Below, piece after piece: positions 1 through 64,000 of a DNA stretch of 64,000 nucleotides. Below the pieces are notes generated by a model that had not been told where the DNA came from, ran no database searches, and saw nothing but the letters and a program-made list of their open reading frames with translations. The DNA lies in NCBI GenBank assembly GCA_903813345.2, contig CAIIXF020000002.1, positions 23,388,455 to 23,452,454 on the forward strand. Direction: 5' to 3'. The DNA is from Owenia fusiformis (lineage: Eukaryota; Annelida; Polychaeta; Sabellida; Oweniidae). How positions within the stretch are numbered: position 1 is the stretch's first letter; every line of letters starts with the position of its first letter. A program made the translations under genes and the position numbers.

Positions 1-1970
1 ACCCAATCTGAGATAAACATAACACGTACGGCAACACTTATACAGACTCGTGCTATCGTTCCCCAACGGGATCCTTTCCAAAGTCACACGGGATTCAATT
101 TATTTGGATGACTGTATCAATAACGATAACAGTTTGATGGAGTTCATATTACAATTCAGGACATCTACGAGGGGCATTTCTTTTTGCTCTATTTTTTTTT
201 ATTTTTACAGATTTATTTATGAAACTTTCAGCATATGTTCCATATACATATATCTTGAGTATACATCAATATAAATATAATTCCTAATAAGGAAGTGAGC
301 TTTCAGTGGAGACTAGGTATATTGTGGAAATTTTGTATTAACAGTACTGTCTTTTATCTACATCATTAGAAGATAACGTGCATTTGTATCTTATTTTAAG
401 TTAAAATTCCTAATCCCATATTTTCCCTTTTCTGCCAATAAGTTGATTAGTCAATATTCTAAAATTGTGTATAGTATAGTTATAATTGTCAATAATGGCG
501 CTTAATTGACACGATGATTAAGATTGATTATTAAATGAGTATTGATTTGATATGTTATTGTTTATCTTTAATTGGGGTTAAATTGGTTTTGTGTATTCTA
601 ACGCCCGTTGTGCCAAGAACCAATATAAGCGTCAAAACACGTAATTATACACATAAAAACAATCACTTAATCAATTTAAATTACCTGAATATTTATCAAT
701 GAGCGAACTCTTGTTGTTTTTATAACAATAAATGTACCTGCAATATATAGAGAAAAAACAGAAATCTATACTAAGATGAGACAAATAGTCGTATATTCCA
801 TTTTTCAAGCTCTATCCGATCTACATCTTGTATAAAAGGTCCCAATGTCTAATGTTTATTGCGTGATAATGGACCGGAAGTGTTTAAATATTGTTTTTGA
901 GGTCAAATCGTAGTCTGGGATGTTGGGGATTTGTGCATTTCTTTTGACTTGTTACGCTTAATGGTCGCAGACAGTGTTTTGTGGTTCCTTTCAGACTTCC
1001 CCTTCTGACCATTGTGCCTTCATATTTCAGCCGAGCTTCAGAAGAATCAGAGAATGACTTAGATTAAGTGATTTTTGCAGATGGGTGAGCTTTACATCTT
1101 CGCGGGCATAAGTCAGAAAAATAATACCTCAATCAGCATAGTGAAAAAGACGATATTCATTTATTGAACTGAGGCATGAGAAGGAAACTAGATAAATTGA
1201 ATAAAGGGCTGATTGTGATTTTGTGATATGCCTTTCGCGGAGATAACATGCCTAGTCAAGGCTACATCAAAGTATCCTATGGCATCATAATTACATAAAG
1301 CGTCTCTAGATTGCTTTGATTTTTGTTTAAGGTGCTAATAAGAATTGCGAATGGGCATTATACACCAGAATCCCTTGAAGTTAATGTAACGCTGTCTATT
1401 ATGTAGAAACGACTACGTTTTCACATATTCTAGTTCAAATACTTTCATTTGATATACGTGACATAACTGTTTGAGATCTCAGAAGAAATATGACTTTAAT
1501 TTCAAAGGCCAGAGGAGGTAAATCAGACGTTTTACGCAACAGTGGGTATTATGTAACAATGCGAGTGTAAATCCTGATAGGGAACAATCTAAAGTATTTG
1601 AGATCAATACTACCACAGTGAAAAAACATATCCTTGTATTTTGATAAATATCTTCGGGTGGTGTACATAATAAAAAACTAAAGGACCATACACTAGGTAA
1701 ACAAAATCCTACCAATATCTTTGCAATATCTAAATTGGATACTTTATATACTTCTATAAGGTTTCCGGTTTTGGTCTTGATACTCTATGGGGTTTTCATA
1801 TATTATAGTTCGTTTATAAATAAATTGACATTTGATAGGTTTGTCGTTATGTTTCTGTAAATGCCGACTTTTATAGATTCGCATATGTCTTTATATATCG
1901 AATATATGACTGAACGGTAGATAAGTGACCGTGTACCTTGAATGTCAGAACCTAATAAATGTAAATCAGG
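1..1970. other. AT-rich non-coding sequence, nothing recognised
   Basis: Only short frames with no recognisable product, no tandem array and no clear inverted repeat. Confidence 0.5.
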
Positions 1971-2130
1971 TCACACTGGCCCCTAAAACCAAAAACTGGG
2001 CCCATTTTTGATAATTTGGCCTAAAAAGTCCAAAAGGCCAAGCTTTACCCAAAAAGACCCATTTTTGAGGCCCTAGAAAACGTTTAAGCCAAAAAATATT
2101 TCTGGGCCCACCTTACTTAGGCCCCATGGA
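1971..2130. mobile_element. Fragment of a GGCCC-rich dispersed repeat, related to the hAT-like MITE interior at 37.7 kb
   Basis: Begins cactggcccctaaaaccaaa and continues with alternating gggccca, ttggcc and aggccc blocks. The element at 37681-37843 has the same gcccctaaaacc(c)aaaa...tgggcc interior. No terminal inverted repeat was found here, so it is probably a decayed or truncated copy. Confidence 0.5.
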
Positions 2131-2357
2131 AGATGACACTAAGCAAATACAAACTATTGGAAATAATAGTGACCGTGTATCTAAATCTTGTATCAATCTA
2201 AATTGAAAAATAAATGCATAATGGCATTCCATTAAATGTCTATCATGTTCATTTAGTGATCGCTATATCCGGAAAACTCTCCAAACAATTGCCTCGAGAC
2301 AACTACTTGTTAAAGTGTTATATTCAATTTGATTATATGTCTTTTAATTGTTCGAGT

Positions 2358-2445
2358 TGACATGGTGGTCTAGAGCATTGAACACGCTGTCGTCGTAACC
2401 ATAAGGTCGTGAATTCTAGACGCATGGGCTCGTTGCGTTTTTCAT
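2358..2445 (+). repeat. tRNA-derived (SINE-like) relic
   Basis: Contains a box A-like stretch (tggtggtctagagcattg), then cgtcgtaaccataaggtcgt and a box B-like gaattctagac. The second half aligns with 59850-59890 (cgccgtaaccaagaggttgc, then gagttcgagacgc). A functional tRNA is unlikely because the arms do not pair fully. A tRNA-derived SINE head or tRNA pseudogene fits best. Confidence 0.4.
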
Positions 2446-2469
2446 TTAAAAGAAAACATCCATACTTAA

Positions 2470-2665
2470 CGCATGCATCCAATGGGAAAAAACTAAAAAC
2501 GTTTACCTATCAATAAAATGAAACATGTAAGATGGCAACCAGTTTTAAGAAAAACAAACCCCAAATATCCCGGACTATAATCTTACATGTAAAGAAACAA
2601 TCTCTAAACCCCCATTCCCCACCATTTAAAGAAAACCTGTGGACATTTCATTCATTCCGAAAGCC
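2470..2665. repeat. Dispersed repeat family R1, copy 1
   Basis: Shares with the other R1 copies an ordered set of blocks: caatgggaaaa, aagaaaaacaaaccccaaat, atccc, then a C-rich run ending ccattccccaccattt, then ggacatttcattcatt. Copies occur near 4.4, 9.1, 11.9, 14.0, 32.2 and 47.5 kb, with an inverted fragment near 4.05 kb. No target duplication is evident and the class is unknown. Confidence 0.6.
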
Positions 2666-2882
2666 ATCACAATAAAAGGTTAAAGAATAGACTAGAAATG
2701 CTTACTGAATATATTTGGTCGACAGTCGACACTGACATTAATAAGTTTATATCTAACAGGTTGCTGATATCATTGCAACAAGCTGGAATGATTGGATATA
2801 CCATCATAATACCTGACACGCAACTTTTGAAAGGGATCACTCTACAGGGATATCGCCTATCTTGCACCAACCGCAATCGGTA

Positions 2883-2910
2883 ACTCCTCTATGAATATCA
2901 ATAGAGGAGT
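2883..2910. other. Perfect 10-bp stem, 8-nt loop
   Basis: actcctctat (2883-2892) and atagaggagt (2901-2910) are exact reverse complements. It is short enough to be of uncertain meaning, and nothing around it suggests an RNA gene. Confidence 0.5.
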
Positions 2911-4019
2911 GACATGCTTGAGATTTAATTAGATGGAGCACTTTTACATGATAATTGGACTGGTTGTCACAAATGTAATGGGCGAATTAATTAAAATCGA
3001 TATTTAAGAAACTTGTTGATGACGAGGGGATTTTCTGTGCTGACGTAGCCATGAATATTTCATGACCAATTCATCTGTGAATAGAACGCCATCTTGTTCT
3101 CCTTAGTAGCAACCGTTTTAAGTAAAATGGGACAGTGATTTATTTATGTGTCTATGGTGTTTCCTGATAGTCTGGAAAAGTAAGAAATTTCATCATTGGA
3201 GAACAATAGCAAAGTAGCATAACTTGATCTTCAACAGTCTGATGTATATCCAAAACATAATCAGAGCAGGTTTAAATTGTCCCACTGTCTTTATATCACC
3301 ATGTACATTCATCGTTTTGTTTAAAACAGTATATTTAGAACAGCTCCTTTGGGTTTTTGAATTAGCCGTAAGTGAGTCGTATGCAAATAATTTATTTATA
3401 TTTGAAACCAAATTAATGGGTATAAAACTACATGCGTTGAGATTCAGAACACACCTTAATTGTCATTGACATGATACGATCCATTTCATTAACAGATGTA
3501 AATTGGGAAAAAGCAATAAACTTCTTCTAAATTAAATTAAATTGTAAGTCCAACTCTCAAAACTATTATACAGATGAATAGAGACGGGGATCCTGATCTC
3601 GCCTTTTAGAATATTATGGCTTTACAGGTATCAACCAATGCGGGCAACAGCATATATTGTAAGTTGTCTGGAAAACGAGATGAATTCAGTTTTGATATTG
3701 TGATTGTGATCGATTATAAAGTAATATTGAACCCAATGATGGCATGCATCCAGGTTAAATACAGTATGACATGGTCATAATATTTGTTTGATAAAATTTT
3801 AGGCCAAGGTCAGAAAAATCAAAAACTTCAGCAACACTGTCTCTGCATTTTATAAGTCATTATTCTCATTAGAGGTTTCGAGGTTTATAAAACCGCTGAT
3901 GGATATTCAAGTATTATCAAATTATTTGCAAATAGCACTCGCATATTTTTCACTTGGCTTCTTTAAGGTGGATCTCAATTGTGGCATTAATAGTTGAGTC
4001 AAAAGGTGAGTTTAACATT

Positions 4020-4100
4020 GTTTAAATCATTGTTTCTTGATTTACATTTGATCATGGTTCGGGATATTTGGGAAATGTTTTCCTTGTGGCTGGTATATAT
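4020..4100 (-). repeat. Dispersed repeat family R1, inverted fragment
   Basis: gatcatggttcgggatattt followed by gggaaatgttttccttg is the reverse complement of the core seen in R1 copies (aaaac...tatcccaaaaccatgatc). It lies about 300 bp from a copy in the opposite orientation. Confidence 0.5.
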
Positions 4101-4365
4101 CTTTTTGGCTATCACAGAATATGGTTACACATTTGATTTACTCCTCCTCTAAGAATTTGGATGTGGATACATGTATAACTCAATGCACAAAATAAAACAT
4201 GAAAGACAATCAAATCCCTAGAAAGTGTACTAAATTGCAAGTCATGAAATTATGCAAATTATTAGAGACACAAATCCTCAACTTACTTTCTTTAACAAGG
4301 TTTAAAATCCCCTGGCATGTAAAATGTCATCGGTGTCAAAATGCTTTTAGGAAATCTTACAAATA

Positions 4366-4590
4366 TATAAGCACTAGTGCCAAAGGGAAAGGACCAAAAG
4401 TTGTAATGGAAAAAGCAAACTCAACGTGCATAACAGTAAGGAAAAACAAACCCCATATAGCCCAAAACCATGATCTAACGTGAAAAAAACAATGTCTAAT
4501 ACCCCCTTTCCCCCAACATTCAAGAACCAATATCACAATCCAAGACCAGAAGACCAAGGGACATTTCATTTCAAAATATATAAATGGAAG
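4366..4590. repeat. Dispersed repeat family R1, copy 2
   Basis: Ordered blocks: agcactagtgccaaagggaa, gaaaaacaaaccccatatag, cccaaaaccatgatctaacg, a C-rich run, then aagaaccaatatcacaatcc and gggacatttcattt. The copy at 32.13 kb is the closest relative. Open frames here on both strands (4199-4483, 4357-4668 minus, 4480-4767) come from the repeat. Confidence 0.65.
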
Positions 4591-5401
4591 GTAAACGGTC
4601 ATTTCACAATGAAAGAGAAAAACAAACAAAACATTGAAAATCACTTCATGTATAAAACTAAAAAGCAAAAGATAACTATAATATCAAAGATCTACTACAA
4701 TCAACACACAAAGCACAACTCTTCCAAAATAAGCAACACCAAAAACCTGGGGCCAAAAAGTACCTAAAACGAAAACATTATATTATGTTGTAATCAACTG
4801 GTAAAACCATAAGAACATCAATAAGTTATGCATTACTAAATAATGAAAAGCTAAAATATCATTTGATTTAGTTTCAAATTGAGAAATGTATGCGTCGATC
4901 AAATAATGTTTAGTTTATAGAATTTAAATGTTTACAAAAAGCTATTCAATCATTTGCTACAAGTTTACAATGATAGTGAATTGATTGATCTCTGCTGTTA
5001 ATGAAAATATGAAAACATTTGTAGTGTGATTAATCATTTTTATACACAATCAGCCATCCAAAATGGTTCTACTTTATTTGATTTATCTGCTGCAGGATTC
5101 TTAAAACCTTTGTCAAGTAATTGAAGGCACAATGTGAATCCTTATGTATTGATCAATACTGTTTCAGCTGTAATTCCTTTACTCTTTTTGTTTAGTTTTT
5201 TAAAATTAATTTTGAAAACTTTGTTCCAATGAAAAATAATTCCAAAATATATAACAATATTTTTTGTAGGCACATTTTCATGATAAATCATAATCCATGA
5301 AAAATAGTGAGCATAATTGTTTATAGCTGAGGCTCAGTTAATTGTCACAATATCTCTATTCACTAGGGGCCTAAAGGACGTGCATCTGCCTCCAACAACT
5401 C

Positions 5402-5489
5402 CAAAAATGGCCCCCTTACTCCGAGAGGCCGCAAAATGCCCCCCTTACTCTGAGAGGCCGCAAAATGGCCCCCTTACTCTGAGAGGCCG
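5402..5489. repeat. Tandem repeat, 29-bp unit, three copies
   Basis: The unit is caaaatggcccccttactct followed by gagaggccg. The first copy is 30 bp, the next two 29 bp. Because 29 is not a multiple of 3, the open frame across it (5317-5538) changes register in each unit and is not a repeat protein. Confidence 0.9.
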
Positions 5490-5539
5490 CCATAAAAGGT
5501 TCGTAGGTCTAAAGTACATGACAAATGTTACTAAATAAC

Positions 5540-6944
5540 GCGTTTCTATTCTTATTATATCAGATGTTATTCATGAGCAATGGGTTATTGGAGAAATTGA
5601 TTCCTTGGGTGATTGCATTTTGATATATTGTCCTTCGGGATTATAGGATGTTTAGTGGATTTTGGTGAAAACATATATTTACATGATCCAATATGACAAA
5701 ACCACAAATTCTTTGAAAATAATCCCATGCTCTTTTCATCAATATTTAAGAATGAATAGTACTTCTAGATCTTCGTACAATTGCTTATGGCAAATCTGGG
5801 GATGACAGATGGGATAAGCATAAATCATCCATGACAAATATGTAGGCAAAGAGACAAAATGAGAAAAGGGAAACAGCTCATATCAAAAAGCACGAGACGT
5901 GAAATGTTGATGAAAACTTGAAAGTGTTGACAATAAGAAATAAGAACAGTTGGGCAAAAGGAATGAAGCTCTCGTGCAATGATTTAACGTGCAGAAAAAC
6001 TGCGTTGGACAATTTATTCCACAACAATACAGGGAGCCAATAATAAGTGAGGAGGGCACTAATGCCTCGGCCCTCCACAATCATTTATAAATTTATGTAT
6101 GATTTATTATGCAAATGAAAACACTTAACCTATTAAAAAGCAATTTAGGAACTATTATAACAATACAAACCCATAAGAAAGCGAAATATGTCATTCATAC
6201 TGAAGTCATAACTTTACATGAAAACTAAAAACGATTATAGTAAAAAGAACAGTTCCACAAACATTCACTTGAGATCCAAAATATGTTTTTTAATAAGATT
6301 TTGAACCTGATATGCAAGTATTCAAAACTATTCCACAAAAACCCAAGAGTATTTAGAAATATCTATCGTATCGAAAGCTTTAGAGAGGTCCAAATATAAT
6401 AATCATTATCCATAAAGAATCGATGTTACAGAAATGTGTGTTGAGTTGTTTTCTTTTTTTTTTAATTCATTAATATAAGTTATTATGTTTAATTTGATAA
6501 CGTTAGGAATTCTTGAATGTAGTACTTTCTCAAGAAGTTTGGAAAGTACACTAAATTAGGAAATTGGTCTCTAATTTTCAAATTTTGATTTGTCACATTT
6601 ACTTTTGCTTTTACTTTAGTTATTTTAATTTTTCTGGAAATACACATGTTTGAGAGAGGTTCGCTATTTGCATGCGTGATGGTGTCACAATATTGTACGT
6701 TTCATGCTTGATAACTATTGGTTTTAAATCACCTCCTCACTCCTGGAACATTTTAATTTAGTTGTTTCACAAGTGTAAGATAATCTTACTCAAGCCCTTC
6801 TAACACGAGACCCGGTTGTTAGAGTAGATGGTCTAGGGTCTTGAAGCATGACTATTGTTAAGATTTCACCTTCAATTACAGGTTCTAGAAATGCATTTCT
6901 TGTAATATTTTCAAGCGGTGACACACTTAAAACGAAGTTTGAGA
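5540..6944. other. AT-rich non-coding sequence, nothing recognised
   Basis: Two overlapping minus-strand frames at 5878-6084 have no recognisable product. No array or paired inverted repeat was found. Confidence 0.4.
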
Positions 6945-7113
6945 CCGGTGTGAAAGAAATGATGGTCCCCAGGGATTATGGTCCCCTTTCTTAATCCTTA
7001 CTGGCCCCGATTGTGTATAAGATAATGAGGGAAAGAGTTGTATTCAGGTCACCATATAAATCAATGGAGAGTAGGACCATAATTTGATAGGACCTCCTAC
7101 CCTTTTACACCTG
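6945..7113. mobile_element. MITE family M2, copy 1
   Basis: Starts ccggtgtgaaagaaatgatg and ends near ttttacacctg. It matches 62306-62509 closely (ggattatggtcccctttctt, gataatgagggaaagagttg, ggagagtaggaccataattt). Ends and interior are partly self-complementary (ccggtgt/acaccgg and attatggtcc/ggaccataat). It is shorter than the second copy because it lacks an internal segment of about 35 bp. Confidence 0.75.
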
Positions 7114-7114
7114 T

Positions 7115-9100
7115 CTTAAAATCTATAAGAGTGTCAAAAAGGCTATTATCAATGACAATTTAACACATGAACTCAGTAGCCATCAGGGGCGAGTCGTAGT
7201 TATGAATCAACCGTTAATACCATATAGCCGGCATCTGCAAATATGGCATTGCAAGTTAAAAATGGTACTGTGGCATGGGATTATCACTGATTAAAAAAAT
7301 TATCATCATCGTTTACAGATGGTCTTCATGTAAAGAATCAGAAGACAACATGTCACATCGAACCATATGTTCTGTCCAGCTATAAAACTTACATTATGTA
7401 CAATGTCATGATATATAATTCCAATATGATAATTAATTGATAAAGCTTGACGCGATATACACATTCCTGAAAATGATACAAAATGGGATAGCCTGTAAAT
7501 CAAGACGTAGCTTTTAGTAGATTTTATTTTTTATCTTTATTTCCATGGTGTCAGAACATGTCTATGACAATTATGTTATGATAAATACTTATGTCTTCAT
7601 TTTACCCCAAGTGGGCTACAACAGTGCGCATCAGCTGTTAAACTACTTCCTTGCATTATTATAGAAACACTTGAGATAACGACAAATACATATTTACTGA
7701 AAACAATGTATTATCAATTGGCCATTTGAGATTCGTATTCAATTTATATTGCCCATGAGATATGAGTGTTGATTATTGATGATCCTCAATAGTCTCGGCT
7801 ATTCAGCTGAGTCGCCTCAAAATTGCTTTATATTAGCATGTATCATGATAAATTCGTTTTTCATAAAATGCCCAATGGTCTAGCACTTTGCTGTGGTTTT
7901 GCATTGTTGTGTTATAATGATCCATGGATGGTGGATCGGGGTTTGTTTTTCTGATGACTTATTGTCATTTCATAGTCAACTTGATCTCAAACACTGTGCC
8001 CTGCCATCCTTTGGACATTGTGCATCAAATAACGCGTGGACAATCGGAACAGAGGAGTTACTTAACAATTAGAAAATTAGAAACTGAGACCACTGTCTGG
8101 AGAATTGAAAGAGAGGAAAATGTGGGTGGTCACTTTATTTAACTACAATAAGAATAGGTGTTATCCACTTTAAATCTGTGAGTAATTCTAGTTTGGTGTC
8201 TGCAGTTTTGAACTACCACTCATTTCTAGGAGTTGATGTAATCTAAAAACACACTGGTCAATACCAGGAATTAATTTTAACACGTTAACCTTAGCCTTTA
8301 CTGAAACCATCAAACCTGTAGAAAAAGTAAAAATGTTACTTCTACGCGAGGTGCGGTTACGTAAAGATATGTTTTGAAATATCCTGTCAAACCTGACAGA
8401 ATTATTGAAACATAACATGTCAGCCCTTCAAATAAACATCTGGTTTGGGTCTATATACAGACTATAATCTCAATATTACTCAAACTATGTCAAACTTGTT
8501 GAAAATCAAGAATATGTGGAACAAACGGTATTGCAACAAAGAATTGTCTGATATAAATAGAAAACTTCGGAGGAAAGAGAATATCCATCAATACCGAAGA
8601 AGGATCCCGCTGACAAAGATCCTGATACTTATTTCCTTTCCGTGGTAGGTTGGTTAACATCAGTCAAAATTGAGAATTCAACCAAGTTTCATCTCACGGT
8701 TGTTGAATATTTGCTAGCTTGACAAATGGCTTATTATATTTTGCGTTGCTCTTTAGAGGTGTTGGACTCAATATTCAATTCGAACCTCCTTTCTGTAATA
8801 TATGACCGAATTGACACAGAAGATCTTTGTAATATATCAAAAATGTTGACACTTGCTCTCTTGGGGATTTCCAGAGTCTAGCACCAAACTAGAATGTCGG
8901 ATTAACCTAATCTGCCGTTGGAACTCACACTTGAGTAACCTCATGCATCATTGTGTAGTCGTGGAGAATTATAAACGTTAGCTACGATATCATATACAAA
9001 CGACCTTAAGCCATGTATGTACTTGATACAGGTTATACAAATGAATGCTTGCAGAAATATGCATAGATATGTAAGATCCATAAGGGTAATGATCATACCG
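7115..9100. other. Non-coding sequence, no assignable gene
   Basis: Short frames at 7924-8142 and 8445-8648 have natural-looking composition but no recognised motif, no splice context and no repeat structure. Confidence 0.35.
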
Positions 9101-9540
9101 GCTAAATATGTATGTGCAAGTGCCAATTGGAAAGTACCCACAATGGCAACGTAACACAGAAAAAGAAAATACCAGTCATAAGAAAAGAAAAACAAATCCC
9201 AAATATCCCAAATCACAATCCAACCTGATCAGAAACAGTGTCTACCCCCCCCCCCCCCTTCCCACTTACCATTTCAGTACCGATATCACAATCCGAGATC
9301 AAAACACCAAGTACATTTCATTCATTATATATTCATACTGAAGTCATTTATACATGTGGAAGAAAAAATTTAAATTGATAGCCAATACTCATAACATTGA
9401 AAATAGCTGTAGATACTAGATATATAGCATTCATAAAAGTGCATTCAGTCTCAAATGATGTGGGACAGACGAAATCCCATCTCGAAGTCCAAAACCGTAT
9501 CAAAGGGTCAACATCCATCTGCAAAGCCGACGCTTTTACT
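9100..9540. repeat. Dispersed repeat family R1, copy 3 (long form)
   Basis: Has the usual blocks (tgcaagtgccaattggaaag, aagaaaaacaaatcccaaat, a C run at about 9245-9258, accgatatcacaatccgaga) and extends further right. 9365-9540 aligns with 47770-47940 through attgatagc, tactcataacat, tctcaaatgatgtggga and tatcaaaggg. R1 is therefore at least about 430 bp long, and most other copies are truncated. Confidence 0.7.
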
Positions 9541-9990
9541 CATAAAATACAATATTCCACCATGGTCATCAGGAGAAACCTAGGGCTGGTTTCGATTCCA
9601 ATTTCACAACCATTAATGCCTTAGACAATAGGCAAGATAGAAAAGGATATTTCAGGGTTTCACCGGCCATTATGAAACCAATTATCAGCATTCAACACAA
9701 AAAATGATATCACATCCTTGGTCCAATGATATTTCAATTTTTTCTGAATTAAAAGAGCGATGAGGCCTTTTGATGAAGGATGATGATATACAGGTATGCA
9801 TGGTCAATTGTTGGATAGGAAGGTCTACTCTCTTATGGTCTTTTAACTTGCTTCATTCAAGTTTGTTTTTCTCAGTAAGAGTTGCCAACATATTGCGACT
9901 TGGTCCACTTACTTGCTGTTCATTGATTGATACCAATCTCTTGTGCTTGTCTTCTTGTCATCCTAGGTCACATCTGACACCAAATACTTA

Positions 9991-10378
9991 TCATCTCTCG
10001 GTCAACATATTCGATAATATTGTTAACATGAGGGGATGGATTGTAGCTGTCATATCGATATTAAGACCGTCAATGACATCAACATACTCATCCAAACCCT
10101 TAGATTACACAGCAACTTGGGTATCATTTCAAATTGGGGAAATAATCATTCATGGTCGAATTCATCAAATTAGGTTCATTATTGAAAAGTATATTCATTT
10201 ATGATTCTAACCTGGTAAAAATAGGATATACATTAGGCTTGATGTTAACAATCTCGTGCCAAGACTTATTTTGGAAGAGATTTTTATCAGAAAAATATTT
10301 TACCAGCGTGTCCGTCATAAGTTTCGGATTTTGTTTATCTAGTGAGCTTTGAAAAGATTGTAAAGGATATAAAACAGT
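9991..10378 (-). pseudogene. Decayed coding-like segment, product unknown
   Basis: On the minus strand, 10378-10199 is open for 59 codons and includes DTLVKYFSDKNLFQNKSWHE. It ends in TAA. A second open piece in another frame, 10098-9991, includes GLDEYVDVIDGLNIDMTATI. Both read like protein, and the frame breaks between them suggest a relic rather than exons. It lies next to R1 copy 3, so it may be the decayed ORF of a transposable element. I recognise no domain, and chance open frames cannot be excluded. Confidence 0.25.
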
Positions 10379-10419
10379 TTAATCTAGCTCTATCTTGATG
10401 AGATTTGTAGGATTTACCG

Positions 10420-11175
10420 TTGATTAATATGCATGATAACACGGGTGCATCGGCCTCAAATACAGGAAAACATAATTCATGAAAACAACAGCTTGTTTAC
10501 AATTGGCAAATCAATGTACACTTCTTGACATCGGATTTTTGGCACATGTCTTTGGTTAACATGTATGAAAACACGGGTGCATCGGCCTAAAATACGGGAA
10601 AACATAATTCATGAAAACAACAGCTTGTTTACAATTTAGGCTAATTGGCGAATCAATGTACACTCCTTGACATCGGATTTTTGGCACATGTCTTTGGTTA
10701 ACATGTATGAAAACACGGGTGCATCGGCCTCAAATACAGGAACACATAATTGATGACAACAACATCTTGTTTACAATTGGCGAATCAATGTACACTTCTT
10801 GACGCTCATAAATGTGGGCATCAGACTTTTGGCATTTGCTTTGATTAATTTGCATGATAGCAAATGTGCATTGGTCTCAAATACAGACAACCCTGATTCA
10901 TTTAGATATAGTGTTTACCATTGACACATTAATGTACACTTCTTGACACTTAACTACAAAGGAGATTGAACTTTTGGCATTTTTTTATCATCTTTCATAT
11001 TTATTGTAAGCACAAGTCATTTAGATACAATTACAAGGGGCAAAGCATTTGTCTCTGAGAACTATGCATGGAAGTATTGTTTGGATATAACATATCATAG
11101 ATGTATACATTGGATTTGTGATCGTTTCATTTGATTAATTTACATGGTGACATGTTACATTGGTCTCATACAAGG
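10420..11175. repeat. Degenerate minisatellite, about 132-147-bp unit, four clear and about two decayed copies
   Basis: The anchor acgggtgcatcggcctcaaa recurs at 10441, 10573 and 10715, with weaker forms at about 10862, 11043 and 11151. Copies share acaacagcttgtttacaatt and aatcaatgtacacttcttga. Copies 2 and 3 differ by a 10-bp insertion. Divergence increases to the right, so the array is oldest at its right edge. Confidence 0.85.
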
Positions 11176-11444
11176 AAATGTATAAAGCCATTCATGTTTA
11201 AACCTTAATTCTATTCCTCAATTCCAAAAGGTCGGGAATTAATGAGAGATTTGATGATATATACATAAAGATGGTCCAACTAGTGACCTAAATGATTTGA
11301 CTTCTGTTGACAGACCTTTGTTAGGAAGTGTAACACTGAAACCTATCCAAACTCAATTGTATTCAAGCGCTGACAGTAACAATGTTAAATACAATGAAAA
11401 GACAAATGACACCAATATTAAAACGGAGTAACAAGGTTAGCTGA

Positions 11445-11596
11445 ACCTGAAAATTGTGACAAAGACACCCAATATCAATGAATATCTTCATATATACCTG
11501 AAAATTGTGATAAAGACACCCAATATCAATGAATATCTTCATATATACCTGAAAATTGTGATAAAGACACCCAATATCAATGAATATCTTCATATA
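11445..11596. repeat. Tandem repeat, 51-bp unit, three copies
   Basis: Units begin at 11445, 11496 and 11547 with acctgaaaattgtgayaaag and are almost identical. Since 51 is 17 codons, both strands stay open across the array (11456-11647 plus; 11363-11644 minus), which explains those frames without a gene. Confidence 0.92.
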
Positions 11597-11864
11597 GGTT
11601 GTGTCGATAACGACAAATTCTCCATGATATCCATGATTATGCAATAGGAACCTAAAGCAAATTAAATTTGGTTTGCTTCCTTCTACTTAATATGAAATGA
11701 CTTAACACGCTACTCACTGTACTCTCCACAATTTGGAATATATGGACTGTGCGCCATTGGACAACGAGTGAAAGCTTGTTCATATTTGCTTGCAATTGGT
11801 GATTTAAAAGTCATTTTCCGATCTAGTGGGGGGGGGCTAAACATGAAAATGTACGCACACGTAC

Positions 11865-11995
11865 TTAAAAGGAAAGACAAAAAGACAAAACCCAGCACGA
11901 AAAACGAAAACATCTAAGTCCACACCAGGCAAACAAACCCTAACTATCCCAAACAAACAAGATATACCCCTTTCCTACATCATTTAAGTTCCATT
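11865..11995. repeat. Dispersed repeat family R1, copy 4 (partial)
   Basis: Contains cacgaaaaacgaaaac, caaacaaaccctaactatcc and acccctttcctacatcattt in the order seen in other R1 copies. Confidence 0.45.
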
Positions 11996-12404
11996 ATAAT
12001 TTTCAAAAACATTTTCTTCAACATTTTCAAGTAGAGTGCAATAGTGCATGTTGATTCTAAAGTTTTTCTTAAGCACTATGTGTAGGAACAGCTTGATAGT
12101 AACACAGATCAGTTGTTTAGGTTGATTTAAATCGCCCACACCTTGGGAGCTTCAGAGTACTTTATTTGACACAGAATGAAGTTACCACTGTGCTGTCTGT
12201 TTATTTCACGATCAAGATCATAATTATTTTAACTATGTTTTGATATCTTTGTTTACATATGTCTTAAATGGGAAAATACATTTTGTGCCACTTTGCAAAT
12301 AACTAAACATTGTATTTGTGGTTTGAACTTTTAGAGAGCCTGTCTGTATGGAAGCAAGATTGATGCTTGTTCTTTGATGTATTCCAATTGTTTATTATTT
12401 TCAG

Positions 12405-12562
12405 GTTATGGCATTTACTCTACAGACAAATCTATTAAAGTATCGGCAGTTATAGTCAGGGTGTCGACTTTTGGCTTGCAACCGAAGATACCTCAAGAAA
12501 AGCCGGAAATTGCCGAAGATTTTCTTTGCAAACGAAGTTGGCCGAGGGTACCACGAATGTGA
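12405..12562 (+). other. Exon-like open segment, product unknown
   Basis: Preceded by a fair acceptor (attgtttattattttcag). It is open to a TGA at 12560, includes STDKSIKVSAVIVRVSTFGL, and is more GC-rich than its surroundings. An aataaa lies at about 12740. This could be a terminal exon of an unknown gene, but no family is recognised, no partner exon was found, and the minus strand is also open here. Confidence 0.18.
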
Positions 12563-12634
12563 AGAGGACGTCTCTAATTGGTCAAAAAGAGAGGCTCGGC
12601 ATTCTCCGTCGGATTGAATCGGCAAAATCCGGTT

Positions 12635-12690
12635 TTATGGCTTACCTTCGGTTGTATGGCTTACCTTCGGCTGCATGGCCCAACCTCGAT
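12635..12690. repeat. Short tandem repeat, 19-bp unit, about 2.7 copies
   Basis: tatggcttaccttcggttg is followed by tatggcttaccttcggctg and a partial catggcccaacctcg. Confidence 0.75.
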
Positions 12691-12744
12691 TGATTGGAAA
12701 AGATGCTGTCCCGTTATAGGCATTCTACTTTTTCCACGAAATAA

Positions 12745-13150
12745 AAGGGTTTCATGAAATAAGATTTACCAAGCTCGGGTTATCAAGTCAATTTGATATT
12801 TCAATTTAGCATAATATGAAGGGGTTCCACAAAATAAGATTTTACTAGTCTTGAGTACTTTAATTAATTAATGCTTCATTTTAGAGCATGAAATTAACGA
12901 GTTTCATGAAATAATATTCACCAAGCTCAGCTACTCAAGTCGATTAAAATACTTTTTAATAGAGTAGGATTAACCAAGTTCAAATACTCAAATCAATTTA
13001 ATGAATCGAATTTAGCATGAAATATACGCTTTTCATAAAATAAGATACCAAGCTCAATACTCGTGTAAAAATATTTGAGTTAGCAAGAAATGAACGCGCC
13101 TTTTAAATCTGGATTTACCAAGCGAGGATACTCAAGTCAATATATAATGA
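12745..13150. repeat. Highly degenerate tandem repeat, about 70-77-bp unit, about five copies
   Basis: The recurring pair tttcatgaaataagatttac / caagctcgggtactcaagtc appears from about 12750, 12824, 12901, 12965, 13029 and 13100 with many substitutions. Spacing varies from about 60 to 77 bp. Confidence 0.7.
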
Positions 13151-13537
13151 GAGACAATCACGGGAGCATAACTTGAAGCGATTAGCGGTAAAAATGTAAG
13201 GGAGCTATTTTGAATCTACTTGATACAAATGAATGTATTGACTAAATATGATAAAACAATCCGTATTCGATAATACCTTTGTAACCGAAGATGTTTATCA
13301 ATAGTTCAGAAACAATTACATTCATACATCTAAGGATAGACCCTCAGAAGTCGTGATTATCAACTCATTCAAAACATCCACAGTAGCTATTGATATGTTG
13401 GACTTTTGTACAACAATTTTTGCTAATTTCTTGTGTTCAATCACCAATTAAAATGATAAAATGTCCAAAATGAGAAAATGCCCGCCCGGAAAAATTAGTT
13501 GTCAATTTCCACCACTGATGTTTACTTCATATACAGC

Positions 13538-13783
13538 TTACTTCTTCCAAACCCAATTGAACATCGCGTTAATAAAATAAAGATTGCTCAGTATGTATCT
13601 TTCCAGTTTTCCCATACATTTATTTGAGATTACAGGTGAAAGTATATTCCCAGGTACGTTTCTTGCCCAGCACTCCACAGCTAACTTCTCTGCAGCCACC
13701 GACGTTGAAATACCTTGCTTATTAATTGAAACACGCCAAAACCTAGTTTTTACGACATATGGGATTCCGGATGGGTGATATGC
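13538..13783 (-). other. Open 81-codon segment without start codon, product unknown
   Basis: On the minus strand, codons run open from 13783 to a TAA at 13538-13540, including VVKTRFWRVSINKQGISTSV and AAEKLAVECWARNVPG. Composition is protein-like. There is no ATG near its start and no clear acceptor, and the opposite strand is also open (13584-13778). It could be an exon or element relic or chance. I recognise no domain. Confidence 0.2.
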
Positions 13784-14014
13784 TTACCGCGCGTTAAAAT
13801 GTTCTAGCGCTGAGTGCATATTAAACTCAAAAAATAGTCCAGAAGATATTGCCATGTTGCTAAATTCTGCACGCTCTTGTGGTTTTAATTGGACATGTTT
13901 GTTGTCTAGATACATATATGTTTGTTTATTTAGGGTTAAGTGTTGGATGGTCCGTCAATTTACCTTGAGGTATAAGCATTTGGTCAATACCGTGATTCGA
14001 ACGAATAGGGACGA

Positions 14015-14110
14015 AGTACAAATGCAAGTACAAGTGCCAAATGGGAAGATACTAACAAGTAAGACACATCAAAGTAAATGCAAAAATAAAACACAAAACA
14101 GACATAACAT
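14015..14110. repeat. Dispersed repeat family R1, copy 5 (left part)
   Basis: tacaagtgccaaatgggaag matches the left block of R1 copies 2, 3 and 6 (aagtgccaaagggaaa-type). Confidence 0.4.
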
Positions 14111-14308
14111 TCTTATTCATTTCGAATCCATGCATAAAAATCGAGTGTTACTCACAGAATGAGAAGATTTATAAAATTGCAGAGATGCGCGAAGCTTAAG
14201 TTGCATGGATGCAAGGAATTCGAAAGAGTACATGATTCACAGTGTGAAAAATTCAACTTTCCAAAAATGTTTGTAAAAACGTTGCATAGGACCTTTGAAA
14301 GATTTGTT

Positions 14309-14794
14309 CAAAAGATTCAGCTGTAAGTCATATCAATTTTAGGCACTCATTATAATGATTTTCAAAAGATTCAGCTGTAAGTCATATCAATTTTAGGCAA
14401 TCATTATAATAATTTTCAAAAGATTCACCCATAAGTCATATCAATTTTAGGCACTCATTATAATAATTTTCAAAAGATTCAGCTGAAAGTCATATCAATT
14501 TTAGGCACTCATTATAATAATTTTCAAAAGATTCAGCTGTATGTCATATCAATTTTAGGCACTCATTATAATAATTTTCAAAAGATTCAGCTGTAAGTCA
14601 TATCAATTTTAGGCACTCATTATAATAATTTTCAAAATATTCAGCTGTAAGTCATATCAATTTTAGGCATTCATTATAATAATTTTTAAAAGATTCAGCT
14701 GTAAGTCATATCAATTTAGGCACTCAATATAATAATTTTCAAAAGATTCAGCTGTAAGTCATATCAAGTTTAGGCACTCGTTATAATGAAGCAA
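14309..14794. repeat. Satellite-like tandem array, 54-bp unit, nine copies
   Basis: Units start at 14309, 14363, 14417, 14471, 14525, 14579, 14633, 14687 and 14740. The unit is caaaagattcagctgtaagt, catatcaattttaggcactc, attataataatttt. All spacings are 54 bp except one of 53. Divergence between units is low, so the array is fairly young. Confidence 0.95.
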
Positions 14795-15118
14795 ATGGTT
14801 TAACGGTGCAAATGTGCGATGAGCCATTTTATTGTCTCACCAAGTGATAAGACAATCAGAACAGCTGTTCTGTATAGATACATTAGGTTATATATTTAGA
14901 CTAATCTTCCAGACCCACTTTCTTTGCGTTGATTTGATCGTAAGAAGTGGGAATATAGCTGCATTTACTGGAAATGCCAAACTTGGGATGTGTCTATGCT
15001 GGTCCGCTTTACCTGGTCCATGTTTGGTATTAAATGATCCCAAAAAAGAATTCCACTCATAATCAACCTTTATATTTATCTTTAAACTGTATTGTGTTCA
15101 CTAATTAAGCTTTGACCC

Positions 15119-15300
15119 GAGTTTTGAAACAAGTTTTCATTGCTCAACGAGTTGGTCATTTGTGGCACGAGTTTCTTATTTGAAGGTTTTGATTGGAGTT
15201 TTGAAACCATGACTCAAAGAGTTTTTGGTCGTTTATGGCATGAGTATCTTGTTTGAAGATTTTTACTCGTTTTTTTACTGGTTTTGAAACCAGTGGCTCA
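15119..15300. repeat. Degenerate tandem repeat, about 77-84-bp unit, 2.3 copies
   Basis: gagttttgaaacaagttttc (15119) recurs as gagttttgaaaccatgac (15196) and ggttttgaaaccagtgg (15280), with gctcaacgagttggtc / actcaaagagtttttggtc between. Confidence 0.75.
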
Positions 15301-15847
15301 AATCTAAACAAATCACTATTTTATCAGATAAATTATTATTTTGTACAGCCAATGAAGGAATGGACAATGGGCTTTGTCGAAAAATTTGAATATTTTAACC
15401 AACAATAGATGCAAAGGGAAAGAGTTACAAAGTGTTAACGTTTTCAAACACGAGTCTTTATTCAATGTAATTTCTAAAGACAATGTGTTATATACTGCAT
15501 TTGGGATTAGTAGCTTCTTTATGGATATCAACGGTGAATGAGAACAAATGAGAACATATGCTTCGTATATTACAACATTAATAAAGTTTTGTCGTAACAT
15601 CATAATCCTTATAATAATTGCCGTTTAATAGGGATTTTAGAGTCCGAACTGCACCGCTTTGGTGTCAGTTTTCTCATTACATGCATGGTTTATGAGGTAC
15701 AATAGTCGCTCCGTAGCTGTCAATGTCACGGTTCATTACCTTTCGTTGTGTATTTCACCGTAGTACTGTAGACAAATAACTATTTTCTTTAAGATAGGGT
15801 TTCATCTGCACTCTTTGATCATGGAATATTTTTATTTGATCTTTAAC

Positions 15848-16376
15848 TAATCAGCATTCGTCATTTAGTTTAAAATGGTTAGAGCACTCGTGCAATCTTC
15901 ACTAAGTTAAAAATGGTTGGAGCACTCGTGCATTCGTCACTTGGTTAAATTGTTTGGAGCACTCGTGTATTCGTCACTTAGTTGAAATGGTTGAAGCACT
16001 CACGCATTAATCACTTAGTTGAAAATGATTCGAGCACTCATGCGTTCGTCACTGAGTTGAAAATGGTTGCAGCACTCGTGCATTCTTCACTTAGTTGGAA
16101 ATGGTTGAATCAATCGTGCATTCGTCACTTAATTGAAAATGGTGGAACACTCGTGCATTCGTCACTTAGTTGAAAATGGTGGAACACTCGTGCATTCGTT
16201 GCTGAGTTGAAAATGGTTAGAGCACTCGTGCATTCGTCACTTAGTTGTAAATGGTTGCAACACTCGTGCATTCGTTGCTGAGTTGAAAATGGTTAGAGCA
16301 TTCGTGCATTCGTCTCTCAGTTTAAAATGGTTAGATAACTCGTGCATTCGTAACTCAGTTGAAAATGGTTGAAAAC
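15848..16376. repeat. Tandem array, about 37-39-bp unit, about 13 copies
   Basis: The unit is gttgaaaatggttagagcac followed by tcgtgcattcgtcacttag. It repeats from about 15848 to 16376 with frequent substitutions. Being near 13 codons long, it keeps both strands open (15982-16173 plus; 16237-16425 minus); these are not genes. Confidence 0.93.
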
Positions 16377-16756
16377 GATAAATAATTGTGGATAATAACA
16401 TTGATGTGATAGTCGTTGTTCTCAAATATGTTATTAATTTATTGTTTATGTACCAATTCTGTTACATGAATCACTGATAATCTCCATTACATCAAAGTTA
16501 TAACATTATTATGGTACTACTTTGAACATATATCTTGTAAATTGTCTAATAATATTTGAGTACTTTCATCTAAACGAGATCGTTTGATAGAATATTTCTT
16601 CTAGGTCTATGAATTAATGTGATTCTACAAACTGTAAAACAGAGTTAAGTAAATGTAATCAATGAATGGAACAGGGGCATTGTGCATTGTGTATGGGTAA
16701 GGTTTCTAAACCTGTATATACATTAATAAGTTTTATATATATATACACGTACAGTG

Positions 16757-16860
16757 TCAGGGGCGTAGCCAGCTTTCAGTCAGGGGGTGCGATCGCCAAA
16801 AAGAAATCGGTTTTCAGTCAGATTGTGGCATAAACAAGCCAAAAAAGTAAGATGTATCTT
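16757..16860. mobile_element. Possible hAT-like element end (truncated)
   Basis: caggggcgtagccagctttc followed by a G-rich tract resembles the terminal inverted repeats of hAT-type MITEs common in marine invertebrates. No matching opposite terminus was found downstream, so this would be a one-ended fragment. Confidence 0.35.
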
Positions 16861-18522
16861 GAATTTCACAAAAATTGATGCCAATTCCTTCAAAATTGAG
16901 CAAGAAGCTTCAATTAAAAAGCATTTTAAAGCTCTTTTCTTCTCCTAAACACGTTTTAATAAGATACTGTTATGTCCCATCGTCGGTTCCCACGCTCAAT
17001 CACTACGTTCTATCGTTCTACATTCGTGAGGATAGGTCCGAAGCTTGATGAAGCAACATGGTTATGTCCTGGATCCATGAGTTTCTAAACCATTACACTG
17101 TTGAATAATTTTCGAAATATGTACACCATTATAAAAGTTTCGTTTCTAAATCTGTGCACTCTAAAATAAGTTTCTAAATATGTTTATGTAGTACGTCGTA
17201 TATTGTATTGCAAAGATGGGGTCTTTGACAGTTGGATTAGTGTTTGGGATACCAAGGTTTGCCTACCAATGCTCTTTTTCTTTCTGCTCCTATTGGACGT
17301 GTGTGTACATAGCTCGTACATATCATAGTATATCGATTGCAAAAATGCTCAATGCGATTTAGTCTAGACGCATTTATATTAACTATTTATTTAAATATCA
17401 AATATAAATATTCAAAGGTCGTTATATGATTAGATTATGGGGTAACGTTATATGAATTTATTATAAATCTTGTTTATTATTCATTGGCTGTTTTTGTTCT
17501 AATTTTGCATTTGGAATGTTTTCTGATTAGTATCTCTATTAAACGTATTACAATGCTCCATTTTTAGATAATACGTTAATAAAATGGCCTACTATATCTT
17601 TAGTATTATGAGACTTTTGACGATTTTTGAGTGTATAAAATGCTAAAAATATAAATCATTGAACAGAAATCATTTTAAAAGTGCTAGTTGTTGTCACCGT
17701 ACACTATATCGTTTATCAATAAGAAATTACACAATTGCTATATTGCGTTATAAACGAAATCCGATACCAATTATTTTTGGAGTGTACTGTTACATTGAAC
17801 GAACTCAAAACACATCTCGCGTACTTTTTAGTTGCATATCTTAAACCATGTTCTCGAGTGTCGAATCCAAATTCATCAATGTTGAAACTCTTCAAAACTC
17901 GTCAAGTTCATTTAACATTAAGTTTGTTGGTCTTTGGACTCTGAAAAATGTTCAACTAACGGAGGTTTTCCATTTCTAGAGGTGCTCCACTTATATAATT
18001 AAAAGATTTCACTGTATTTCAATTTGTCGACAAAGAGTTGTGTAGGAAGGTGGTGTTACCTTCTGTCGAATGCGACTAACTATGTCTTTTGGTCTTGAAA
18101 CTAATTTTATCATGAACCATGCTGTGTGAATTGAACACTGTTAAAACCTATTTTAAAACCAATTTACAGTTCTATTTTTACTACCACGATGGCTCTAAAG
18201 TGAAGGGTAGCTAATTTCTCAAATTATCACAAGAGTAACAGATTACGTAAGGTCTGTAAGTAAGAGCTATCTGCGTGAGGAGAGTCGATATATTGTAAGC
18301 CGTAGTAAAGAGCGTAGAGAAATTATAACATGATTTCGTTTATCACATTCTACACACATTTTCTGTGTCACTTTGCTGTTGGGTGATACAGTTACGTTGC
18401 TTGTGTGTTCGATTGATTGTAACTATGATTTATTACATATTTTTTGAGTGGAATTTCTTGTTATGGTACATCCACATTTAGTATGTATGATTCTTGTCGT
18501 TTTGTTTAATTCAATTTTGGTT
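16861..18522. other. AT-rich non-coding sequence, nothing recognised
   Basis: Short frames only (17659-17844, 17735-17944); no array or paired inverted repeat seen. Confidence 0.4.
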
Positions 18523-18810
18523 CAAGGAGGACTGGCTCCCAGAATGCAACATCGATATTTTTGCAATTTCAAGTATATCAAGTAGTCATGTCGTGATTCC
18601 AAAATTCATAACCGCCATTTTTCACTTCAAAATTTGAATCGTGACTTTTGGTCTTTCTTCCAATAAAAAAACACAAAAGAAGTGATCAAAACATTAGTTG
18701 AAATCTTTTGGATCACTGATTATGAATTTTTAGTCAGTTATAATAACGACATTTTCAATGTTGTCATCGATCAAGGTGAAGGTCATACGTCGAGTTTGGA
18801 CCCCTCCTTG
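18523..18810. mobile_element. MITE family M1, copy C (diverged)
   Basis: Starts caaggaggactggctcccag and ends cccctccttg. The interior follows copies A and B (ccgccattttt, cacttcaa, aatcgtgacttttggtctt, ataacgacattt) with many substitutions. The flanks attttggtt and attttgatt form a 9-bp target duplication with one mismatch. At 288 bp it is slightly shorter than A and B and clearly older. Confidence 0.88.
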
Positions 18811-20279
18811 ATTTTGATTGTAGATTATGGGGGACCCAAGGCATATACAGGAAGACTTAATACAAATTATATTAAACTAACGATATAAATAATATACACA
18901 CATTATGTACAAGTTATTTCCTGATTCGATAGCGAGGGTCTCAAGTACTGAAAATGTTCCTGAAAAAGACTACCGGGTGGAATATATTATTTCGATTTCC
19001 TTTATAGAATTGCAGTATACGTTATAGCAAGCAAATGCCAGGGATGGTTAAAGCTGGGAATAAGAATCATTACTGAGTTGATAACAACTAATTGAACAAG
19101 GAACTGATATATCGTTCTACATCAATTTATCATCATTCTTTATTCCAAACTCCTGTAAAAACGAAGTCTAACAAATTGTCAATTAGACTGACTGGTCCGT
19201 GTATCAAGTGAAAAGTAGAGATACCTCTAATCAGAGCCCAATTACTATGCAAACAATACTTAAGGGAGCGTAAAACGACTGCAAATTACCGACCAGTGTA
19301 ACCTAGGATAACCAAACGACGTCCTTACCAAAATATTTTGATTGTGAAACCTTTTACACAAATTACCATGGATAGAATGAACATCAAATCAAAGACGGGA
19401 GTGGAAAGCTTTAAATGCGCCGATATATCTAAGCCTAAGGAAAATCAAAGAAAAAGAAATATTTTCTGTCCAGAGGGTGATATACCAGAGAGAGACTTTT
19501 AATTGAAACATCGCATTCTATTACAGCAAGGACCAAAGTTGTTGATAGAGCAAGGTTTGACGTCCCACGGGTTCAATGCTTGAATAACTGCATAGAGATG
19601 CTCCTGAACTCATCAGATTGGAGTCATGGTAATCTTAACTTTGACGGTGAAGATGCTCTTTAACATTTGGGTTTGCTATTAAAAAAGTCTGTGGCTATGT
19701 CGTTCGTTAGCATATTTTGAACAATATTAGCATCCCATTTCCAAAACTGATTTGTTAAGTGGGAATACACTCGGATGACATCCCTTGAAGATGTTTGGCA
19801 CGCGTGTTATTCACCAATCAGTCCAAAGATTGTCTAATGTAAAAGCGCAGTATGCATTTACCACTAAATCGATTGGGACAGAACGACATATTTTTGAAAC
19901 AATAAAAAATCAGAGCATAAATACTATCAAAACATAGTTGGCATGTTTGTCATTGGCTAATGTAGCTATTGCATATACTATTGGCAAACGTCTCACAACA
20001 TTCGACGCACACACTGCGCCTTCAGCATCAAATGAAAAATGATCGAATTGGGATAATTTCAGGATCTGTATTTCGAGGAGTGGTAAGCAGAGGATAATCA
20101 ACGATTAATTATGAACTACAATTTTCTGATTTGCCATAAAACATAGTGGAACCGTTTAATGAGTTTTTTTCCATTTGTGACACTTATTGGCGTATATCTT
20201 TTTCAAGTTAGTTTCACCATTTCGGGAATTTATATCTTTGATATCTGCACAAGTTATTTATAATGAATGTTGTCTCACC
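18811..20279. other. Non-coding sequence, nothing recognised
   Basis: No array, paired inverted repeat or recognisable product. A minus-strand frame at 19910-20101 has no known motif. Confidence 0.35.
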
Positions 20280-21138
20280 TTTGCATACAGGCATGAAGCA
20301 ACGTCAACACTGTCAATCCTTGTATCACGTGACCTATATTTCTGCCGTTCATGACGTAATATTCAAGTGCGGCGAGTAAATGTTCTCATTGCGCTTTTGC
20401 GACTAGCATTCCATCACTGATATTGCCTCCGGACCGGCACACTATCAATACTCCTGTCGCCTCGGCAGATACAGCACTAGGAAACTTTCTCTCCGTCTGA
20501 AAAGTAATTCGGAAATACTTGCAAACAAAACGATTGATCTAAACGTCTTTATTGGTGTAATATTACCGTCTCTTGAATCTTTCAAGACCGATATCGGACG
20601 GATGAGAACTGCAATAGGCAGAAGAATTCACGATACGCAAGTTTCTGCCAGAATGCAAACAGTCATTGGATATTGATCTCTAACTGCAGACCGTTGCGCC
20701 ACCTATGATGTCATAGAATAGAGTTCTCCGGCGATGAGGATCATTCTAACATTTAATTCTCACAAGCAAGATGTGTTCAAGTTGCAGTGCTATATTTCTG
20801 AGTGAATTACCATGACAACGACAGATTTAATATGTTTTATCTAGGGAAATCGTTATAGGGGGTTAAAAAGACATTTCCACGTATTTGGATGATACATGGA
20901 ATTGGAACTCTCGCTGCGAAATGTTCCATGCATAACACATCAAAAAAAAGTATAATTGAAGCGATAACGGAGCCGTTGCATGGTAACCGTTGCAGAAATC
21001 AAATTGAATGAACTTTTTAAGTAAAATGAAAAAAAACAGAACAGCATATATTGTCATTTATCCAATGCATTCAGAGCTGTAAGCGATAGATGCCTGATAG
21101 GTCGATGTGTAAAGGGAGAACACATCTTCCAGATACGG
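20280..21138 (+). promoter_or_regulatory. CpG-richer segment with E-box, CRE-like site and a donor-like end
   Basis: TCACGTGA lies at 20325-20332 and TGACGTAA at 20352-20359. The following 400 bp are richer in GC and CpG than the neighbourhood, and a strong donor-like gtaagtac occurs at 21139. It could be a distal promoter, a non-coding first exon, or an enhancer of the receptor gene. It could also be part of an unrecognised neighbour. There is no protein evidence. Confidence 0.2.
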
Positions 21139-21139
21139 G

Positions 21140-23160
21140 TAAGTACATTATAGACGACTTATCACCGCTAATGCTACATAAAACAATGTTATCATCGAAT
21201 CGAAGGGGATTGATTTCTGTAAGGTAAAAGAGATCTAAATTTTGAAATTAATTTGGAGGAAAAAATTACCTGTGAATGTAAATCAAATAGGTTAGTGGAA
21301 GGTATATATCTAGAAAGGAAGCTATTCAATCCTATGATTTCTTACATGACACTTGTACAGCTAGTCTCGGAAATTGTCTGTTTTTATTATGTCGTTTAAT
21401 TGGGATGAAAACCGGTTGGTAATTTGGTCATCAGGGGAACTTGTTATGATTGTACTTAGTTAAATTGAATTAGCGTCAGAGAGACTTGAGCTAACAAATC
21501 AAGGAATGGTCTAATCATCAAAAATGACATCGATCCACCGTTGAAATAGAAATTTCGTGATTATGCAGATCGCATTGGCCACTGAAGTATCCTTGTCAAA
21601 TATGAAGAACATATTAGGCAAAATTCATTACGGACCTTTAGAAGTCCGTTCAAGTAGGCTACGTCTACGAATGCAGAATCACATTTCAGAATCGGTTATT
21701 TTGTTGTTGTTTTTTTCTCGTAATTAATAAAATGTGGTCTGGTTTAGCAATTGTAAATTTTGAGCCGATTTTCAAATGGTTTGCGCCTGTTCGATAAGGT
21801 CAAAATCGATGTTTCTATTTTAACTGCTGTTGCACGTTGGATTGCTTCCTGCCATTGATTCGAAATAATTTGATAACATACCTTATATTTTGTTATATAA
21901 TCCTTACCAACAGAAGGTGTGGACAGATACAATCTATTGTTTCTGGTGAAATACAAAAATTCTGTTCCAAGCTGTTGATTTCCGTAAAACAGAATTGTTC
22001 TATATTCGGCGAATTACAGCTTGTAGTACTAAGAGTTACCATCTGGTACCGTACAGACAGGTTTCCATCCAAACATTTTTTTATGAATTAAATTATGATG
22101 TAGCATACGTAGTAATAAAGGCATTACGTATGTGGTACATGGTCATAAATATCGTCATTAATACCGTATCATGTCACTATGGTTCGGTTCGTCTGTCTTT
22201 CATTCTCGGATAATGTATCGTGTCATTTGGCTACTTGTTAGGTACACCCACATTAATACACTCACAGAATGCCACAAATACAGAAACCGCCCGTAGATCA
22301 TTTACATTCGATGTCTAATCATCTACATTCCTTTGTCAGACTCATCAGGATACAACTGATGAAGGATTGATTCATTTACAAAGGCAATTAAACAAATCGT
22401 CCTTTATTGCCGTATCAACTTTATATTATAAATTCTTATTCTTATCTTCATATTGGTGGCGTATTTGTAGATCAGCTCCATATTTCTCGTTCTTAAACAT
22501 TTTGATTTTATTTAAATTATCTGATGTAAAAGTAAGAGTAAAGATGATTTTGGCGCCAGTTACACCTATCTTGATGAAGATTTGGCCTTTTTCGCTTCCT
22601 TTACAAAGAAGCGATTGCTAAGCACCACCATTAACCACTGATCTGGAGATGTGATCTTGAATCGCCAGAATCTTTATTAGCTCGTTTTCTGAGTTTGTTT
22701 AATAATAGACATATGTAAGCTCGTAACGTTAACGTAAGTGTCTGCAACATACATGCGATCTAACGGTATCCGCTGAAATACTAACGTTGTAAATCATGTC
22801 CGTTTGCTTGTTTAATTGAAGCAAAAATATTTGGATATCCCAATTTATTTGGTTCACTTTAGGTCATAAAGATGACCATAAATCTTTGCGAGATTAACTA
22901 GACAAGTTACACATTGATTCAGATATGTTCTCTGTGAATTATATACCAATAATTCATATCTGGTATCTTGAAAATCAAAGGATATTACCATCAGATGCAC
23001 TAAGCTAGCCCAAAGAAAATGAATGAAATGAAATGAAACTCGAAGTAAAAAATATATAAAAACACATAAGAAGCCATATCCTCAAGTAAATTAAGAAGAT
23101 CAACAAACAATTACGCGCTAACAGTAAGAGTTGGTCTTAACACGGATGCACCAAGACGTT
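21140..23160. other. AT-rich non-coding sequence, nothing recognised
   Basis: Overlapping short frames (21837-22091, 21995-22213, 22367-22621) show no known motif. Confidence 0.4.
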
Positions 23161-23176
23161 TCTTCATATCTATATC

Positions 23177-23460
23177 TACAGGGTGTCCACTATAAAAGCA
23201 ACACTTATCACCACTAAGTGAAGTTTGCAGTAAGTTGAAAATATATAAAAACAAACAAAATGAATCTTATGATATCGAACAAATAGTGGAGCAAACTCTG
23301 ATACCAGAAGTCGTGTCTTGACATGGACATATGGGGAAAATTTTTGTGTCTATTTCATATCTAGATCAATATTTCCCTCTAATAATTCAAATCAATGTGT
23401 TTGATAACAAGGAAACAAGACCCTATCCATATACAGTGTTGTATAAGTAAAGCAACACAA
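23177..23460. mobile_element. Possible mariner-like fragment
   Basis: TAcagggtgtccactataaa followed by agcaacac looks like a TA-flanked Tc1/mariner end. A related string, TAcagtgttgtataagtaaa followed by gcaacac, occurs at about 23432 in the same rather than the inverted orientation. No inverted partner was found, so the assignment is weak. Confidence 0.2.
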
Positions 23461-25118
23461 ATAAACAGGTGAACAATGGATCAGACAAGGCCAAGGTTCG
23501 TCAACATGATTATTTGTTTGTTTACATCAAAATAGTTTCAATATACTGCTTTTGTTTGTAAACAGCCCATAGAATTCTGATTTCACTCATATATTGTCTC
23601 GGAATTTTTTGGACTGAAATAATTCTTAAGATGATGTAAAGATATCAACCGGGGTCGCCATTTTTAATTTCAAATTTCAAAATGGCCATCAATCACAAAC
23701 CCCCATTTCATTAGAAGTACTAAAATAGGACTAAACATTAGCATTTAGCAGTGTTCAGAATATCAGGGAATAGTTATGAAAACCCACCGATTTGAATAAA
23801 CCACATTTGGTTTGAATGTCATAAAATTTGAATGAAGATAATCTATATCTATACTATGGATGAGAATCAGATTTCTTTTTGCAAGTATTGGTAGATGATC
23901 GATGTACGGAAACCACAGAATGGTGTTTTGGCTTGCCCCTGTGTTTTTGTTCATTAACAGGAAACCACTTTATAGCATCAATGACCATCGAAAGGCCTAC
24001 TGTGATTACCAGAAGTAAAACATATGTTTTAACAACCCATAATAAACAATCAGATTAGAAAATAGCACAATGTTCTTACATGTTATTTGTTTAGCAGATG
24101 TAGTTATGAGAAGAATAGCATTGGTTCTTTCATATATTTATTTTGCAAATGTAGTCCTTTGGTTTAATCGTCAATCATTTGTTGAATTATTTCATGAGAG
24201 CCACAAACATCAAAAAGTACCATCTGATTACTTCTTTATTTCAAGTACAGGTCTAAGTACAGAGAAAATTTATTTTTTCACCAAAATTATCAGAAAAAGT
24301 GCAAGGTTAAAGACGTGGTTGATATAAACCCATATAGATATGGGTATACTAAATATTTATAAATCTCAAAGGAATTTTCACACACCGAGTATAACAAATG
24401 TTGCTTTCATCAAATGTCTATGTTTACCTTAAGATGGGCTATGATAGAGATTGCAGATCTCATAAAGTATAGTCTATTTGTATACAAATCTGAATTAGCG
24501 CCGATGGGGTGCTTGTATTAACACCTGGTTCAACCCTGTGGACGCAAAAGCAACAAACGATTAATTATTTAAAGGTATACAACAGTTGGCTTTTTTCTCT
24601 ATATATTTTACAAATCTAAAGACGGTGTGCATTGACTCGGGAATATAGAGACTCGTGGCACAGAAATATTGAACATTTTCGATCATTTAAGAAAAATGTA
24701 TTTTGATGTTGTCTAAATATTTTTTGGATGGGTCATTATCTTTTACGGAAGGCCATTCAGTAGGTTTATCTTATTATGAAGCTGGGGTTTTCTTACTCAA
24801 AGGTGTATAAACCCATTAAGCAATGTCTTAGAGTTCTCACGCATGCCAACACAACTTTGTTTTATTCCCGTGTTTCCAAGAGAATAGCCTTTATTGATCT
24901 ATTTTTAGAAACAATAAAATCACGAACACCTTGACTTAGAGGTTTATTTCATAAAAGCAATCCAGTTCAATAATTAATCTCCCGGTGTTTTACAAATTGT
25001 TTTATTATGTAGATTGAATATAGGTTGATAATCATGTTAAACAAATTGGATCATTGTTGTTGCGTCGCCTTTGTCGGATTCTCCCGATACTTGTTGAAAC
25101 TTTAACTTACTGTTTAAT

Positions 25119-25423
25119 CAAGGAGGATTGGCTCCCAGAGTGCACCACCGATATTCTGTCCCATATATGGGTATGTCGTAATACAAAATTCGAATTCAAA
25201 CAGCCGCCATTTTGTTCACTTCAACATTTAAATCGTGAATTTTGGTCTTATTTCCAAACGAAAAATTCCAAAACTCACAAGAAATGATCGAGATATTGGT
25301 TCGAATCTTTTGAACTGTTTATTTTGAATTTATAGTCGGTTTTAATTTCAGAAAATAACGACATTTCGACGTTTTCATTGTTGGAAAATATCGAGTTTCG
25401 ATCCTGGGAGCCAATCCTCCTTG
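25119..25423. mobile_element. MITE family M1, copy A (305 bp)
   Basis: Perfect 20-bp terminal inverted repeats, caaggaggattggctcccag and its reverse complement. Flanking target duplication tgtttaat (25111-25118 and 25424-25431), 8 bp. As read base by base, the sequence is identical to copy B at 43440. There is no coding capacity, so it must be moved by a transposase encoded elsewhere. Frames running through it (25054-25287) are not genes. Confidence 0.95.
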
Positions 25424-25765
25424 TGTTTAATTTGCTCGTGTATTCCTAGTATGGTGGTGACATCTATTTTCTGCGTTTATACCAAATGTAGCTTGTCCTG
25501 GAGTCAAAAGACCGAACCGAACAGAAACCGAATTCGAAAACATTTGGTTGACTATTCCTTTATAAGTGAATTTGTACTTTCATTATGTTTTCTAAATCAG
25601 GCTCGATTCAAGTCTTCAAATGAGAAAATCTTTTGACATTTTTAAGAGGTTTAGTATCTCTCGCCTCTCTCAATAGGCTTACCTTTCACTAATTGCTGTG
25701 AATCTATCTTCTTATAACAGATCACTGAAATTTAATGAGAACATCTGATCTACTTTCGATGAAAA

Positions 25766-25981
25766 GTGCAATTAAAGAAAAGGAGGCATCGTTATTCGTT
25801 AGACTTTATCGAGTATCTTATATCCTCCTGTGCAAAATGGAATATATCAATGCAAGTTATTGATAACGTCAGCCATTCAAGGGTTTGCAAATTTGAAATG
25901 GCGAGGGAAATTAAAAATGGCGACGCAAAATTAAAGCTAAAATCCAAATTGAAACAGTATCTGTTGGAAAAAATGGAATAA
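25766..25981 (+). other. Open frame of 71 codons, product unknown
   Basis: Starts MQLKKRRHRYSLDFIEYL and ends in a lysine-rich tail (AKLKLKSKLKQYLLEKME). It has no domain, partner exon or promoter that I can see. A chance frame is the simplest reading. Confidence 0.12.
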
Positions 25982-26852
25982 TGTACATGATGAATACAAT
26001 ACCATTACTGGATTTCAGTGGGGTGGCAAAAATTAATAATTAATAAAATGAATTAATAATGTTCTGTAAAATTTGGTGTGGCACTTGCCTCATCTACTAT
26101 GCGTCTCGCTTCACCCAAGCCATAAGAGGAGGGAAAACCCCATGATTCAATTGATGACATACGATTTCCTCCTTCGCGCTCCTCCTTTCCTGGAAATACG
26201 TATATTTATACTTCCCTCCATCTTGGTTTTCAAAGTTTTCAAATTGACCTAGTTTTAAACCAATCAACGATCGACTCGCTAAACCAATCAGCGACGATGT
26301 CATCTCAATACAGATTTACATTATAAGCGTATGTCATCTTTGAACCCTGGGGTTTCTCCCCCTTTTCCAAGCCATCTAATTTTCCTATAGATGCGGACAG
26401 AATAATGTGAAAAGCGTCGAGAAGAAATTATTGATCAAGACTGAATGATAAATTTTATGTAACAAAATGACGAACTAGATACTAACGGGACCCAAGAAAG
26501 ACAATGTTTCATTCTGCAGAAGACATAAACCATACATCAGTCGACCCGATAGTGCTTATACAATTAATCAAATTATAACATATGTACTTTAACTCCTCTG
26601 GGCTCTGAGACATTATAAGCGCATACGTGTACTGTTATGTAAAGTTGATTCGAACATGACTGTATTCACACCTTCTATAAACTGTGAGCAAAGTCATTAT
26701 TTCACCCGGTACGTATTCGTCGACACTGCACGTGGTAATACGAGTAATGTGTGACGATATATCGGCGGGCCGTAGTCATAACGGACCATAATGAATATTC
26801 GAAACATTTTGGTGAGTTTTCATGTTCGAATCGTAATACAGACCTCTAGGGT

Positions 26853-26986
26853 AGGTGTTATATCGACGAATACAGACCGCATGGCTAGGCACACACGTTT
26901 TCTGTACCCCAAACGACCGAAGGGAGTGAGGGGTTCGAAGGCTTTTGTGCCTATCCCCGTGGTCTGTATTCGTCGATATAACACCT
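26853..26986. mobile_element. Inverted-repeat element, 26-bp perfect arms extending to 41 bp
   Basis: aggtgttatatcgacgaata + cagacc (26853-26878) is the exact reverse complement of 26961-26986. Similarity resumes at aggcaca (26887-26893) and tgtgcct (26946-26952). A further gacc occurs outside both arms. No clear target duplication is visible. It is a small fold-back or MITE-like element. Confidence 0.7.
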
Positions 26987-26999
26987 GCTCTTCGGTCTA

Positions 27000-28429
27000 T
27001 TATATTTAATTAAATATGGTTAATGTGCATGCATGGTTGTTTTTATAAACAATAGACAGTAATGCTGAATATTAAACCAATATTTAATCGCAAACATTTT
27101 GTAACACAATCCTTCTAATTTTTGTTTTTCTGTAATTACATAACCACTCTTCATGTTACAAAAATCGGTTATATGCATGTTCACAATCAGGCAAAACAAA
27201 TGAATCGTTATTTCTAATATTTCTACGACAAAATATTTACCTGTGTTGTGCTTGTGAGCATCAAGTTTATCGAAATTTGTCTTCTCCAGACAGTACCTAC
27301 TGGAAACGAACACCAGAGTAAAGCAAATACTCAAAGCTGGCGAGATATTCGGTCCGCACATCCGGTCACACGGTATACGTCTTTGAGGATTAGAGCTTAC
27401 AATATTCTCAACAATCACCTATGCACTTGGATTCTGTAGAATACAAAAAATATTTACTTTTCTGACTTGTCGTTTTTTAACATTCAATTATTATAAAGTT
27501 TTGATATTATGGTTTTTGAATGAGGAATTTGTATTCATAGACCTTTTTAGTATTTGTGCCATGTCTGCAAATATCGTTACATTGGCTGTTGCCCCTTTGA
27601 ACAAACACGACATAACAATAGAAAATATTTTTTGAATACATATAGGGGGACTTTGTATGCGAATTGTCGTTTTTGTAAAAGTAAAGTAGATACTTAATAA
27701 ATGAAAGGCACTATTGTAAATAATTTAAACAACGCCGTATGAACTTGTCTGAACCAATGACCATCCGAAAAGAACATTAAAACTTTGAGGATGAAAAATA
27801 TGTAATACATAGTCTTTCATCAGCTGTAACGAAGGTAATTTGGACCAGCGGAAATTACAGTCGGATGATCCAGACACTATTTTATGCCGATTCGTAGTGA
27901 TAAATAAGGGTTACATCCGTGCGCAAAGGTCGTTCATCTAACATCGGAAATTGAATTTGGAAAACTAAAATTAAAACAAAAATGAGGTAACGGCCATCTA
28001 TTTTCATTTGAACCAAACTGGGGTACAACAAACTTGTGAAACAATCAAAGTTCATTCTATTCTTGTTTAGACCCTTGCTGAGTTTTGACATATAGTGCCT
28101 ACTAGGCGATCCACAGTTAGACGCAATTTAACAATTTTACAGATACGAAAGATATATTCAACATATGATCCAAATTCACAGGGTATATTCAATTTATATA
28201 TGCGTATTATATGGACTAATAAAGTAATTTACTTTCAGATATCGACATATTTGACTGACTCCAATCACAGGACAGATGAAGAAACGAGCTTTAGATAGAA
28301 ACTTTTACTCCACTTTTCCACCATTAGATGTCAGGTGGATACATCAAAGTCAGTTCCAAAACCTGATTCTGTATTAAAATGAAGCCAGAATAATATTAAA
28401 TAGGAAAAGATCAATATATCTAACACCAT
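27000..28429. other. AT-rich sequence upstream of the receptor gene, nothing recognised
   Basis: A 132-codon minus-strand frame at 27020-27418 and a plus-strand frame at 27248-27439 overlap and resemble nothing known. Confidence 0.35.
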
Positions 28430-28584
28430 CCTCATCGTGACGTATGAAAATATTGGCGCATGCGCATAATGTACTAGCCTTGATTCTGAGGTGAATTCGG
28501 TGAGATACACTAGCGTTCCGTATCGGGACTGTGACAGGGGAATTCTGGACGTATATCTAGTAATATATATTTACGGATTATGAC
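28430..28584 (+). promoter_or_regulatory. Candidate promoter and 5' UTR with CRE-like and NRF-1-like sites
   Basis: Seen: TGACGTAT, a CRE/ATF-like half site, at 28438-28445. GCGCATGCGC at 28456-28465, followed by A, matches the NRF-1 consensus YGCGCAYGCGCR at all but the first position. The segment to the ATG is richer in CpG than its surroundings, and no good splice acceptor precedes the ATG, which suits a first exon. Known: NRF-1 sites are usual in CpG-type core promoters, and NRF-1 and CREB have been reported to control mammalian GABA-A subunit genes, including GABRB1 for NRF-1. Inferred: transcription starts within roughly 100 bp upstream of 28585. No TATA box at a convincing spacing was found. 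Confidence 0.5.
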
Positions 28585-28640
28585 ATGTACACGCTCAGGA
28601 TTGGTATAATGTTAAGCGTCCTGACGATCACAACTGTGAG
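28585..28640 (+). CDS. Exon 1 (signal peptide) of a GABA-A receptor beta-like subunit gene
   Basis: Seen: an ATG at 28585 opens 18 codons, MYTLRIGIMLSVLTITTV, plus two bases (AG), then the strong donor gtaagtat at 28641. A TAA in the same frame at 28561-28563 means this is the first usable start. The base at -3 is G, a favourable initiation context. The peptide has a basic residue near the N terminus and a hydrophobic core, as in a signal peptide. Splicing to the exon at 40984 completes codon AG/G and continues with GDNMNGTEDVN in the frame that carries the receptor motif. Known: subunits of this family are secreted into the ER through a cleaved signal peptide encoded in exon 1. Inferred: exon 1 and the next exon are directly joined; another small exon inside the 12.3-kb intron cannot be excluded. 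It follows a CRE/NRF-1-containing segment. This exon is less certain than the other two because signal peptides carry no family signature. Confidence 0.7.
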
Positions 28641-29471
28641 GTAAGTATATTTGGTTTAATACTCAGTAACTATTAACGTACTTATATAACTTATATGTAT
28701 CTTCATTATCGATGGAATATTTTCCCCAGAGTTCGTACATGCAGAACATTCTAAATGATTATTCTATGAAATACTTGCATAGGATAAAGTGTCCCGTTGT
28801 AGGGGCAATGAGCATATACAGCATTTCGACAGTCAGTATTCTTCTGTTATTCCTGATCAAAGGCCAGAGACGTTAAACGTCATTCATGCATGTATTCACT
28901 TATGAATGAATACATATGCTATATATCATTATTTTTTTTATTACGGTACTTTTTATTTAACTATTATGATGAATTACGTGACATATTAGAAATGTTAAAG
29001 GTATATTTTTTAATTGAACAACAACAATTTATACATCATCAATAGCAAATTACAGTTAATTATAATCATTAATTAAGAAAAACAAGCGTTGTGTATCGTT
29101 ATCAACTGAATTATATCCATGGAATGTACAGATGCGTTCCATCTTACAGAAGATCATTATTAATACGAATCCCACTGTGATGCGAGTGCCATGAAAGTTC
29201 GTTTAATTATCATTTCCGATGATCGAAGTAACATCTTCAGTAACATCTTATATTTTACATTCCAGTTATGTTTACGGTATTTATTAGTGTGTTTGGTATC
29301 GCGTATGATACATCACATTTATCTGACATAGCCGTGTGGCTCCTGCTGATATTGACGGATCATGTGCTCCGTGTAAGGTCACCTATCTGTAGCAATATCG
29401 CAGAAATCTCCGCATCAATCTCTAGTATCTCTTGCAAATACAATTAGCAAAAATGATATATCCGTGTTAAA

Positions 29472-29526
29472 GAGACCCTGTTTACAAGCCAGGAGAACTC
29501 GGGTCTCTCCAAGACTTGTATACAGG
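29472..29526. other. Two overlapping alternative stem-loops
   Basis: gagaccc (29472-29478) pairs with gggtctc (29501-29507). cctgtttacaag (29477-29488) pairs with cttgtatacagg (29515-29526) with one mismatch. The stems overlap, so they cannot fully form together. Confidence 0.35.
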
Positions 29527-29546
29527 ACTATAGCTACTATTTGATC

Positions 29547-29850
29547 TCTCTAATATTTGACACTAACTACTTCATGTTTTCTCTAATATCGGACACTAAT
29601 AACTCCATATTTTGTCTGATATTAGACAATATTTATTTCATATTTTCTTTGACATTGGACAAAAACTACTTCATGTTTTCTCTGATATTGGACACTAATA
29701 ACTTCATAATTTCTCTGATATTGGACACTAATTACCTGATGTTTCTCTGTCAGCGGACGAATTACTTTATGCTTTCTCTGATATTGGACACTAATTACTT
29801 AAGTGTTCTCTCTGATAGCCAGCGGACACTGATGTCTTCGTGTTTTCTGT
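29547..29850. repeat. Tandem array, 33-bp unit, about nine copies
   Basis: The unit is tctctgatattggacactaa followed by ttacttcatgttt, with units at 29547, 29580, 29613, 29646, 29679, 29712, then slightly shifted copies to about 29850. Since 33 is 11 codons, the plus frame 29541-29972 stays open and gives SLILDTNYFMF-type repeats. With no splice context it is probably a repeat artefact inside intron 1. Confidence 0.9.
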
Positions 29851-32129
29851 ACGACATCAGTGAACGCAAGTGGTGTTGTATTTTATTGTTTCTCGTGAGT
29901 ACAACTATGAGGGAAAGTAAAACAATAATTTACCCCTTGGGATGTTGCGCTAATAATTGCAATGTTATTTAGGCCAATACAAGCATCATGATTGCTATAT
30001 TTCATTAATTAGGACAATCGAGCATTCCCTTGGAGTTGTATAGTTAATTTGCCGTATCATTTCTGCTGAACAATATTAAACGATTCTACCGTAATTTAGC
30101 AATGTGGGATTTGGGAACTGTCAACAGATTACTTAATCAAACGCTACATTCCGTAACAAGAGGAACCACAATTTATTTTTTACACATGTAAAGGCATCTT
30201 TTTCGTATTTTAGATTTATATTTGAATATTACACAAATGTATTTACGAATTGACAAATGCAAGTCTCTAATCTTAGACGAATACATTTTTCAATTGTGTT
30301 GATATTTTTTTGTGTAAGCATTTTCTCATACAAAACCATACCAAATTTCTGTTCGGGAATCTTTTTTGTCAATATTTACCAAATCACTATACTTTTCTTA
30401 CAAAATAAGCTCGTTTTCTACTTTCTTATGACGACTAAATATACACGAGATATTATTAATTACTCCATACTTACTTTCATCAAAGATATCATTTTAGTAT
30501 TTTTGTTATCAATGGAAAATATCATTTTTACTAAAACATCGAATATGGCTTTTAAATCATGAGATACCGCATCGTATCTTATGGATAACGAACTTTTGCT
30601 ACTTGCTTCAAAACGAGGCTGTTAGCAACAATAATGACAGATCAATCATTTGAGAAGTTTGATTCAAATCATTGAAATAAGAACATAAAAGAACATCCTC
30701 TATAAACTCATACAATGTATTAGCATGAAAAATGTCACCACATACCATTTGTTACAAACGCCGACCGCCGAACGCTGTTACAGTCGCCGACAATCAATCG
30801 CTGAACAACAGCCAAAAATATATAGAGACTTCAACAATACGTCACCATTTGTGGTAGTGACGTAATTAAAACCAAATATGTATATATCAAGGACAAACCA
30901 GTTGAATGCTGTAGTGCCTGAACAGAGAAATGCGGACATTCCTAAATAATTTTATTGAATTTAATACCGGTTGGCTTAAGATCCGTCCGACGCATTTGTG
31001 TGCCTTTATGTATCAGGAAAAGGTGTAAATACTGCTCTGAGTCTCTAAGTGGCTGTTTATAGGTATTTCAACACATCGTTAATAAAAATATCAATATAGA
31101 ACTTGTTTTGAGATAATCTCATCGTTTTTTCTAAGAGGATAATACTCTTTTTAAACCTGAGAGTAAATAAAGCAGCCTAGCCACTTTCGTTATTCATCAA
31201 AATAAAATTAGTTTAAGTTTAAATGATATTAATTTTCAAGGCTTAACTGATGGACTCACGAATGGCATTTGAATGTGAGTGCTAATTATTTTCTTTAGCT
31301 CCTCAAGTATGGCCACTCCTCTGCAGTTTTAGATTACTATTCTTTTGTCATTGAGTGGTCACTCCTAGAAGTCTATTAAAGGTGAACGTTCTAAAAAGGG
31401 TTTACAAGATTTAAACATTGAAATCAACTCAAAGTATCAAATATAAACGTTTTTTTTTATTTTCTTTATTTCAATACATTTTAATCATGTATTATGTATT
31501 AAAATGCAAATACAAAAGGTGGCAGTACATGTATCGACAGAAAATCATGCAGTTGTTGGCAGTCAGCTTTTCCTTAAAATTGGGTCATAAATAGTCTAGA
31601 AATATGTGAAATATCCCAATCCTCATTAAAGCGCATAACAGCCAATTGTCTTGCATTCGTTCACTTGTAGTTTACATCTATTAGCATAGTATCCAAACCC
31701 AACAGTATCTTGAAATCAGATTGCATGTTAAGAGCTTGAGATAGTTTGAGAGATAGTTTGTATGTTGAGGGTATGTTGAGAGTCTGAAATATGACCCATT
31801 AACATTGGAGTGCCACAAGGTTCAATAATTCGACCATATTTCTTTATAAATTAATGACCTTCATATAATATCTAAATTCCTTACTGTTACTGCGTATATT
31901 CTTATAATTTGTGACAGTTGAAAAAAACAAATGTGAGATATTTCCAAATGTGTAAAATCATTTCATAAAATGAAAAGAAAACATAATTTCTATAGAATCT
32001 TGTTTGTGTACATATCAAATAAATCTGGTATGAAGCCCCCGATCCGCCGCATCTCAGTTCCCCCTTCCCAATGTGTATTTATACAGCTCGATCTGTTTCG
32101 GTATTTTCACAGTGTTTTCATAATTCGAT

Positions 32130-32345
32130 ACAAATATCTAAGCACAAGTACGAAAGGGAAATGACCCAAAACTATATAGAAACTTAGCAAGAAAAACAAA
32201 CTCTAAAACTTGTCAGTAGAAAAGTAGGCCCTATTTATCCCAAAACCATGATCTAACGTGAAAATAAGTTATGTCTAACACCCCTTCCCCCACCAATCGA
32301 GAACCAATATCACTATTCTATCCAGGATCAGAACAAGCAAGACAA
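32130..32345. repeat. Dispersed repeat family R1, copy 6
   Basis: agcacaagtacgaaagggaa, aagaaaaacaaactctaaa, tatcccaaaaccatgatcta, acgtgaaaat and accccttcccccaccaatcg follow the order of copy 2, with one short internal insertion (gtcagtagaaaagtagg). Confidence 0.65.
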
Positions 32346-32367
32346 TATTCTGAATTAACCTGATATA

Positions 32368-33242
32368 CACTCCCCTCCATAAGTTTGGCAACCTTTTTTC
32401 TCCATTGAACTACGTGTTAAAGCCTCTTTACGTTTGAATTTTTATTTACTTAACCGGCGATGAAATAACTTATGATATTGATAGAAACGTAACTTGACTT
32501 TATTTCCAATACCTCCAAATTTTCTAATTTTTTTTCCTCAATTACAATAGGTCGAAAATTGATGATAAATTTGATGAATTTTTGAAAATCGTCATTCTCA
32601 TGTAATCCAATGGGAAATGGAGGGTTCAGGGCAAATCAGAAATCAGAATATCTTTTCAGTAAAAGATTCAGCAAAAAATATTTTCATATAGAAAATTGAA
32701 TTATCTAACTTTTTTGAACACTAAGTGTTTAGTTTATTTGATGAATATTAAAGTTACAGCGCTTCAAAGTCATTTTTGAAAATTATTTTTCGCCTCCTGT
32801 GTTATTTCAATGGGAGAGGTTTTTTGAAAAACAATTTTGACTTTAAAGCCCTATAACTTTGTTGAACCTGAAGAAACATATCAATTTTTTATTAAATAAA
32901 GTTCGCAAATTCAATTACCTGCCTAACTCGTATTTTTTGCAAGGACTCGGATGGATGGATATTCTGTCATATGACTTGCGGCAAACCTACCATTTCCCAT
33001 TGGTTAACATGGGAATGTCGATTTTCAAAAAATCATCAAATTCATCATCAATTTTCGACCTATTGTAATTGAGGAAAAAAAATGAGAAAATTTGGAGGTA
33101 TTGGAATTAAAGTCAAATTACGTTTCCACCTATAGTATAAGTATTTTCATCGCAGGTTAAGTAAATAAAAATTCAAAGGTAAAGAGGCTTTAACACGTAG
33201 TTCAATGGGGGAAAAAGGTTGCCAAACTTATGGAGGGGAGTG
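32368..33242. mobile_element. 875-bp palindromic (fold-back) element with TA target site, Tc1/mariner-like
   Basis: Ends are cactcccctccataagtttg and its reverse complement, flanked by TA (32366-32367 and 33243-33244). The first and last about 260 bp are nearly perfect inverted repeats (aaagcctctttac, ttacttaacc, caattacaataggtcgaaaa). The interior is also self-complementary at lower identity, up to a centre near 32805. Examples of inner pairing are gaatatc/gatattc, caaaaaatatt/tattttttgc and gttacagcgcttcaaagtca/ctttaaagccctataac. It has no transposase frame. If transcribed within the receptor pre-mRNA it would fold into one long hairpin. Confidence 0.88.
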
Positions 33243-36200
33243 TACATGCAATCAATTATTGATGTAGTACCGATATCAAGAGACCGGGAATAATTTAAAT
33301 GACATAACTGGCATCATAACTTAATTTTATAGTACGCAAGAGATAGAACAATCCTCGTAAAAGTGGTCTAGAAACGATATTAAAATCATTCAACTTCGTC
33401 CAGGGTTGGTCAATGGGACATTGGAAATGAAAACAGCATGTCAAAACTCTACTAAATAAGATACATTATTTCTAGATACCACGCTCTTTACAGCGAAGCA
33501 AACGGTTTTTATGTTTATCTTATCTTGCTTATAATTAATGAAGGATGGTCTTTTTCTAATATAATTTTCATAGATTTATCAAAGCAAATCTGGAAATATC
33601 TGTTGCAATTATCTTAAAACATCTGTATCATAACTATAACAGTACGAGATTTAATGGAACTGCACATCAATATCAAATTTAAAAATCAAGTTCCCGTTTG
33701 ATTTTTTCATCCGTTGTTGCTCGAGAGGTGTATGATTTATCCATGCCGTTTGTCAGCTAGAATGACATATTGAATTCATCCCAAATTAATCAAATCTATA
33801 AACATAAACACTTAAACACTTATTTTTACCGTCATCTACGCTAATTTTTAATTTTGCTAAGGAATGAAACATTCTTATATTCCAGGGAAATGATTAGTAT
33901 CTGATATATTCTTCACTTAGCATTCCATATATCATCTTGTATTGGCATATGCCCCAGCTGTTATTTCCTTCACATACATGAAACAGTTTGACTATGTAAG
34001 AATAGATGTTTATGCCAAGTTCATTGACCATGTTAATTCCACCATTTATACATACATATGTAGATCCGAGACTAACATAAAAAGATATACTAAATGAATA
34101 ACCATATATGGGCATAGAGGTGCATTCAAAGTCTTTTATTTGAATTTTCTAAAATCGTCATGTTTATACTTTTTCCAGGGAAGATGAAGTTGTTTACATT
34201 TTATGTTCATTTTTCTATATTGATGTGGATATCAACATTTTATTCAAGAAGATTTACAAATCATTGCAATTTCATATTCTAAGAAACTTAGTAAGGCATC
34301 TGGGGCCTTTCAGAAAGTTGCATTGTTGAAATGGTGAAGGAGCATTGGGAGTTGCTCATGGACTTCAAGAATTACATGGTCAGACGTTGTCCTCTAGGCC
34401 CTATATATTTGATTTTGCTTCTGGTAATACCTCGTATCAACTTTTCTTAGCTTCTATCAGAGTTCAACGATCGCATGCTTCTAACAATTTAGATACATCA
34501 CTAAATATCCCGTTAAAGCTGAAGAGGTTTCTACTTCCCTGCGTTATCTAAGGTGAAATGAGCAAATACCGATACATAAATCAATTAGCCTAGATTAGCC
34601 ACAAGATGATAATGTACATCAACCCTTACATAAGCAGATGTTCCGTATGAAATACGAAACATATATGAAGTACGAAACTTTTGCATGAATATAAAACATA
34701 AATATTGACTAATTTAATACGTACGTGGCTTTGAAACAAAATATGAAAAAATATTTAGAATACAGATGTAAATCTAATGTACCCTTAATTTTTATTGGCG
34801 AAAATATATAAGGCAAGTCACTTTTACTTAATTAATCAATGGACAATAGATTGCTTTCTGCAAACGATTAGCAAAGCTCTTCCATCAATTACCCAGAAAC
34901 CCTTGCAGTAACTACCCCTTAACACGCACTGGGGACATAGTTGAAAACATGCGTTTTACACAACATGGAAACAATAACGTGTAATTCATTACTGACGTGA
35001 TATAAATTTGTATCAATAAATGAACGCTATATAAAAATGAAAAACGATCATCACAACAATATGTATATTGTCCTGTCATCTTCTCGCACAGCCTGATTTA
35101 TTTGCTAATATTATAAACAAAGATCACAAGGTTCTTTAATAAGAAAATATTTAATTTATTACAGTACCTAATAAATTAATTCACGTAGTTGCATTCTTCT
35201 TACCCTGAGGGCACTAATAAGAAAAAGAAAAATCAAACCAATGGAACATTTGCTTTATATATGGGTAAATAGATGGCAGTACGTGTGTTGGTAGGGCTAG
35301 AATACTATTTATAATATCTAGACAACTAGTAAAAGTCACTTAATTTTAAGATTTATCAAGTATTTCTATTTGGATTAATGTAAAACAACAATGGGATGTA
35401 ACTATATAAACCTATTGTCATGTAGGTTGTGATTTAACGTTACAATCGTGATCCTTAAAAGAGGAAATTAAGTTTTAACGATTTTTGAACATTGCGTCAA
35501 TGGGGATTTAGCCCGACCTTTTTTTTTAGAAAACTTGAAAATTGAATAAACTAAAGGTAAAATAGAAAATTACACACAGAATTCAAATATGCCATCAAAT
35601 AGAAGACAATGGTGGTCTTCAACCCAAAATCTCATTAAAAACGAGACTTCAACGAGATTTCAAGGCTATTTAGCAAACCCTCTATTTAAAAATCATTGGC
35701 TTCTGTCTCATTAAAAGCATCACGATGATCGATTCAGAAGAATTACAAGGTCTTGACCTCCAGAAAAAACAGTTGATTCATTATGCAATCATAGATGGAC
35801 GTAAATGTTTCTGTAACGTTTGTCTCAAATAAGATCCTGTTTGGAATCGGTACAAAAAATGATCAGAAAAAATAATACCGATTCAGATTCTCTCGGGGAA
35901 TGTAATGATATATTACTCAACAGAATATGATATATCTTATGGACTAAATACCTAGCTCTATAGAAATGGTTATGATCATACATTATTAAATTCTCTCGAA
36001 GACGTTTGGTATGGAAAATAACTAAATAATGCATACGGATGCATACAGATAGAGATACGAGGACTGACAACAAACTGGTATACGATGTATAAATATTTAT
36101 TTTTGTTCTGGATTCCGTACACAACCCAAGATTCATCGATTTATAATAAAATAATTAATACCCATATATGTTCATATACTGGTTCTTTATGTATTTTGGA

Positions 36201-37680
36201 TAAATCAATCACTCTTAGATATACGATCAATCAGTCTTGAGGTACAGGATTTGACATATTGTGTTTAGCGAAATGTACTTCATGGGGACGTCTTGATTCA
36301 GCCAAATCCTTATCTAGACACCATACTCATATGATCTTGAATAATATGGGTAAGTAAGTGTGCCCATGCTTTTACAAATTCGCTAATTTGGGACAAGCAC
36401 TACACAGATAAATTGTATAACCCAATAAATTCCTGAGAGTTTTTGGCTTGTTTTGGTCTTATTCGATTGTATCATATCCCTAATCATCCCTTATCGTATG
36501 GCCTTCTTGCCAAATCGAAGATTTTACCGCTTATCCAGTCAAGATGGTGAACACGAAAGTGTTCAATTAATCTTGAGAATGATATATTTTTTCAGATTTG
36601 GGAGTCAGTAGAGAAGATATTGGCGAAACTAAAATGATATTTCATAAAAACACCGGAATGTTCCCCCTGAATCACGGACGTTATACCATACTCTGTAACT
36701 TCCGTAACATACCCTGGTATTGGATTTTTTCCCTTGACTGAATCGCGTCCAGGTGAGACGTGATTTTGCGAGACTCTAGGACGAGATTATAGAAAACGTT
36801 TCAGTGTATGAACGTGTAAAATACAGTTAAAAAGGAAAGGGTCTCTTTCTGCCAAGATATCTGTACGATTGAAATGTGATTGAAATGGTACTGTAATGTG
36901 CCATTGAGTCAGTGTGTAACGTGTGCCCCAAAACAAGCAAATATTTATAAAATGGACTGCAAACTGTTTCACGACATTCAGGGCTCTGGTTAGACAGTCC
37001 GTTGATTAAATAACTCAATCATTTGATGGTGACTCTTTAGATTTGATAATCCAATCCACACTAATATGCACTGTGAATGACATTTCATCATGTCGTTTTC
37101 AGACAACGTATAAAGAATGCAAATATCGTTTGAAGAGCTAAAACCACCCACGTGAATTTAGTAAGGTGAAGTGATAGTGTTGGTATTAAGAAGGTAAACA
37201 TAATGTTGTTTCTGGGTTTCTCGTAACTTGTCCTTATCGAGAGATTGGTTTCGCATCTTTAAGAGTGCTTCGATCTGTACTTTAGTCGTTATACTCTTAC
37301 AATGTTGATAATCTTACTTGAAGTTCCTCTGCCTCCCCTTCACACACATACTCCATCTTCTCAAGGTAGTCCCCTCTCAAAAGTAAATAGGGAGGACTTT
37401 AGAGACCGTATAGTAATGTGCAATCGAGCTATTAGGCCATCACGAGAAATCATGACCTTCTGAAAAACAGAAAGATGTGATGAGTATCAAAATGCTATTA
37501 TGGAGGTTAAGCTTCAATTTTTGAAAATGACTTGTACGGGAACGTGTTGAATTATGATGCTTTGGGAATTAGTTTTCCACTTCGAAGTTGTTACTTGCCC
37601 AATTGAGTACAACCCTAAAAGAAATGATTTAAATTAGGTCCCAGGAAAAACCGATTGAGAGGAGGACAGTTATCCCTAGG

Positions 37681-37843
37681 CAGGGGCAGATCTGGGAACC
37701 AACAAGAGGGGGGGGGGGGCGTAGAGAAAAAAATGTTGCCCCTAAAACCCAAAAGTGGGCCGAGATTTTGAAAAAAAAATTGGCCCAATTTTTCTTTTTC
37801 TGGGCCCATCCAAGGCCCCCAGCCCCCCCCAGATCCGCCAGTG
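37681..37843. mobile_element. hAT-like MITE (163 bp)
   Basis: Left end caggggcagatctggg and right end (reverse complement) cactggcggatctggg match at 13 of 16 positions. Inside are a 12-base G run and gcccctaaaacccaaaagtg, shared with 1971-2130. An intact 8-bp target duplication is not visible; only ctag is shared by the flanks. The overlapping minus-strand frames (37615-37809, 37629-37859) are typical by-products of this repeat. Confidence 0.6.
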
Positions 37844-38039
37844 CTAGTATAGGGTTCATAATATCACACGTCCACGTACACTGTTCTTATAAAAAATATG
37901 TAGCATAACCTCCGTTTTACTTTTCAAATGGGACGTAAACCATGCATACACAGTGGTGAGTTAGTATTTCGTGAGTAATGATAAAGTATACCATCACCAG
38001 AAGCATTGAAGACCTTTTCAATAATCATTCACCAAGAAC

Positions 38040-38180
38040 CAATGAGGATTGGCAGCCATTATTCAAACTCGATATTCCGTTGCCTGGCGTGGAACAATTC
38101 TGTAAGATTCTCTTTACCAAAAGAGGTCCACGCCGGGCAACAGAGTATCGAGTTTGAATAACGGCTTCCAATCCTCCTTG
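38040..38180. mobile_element. MITE family M1 relative, copy D (141-bp hairpin)
   Basis: Arms 38040-38093 and 38127-38180 are inverted repeats matching at about 48 of 54 positions, beginning caatgaggattgg / caaggaggattgg. The flanks carry a perfect 9-bp target duplication, accaagaac (38031-38039 and 38181-38189). It shares only the outer about 13 bp with copies A-C and lacks their interior, so it may be a different non-autonomous family moved by the same transposase. Confidence 0.9.
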
Positions 38181-38493
38181 ACCAAGAACCGTTCTTTGAT
38201 CTTTGCTCAGATATACTTTGCCATGCTTGACCAGACATGACCGTATCTTAGTTTATTGCCTGTTGATGGATTGGATGTCCTGAGCGATCTGTACTAAAAT
38301 ATTTCTAGTATCTTCCCGATCAACTTTAAAACCATACTTGTGGTAAAACCTCTGTAGTAATGTTTCACCAGCAGGATTCTCTGGTTTTGACTTTTGTATT
38401 TTTCCGATTTAGCTGTTAATATAATCCGAACACCTCCCAATCTGAACACTTTTTCGGTCCCAGGTTCTCCTCCCATTGACCCCCATGTTCACG

Positions 38494-39315
38494 GGCTGGT
38501 ATCGAAATATTTGTCCGCTGTGACGGAGCATGCTATTTTTTATAAGAACACTAAGAATACTTCACAATTTATTTTTTAACTCATATGTTTCGTTATACCA
38601 TAGAAAATTACTTACTCCATGCAATGGATATATCATTTGCGGGTAACTTTAACTTCTGTTTGAAGTTCAATTACGCTGGGAAGAAAAGCTATTGAAAATG
38701 GCGCCGGAGTATCATACTTCAAAATGTACCATTTCTTGTTTAACTTTCTATTGGCACGATATAGTGACATGATAATATTTACACATGGTTTCAGCATAAC
38801 TAAGAAGGTATAGATGAGATGTTGATGTATTTGGTCTTTTTAACTCTTTTATAAAAAATAATTTTAAATTTTTCTGTCCGCTGTGACGGAGCGGTTGCAA
38901 ATGTGTACTGTGAAAATGCTCCGTCACAGCGGACAAAAAATATCAATATTATTTTTTATAAAAAAATAAAAAGACCCAATGCATTAATATCTCATTAATA
39001 CATTCAGAGTTATGTTATAAACATATGTTAATATTATCGTGTCACAATATCATGCCATTAAAAAGTTAAAAAAGAAATGGTACATTTTAGAGTGTGATCC
39101 TCTGGTGCCGTTTTCAATAGCTTTTACTCCTAGCGTTATCGGACATCAAACAGAAGTGACGGTTACCCGCAAATGATATATCCATTGCATGGAGTAAGTA
39201 ATTTTATTTGATATATCGAAACATATGAGTTAAAAAATAAATCGCGAAGCATTCTCAGTGTTTTTATGAAAAATGGCATGCTCCGTCACAGCGGACAAAT
39301 CTTTCGATACCAGCC
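38494..39315. mobile_element. 822-bp nested palindrome carrying four copies of a 17-bp motif
   Basis: The 17-mer gtccgctgtgacggagc occurs at 38513 and 38876 (plus) and, inverted, at 38918 and 39280. Each arm is about 362 bp between motifs, and the arms are inverted copies of each other (ttattttttaactcatatgt, actccatgcaatggatatat, aaaatgtaccatttctt). The inner motif pair forms a central hairpin with a 25-nt loop at 38905. Outer pairing extends to ggctggtatcgaaa/tttcgataccagcc. Direct repeats (aacacctcccaatctgaac / aacacctctcaatgtgaac) flank it. Short frames starting or ending in SAVTEH derive from the motif. Confidence 0.88.
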
Positions 39316-39499
39316 TGTGATGTTAAAAGATCTTAAAATATGAACACCTCTCAATGTGAACAGTGAACAGTCATATTTCTATTTATAAACTTAACCTGTC
39401 CAATCTGAAGAGTTTTCACAAAATATTACATGTTTAGCTCTCTTTTAGTAGCGACGTCAAACGAATGCAAATGGTGACAAAGGTAGCTCAAATTATTAG

Positions 39500-39850
39500 A
39501 CACTGTTGTATCATAACATCATGCGTTAGTAAAGGCTCTCTATCATAATGTATTAAATGTAATTTACTTATAGAAATCCTGCGTTAGAAAAGGCTCCCTA
39601 TATATTAAATATAGCTTACTTATATAAGTCATTCGTTAGTTAAGGCTCACTTTATGTTAAATGTAGCTTAAGTTTTCAAAATATTGCGTTCGTTAAGGCT
39701 CTTTATATATTAAATTGAGGTTATCAAAACCTGCGTTAGTAAAGGCTCTCTTTATATTAAATGAAACTTTTTATTTAATGTCTATTCAACCTGCGTCTCT
39801 AGATCTTATTTATTCGAACGCTGCGTGCGTAAGAGGGCTTTTTATTTTAT
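39500..39850. repeat. Degenerate tandem repeat, about 47-60-bp unit, about six copies
   Basis: cctgcgttagtaaaggctct followed by atattaaatgtagctta recurs from 39523, 39581, 39633, 39686 and 39733, with two weak copies after that. Confidence 0.8.
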
Positions 39851-40983
39851 TTCCAGGGGCTGATGAGCAAAGGCGAAATAAAGTTTAGATAAAATATAAT
39901 GATGATCTTAATTTGAAAGCAAAAGTATAGTATCGATTTTGTGCTCTAAGAATAAGAGTCTTGTTTGCATTATCTTTCAAATGTGGCCATGAATTACGTG
40001 ACTTGTGTTTCAATGTAGCATACTAATAATTGTATACTTTGTCATCCAGTTAGCCTATAAAACACTCGAAGTGTCAGCTCGATGGATCGCGAGCATGCCA
40101 CAATAGCCCAAGTGGCTAAGTATGCGTCTCTGGTACTTAAGGTTCTTTTCAGTTTTAATTGTCCCTTCAAAGTTTTCACCAGCGGTAGCTTGTTTTGAAT
40201 GTCATCTTTTCAAAAAGTAGTCGAAATAAGAAAAGAAATGATCATTGTATCAGGTAACAGATTTTAAGTTTCAATTTATTATTACTTTCCCACGCTAGTA
40301 TAAATCATTTCTGGTATCAGCAGCTGTCCTCAAGTCTTAATCCTTCAAAGAACAAAACATACCAACGATGTTTTTCTCACATTAAACGCCTAATAATAAG
40401 ATGCAATACAATAAAAATACAATAAAAAGGCTAATGACAACAATTTATAAGATGAAATCAATTTATTGTTTTCAAAAGATCACTGTTTAGATGTAAACAA
40501 CGCATAGGTCAATCAATCAATATAACCATCACAATCGTTTCATAAAACGTATCTGTTTACAGTAAAGAGTGTGACCTAGATCTAAACCAGGCGAGGGAAA
40601 AATTAATAGCCTAAAATTCATTTATTTATTTGGAAATTATGTTTTTGTTAATATGTCATAATTTGGTTGGGCACTTGGCTCGCTTGCCGTATGCCTGGCT
40701 ACGTCCGTGACAATTGTATTCGATTTCGTTGTTCGATTCAACTCCAGGGGTTTGTTGCTAATGACCATTTTTCACACAAAGCTAACCACTACCTCCAATC
40801 TCCCATGTGTGTAGATATTGGAATATTGAGGATACGTCAATGTGTTTTTTGTACGGGGATTTATCCTATGAATGCTTACTTAATATGTACCCTTCTTGTA
40901 AGAAGTTTCTGTTGTTTTATTGTGATGGCTTTTAGGGGTTGATGTGGTTCAAATATCAAGATGTTTTCTGTTCATCATTTCAG

Positions 40984-41111
40984 GGGCGACAACATGAATG
41001 GAACCGAAGACGTTAACTTAATGTCCAATAAAAACAACTCTACCAATGTATCAGCCATAATTGAAAATCTCCTACAGGGATACGATATACGACTTAGGCC
41101 ATATTTTGGAG
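40984..41111 (+). CDS. Exon 2 (N-terminal ligand-binding domain) of a GABA-A receptor beta-like subunit
   Basis: Seen: the acceptor ctgttcatcatttcag precedes base 40984 and the donor gtgagtaag follows base 41111. Entering in phase 2, the 128-bp exon encodes GDNMNGTEDVNLMSNKNNST and then NVSAIIENLLQGYDIRLRPYFG, and ends in phase 1. The Asn-rich segment has several N-X-S/T sites (NGT, NNS, NST, NVS) suited to glycosylation outside the cell. LLQGYDIRLRPYFG is the hallmark of the N-terminal helix and first strand of GABA-A receptor subunits (beta-type: LLxGYDIRLRPxFGG). Known: these subunits assemble as pentameric chloride channels gated by GABA, and the exon boundary just after the FG of this motif is conserved in the family. 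A longer open frame overlaps it in another register, but only this frame has the motif, the splice sites and compatible phases. A glycine-receptor or GluCl assignment fits less well because both differ at IRLRP and in the next exon. Confidence 0.93.
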
Positions 41112-41575
41112 GTGAGTAAGAAATACGTTATTAAGTTTTACATTAAAGACACAATCTTGAGTGCAATCCCAAAAGATAGTAGCCTGGGTGTAGTTCTAAA
41201 GAAGATGAAGCTATCTTTTAAGAAGCTAAGTCAAACGAATGCGATTGAGAAGGGTAGAAATATGAATACCGTTCCTCAGAAATTATCCTCAGAATCTATT
41301 TCGTGGATTTTTCCAAATTCTTCGTATAGGTGTTCTGTTACAGAGTTCAGTGAAGCTACCCCCCCCCCTCAAGTGTACATTATACACAAGGAATAATATG
41401 GCACATTCGGTCGAATAAAATTTAAGTTTAGCTTATTTAGTTCAACATCGACATGACCTTTTTATTTTTAATAGGGATGTTAAGTCTGTATACACGTACC
41501 TGTTGCATATTTAGAAAACATCCAGATCACGTAACAAAATATTGATCTTGATAGACGCCAGGCTATTTATTTTTG

Positions 41576-41600
41576 CGATCTCTCTCTCTCTCTCTCTTTT
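41576..41600. repeat. CT microsatellite
   Basis: Uninterrupted ct dinucleotides of roughly 20 bases after ttgcgat, followed by a short inverted gagaggagag. Confidence 0.85.
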
Positions 41601-42329
41601 ATGAGAGGAGAGGTTTAGACTCTTTGTACATTTGCTGTACATGTAAATGATGGGATGCAACTGTTTAGCCTTGGAGACTTTATATTCAGTGGCAAAAATG
41701 CCGGATATTGTACTTTGCTTTAAGAATTGTCAGATTAAGTCTAATGATAAAATCAGATATTACTTCATGGAGGCGGACTGTTTTTTCTGTAAATCAATGT
41801 TATTTATAAGGTTAGATTGTTCCTTATTTAACACAATATTGAAAGAACAAAAACAATTTGACAATAACATCAATGGCAATAAACACTTCTTTCTTCATAT
41901 TACTTCCTCCATTAATTTATAGATCAATCCTTGTACAAATTGGCTCCCATCTGGAAGGGAGAATCAAGTATGTTTAGATGATAGATTCGTCAAGTTAATA
42001 TACCAGAAATGTAAACAGATATTGGGGGAATATGTTTGTTGTAGTTAGTGTAATCTTCTATATCCCTTCTTAGACACGAAGAACCAGACTGAGCCATCCG
42101 GTGTTTTTTGCATTTTGACAGGAAATCCTATAATAAATAAAATGTTACATCTTTGAAGGAATGTGCTCAGTGCCTAACATTCCCAATTCAGAAAAGATAT
42201 CACAAATTTGTTTGACGATATACAGTCCCGGGTTTTTACTGTGGTGGGGGTTCAAAAGAACTATCCAGATTTATCGTAATATGAGAAATAATCGTTATAA
42301 AGAAATAACTTAGTAGACGATATAAGATA

Positions 42330-42515
42330 GTAGACCAAATGTGAAATAGTGACCAATTAAAATAGGAGACTTAATGTGAAATAGTGACCAAATAAAATAG
42401 GAGACTAAATGTGAAATAGTGACCAAATAAAAAATGAGACTAAATGTGAAATAGTGACCAAATAAAATAGTAGACCAAATGTGAAATAGTGACCAGATAA
42501 AATAGGATAATCAAA
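42330..42515. repeat. Tandem array, 35-bp unit, five copies
   Basis: gtgaaatagtgaccaaataa followed by aataggagactaaat repeats exactly every 35 bp at 42341, 42376, 42411, 42446 and 42481. Related gaaatagt...gacc fragments continue to about 42620. Confidence 0.93.
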
Positions 42516-42605
42516 TAGTGTTCCGATTGAAATAGCAGTTAAAATGAAATAATCGACCAAATTAAGTAGCAGACCAAATTAAGTAGAAGGCCCAATGAAA
42601 CAGTG

Positions 42606-42985
42606 GGCCAATTCAAATAGTGTGTCAAATGAAATAGTAAATCCAATACTTTTAGTTCCGTATTGCCTATTCTTACTCGTTGCCAAATGAAATAGTCGAC
42701 CAAAGTAAGTAGTGTATCAAATGAAATAGTAGACCCAATGCATCTAGTTCCGGTTTTGCTTATTCTAACTCGTTACTAGATTAAAGTGACCAAAGTATAT
42801 AAGTAGTGTATCAAATGAAATAGTAGACCCAATGCATCTAGTTCCGGTTTTGCTTATTCTAACTCGTTACTAGATTAAAGTGACCAAAGTATATAATTAA
42901 GTAGTGTATCAAATGAAATAGTAGACCCAATACATCTAGTTCCAGCTTTGCTTATTCTAACTCGTTACTAGATTATAGTGACCAT
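42606..42985. repeat. Tandem array, about 94-98-bp unit, about four copies
   Basis: agtgtatcaaatgaaatagt, agacccaatgcatctagttc and tattctaactcgttactaga repeat at 42711, 42805 and 42903, with a diverged first copy at about 42612. The gaaatagtagacc part relates it to the neighbouring 35-bp array. Confidence 0.9.
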
Positions 42986-43439
42986 ATAACTTTGCTTTAT
43001 GATGGAAGCAAATTGACGTCTCATTGCTATTATGGTAGTCTTAAATGCTCCATGTGCTGTATATATGTCTCTGGTGCAGTGAGATACCATTGGAATTGGT
43101 CTGCGTCTTATCAATCCTTCAGCCTCGCATATAGATTTCTTTTGATTGTACATATTCGAATCATGATTGGATGCCTTTATTTCAAGATCAAAACCCAGCG
43201 TTACTATTTATCTGTATATCCTGGCTGTGATCCCTAAGGTAACGTAGCGTGATAACAACAAACGAGCGTCTGAAAACACATGTATACCTAGTTAATCACC
43301 AAGTTACTGCTAATTAGTCTTTTTAGAACTTGAATAGAATTATGTTACATCTTCAATACTTTAGATTGTCTCGTGACAAATATCATGCATTTACAGAGAT
43401 TCCTGTGTTTGCTCAAGATTGTTAAGACAAATATGCATT

Positions 43440-43744
43440 CAAGGAGGATTGGCTCCCAGAGTGCACCACCGATATTCTGTCCCATATATGGGTATGTCGT
43501 AATACAAAATTCGAATTCAAACAGCCGCCATTTTGTTCACTTCAACATTTAAATCGTGAATTTTGGTCTTATTTCCAAACGAAAAATTCCAAAACTCACA
43601 AGAAATGATCGAGATATTGGTTCGAATCTTTTGAACTGTTTATTTTGAATTTATAGTCGGTTTTAATTTCAGAAAATAACGACATTTCGACGTTTTCATT
43701 GTTGGAAAATATCGAGTTTCGATCCTGGGAGCCAATCCTCCTTG
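43440..43744. mobile_element. MITE family M1, copy B (305 bp, identical to copy A)
   Basis: Same perfect 20-bp terminal inverted repeats as copy A. Perfect 9-bp target duplication atatgcatt (43431-43439 and 43745-43753). Inserted in intron 2 of the receptor gene in the same orientation as copy A at 25.1 kb. Confidence 0.96.
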
Positions 43745-44590
43745 ATATGCATTAATTAACAATTAATGGACGTCCTTGTTTCAGTAGCCCCACATCGATG
43801 AATATCTCAACAGTTTCTAAGTGGTGGGAAAATGTTACTAGGTAGTGTTTCTTTGTACATAAGATTATTTTTTGGATGCTGGGGGTTTTGCTTTAAGACC
43901 GGTTGTTTCATTTCTATCTGTTTTATGTCTTTACCCTAGTGACACTTGTACTACATTCACTTAATGAATATGCAAGATGCGAGCCCAGCGTTCATTTCAT
44001 TATCTAGACTGAATCATCATTATCTCCACGTCGTATTGAACCCTAGACGCAACGAGGTGCAACCGTGTATATACAACTTTGATGAAGCTTAATTACCTAT
44101 TCCTTGTCAAACAAAGTCGTATCAATTTGTAGGATATGTAAGCTCCTGGATGTTACTTGTATTATCTTCTAATACGAACATCACTGTAATGTTCCTTTGT
44201 GATTTACAATTGTTTTTGGCAAGCAGCTGATTATTCGTCGCTTGTTAAATTCAAAATTTAGATCGTAAGGAGTCACTGGTATGAATGAATGAGATATAAG
44301 CCTACTTAATTAGACAAATCACATGAGTTCGATTCCCATTTTCGATTCATTTTTTGCAATTCAATTATCTGGATTCACACATATCAAAAACAACACAAAG
44401 TATATGATACATAGGAATTAAACTGGTAGCCTTTGCACTAACTTAAGGTTTTAGCATGACCCGGATAACAAGAAGATCACTCCAAAAATATTGAGCCCTG
44501 GATATTGGTCACAAATTTGAATCATGCTCTTGTGTTCATTATTGAGTTATAAGGAACAGTAAATTAGCGAACGATTTGGTTGAAAGCATC

Positions 44591-44662
44591 ATCTGAATGC
44601 AGGGTTCCAGAATCATACACAAAGTACCTTCTTGTGTATGATTCTGGAACCCTGCGTTCGGA
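44591..44662. ncRNA. Long near-perfect hairpin (stem 28-32 bp, 9-nt loop), possible small-RNA precursor
   Basis: gcagggttccagaatcatac + acaa (44599-44622) is the exact reverse complement of 44632-44655, with loop agtaccttc. Pairing extends outward through gaat/gttc and tct/gga using G-U pairs. Size is close to a miRNA or hairpin-siRNA precursor. The absence of bulges fits a recent inverted duplication or tiny fold-back element at least as well. It lies inside intron 2. Confidence 0.35.
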
Positions 44663-47169
44663 GGATGGGATGAACGTATTAGTGTACCTTTAAGTTGATG
44701 TATTGGCTCATGTTTTATAAATATAAGTTATTTTGATCGCGTCACTGCATTCGCTTAATTGTTTAGAGAAATTCCACAATTCGTTAAGGAAACATTTACG
44801 ACAAAGAAACAGATTTTCATTGATTGTCACTGTATTCTGCAGATTGTATCGATAAATTCATCAACCCCCTGCATTGGGAAGGAAGAAGAATAATCGAATC
44901 AAGTCATTTTTTCTAGAATCCTTAATGATATCATCAAAAAAAGAAAACTTTTTGTTTTAAAAAAAGTTGCTCACCGCGTGTTCAAATCTAAATTACGTTC
45001 GGTAAAACCTAGAATGAAAATATTTTTGAAATGGTAAGCAAATCATTAATGAAAGGAGGCCGTTGAAGTAATAATTTAGAGTCGGACAGCCACTTGACAT
45101 ATTTTTGAAGGGAAATAAAAAAATCCATTTTTGCTCTTGTAAAGTCAGGATCGTCCCGCTGGCTGTATAGACACCAAAAACAAACATCATTGATTTCCTG
45201 CAAGAAGACAGGATATTGAATCATGGGACGAAAAAGTGTGCCTTTATAATGAGTAATTTTATTAACTGCGTTTATCAATGAATCTATAAAGTTTATCCAA
45301 AGTTATATTATACCATATACTCGTATATATGTGTATATCAATGACTATATTTGCTGATATATTAGCTTATACCATATCATAGAAGAGAGGAATACTTCTT
45401 CGGTTGTATGTCATCTGATGCAGCATAACATATTGAAATTGTTTGGCACCATATAGAATACTCCCGTGATATTCGATCAAAAATGAAATTGTGCAGATTA
45501 AAAAGCTAGTGGTCAAACATATCTTATGACTATCAGGTGAATTACTGTTTCTAGATGATTTTTATCAAACAAGTGCAGTCATGTGTACCATGTATAATAC
45601 ACAAATGCACTATGAAGGCATGTTTAAACAAGTCTGAACGGGTTTGGACAAGTCCAAACAGGTGTAATCAAATATTGACCTGTTAGTCAGGGATGTGATG
45701 TATGTGATCAGCAGGACATCTCAAAACGAAATGCACGTACTCTCCAAACTGTCCAGACTTAATGTATTAATGCATGCTATATGCTGGGATAACACTAACG
45801 AGTATATTGTAGATAAAGTTAATATAGGTAGCTTTTACCCATGCCCTTGTATGGTAAATATACCGTAGGGCCAGCGACTAGATCAGAGGGAGTACTAGTT
45901 TGTCGGGAAACCAGTTACCAAGTATATCACCATGCTCAAACATGTAGATATCACGTGCTCATATCATGTTCAAACGTGTAGATTGATGTATGAGTCTCGT
46001 TGTAGGAATGTCTGAGTCCTCCAAGAGGGTATCACGGTTAATAGTGTTTGTTCGATCAATGTTACGCTGCTCTTCCCGTTTGCTATGTTTACATTTCCTT
46101 TTATGTGAATAATGCTTCAGAACTCTTGTTACGCCTTTGGTTATTTTAGATTTGTTTTAAAACAATGAGAAAAAATGATGATAATGATTGTTCCCGTTAC
46201 CATAGGCTTAAACACTGATGTGGTTACATCTCGATTGAATGAGTACATGCATAATCAAGGTGAATCCGGGTCTTGTAAAGAGGACTGAAATCTATGGGAA
46301 TCGTAACGATCCATCTTGGATACTTGACTCAAGTTGGAGCTTTTCAGCTATCCTAAACTTCTTAAATCTATAGATTTTAGGAAGCTGATTTTGCCCTAAG
46401 ATCTCCCAGATGAGTCTGGATAAGATCTTAGCACCAATGGGAAAACATGTAAAAAACTCCTTGACCGATGAAAGAATTAGTGAAACCCTTACCAGCCAGT
46501 ATGGTCTACAACGACAAACCAGATTTCATTTGCGATAGAAGCATAATCAAATATGGGTATTTGGATAATATGAATTCAAGTGTGTTTTATTCGATGCACT
46601 CCAGACTGATGAAGTTAATTTCTCCGAAATGAATTACGAGTCCATGGTTGTACATGATATTGACCTTGGAACAGCCTGAATACGAATGATTGCTTTTGTA
46701 TCTAGCAAGGTGGTTTTATAATTTGGAAAGGATCCCTATTTAGTAAAGCCAGATCCAGCGAAGATAAATCAGTCACTAAAAATTAAATTAAAACATATTG
46801 GGGAAATAAAAAAGATGGAAGAAAGACAATGGAAAGGAGAGAACATGGGGCCATATACGTACCTACATCATGCTTAGATTAAGAGAATTCTACGACTAGA
46901 AAGATGCCATGGTTTGGCATCGAGCTGGGTGGTTCTCATTTGGGAGACAACCGTATTGATGTGGTTACTTATATTGTGACATAGTATGGTCTCTAGACTA
47001 ATCCAACCAACCAACCCTTTTTGAGAACCAACTCACGATTCTTGCCCAGTGTGTAAATAGCAGTTCATTAAATAGGACAGGATCCTGATAATTAACCTAC
47101 ATTAACTCACGTGTCTGGCAATGATGATCGATCCATGGGAAATCTTCATAAAAATATCATATTTTGTAA

Positions 47170-47316
47170 ACTACTTGCCTTATAAAGTATGATAGCTTCA
47201 CCGTCTACAGCTTTTATCCTGCCGCAGATGCTCAATACACGTATACGTTTGCTGAGAATGGTGACAAAAACTTGAGGACAATCGACCCAATTATTAGCAG
47301 GAATGTGAGCTTTTGA
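47170..47316 (+). other. Open 48-codon segment, product unknown
   Basis: Open from after a TAA at 47167 to a TGA at 47314, including YDSFTVYSFYPAADAQYTYT and AENGDKNLRTIDPIISRN. Codon composition is protein-like. It has no ATG and no clear acceptor, and it is short. It could be a relic of a coding element next to R1 copy 7. Confidence 0.15.
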
Positions 47317-47519
47317 CGCCCAAAATTACTCCAGGCATACTAATAGATTTTCGGCTACAGAAAAAATGTTTCTCAAATTTTCATCTGAACAAAACTGCCA
47401 AAAGAAGGAAATTAAGAAAATTCCAATCACCGTAAAAAGGAAATATCCCCATTGAGGTCTAAAAAATTGAAGTGACTGCATATGCAAACTGAAATATTCG
47501 GACTCTTCCTTTGGTTTTA

Positions 47520-47940
47520 GGATCATCTTCCCGGATGACAAACAAATATGTAATACCCAAATGGAAAAGGACCAAAAGACTATTACAGCACAGCAAGAAA
47601 AAGAGAACATCAGAGAGAATATATTAGTCATAAGGGAACATACTCCAACTATCCCAAACCATAATCTAACGTGAAAAGAAATAAGGTCTAAAAAAGTCCT
47701 CCCACCATTCAAGAATCAAAATCCAAGACACAAAGGGACATTATCTACATTTAAATTATAACAATACATGTTGGATAATAAACTTAAAATTGATAGCAGA
47801 TACTCATAACATCAAAAATAGTTACTATAGTAGATACTAGTACTTATAAAAAGTCTCAAATGATGTGGGATAGCCGGAATCCTGTCTCCAAGCCCATAAG
47901 CATATCAAAGGGCCAACATCCCATCCGCAACATCTAATAC
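47520..47940. repeat. Dispersed repeat family R1, copy 7 (long form)
   Basis: Blocks acccaaatggaaaaggacca, tatcccaaaccataatctaa, cgtgaaaagaaataaggtct, tcctcccaccattcaagaat and aaagggacatt are followed by a tail matching copy 3 (aattgatagcagatactcat, tctcaaatgatgtgggatag, gcatatcaaagggccaacat). The minus-strand frame 47326-47712 runs through it. Confidence 0.7.
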
Positions 47941-48785
47941 AAGTGTAAATCACGAAATAGCTGTTGGATCGTTATATCATACAGCAACTTACAGTACAAC
48001 GAAGTTGTACAGATATATAATCCGTTTTGCCATTAATAATATAACCAAATCTAAATAACCAATTTTGAAAAGTCAAACCCCAAATGATTATTCTATCAAA
48101 GATCAGATTATATATTGGTGATTAGGTACACGCATTAATTGTGATGAATATGAAAGTGACCGACCTTCGACCTGTGCGAGCAATAAATATATTTTACATT
48201 CGTCTCAAAGGACTTGATATGCAAAGACCTTTGTCAATGTACGGGGATTACTTGATTTACCATTTGCATCCACGAGCCAAAATAGAATGAAAAAAGCACT
48301 GAATCATATCAATTCAATTTCTGGTTTTTGACTGAAACGTCTACATTGTATTTTCCATAAACTGTTAACACAGATCATTTCATTATTCTATTGAGAATAT
48401 GCGGATATTGGCCAGAACATTGATGCCTGGAGAGTTTGTGAGAATATATACATCATCGACCATTAAGTCTGATTATAGTTGAGCCCAGATGGAATATTGT
48501 AGAATAATATCAATAAAACCAGTTACTTGTATGTGATGTGTAATCTAGAATGAGTTATGGCGTTCTTAAATTAACGGCTTCAAATGAATGGTTCTCATGA
48601 TTAGAAAACATTCTTAAAAGGCACATTGAGTGAAGAGAAATAGAGTTGAGAATTGGTAATCAGAATAAAACATACATCTACAATCTAATACCATATTTTG
48701 CAATAAAGAACACAAGATAACATGTTAGTATCCATATTGCGTCTATCAGAACTATTCTTCGATATCCAACAATGAACTCAAATTG

Positions 48786-51325
48786 CAATATTTTTGCATC
48801 ATATGCATTTTGATTTTTAAAGCAGCTTGCTATTTAATCGACAGGAACTGATAGGGGGGCTGTGGTCTCTAACGATGTATTATAGGTCACATTTTCTATT
48901 CTTGCATCATATACATTTTATTTTTCAAAGCAACTTGCTTTTTGATCGAAAGGAACAGATGAAAGACAGTGGTCTCTAACGATGTATCATAGGTCACATT
49001 TTCTATCCTTGCATCATATACATTTTATTTTTCAAAGTAACTTGCTTCTTGATCGAAAGGAACAGATGGAAGACCGTGGTCTCTAACAATGTATCATAGG
49101 TCCCATTTTCTATCCTTGCATCATATGCATTTTATTTTTCAAAGCAACTTGCTTCTTGATCGAAAGGAACAGATGAAAGACAGTGGTCTCTAACGATGTA
49201 TCATAGGTCACATTTTCTATTCTTGCATCATATACATTTTATTTTTCAAAGCAACTTGCTTTTTGATCGAAAGGAACAGATGAAAGACAGTGGTCTCTAA
49301 CGATGTATCATAGGTCACATTTTCTATTCTTGCATCATATACATTTTATTTTTCAAAGCAACTTGCTTTTTGATCGAAAGGAACAGATGAAAGACAGTGG
49401 TCTCTAACGATGTATCATAGGTCACATTTTCTATTCTTGCATCATATACATTTTATTTTTCAAAGCAACTTGCTTTTTGATCGAAAGGAACAGATGGAAG
49501 ACCGTGGTCTCTAACAATGTATCATAGGTCCCATTTTATATCCTTGCATCATATGCATTTTATTTTTCAAAGCAACTTGCTTCTTGATCGAAAGGAACAG
49601 ATGAAAGACAGTGGTCTCTAACGATGTATCATAGGTCACATTTTCTATTCTTGCATCATATACATTTTATTTTTCAAAGCAACTTGCTTTTTGATCGAAA
49701 GGAACAGATGAAAGACAGTGGTCTCTAACGATGTATCATAGGTCACATTTTCTATTCTTGCATCATATACATTTTATTTTTCAAAGCAACTTGCTTTTTG
49801 ATCGAAAGGAACAGATGGAAGACCGTGGTCTCTAACAATGTATCATAGGTCCCATTTTATATCCTTGCATCATATGCATTTTATTTTTCAAAGCAACTTG
49901 CTTCTTGATCGAAAGGAACAGATGAAAGACAGTGGTCTCTAACGATGTATCATAGGTCACATTTTCTATCCTTGCATCATATGCATTCTATTTTTCAAAG
50001 CAACTTGCTTCTTGATCGAAAGGAACAGATGGAAGATCGTGGTCTCTAACGATGTATCATAGGTCACATTTTCTATCATTGCATCATGTGCATTTTGATT
50101 TTCAAAACAAAGTGCTTCTTGTCGAAAGGAACTGCTGGAAGATTGTTGTCCCTCACGAAGTATCATAGGTCACATTTTCTATCCTTGCATCATATGCATT
50201 TTATTTTTCAAAGCAACTTGCTTTTTGATCGATAGGAACAGATGGAAGACCGTGGTCTCTAACTATTTATCATAGGTCCCATTTTCTATCCTTGCATCAT
50301 ATACATTTTATTTTTCAAAGCAACTTGCTTCTTGATCGAAAGGAACAGATGAAAGACAGTGGTCTCTAACGATGTATCATAGGTCACATTTTCTATTCTT
50401 GCATCATATACATTTTATTTTTCAAAGCAACTTGCTTTTTGATCGAAAGGAACAGATGAAAGACAGTGGTCTCTAACGATGTATCATAGGTCACATTTTC
50501 TATTCTTGCATCATATACATTTTATTTTTCAAAGCAACTTGCTTTTTGATCGAAAGGAACAGATGGAAGACCGTGGTCTCTAACAATGTATCATAGGTCC
50601 CATTTTATATCCTTGCATCATATGCATTTTATTTTTCAAAGCAACTTGCTTCTTGATCGAAAGGAACAGATGAAAGACAGTGGTCTCTAACGATGTATCA
50701 TAGGTCACATTTTCTATCCTTGCATCATATGCATTCTATTTTTCAAAGCAACTTGCTTCTTGATCGAAAGGAACAGATGGAAGATCGTGGTCTCTAACGA
50801 TGTATCATAGGTCACATTTTCTATCATTGCATCATGTGCATTTTGATTTTCAAAACAAAGTGCTTCTTGTCGAAAGGAACTGCTGGAAGATTGTTGTCCC
50901 TCACGAAGTATCATAGGTCACATTTTCTATCCTTGCATCATATGCATTTTATTTTTCAAAGCAACTTGCTTTTTGATCGATAGGAACAGATGGAAGACCG
51001 TGGTCTCTAACTATTTATCATAGGTCCCATTTTCTATCCTTGCATCATATGCATTTTGATTTTCAAAACAAAGTGCTTCTTGTCGAAAGGAACAAATGGA
51101 AGACCGTGGTCTCTAACTATTTATCATAGGTCCCATTTTCTATCCTTGCATCATATGCATTTTGATTTTCAAAACAAAGTGCTTCTTGTCGAAAGGAACA
51201 GATGAAAGACAGTGGTCTCTAACGATTCATCATAGGTCCCATTTTCTATCCTTGTATCATATGCATTTTAATTTTCAAAGCAAAGCCGATGTGGGACTGT
51301 TGTCTCTAACGATGTATCATATGTC
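48786..51325. repeat. Satellite array, 107-bp unit, about 24 copies, with higher-order structure
   Basis: The unit contains tatcataggtcacattttct, cttgcatcatatgcatttta, caaagcaacttgcttcttga and gaacagatggaagaccgtgg. The anchor ggtctctaac recurs at 48971, 49078 and 49185. A marked variant (ctaacaatg...ggtccc) recurs at 49078, 49505, 49827 and 50575, that is every 4, 3 and 7 units. The blocks starting 49966 and 50714 repeat exactly at 748 bp. Both flanks are diverged copies, as usual at satellite edges. Minus-strand frames 49966-50166 and 50714-50914 are by-products. Confidence 0.96.
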
Positions 51326-52988
51326 AAATTCGAAGCAAACATTGAAAATTGGAATTTGATTAATGTAGGTAATACTTAACAAACTTCAAGGACGTTAAAC
51401 AGATAATAATTGGCAAAATTAATGGCACATAACTGACATGCATGTTAAGACATCTTGACCTATATGAAAATAGTGAATGACATATGATGTACTATGTCAT
51501 TGTGATCCTGGACCATAATCAACCCAAGATCAAAAATATTCTTTAGACTATCATATTGATGAACAATATATGATTAATGTAATGGAACTTCGATTTTGAG
51601 AAAATATAGTAATGATTATAATTATGAAGTTACTATTTTCAATGTATGTATTCCCAGATAGATTACATGGACATAAATAACTTGGGGAAATTTATCAAAC
51701 TGATCATTGAAACGGATATAACATGTCTTTTCGTCTAGTTTAACCAAGCGTAAAACAGTCGACTACTTATACATATCAATAACCTATGTGTATTTGGTCT
51801 TTTTATTGCGTTTCTTTATTATCTTGGTCGATAATTTCGATTTTTGCATGACACAAGTCCTCTTTAAGATGTGGTAAACATTATAAGAAATCAATTATTT
51901 CTTTTGACTATTGGAATGCTATTATCAGTCAGTTGGATTCCCATTTTTGCAAGAGGAAATACCCCAGAATTGATAGATTAAACTCTGTATAAAGACGAAC
52001 CATCTATGCATTCTGGGACATTCCTCCACCATTTGTGCTGTGTGTAATACCATATGAAATAATTGAGTAGAATGGTATATATTGAGATTGATGACATGAT
52101 GAATCGAAAAGAACACGTGTAATGTTGATGCAATTAGAGCCCATAATGCCAAGGTCAAGGTCACGTTAACGATCGTTGGACATGCTGAACATACCAAACA
52201 AGAGGCTTGTTATATCAGTGTGTATCACAGCAATGCAAACAATCTCAAATATGTTTTTCCCGACCGTAACCTTCTTGGTATTTTTACATCATGCCAATCA
52301 ATGAGCTTGTAATTTGTTCTAAGAAAGTGTTAAAATGAATCTTTTACATATGTCATGCCCAATGTTCCCGAAATCATTAGATTCACTTTGATCCAATATT
52401 GTAAAATATAGATATTTATATAATATTTTATGTATTATATAAATATATTAAACCTGATTTAGCGTGTCCTGGAACGGGGAGGATAATCATTTGGAAGATG
52501 AGCAATTCACACCAAACTACCGCTATCCATCTCCCCACGAAACTACTGGCGTTAAATTTCATAATGATACTGATGCACATACTATTCCGGCAGTAAGGCT
52601 AACTCAACGTATCTGGTATTTCCTGTGATCTTTTCATGTGGAGATATTAAATTAATTCAGCTTCTCCTACATTTCACCATGGTAATCTGTTTGGAAAACA
52701 AGCCAAGACAAGAACATGCTGTACATACGGTTTGCTTATTCAATTGTAAGACACAATTACGTTTGTATAGATCCACAGATTGGTAGCCCTGATACGATCA
52801 TATGGGTAGGGTTTCATCAAAGAGCCTTGATGTCTCTCAATTGCGCCATACATTCACCAGAGGGAAGCAAATAAAATGAGATTGTGTTAGACGCTCAGAG
52901 GCAATGACATCAAGAGTAAACAGCCCGAGATGAAGAAATATATTGAAGATGTAAAAAATGATACCGATATGGAACTGCGAAAATCAAG

Positions 52989-53132
52989 GTCAATAGGGAG
53001 TTTAAGCTTGCATATAGAATCGAAACGCCAACCTATACGTATGACAAATCGACCAAACAAATGCATCGCTGAAATATTTTCTGTTCATGTTTAGGTTGTG
53101 AAAAACATTGCAAGCTTAAACTCCCCATTGAC
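52989..53132. mobile_element. 144-bp element with 24-bp terminal inverted repeats
   Basis: gtcaatagggagtttaagct + tgca (52989-53012) matches the reverse complement of 53109-53132 at 23 of 24 positions. No target duplication could be fixed. Small MITE-like element in intron 2. Confidence 0.6.
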
Positions 53133-56100
53133 GGTGCATAGTGTCAAGGTTGTTTGTTATAGTTTCCCAGATTGTGTTTTGAGAAAAATGTTATATATTT
53201 GGCCATCCTACTCTCTTGAACTTTCAATCTATGGCTCACTTTAAAGATACTTTCTATCAACAAATCTACTTTACAGGTATAAATGATATTTTATATCAAA
53301 ATTTTAGAAGCGATAGAAAATGCACTTGCATTTTAAAATAAATTTGAGTAAATTAGTTAATTACATATTTTGTTGTTATATTGTTCCATACAAATTCATG
53401 GTAACATCCTGTTTTTTTACTCGAATGACGGAAATCGACAAGGACACGTCATTCACGGTGATCTTTTATGACTTCAGTAATATATGTAACCTTTCTGATA
53501 AAACTGATCCGCAATTAAGACAGTGTAAACAAGTGTAACAGATACGTTTATTGGAGGTTATCACTCTGTGTCTTCTCGTTTACTTAGATTGTACAATGTA
53601 TTTCTTTTGTAATTGGAGATCAGATGAAAAAGAATTCTTCTCTTTTGTTAAACCGATGAAATTATTAATTTTGCTAAATTAACATTACAAGTCCTTATTG
53701 TTACTATTGCCATGCCCTAGGCATCAAACAGCTGAGGTATTTAGAATACAGACATTATTGTATACTTCCACAAGCAGTCAATAATACCCGGGGGTCAATA
53801 ATGAGCCAGACGACATCCAAAATCTACACCATATAATCGAACACGTCCTACAAGTTGAATATAACATGATATTAAATTGGTGTATGCCTTTTACATCCAC
53901 TTACATATCACTGGTCGAGTCAATATAAATTCGCATGTTCTGCAAACTTTGTATTACGGCATGGTTTCGTTTCGTCGATAATTAGACATTCGTATATCGA
54001 CAGACAGATGCAGTACTATTGTGTCATAAAATATTGTACTTACAAAGAGCAATCTTCTGTTATCACATATCAAGTTTAAGACATATAATCAATAGATCCA
54101 GACTGACCCTGAACTCAGTGAATAAGAGTATAAAGAAATGATAGAACGAGTCCCGACGTGTACGTAAGTACGACACTTCTACTAAAAGGTATTTAAACAA
54201 ACATAGAAACGGTCACTAGAAACAATCCCTTACAACCGAAACAAATGATCTAAAGGTAACGACCCTCTTTCACCATTCGGAAACATTCCTGAAACTACAA
54301 CAATACACCAACAGTCTGAAATCAAAACTTAGTAGCATTTTATACAATCACATAAATCAGGCATTGAGTCCAAAATGAAGAAATTTCGAGTTTGAATATA
54401 TTGTTGTTTTTACGATGGATCATAATTTGGGATAGTTGGGTTTCATGCCCGGTTTGTGTTATGTTCCAATTCGATCTATGTCTAGGGTATTTTTCCTTTT
54501 GGCATTTATACTAGCATGTTTAGCCTCAAGTTATGTAAGATACATAACATTGCCCGTGTTACTAGTAATCAATGTTCGATCTTGAAAATATTCCGGCGCA
54601 TCTTTGATGCTATTATACACTACTAAAACATCCATATTATTCTACCAGTGTATTATCTGCAGTCATCGATGATAAATAAAGAGGTGATTTTATTTCAAAA
54701 AGGTTGCTCTTTCGTTGCTTTGTGATGTGCATTGTTTGTCTGTACAATGATGGATAAAAGTACACGCGTCGCTGAAATGAAATTGATATCTAGCTTTAGT
54801 TCAGAAAGGAGAAACACCAAATAAAATGGAAAATCTAAGTAAAAAGAATATTATGCTAACACTAAAATACAGCCGGTCATGTAACAAACAATTAATTGGA
54901 TGTTAAAACAATACATATTTGCTATATTATGTTAAATTCAAGTTTGGGAAATGGAGTCCTTTAGATTGACAAAATGTTACTCTCTTAAGACATTGCGTGT
55001 CTTATTGAATTTCATCATTGTATTGTTTTTTTTGTCGATTAGAACTATGTTCTGTTATTATTCGTCTAGATCTGGTCGTAAGTGCTTTATTCGTGTTTCT
55101 TAAATGAAACGACATTCCTACTTTTAATCTATCAACAGGGAAATATCTCAGAAATCGTTAATTATATAAGTTTGTCCCATAATCATAAAGATATTTTCCA
55201 GTAAATATATGGGCCCTACTGGGTCTATAAATTTAAAACTTATTATATTGCCTATTAGGTAACTCAGTATTGGACCTACTTCTAAGAGCAGTTAAAAATT
55301 GCGTTTTTGAAAAATAGGATTACATGACCTTGAAAATATATGGACCTTGACCTATATATCTCGTACAATACATTAATAAAGCCATATAGAACATGCGAAA
55401 TATTACTTATTAAGCTGAAACATAAACTTCTCATGAAAGCAAATTGGTTTAACTAATCTGCATTGTGTTTGACCTTCACTGGACTGCGAGAATAAAAAAT
55501 GTTCTAATTTCTTAAATTTTGTTTTGATTCTCCATTTATAAGTCATGTGATCTATATTCAGAATGAGGCTATGGCCTCTTAATGTAAACTAGTCCGGGAA
55601 AATAGTGAAGGGATTCATACACTTTTTGATGATGTCATCACGACAGTTTACAATTCTTCACGAGGAGTCATTTAGTCACAAATAAGTTAACAGCTTCAAA
55701 ATGAGAAATCTCCAGTATCCTTCAAAAATATGTGTCAAGGTAAAATAACGATTTTGACATGATATCATTTACATTGTTCTATATGACCTCAATGTGAGTA
55801 TGTGTGCTTACATTTTGTCCAGAGTTTTTATGATGTTTTTTTAATTCTTTTATTTACATACTGTAGAATGCTTTATTCAGAAAACGGTTACAAAAATGCC
55901 CTGAGTTTCTATTTTATTTTAAAATAGTTAATGGGGTTTTGAACTTACTATCGGCTTTGATTATTGAAATATGACACCAAATATGGCTAAATATAATCAT
56001 GGGTCAAGCATTACTTATTGAAAACCTTTCATTCTCTTCAAAGTGAAGCAATATTTAGTCCATTGACATATAAATTTTGCAAAATGGCACGTTTACCTTT

Positions 56101-57263
56101 TTCAGCTTGTAGTGCCTAGATATAATGATTTAGAAGCACGATCTAATCACTATTTTATCCTTCCATTGTTTCAACAATAGGGAGGTGTCCACTTTTCTGC
56201 ATGTAGTTTCTACTTCACTTCGCTTTTAAGAAGCAAGATAATACTATACTGGACTTCGAGACATTGCCCTTTTCAAAGTAACCGCAAAAGGAGCATTCGT
56301 AGTATGTAAATTACCCTGACCTTTGTGAAATGACTCACTATTGGACTCTTTATCATGACCCTGCTAAAACACATATTTATGCCAAAATTTGTTAATCCAA
56401 AATAGACATGTGCATATTGTATACCAACGAAGAAAGAAGATAAAAGAAGATTTTAGGCATAGAGTTTCTTACGTAGAGCGACAGACATATCGATGGGACC
56501 TTATTTTCGATCTAAGATGTATGTGTTTAACCTAATTGCATTCGTAGGCGACAGGAATACATCAAGGACCAAACCTTATGTCAGCTCATTGGCATATTCT
56601 GCGTTTTGATTGAGCAATACCATAGGGACACTATATCAAGTTTCTGTCAACTTGACATTGGTGAAAATGAGTTTGACTAATATAGAAATGATTTTTGACA
56701 TCTTCTGAGACGTGGGAAAATATATGAGTGAAGCTACATTAATTGTACCGTGTGAATCAAATTATCTACATTGCTTGAATCACAATTGATTAAAGAAAAA
56801 TGCGTTGATAATTAAATTGCACCCACCGACGCCAACAGGAGTGTCGATTTTATTTTAAAAAGTTAATCGATTACTAACTCTTCACGGAAGAAAATAATTT
56901 AAATTCTGCTTTTTATCAAATTGTGCCTTTATTTGCTAACAGTAAACGAAAAGTGTTAGATCACCCGGAAGATGTTTGATTGTGTATGTCAGTTTTCATT
57001 AAACTACTGTAAATTTAAATTTTCTAACAGCCATTTTCAATCTACAATTCAACTATTTAAATCTGCTATTCGTGATGTAAATTATAGTAATTTGGTAACG
57101 ATAGGCCCAGTTCACATTTTAAACCATACTTTTTGTATATATTATGTAAAATGAAGTGACAAATTCTGACATTGATGTTTAGTAGATCCCAAAATGAATT
57201 TTATATGTAACATTAACAATCATTTTTGAGGTACTAATAGGAAGCTGGGAGAAAAATCGAAAA

Positions 57264-58105
57264 TATCTTAAGAAACATATAATTTTATACAGATGTACTA
57301 TGAAATATAAATAGTTAATCATATCCTAATGTATACGTTTAATGTATTGTTTCAGTGAATATATCTTAAGAAACATATATACTATGAAATATAAATAGTT
57401 AATCATATCCTAATGTATACGTTTAATGTATTGTTTTAGTGAATATATCTTAAGAAACATATATACTGTGAAATGTAAATAGTTAATCATATCCTAATGT
57501 AACGTTTAATGTATTGTTTCAGTGAATATATCTTAAGAAACATATATACTATGAAATGTAAATAGTTAATCATATCCTAATGTAACGTTTAATGTATTGT
57601 TTTAGTGAATATATCTTAAGAAACATATATACTATGAAATATAAATAGTTAATCATATCCTAATGTATACGTTTAATGTATTGTTTTAGTGAATATATCT
57701 TAAGAAACATATATACTGTGAAATGTAAATAGTTAATCATATCCTAATGTAACGTTTAATGTATTGTTTCAGTGAATATATCTTAAGAAACATATATACT
57801 ATGAAATGTAAATAGTTAATCATATCCTAATGTAACGTTTAATGTATTGTTTTAGTGAATATATCTTAAGAAACATATATACTATGAAATGTAAATAGTT
57901 AATCATATCCTAATGTATACGTTTAATGTATTGTTTTAGTGAATATATCTTAAGAAACATATATACTGTGAAATATAAATAGTTAATCATATCCTAATGT
58001 ATACGTTTAATGTATTGTTTTAGTGAATATATCTTAAGAAACATATATACTATAAAATATAAATAGTTAATCATATCCTAGTGTATACGTTTTATGTATT
58101 ATTTT
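57264..58105. repeat. Satellite array, 83-84-bp unit, about 10 copies, with a 250-bp higher-order repeat
   Basis: Units begin gaatatatcttaagaaacat at 57357, 57441, 57524, 57607, 57691, 57774, 57857, 57941 and 58025, preceded by a diverged copy at about 57264. Unit lengths are 84 or 83 depending on gtatacg versus gtaacg. The order tgtg-unit, ttcagt-unit, ttttagt-unit repeats with period 250 bp (57441 to 57691 to 57941). Confidence 0.95.
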
Positions 58106-58132
58106 GATTATTATGCTATGTTTTGTGCACCC

Positions 58133-58200
58133 TTTGCATCCGTTCGACTTCGCTTCTCAAAAGAGATCTTCATCTTTGGGTAGTTTATAACTAGACTCTG
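58133..58200. repeat. Dispersed repeat, copy 1 of 2
   Basis: tttgcatccgttcgacttcg ... gtagtttataactagact is shared with 61425-61475. It lies just right of the 84-bp satellite. The minus-strand frame 58111-58425 begins beyond it and ends in it, with no recognised product. Confidence 0.6.
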
Positions 58201-58626
58201 TGCGCAAGGTATGGTTTTTTGTGCCATAAAAACGATAAAGCTGAAAACAGAAAAGAAACAGCATAGTATTGTAGTATTAAAGCCTGTCCCAACAGGTATT
58301 TGAATTTCATGAATTAAACTGATAAACATATGCATTTCGTATAGTCCAGCTGTTTCTAGTAGACACTTCCTGAATTGTTTTTTATGAAAATATGTCGAAC
58401 AGAAATATTCATTTTCATCAATCATTCACAACTATAAAACATATTTGATGTCGATTTAAGCAACTTCAAAAACATGTTGCAAATTGAGTTACTTTCAAAA
58501 AAGGAACATCTCAGATAAGACATGTGGATGCAAGGAATTCGAACAATCAAGCAAGCTGTTATGAAATATACAATTGGACCGTTTTAGTGCCTCGTCGTAA
58601 TCCCATTAATCGTAAACCAACCTGTT

Positions 58627-58711
58627 CCCCATACCATGGGTTTGCCATGTTTATTCCCCATACCATGGGTTTGCCATGTTTATTCCCCATACCATGGGTT
58701 TGCCATGTTTA
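58627..58711. repeat. Tandem repeat, 29-bp unit, three copies
   Basis: ccccataccatgggtttgcc followed by atgtttatt at 58627, 58656 and 58685, nearly identical. The frame 58524-58853 changes register at each copy, so it is not a repeat protein. Confidence 0.92.
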
Positions 58712-58999
58712 CATCTCGTTAAAAAAAACTTTCAAGATATTCATTTTCTGTAAGGAGTTTGTATTTTATAGTTCCATCAGTACGGAATTTCACACCTTTA
58801 ATCTGATTCCATCCACATTTCCACAGGAATGGAATGTCATACCAAGGTGTTAGCTAAGAGAGGGAGTATCAATGAGCTCATTATTTACACGTTCAACTGA
58901 CTTTTAATCAACATTCTAGTCGGAAGAGTCATAGAAGTATATTTCCCCTCATTCATGCTCATATAAAAAGTGTAAGCGCAGGGTATGTACCAAAATAGG

Positions 59000-59145
59000 T
59001 AACGTGTCATACGTTTAAAAACCGATTTCAACTCATTCATGCCCAGGTAAATATGTCATGCTCAAGTAAATTTGTAAACAGAAATGCACCTTAACGTGAC
59101 ATACGTTTACAAACCGATTTCTCTCATTCATGTCCAAGTAAACAT
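59000..59145. repeat. Two-copy tandem repeat, about 92-bp spacing
   Basis: aacgtgtcatacgtttaaaa + accgatttc...tcattcatgcccaggtaaa is repeated as aacgtgacatacgtttacaa + accgatttc...tcattcatgtccaagtaaa. Confidence 0.75.
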
Positions 59146-59804
59146 AAGGAATCATAAAGAATCAAACCAAAAGCATCCAAAATAAGCTAACATTGAAGGA
59201 CACAGTGTATAACGTTCTTTCTCCACACCATTCTCAAACAAAAAAGAGGACCAACACTCCCATTTTAAAGTAGTTGTAGAATTTAGGTATTAAAAATCGT
59301 ACGAGGTGGAGTGTTTAGTTTCAACTGATTTGAAACACTCGGGTACGTATCTACTAGATTAGAAATTCATAAATATGCATGTACAACCGGGGTGTACAAT
59401 CGCCAAAGTGGAATTGCAAAGTATTCAAAAACAAAAGATCAAATTTTCAAACTATGTATGATCTAACACACGAAGATACGATCCATCTTTTAGGCACTGT
59501 AACAATGACAACCTTAAGACAATGTGACATTCATTCTGTCATTGCATTCATTGCTGAATTCTTCAAATACTGATCTACAATTAGATTTTCAATATTTTCG
59601 CATAAAAATAGATGTAAATACTCCAGTAGTATTCATACAAGACAGGGCAGTCATTCTCAAATGGTGAGCAATCAGACAAAATCCATGAGAGTGTCAAAAT
59701 GTCAAATCCCATTCGAAAAGCCGCCGCCATAGTGTCAAAGTCCGTGAAATAGTTAAATGCTAGTAGCGATTGTGTCTGGATACATTTTGGCATCTATTTT
59801 AGCC

Positions 59805-59890
59805 GAGAGGGCTTGAGCGCCAGCACGTTCAAATAGGCGATTGGGCGCCGTAACCAAGAGGTTGCGAGTTCGAGACGCGAGTGCTCCTTG
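59805..59890 (+). repeat. tRNA-derived (SINE-like) repeat
   Basis: Box A-like tagccgagagggcttgagc and box B-like gagttcgagacgc are spaced as in a tRNA, with an anticodon-arm-like cgattgggcgccgtaacca between. It shares its second half with 2390-2440. The acceptor arm does not close, so it is a SINE head or tRNA pseudogene rather than a working tRNA. Confidence 0.5.
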
Positions 59891-61424
59891 TATTTATTCA
59901 TTTATGATTTCATTTATTAGCTCCATTGAATTATCCAGATATTGGACATGTTTACTTCTTAAAGCTTCAGTAAAAGCACACGATTAAACCTTGACAGACA
60001 CAGTAAGCACCATGAGTTTTATCAATTGGGGGCGAGAACACGACGGTTCCTCTGATCGAATCACAAAGGATAACCTTCGATTAAGGCGAATTCCTCACAT
60101 TGTTTTCATATCCGAATCAGATTTTGCCTTCAACTTAAGTTGACAAAGGTTATAATAGATATCGGATGCTAGTACTTGTATCAATTGTATTTGGTTTTAT
60201 GATAATAATACAGTTCAGTTAAGAAAACACCCAAACGGTTATCGATAATGGTATAATGCTTATAGTGTTTGCATTGAAATTCTATTATATTTTAAACAAC
60301 ATATACTCAAATGCATATCCAATTAAGAATTGGCCTGGACACAATTGTTTACTATATCAATACAATTCGTTTAATAAATCGCTCTTGGTAGTATTTGAAC
60401 TTAACATTACTGTCGAGTTGAAAAGCATCAAAGTTGTTCTTTAATAAACACGGTTATTTCACTGTAAACAGAATCTGAAGTAATCAATGGTCTATCTCCA
60501 TCATTCCAAGCCCAAGGTCATCTCTGAACGGTGCTTCAAAACGAGTATTTACATGAGAGTTGCTCAAAGTCGTATTATAGATTAGAATGTTTAGATTTTT
60601 AGAAATGTACCATTTCCGTTTTCTTCCCTTTGGGCATTGGTAATGCATGTCTTTGATGCAGGGATGCATTATTTTTCAAAGTTTACCAAGGAATATTTTG
60701 GTATAGATATCTGTTTCATGTTGGATAGAGAAAGATCAAGGGGTGTGCTTGTAAGCACCTGGAAAAAAAGTATTAAATGCTAGGTTTTACTTGTCTTCGA
60801 AGATTGATGTTGGTCTGGGATAAATTATAAAACATTTGGATAATCTTTGCTATGAAGGTGCTATTCATAACCTTCATCTCATCTTCACTGGTTCGTTAAT
60901 GGAGGAACTTTAACTTGATATCAAAGAATGATATACCTGGTTTAAGCTTATCTACTTAAACAAGAAATACAGACTGGATTTCTGTGATGAACTTTTACCG
61001 AATGTATACTCAAATCTACATACTACACAACCATGTCCACATACGGTAGCCAATTACAAATATAAGCTTTGAGCTTTTCGTTTCTGTTGTTTGCAGTCAT
61101 TGATTGTATTGGTTTCTGCTTCATTATACACCACAAAACATGTCTTCACATCAACTGCCAATTAGGCGGGTATCCTTAATTAATTGTTCTAGTATGAGCT
61201 CATAGCGCCTAATCAATGCATTGGTATGGGTTGGCGTCTTAAGGTTGCTGGGAATGTCTGTTCTGTCCACCGGTGTATTATGTTTGGACTTAAGAAGATA
61301 GATAAGGATGAGATCGTCGATTTGATGCTGAATGTAACATCCGGTTCATTATAACAATTTCATTTTGTCCCGCTTTATTTCACACTACGGGGTGCCAAAT
61401 AAGTCCCGCCTCTTAATTCTACCA

Positions 61425-61475
61425 TTTGCATTCGTTCGACTTCGGTTCGTCTTCGTAGTTTATAACTAGACTACT
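61425..61475. repeat. Dispersed repeat, copy 2 of 2
   Basis: tttgcattcgttcgacttcg ... gtagtttataactagact, as at 58133-58200 but with a shorter spacer. It lies about 190 bp upstream of exon 3. Confidence 0.6.
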
Positions 61476-61665
61476 CTGCGGCCAGGGTACCCCCTTACTT
61501 CAGTTACAGCCTTAATAAATTGTTCCACAATGTGATATACCATTGGAAAGATCATCCATTTTGCATGTAAATGGAATTCGGTATCCTGAATACATGTACA
61601 CGTGAAGTGTCCTAGTGTTATGAAATTAAAAATATTTAAAATGTTTATTTCATATATGATTTCAG

Positions 61666-61733
61666 GTGAAGCTTTACATATAGACATAGACCTCACAGTG
61701 GCAAGTTTTGATAGTATATCAGAAGTTAATATG
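61666..61733 (+). CDS. Exon 3 (68 bp, beta-strand/loop region) of a GABA-A receptor beta-like subunit
   Basis: Seen: the acceptor tttcatatatgatttcag ends at 61665, and the donor gtaagaca starts at 61734, right after ATG. Entering in phase 1, the exon encodes (G)GEAL and then HIDIDLTVASFDSISEVNM. It is exactly 68 bp. Known: GABA-A receptor subunit genes have a 68-bp exon at this position, encoding the stretch before loop D that ends SEVNM in beta subunits. The sequence resembles GABRB and insect LCCH3. Context: it lies 20.6 kb downstream of exon 2. The next exon of the family (about 221 bp, beginning DYT/DFT-like) was looked for in 61734-64000 and not seen, so the gene runs out of the window. 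Its reading frame is the same one set by exons 1 and 2, which independently supports all three calls. Confidence 0.94.
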
Positions 61734-61855
61734 GTAAGACAAAGTTTCTCTTCTTATACGACAAAACTTTTGATGATGATTTCAACGTGTTAGCAACCCA
61801 ATGTATATTATGAGGTTATATAATGGTTCTTTCTGTATCACCCTGGGTATAGTCT

Positions 61856-62177
61856 GTCACGTGACTTCATGGATGACGTGTGCGCGAGTGATTCGCATTT
61901 TCTTTCGCTTGAGGTTTGTAATCACACTTTTTACATGTTTTAAGATTTTGTATCTCTGTGAAACTTGTCCCGTACCATCAATGTCTGAAGACGATCTAAT
62001 TCACCAAATATCTCATCCAAGCGTGTCCCGGTTAAAGAGAAATTCGCACTTTTGTGTCTCGCAAAATGACGTGTGCGCGAGTAAATCGAATTTTACGAAG
62101 GATGGGTGCGCGAGTCTAAAATATTTTTATTCACTTGAGACAATTCTGCAAGCTAAGGCAGAATACAACTCACGTGA
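61856..62177. promoter_or_regulatory. Cluster of E-box palindromes and GTGCGCGAGT motifs in intron 3
   Basis: GTCACGTGAC, a perfect 10-bp palindrome of the USF/MITF E-box type, lies at 61856-61865, and TCACGTGA at 62170-62177. Between them g(t/g)gtgcgcgagt occurs three times (near 61879, 62070 and 62103). The CpG content stands out from the surrounding intron. A regulatory role is a guess; a decayed repeat is also possible. Confidence 0.25.
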
Positions 62178-62305
62178 CATTTGTTTTTGTCATCTTAAAG
62201 TAGTATGTTAAAGAATAGTTTGCTATTTTGTAGATGTTTCATGTATGGCACATACATGTCTACGTTTAATGACAATAAATGTTTTGAAATAGCTTGTAGG
62301 GCTGT

Positions 62306-62509
62306 CCGGTGTGAAAGAAATGATGGTCCCCCAGGGATTATGGTCCCCTTTCTTTACGGCCCTTACTAGCCCCATGGGCTTTCAACTAAGCCCATGCTAG
62401 CCCTGATTGCGTATAAGATAATGAGGGAAAGAGTTGTATTAAGGTCACCATATAAATCAATGGAGAGTAGGACCATAATTTGATAGGACATCCTACCCTG
62501 TTACACCGG
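62306..62509. mobile_element. MITE family M2, copy 2 (204 bp)
   Basis: Begins ccggtgtgaaagaaatgatg and ends ctaccctgttacaccgg, so the ends are inverted repeats over ccggtgt. It aligns with 6945-7113 except for an extra segment of about 35 bp that contains a perfect 8-bp stem, catgggct/agcccatg (62373-62380 and 62389-62396). No clear target duplication was found. Confidence 0.8.
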
Positions 62510-62743
62510 CATTGCAGGTGAATTAAAATTTGAACCAAAAATTGAATTAAATTTTTGGCGGTCTCATAAAACCGGCAGCATATTCATTTATTGACATCCC
62601 ATACAAGGGGGGGGGGTCAGAGTTGTTATGTGGTTACTCGGCATCCGCCACGATCAGAACCATGTAAGGAATAGTAAGGGGAAGCCCATGATACCAAGTA
62701 ATATCAAATAATTATAGGAGCTTCTAACTTCTTCCGCATCCCC

Positions 62744-62986
62744 ACCCTTGGTATACGCAGCTGACAAAATGGATCGGTACGGGTCAAAAGCTGGACCGGT
62801 ACGGGTTAACGGTTTTATTTGAATTTAAAACAGCTATAACTTGCTCAATATTGACTTCTTCGTTGTAATATATAAGTTGAAATATATGATCCCTCCGAAT
62901 GATTTTAAGTACCCCCAAAGTTCACCCGTACAGGTCCAGCTTTTGACCCATACCGGTCCATTTCGTCAGCTGCGTATACCAAGGGT
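62744..62986. mobile_element. 243-bp element with about 63-bp terminal inverted repeats
   Basis: acccttggtatacgcagctg + acaaaatgg... (62744-62806) pairs with the reverse complement of 62924-62986 with about five mismatches. Both arms include gggtcaaaagctggacc. If the terminus is taken as cacccttgg, the flanks share atccc, a possible 5-bp target duplication. There is no coding capacity. Confidence 0.8.
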
Positions 62987-63360
62987 GATCCCACATACTT
63001 TGTTTTTACAGACTCAGAAATCAATGTTCGCTATAAATGTAGCAATATAATATGAGCTTTCGTGTACTCAGATCCTCCATTTGTAAAAAAACAATTGAAG
63101 AACAGCATAATAGAAAGTCAAATACAAAATTGATTTGCGCCCAAAATAGTTTGGGTAATGATTCCCGTCACTACCATGCATTTGTCCCCAAAGCAAGGTA
63201 TTCTGATGGGTAAAATCTTGATACCTCCCCCTCCCCTACTAAAAATGATTTGAATTTGGTTTAAAAATACTTATGTTCTTCCCAGGTATGAAGGGATACA
63301 CCCTCTAGGCCTTCGAACCTTTGAGTTCCTGGTGGACAGTGGTAGCAGGCGTACATATTA

Positions 63361-63987
63361 TTACGCGGTAAACACGATACAAAAATATGTCATATTCCGC
63401 AACGAATATGGCATACTCACTTGCGGTGTATGACAGATTCACCTGCGGTATATGGCATACACACTAACCAATGAGAACGTGATACGGAAATATGCAATTG
63501 TCAATTGCATCGATTGAACGAACAAGTAAAACGTTATAGATTATTATAATGATTACTGAATCAACAGTACTGTGTGTTGAATATATTAACTTAGCAGAAG
63601 TATCAGTCACCAATCTCGCGTAATAAACTTACTCAATCAATCCAGGATTCATATATTAGTACTCGACGCACTAACTATATCTGTAATTCAGCGTAGTTTT
63701 ACATTTAGAGTCGATTCTCGCAACCAATCAAATCAAGGCTTTCTGTATCACGTTTTCGCCTGCGGTATATGTCATATTCACCCGCGGTATATGGCATATT
63801 CCGCGAGTGAGTATGACATATTCCGCAGGTGAGTATCGGGTATTCACTGAAATCAATGTATCGCATATTCACTGCGGAATATCGCATACTCACCTGCAGA
63901 ATATGCCATATACCGCAGGTGAGTATGGCATATTCACCCGTATCACAAATACCGCGCAACCATGAATGTATGCCATATACCGCGTAA
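63361..63987. repeat. Array of about 20-bp quasi-palindromic units, in two blocks, bounded by inverted ends
   Basis: The core gcggtatatggcatattccg + c (63784-63804) is nearly its own reverse complement. Variants of it, in both orientations and often followed by ggtgagtatg or ttcacc, occur four to five times in 63361-63480 and about nine times in 63750-63987. 63891-63921 (cacctgc...gcaggtg) is a 31-bp near-perfect palindrome. The region begins ttacgcggta (63361) and ends taccgcgtaa (63978-63987). A perfect tgcaattgtcaattgca-type palindrome sits at 63493-63509. The minus-strand frame 63705-63992 runs through the array and is not a credible gene. Confidence 0.8.
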
Positions 63988-64000
63988 CACATATTTCCTG

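Follow-up and report, generated by a model that had tools for sequence, protein, structure and literature searches.

The question raised by this locus is whether three very short exons, lying tens of kilobases apart, belong to one gene and, if so, which receptor subunit it would encode. They lie in the window, that is the whole analysed stretch of 64,000 nucleotides (C2:23388455-23452454, C2 being contig CAIIXF020000002.1); window-extended coordinates continue past its end. The comparisons described below indicate that these three exons open a complete gene of nine exons, which would encode a beta-type (LCCH3-like) GABA-A receptor subunit; from the sequence, this identity is given a probability of about 0.93. 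The gene is an ordinary, expected new member of a known family and an expected component of the animal nervous system; the added value lies in its genomic position.

Exons 1 to 3 of the beta-type gene

The earlier note on this DNA had proposed three exons with canonical splice sites, joined in one frame; their coordinates, lengths (56, 128 and 68 bp) and AG/GT borders proved exact in every case.

28585..28640, plus strand: exon 1, 56 bp; ATG, with MYTLRIGIMLSVLTITTV resembling a signal peptide; phase-2 end, followed by donor gtaagt
40984..41111, plus strand: exon 2, 128 bp; Asn-rich linker, then LLQGYDIRLRPYFG; acceptor ending in cag, donor gtgagt
61666..61733, plus strand: exon 3, 68 bp; EALHIDIDLTVASFDSISEVNM; acceptor ending in cag, donor gtaaga

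Joined, they encode 84 residues in a single frame. The peptide matches the Pfam ligand-binding profile Neur_chan_LBD (PF02931), the domain to which the earlier note had pointed, with an E-value of 3.9e-5, but its 23.6 bits remain below the family cut-off of 26. In the PDB, as expected for a member of the Cys-loop family, the peptide matches GABA-A beta chains and one alpha-6 chain (about 1e-8); in this comparison the window exons match the beta-chain motifs GYDIRLRP and SEVNM.

The likelihood of a chance match was evaluated for exons 2 and 3 against open stretches running from AG to GT, on both strands of the window, whose length and phase would fit, using fragments of PDB beta-3 and alpha-6 chains as the only references. 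Exon 2 scored 86, with runners-up at 25 among 525 plus-strand candidates and 28 among 326 minus-strand candidates; exon 3 scored 48, the runners-up being 24 (n=114, plus strand) and 26 (n=131, minus strand). This rescoring with PDB fragments was carried out because a search for extra copies had included the gene's own letters among its references. In that search, from which the exons' own sub-stretches were left out, no duplicate of exon 2, exon 3 or exon 6 was seen within the beta-type gene: the best other candidates scored 22, 24 and 32, where the exons scored 219, 106 and 240.

Exon 1 is beyond homology testing, and its assignment, resting on hydropathy and one donor site, is of moderate strength. 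ATG-to-GT candidates in window positions 1-40983 were filtered for a hydrophobic stretch combined with a good donor in phase 2; one out of 378 passed on the plus strand, namely this exon, and one out of 355 on the opposite strand. The latter is the proposed first exon of a neighbouring alpha-type gene, so that the opposite strand is no clean control. The signal peptide announced by the earlier note has in its favour the hydrophobic stretch and the position of sole plus-strand passer, while the similar hit on the other strand keeps the support moderate. The scan yields about one candidate per 41 kb per strand, which makes a single passer near chance expectation; the beta-type gene could then be real and have its true first exon elsewhere upstream, the 56-bp exon being a chance ATG with a donor. 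This is considered unlikely, though it deserves more weight than the other alternatives discussed below, since no other candidate on the strand in question passes within 41 kb and the exon shows a full gtaagt donor, in-frame stops (TAG and TAA) close upstream of its ATG and a phase that fits exon 2.

The complete gene and its product

Pfam matches past the window end, taken from the best-scoring candidates, led to six further exons on the same strand.

72888-73114 (window-extended), plus strand: exon 4, 227 bp
76665-76747 (window-extended), plus strand: exon 5, 83 bp
78094-78231 (window-extended), plus strand: exon 6, 138 bp
82402-82554 (window-extended), plus strand: exon 7, 153 bp
83757-84001 (window-extended), plus strand: exon 8, 245 bp
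86004-86384 (window-extended), plus strand: exon 9 with the stop codon, 381 bp; its start is set at the first of four frame-keeping acceptors

The nine exons (56/128/68/227/83/138/153/245/381 bp) have GT/AG borders and compatible phases, and together encode a product of 492 residues with zero internal stops. The next exon had been predicted at 221 bp: an exon is indeed found 11 kb past the 68-bp one, but it measures 227 bp, two codons more. Introns are long, from 11 to 21 kb in the 5' part, a feature that could fit a beta-type duplicate which has decayed or fallen silent. Such an origin is very improbable, given nine open exons with intact borders, the retention of the Cys-loop and of the full membrane profile, and the lack of a better beta-type copy among the genome matches listed. 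In a search of the same genome (best 87 of 120 candidates) the gene's own exons fill the top three rows, and above 100 bits the identity to any other gene stays at or below 59%.

The full protein contains both halves of a receptor subunit: the ligand-binding domain PF02931 is now above its cut-off (7.9e-50, 169.7 bits), and the four-helix membrane domain PF02932 is covered over profile positions 1-233 of 233 (4e-50, 171.7 bits). The Cys-loop, with two cysteines 13 residues apart, is located in exon 5 (CMMDLHNYPLDMQNC).

Identity of the subunit

The top PDB relative is a beta-3 chain, 8pet_B (4.9e-141, 473.8 bits). Among the best 60 of 133 chains, the other kinds follow with rho-1 (341.4 bits), delta (329.1), 9she (327.3), glycine receptor alpha-2 (316.4) and alpha-6 (307.7); 9she, which bears the PDB name subunit beta, is taken here, by its sequence, to be insect RDL. 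The proposal of a GABA-A receptor beta-like gene is thereby supported for the full protein. The competing assignment would be to the chloride channel subunits gated by glycine or glutamate, the families being related and glycine receptor chains scoring up to 316 bits; the distance between beta-3 at 473.8 bits and the top glycine receptor chain at 316.4 (best 60 of 133), and the beta-chain motifs carried by the window exons, make it the least probable of the alternatives.

GABRB1-3 are the nearest solved relatives, with an alignment reaching TM4, and their internal exon lengths are similar to those of the beta-type gene; exon 4 is different, being 227 bp here and contributing two extra residues. 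The EIESY residues of loop B, which act in the GABA site, are identical to those of beta-3 in the PDB alignment, whereas loops A and C are altered: DTFF replaces DTYF (Tyr to Phe) and LVTGAY replaces FATGAY (Phe to Leu). These changes suggest that the affinity for GABA may differ; a Tyr in loop A and a Phe in loop C are not defining for invertebrate beta types, and insect LCCH3 has the same Phe and Leu at these positions. The TM1-TM3 region, too, is probably much like that of fly LCCH3. Before TM2 the protein carries SAR (SARVALG) in place of the AAR of GABRB1-3, and PAR is absent; likewise, a section of PMC2064938 describes insect LCCH3 and GRD as subunits that have no PAR before TM2. As a putative orthology assignment, the LCCH3 label fits in view of SAR instead of PAR and of the adjoining alpha-type gene.

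Alpha-type gene and proposed divergent start

Upstream of the beta-type gene, on the minus strand and head-to-head with it, lies an alpha-type gene; all of its exons other than the candidate first one precede the window start on the same chromosome.

Window 20279-20352, minus strand: candidate exon 1, MNGRNIGHVIQGLTVLTLLHACMQ; proposed from the scan and from a phase that fits exon 2
C2:23370865-23370756, minus strand: exon 2, 110 bp
C2:23342063-23341996, minus strand: exon 3, 68 bp, equal in length to beta-type exon 3
C2:23340240-23340002, minus strand: exon 4, 239 bp
C2:23338207-23338125, minus strand: exon 5, 83 bp
C2:23337882-23337748, minus strand: candidate exon 6, first copy, 135 bp
C2:23336010-23335873, minus strand: candidate exon 6, second copy, 138 bp
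C2:23333806-23333648, minus strand: further exon past exon 6, 159 bp
C2:23332702-23332464, minus strand: further exon, 239 bp
Near C2:23326460, minus strand: TM4-like open stretch, left unjoined to the model
Window 20353..28584, no strand: interval between the alpha-type and beta-type start codons, about 8.2 kb; depends on both first exons

The protein is closest to an alpha-1 chain in the PDB (6.3e-90, 304.9 bits), followed by 9she (280.1 bits), a glycine receptor (275.1) and the best non-chimeric beta chain (261.5). In the scan for its first exon, four out of 570 minus-strand candidates passed, two of them with a common donor, and window 20279-20352 was the top one by combined score. If both first exons are correct, 8.2 kb separate the two start codons, which face away from each other, and the promoters of the two genes would fall in this interval.

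From the gene order alone, it can be proposed at about even odds that control DNA within the window, common to the two genes, drives their joint transcription. The putative signal peptide of exon 1 would send the beta-type subunit to the membrane, where, by analogy with its family, it would assemble into a GABA-gated pentamer and contribute the beta side of the GABA sites where it meets alpha-type subunits; the choice of the neighbouring gene product as partner is likewise suggested by gene order. As to the ion, PAR is found before TM2 in both the alpha-type and the RDL-type neighbours, and the combination of the beta-type SAR with such partners suggests chloride, which is predicted as the most likely ion when the partners bear PAR. 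With a PAR-less partner, for example the product of a second alpha-type gene, which bears SDR, the beta-type subunit could form a cation channel; insect GRD and LCCH3 form a cation channel, as mentioned in parts of PMC2064938 and PMC11275251.

Candidate paired exons 6 of the alpha-type gene

The two candidate copies of exon 6 are both open and have equal phases, good acceptors and weaker donors (gtaatg and gtaacg). Compared with one another they score 74; the interval's other candidates, in-frame pieces of either exon set aside, reach at most 16. They are likely to be alternative exons, presumably covering loop F and the beginning of loop C, and their sequence would suggest mutual exclusion; 135 and 138 bp are both multiples of three, so joint inclusion also keeps the frame. 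Alternative exons 3 and 6 are known for insect RDL, according to a section of PMC2064938; the RDL-type gene of the same genome has a single strong exon 3 and a single strong exon 6. None of the literature titles and abstract openings surveyed reports an alpha-type gene with a pair of exons 6, a weak absence in that subscription papers were largely outside this scope.

The second alpha-type gene is found on the same chromosome at about 4.87 Mb (C2:4867059-4879568); its exons 5 and 6 are fused, and SDR replaces PAR before TM2. No paired exons 6 were seen there: the 0.77 kb to the next exon yielded three candidates, none of them similar.

RDL-type neighbour and gene order

Downstream, an RDL-type gene is placed tail-to-tail with the beta-type gene.

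C2:23505691 to about 23483400, minus strand: RDL-type gene, span of the exons located past the first one

Its protein is nearest to 9she (1.1e-122, 412.3 bits), with beta-3 at 313.3 bits. Thus an alpha-type (minus), a beta-type (plus) and an RDL-type gene (minus) follow one another within about 180 kb.

This order can be compared with known clusters. On human chromosomes 4, 5 and 15, an alpha and a beta gene are head-to-head in each of the clusters treated in the relevant part of PMC1934366, so that human beta genes share with the gene described here a head-to-head alpha partner. In arthropods, the alpha-like genes 8916 and HoCas sit close to lcch3, a feature shared with insect LCCH3, as stated in a portion of PMC11275251 that mentions neither orientation nor an RDL neighbour. 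The alpha-beta adjacency agrees with both, as far as these portions describe them. In common with vertebrate alpha-beta-gamma clusters there are adjoining alpha and beta genes transcribed outward in opposite directions; in contrast, the third member, next to the beta-type gene, is RDL-type here and a gamma gene there, and no gamma gene was identified in this trio. The three-gene order is without report in the literature titles and abstract openings surveyed, which is again weak evidence, subscription papers lying largely outside them, and the portion of PMC13335744 consulted contains nothing on annelid gene order.

Tentatively, and at somewhat less than even odds, the trio may be part of a GABA-receptor cluster that predates the protostome-deuterostome split. 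The divergent alpha-beta start would then be a control region of ancient origin common to both genes, and the alpha-type gene would have its own alternative exons 6 at the exon position of insect RDL splicing. A head-to-head alpha/beta pair outside vertebrates makes the age of the arrangement directly testable, as well as matched expression of two partner subunits driven by a shared start region. The gene cluster is of modest evolutionary interest; the cluster and the paired exons 6 would be the parts of specialist interest. Judging by this locus, sequence by itself can suffice to find tiny 5' exons separated by tens of kilobases.

Other content of the window and genome

The window contains seven open frames of at least 120 residues, stop to stop; no tRNAs and no RNA families at Rfam gathering scores were found in it. 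Intron 2 of the beta-type gene harbors a tandem array of a 107-bp unit in 23 copies (window 48794-51283), and other tandem repeats have units of 84 bp (window 57289-58105) and 38 bp (window 15854-16371).

Elsewhere in the genome, a further Cys-loop subunit gene precedes the alpha-type one by about 200 kb (C2:23122147-23124074, minus strand), with a TM region that by eye is glycine- or glutamate-receptor-like. Contig C155 carries several Cys-loop receptor genes in a row with long single frames (474 to 498 residues), some of the matches having an internal TAG. Finally, very similar receptor matches occur at C124:449506-456678 and C2:18049722-18056540, possibly reflecting an unmerged haplotype copy.
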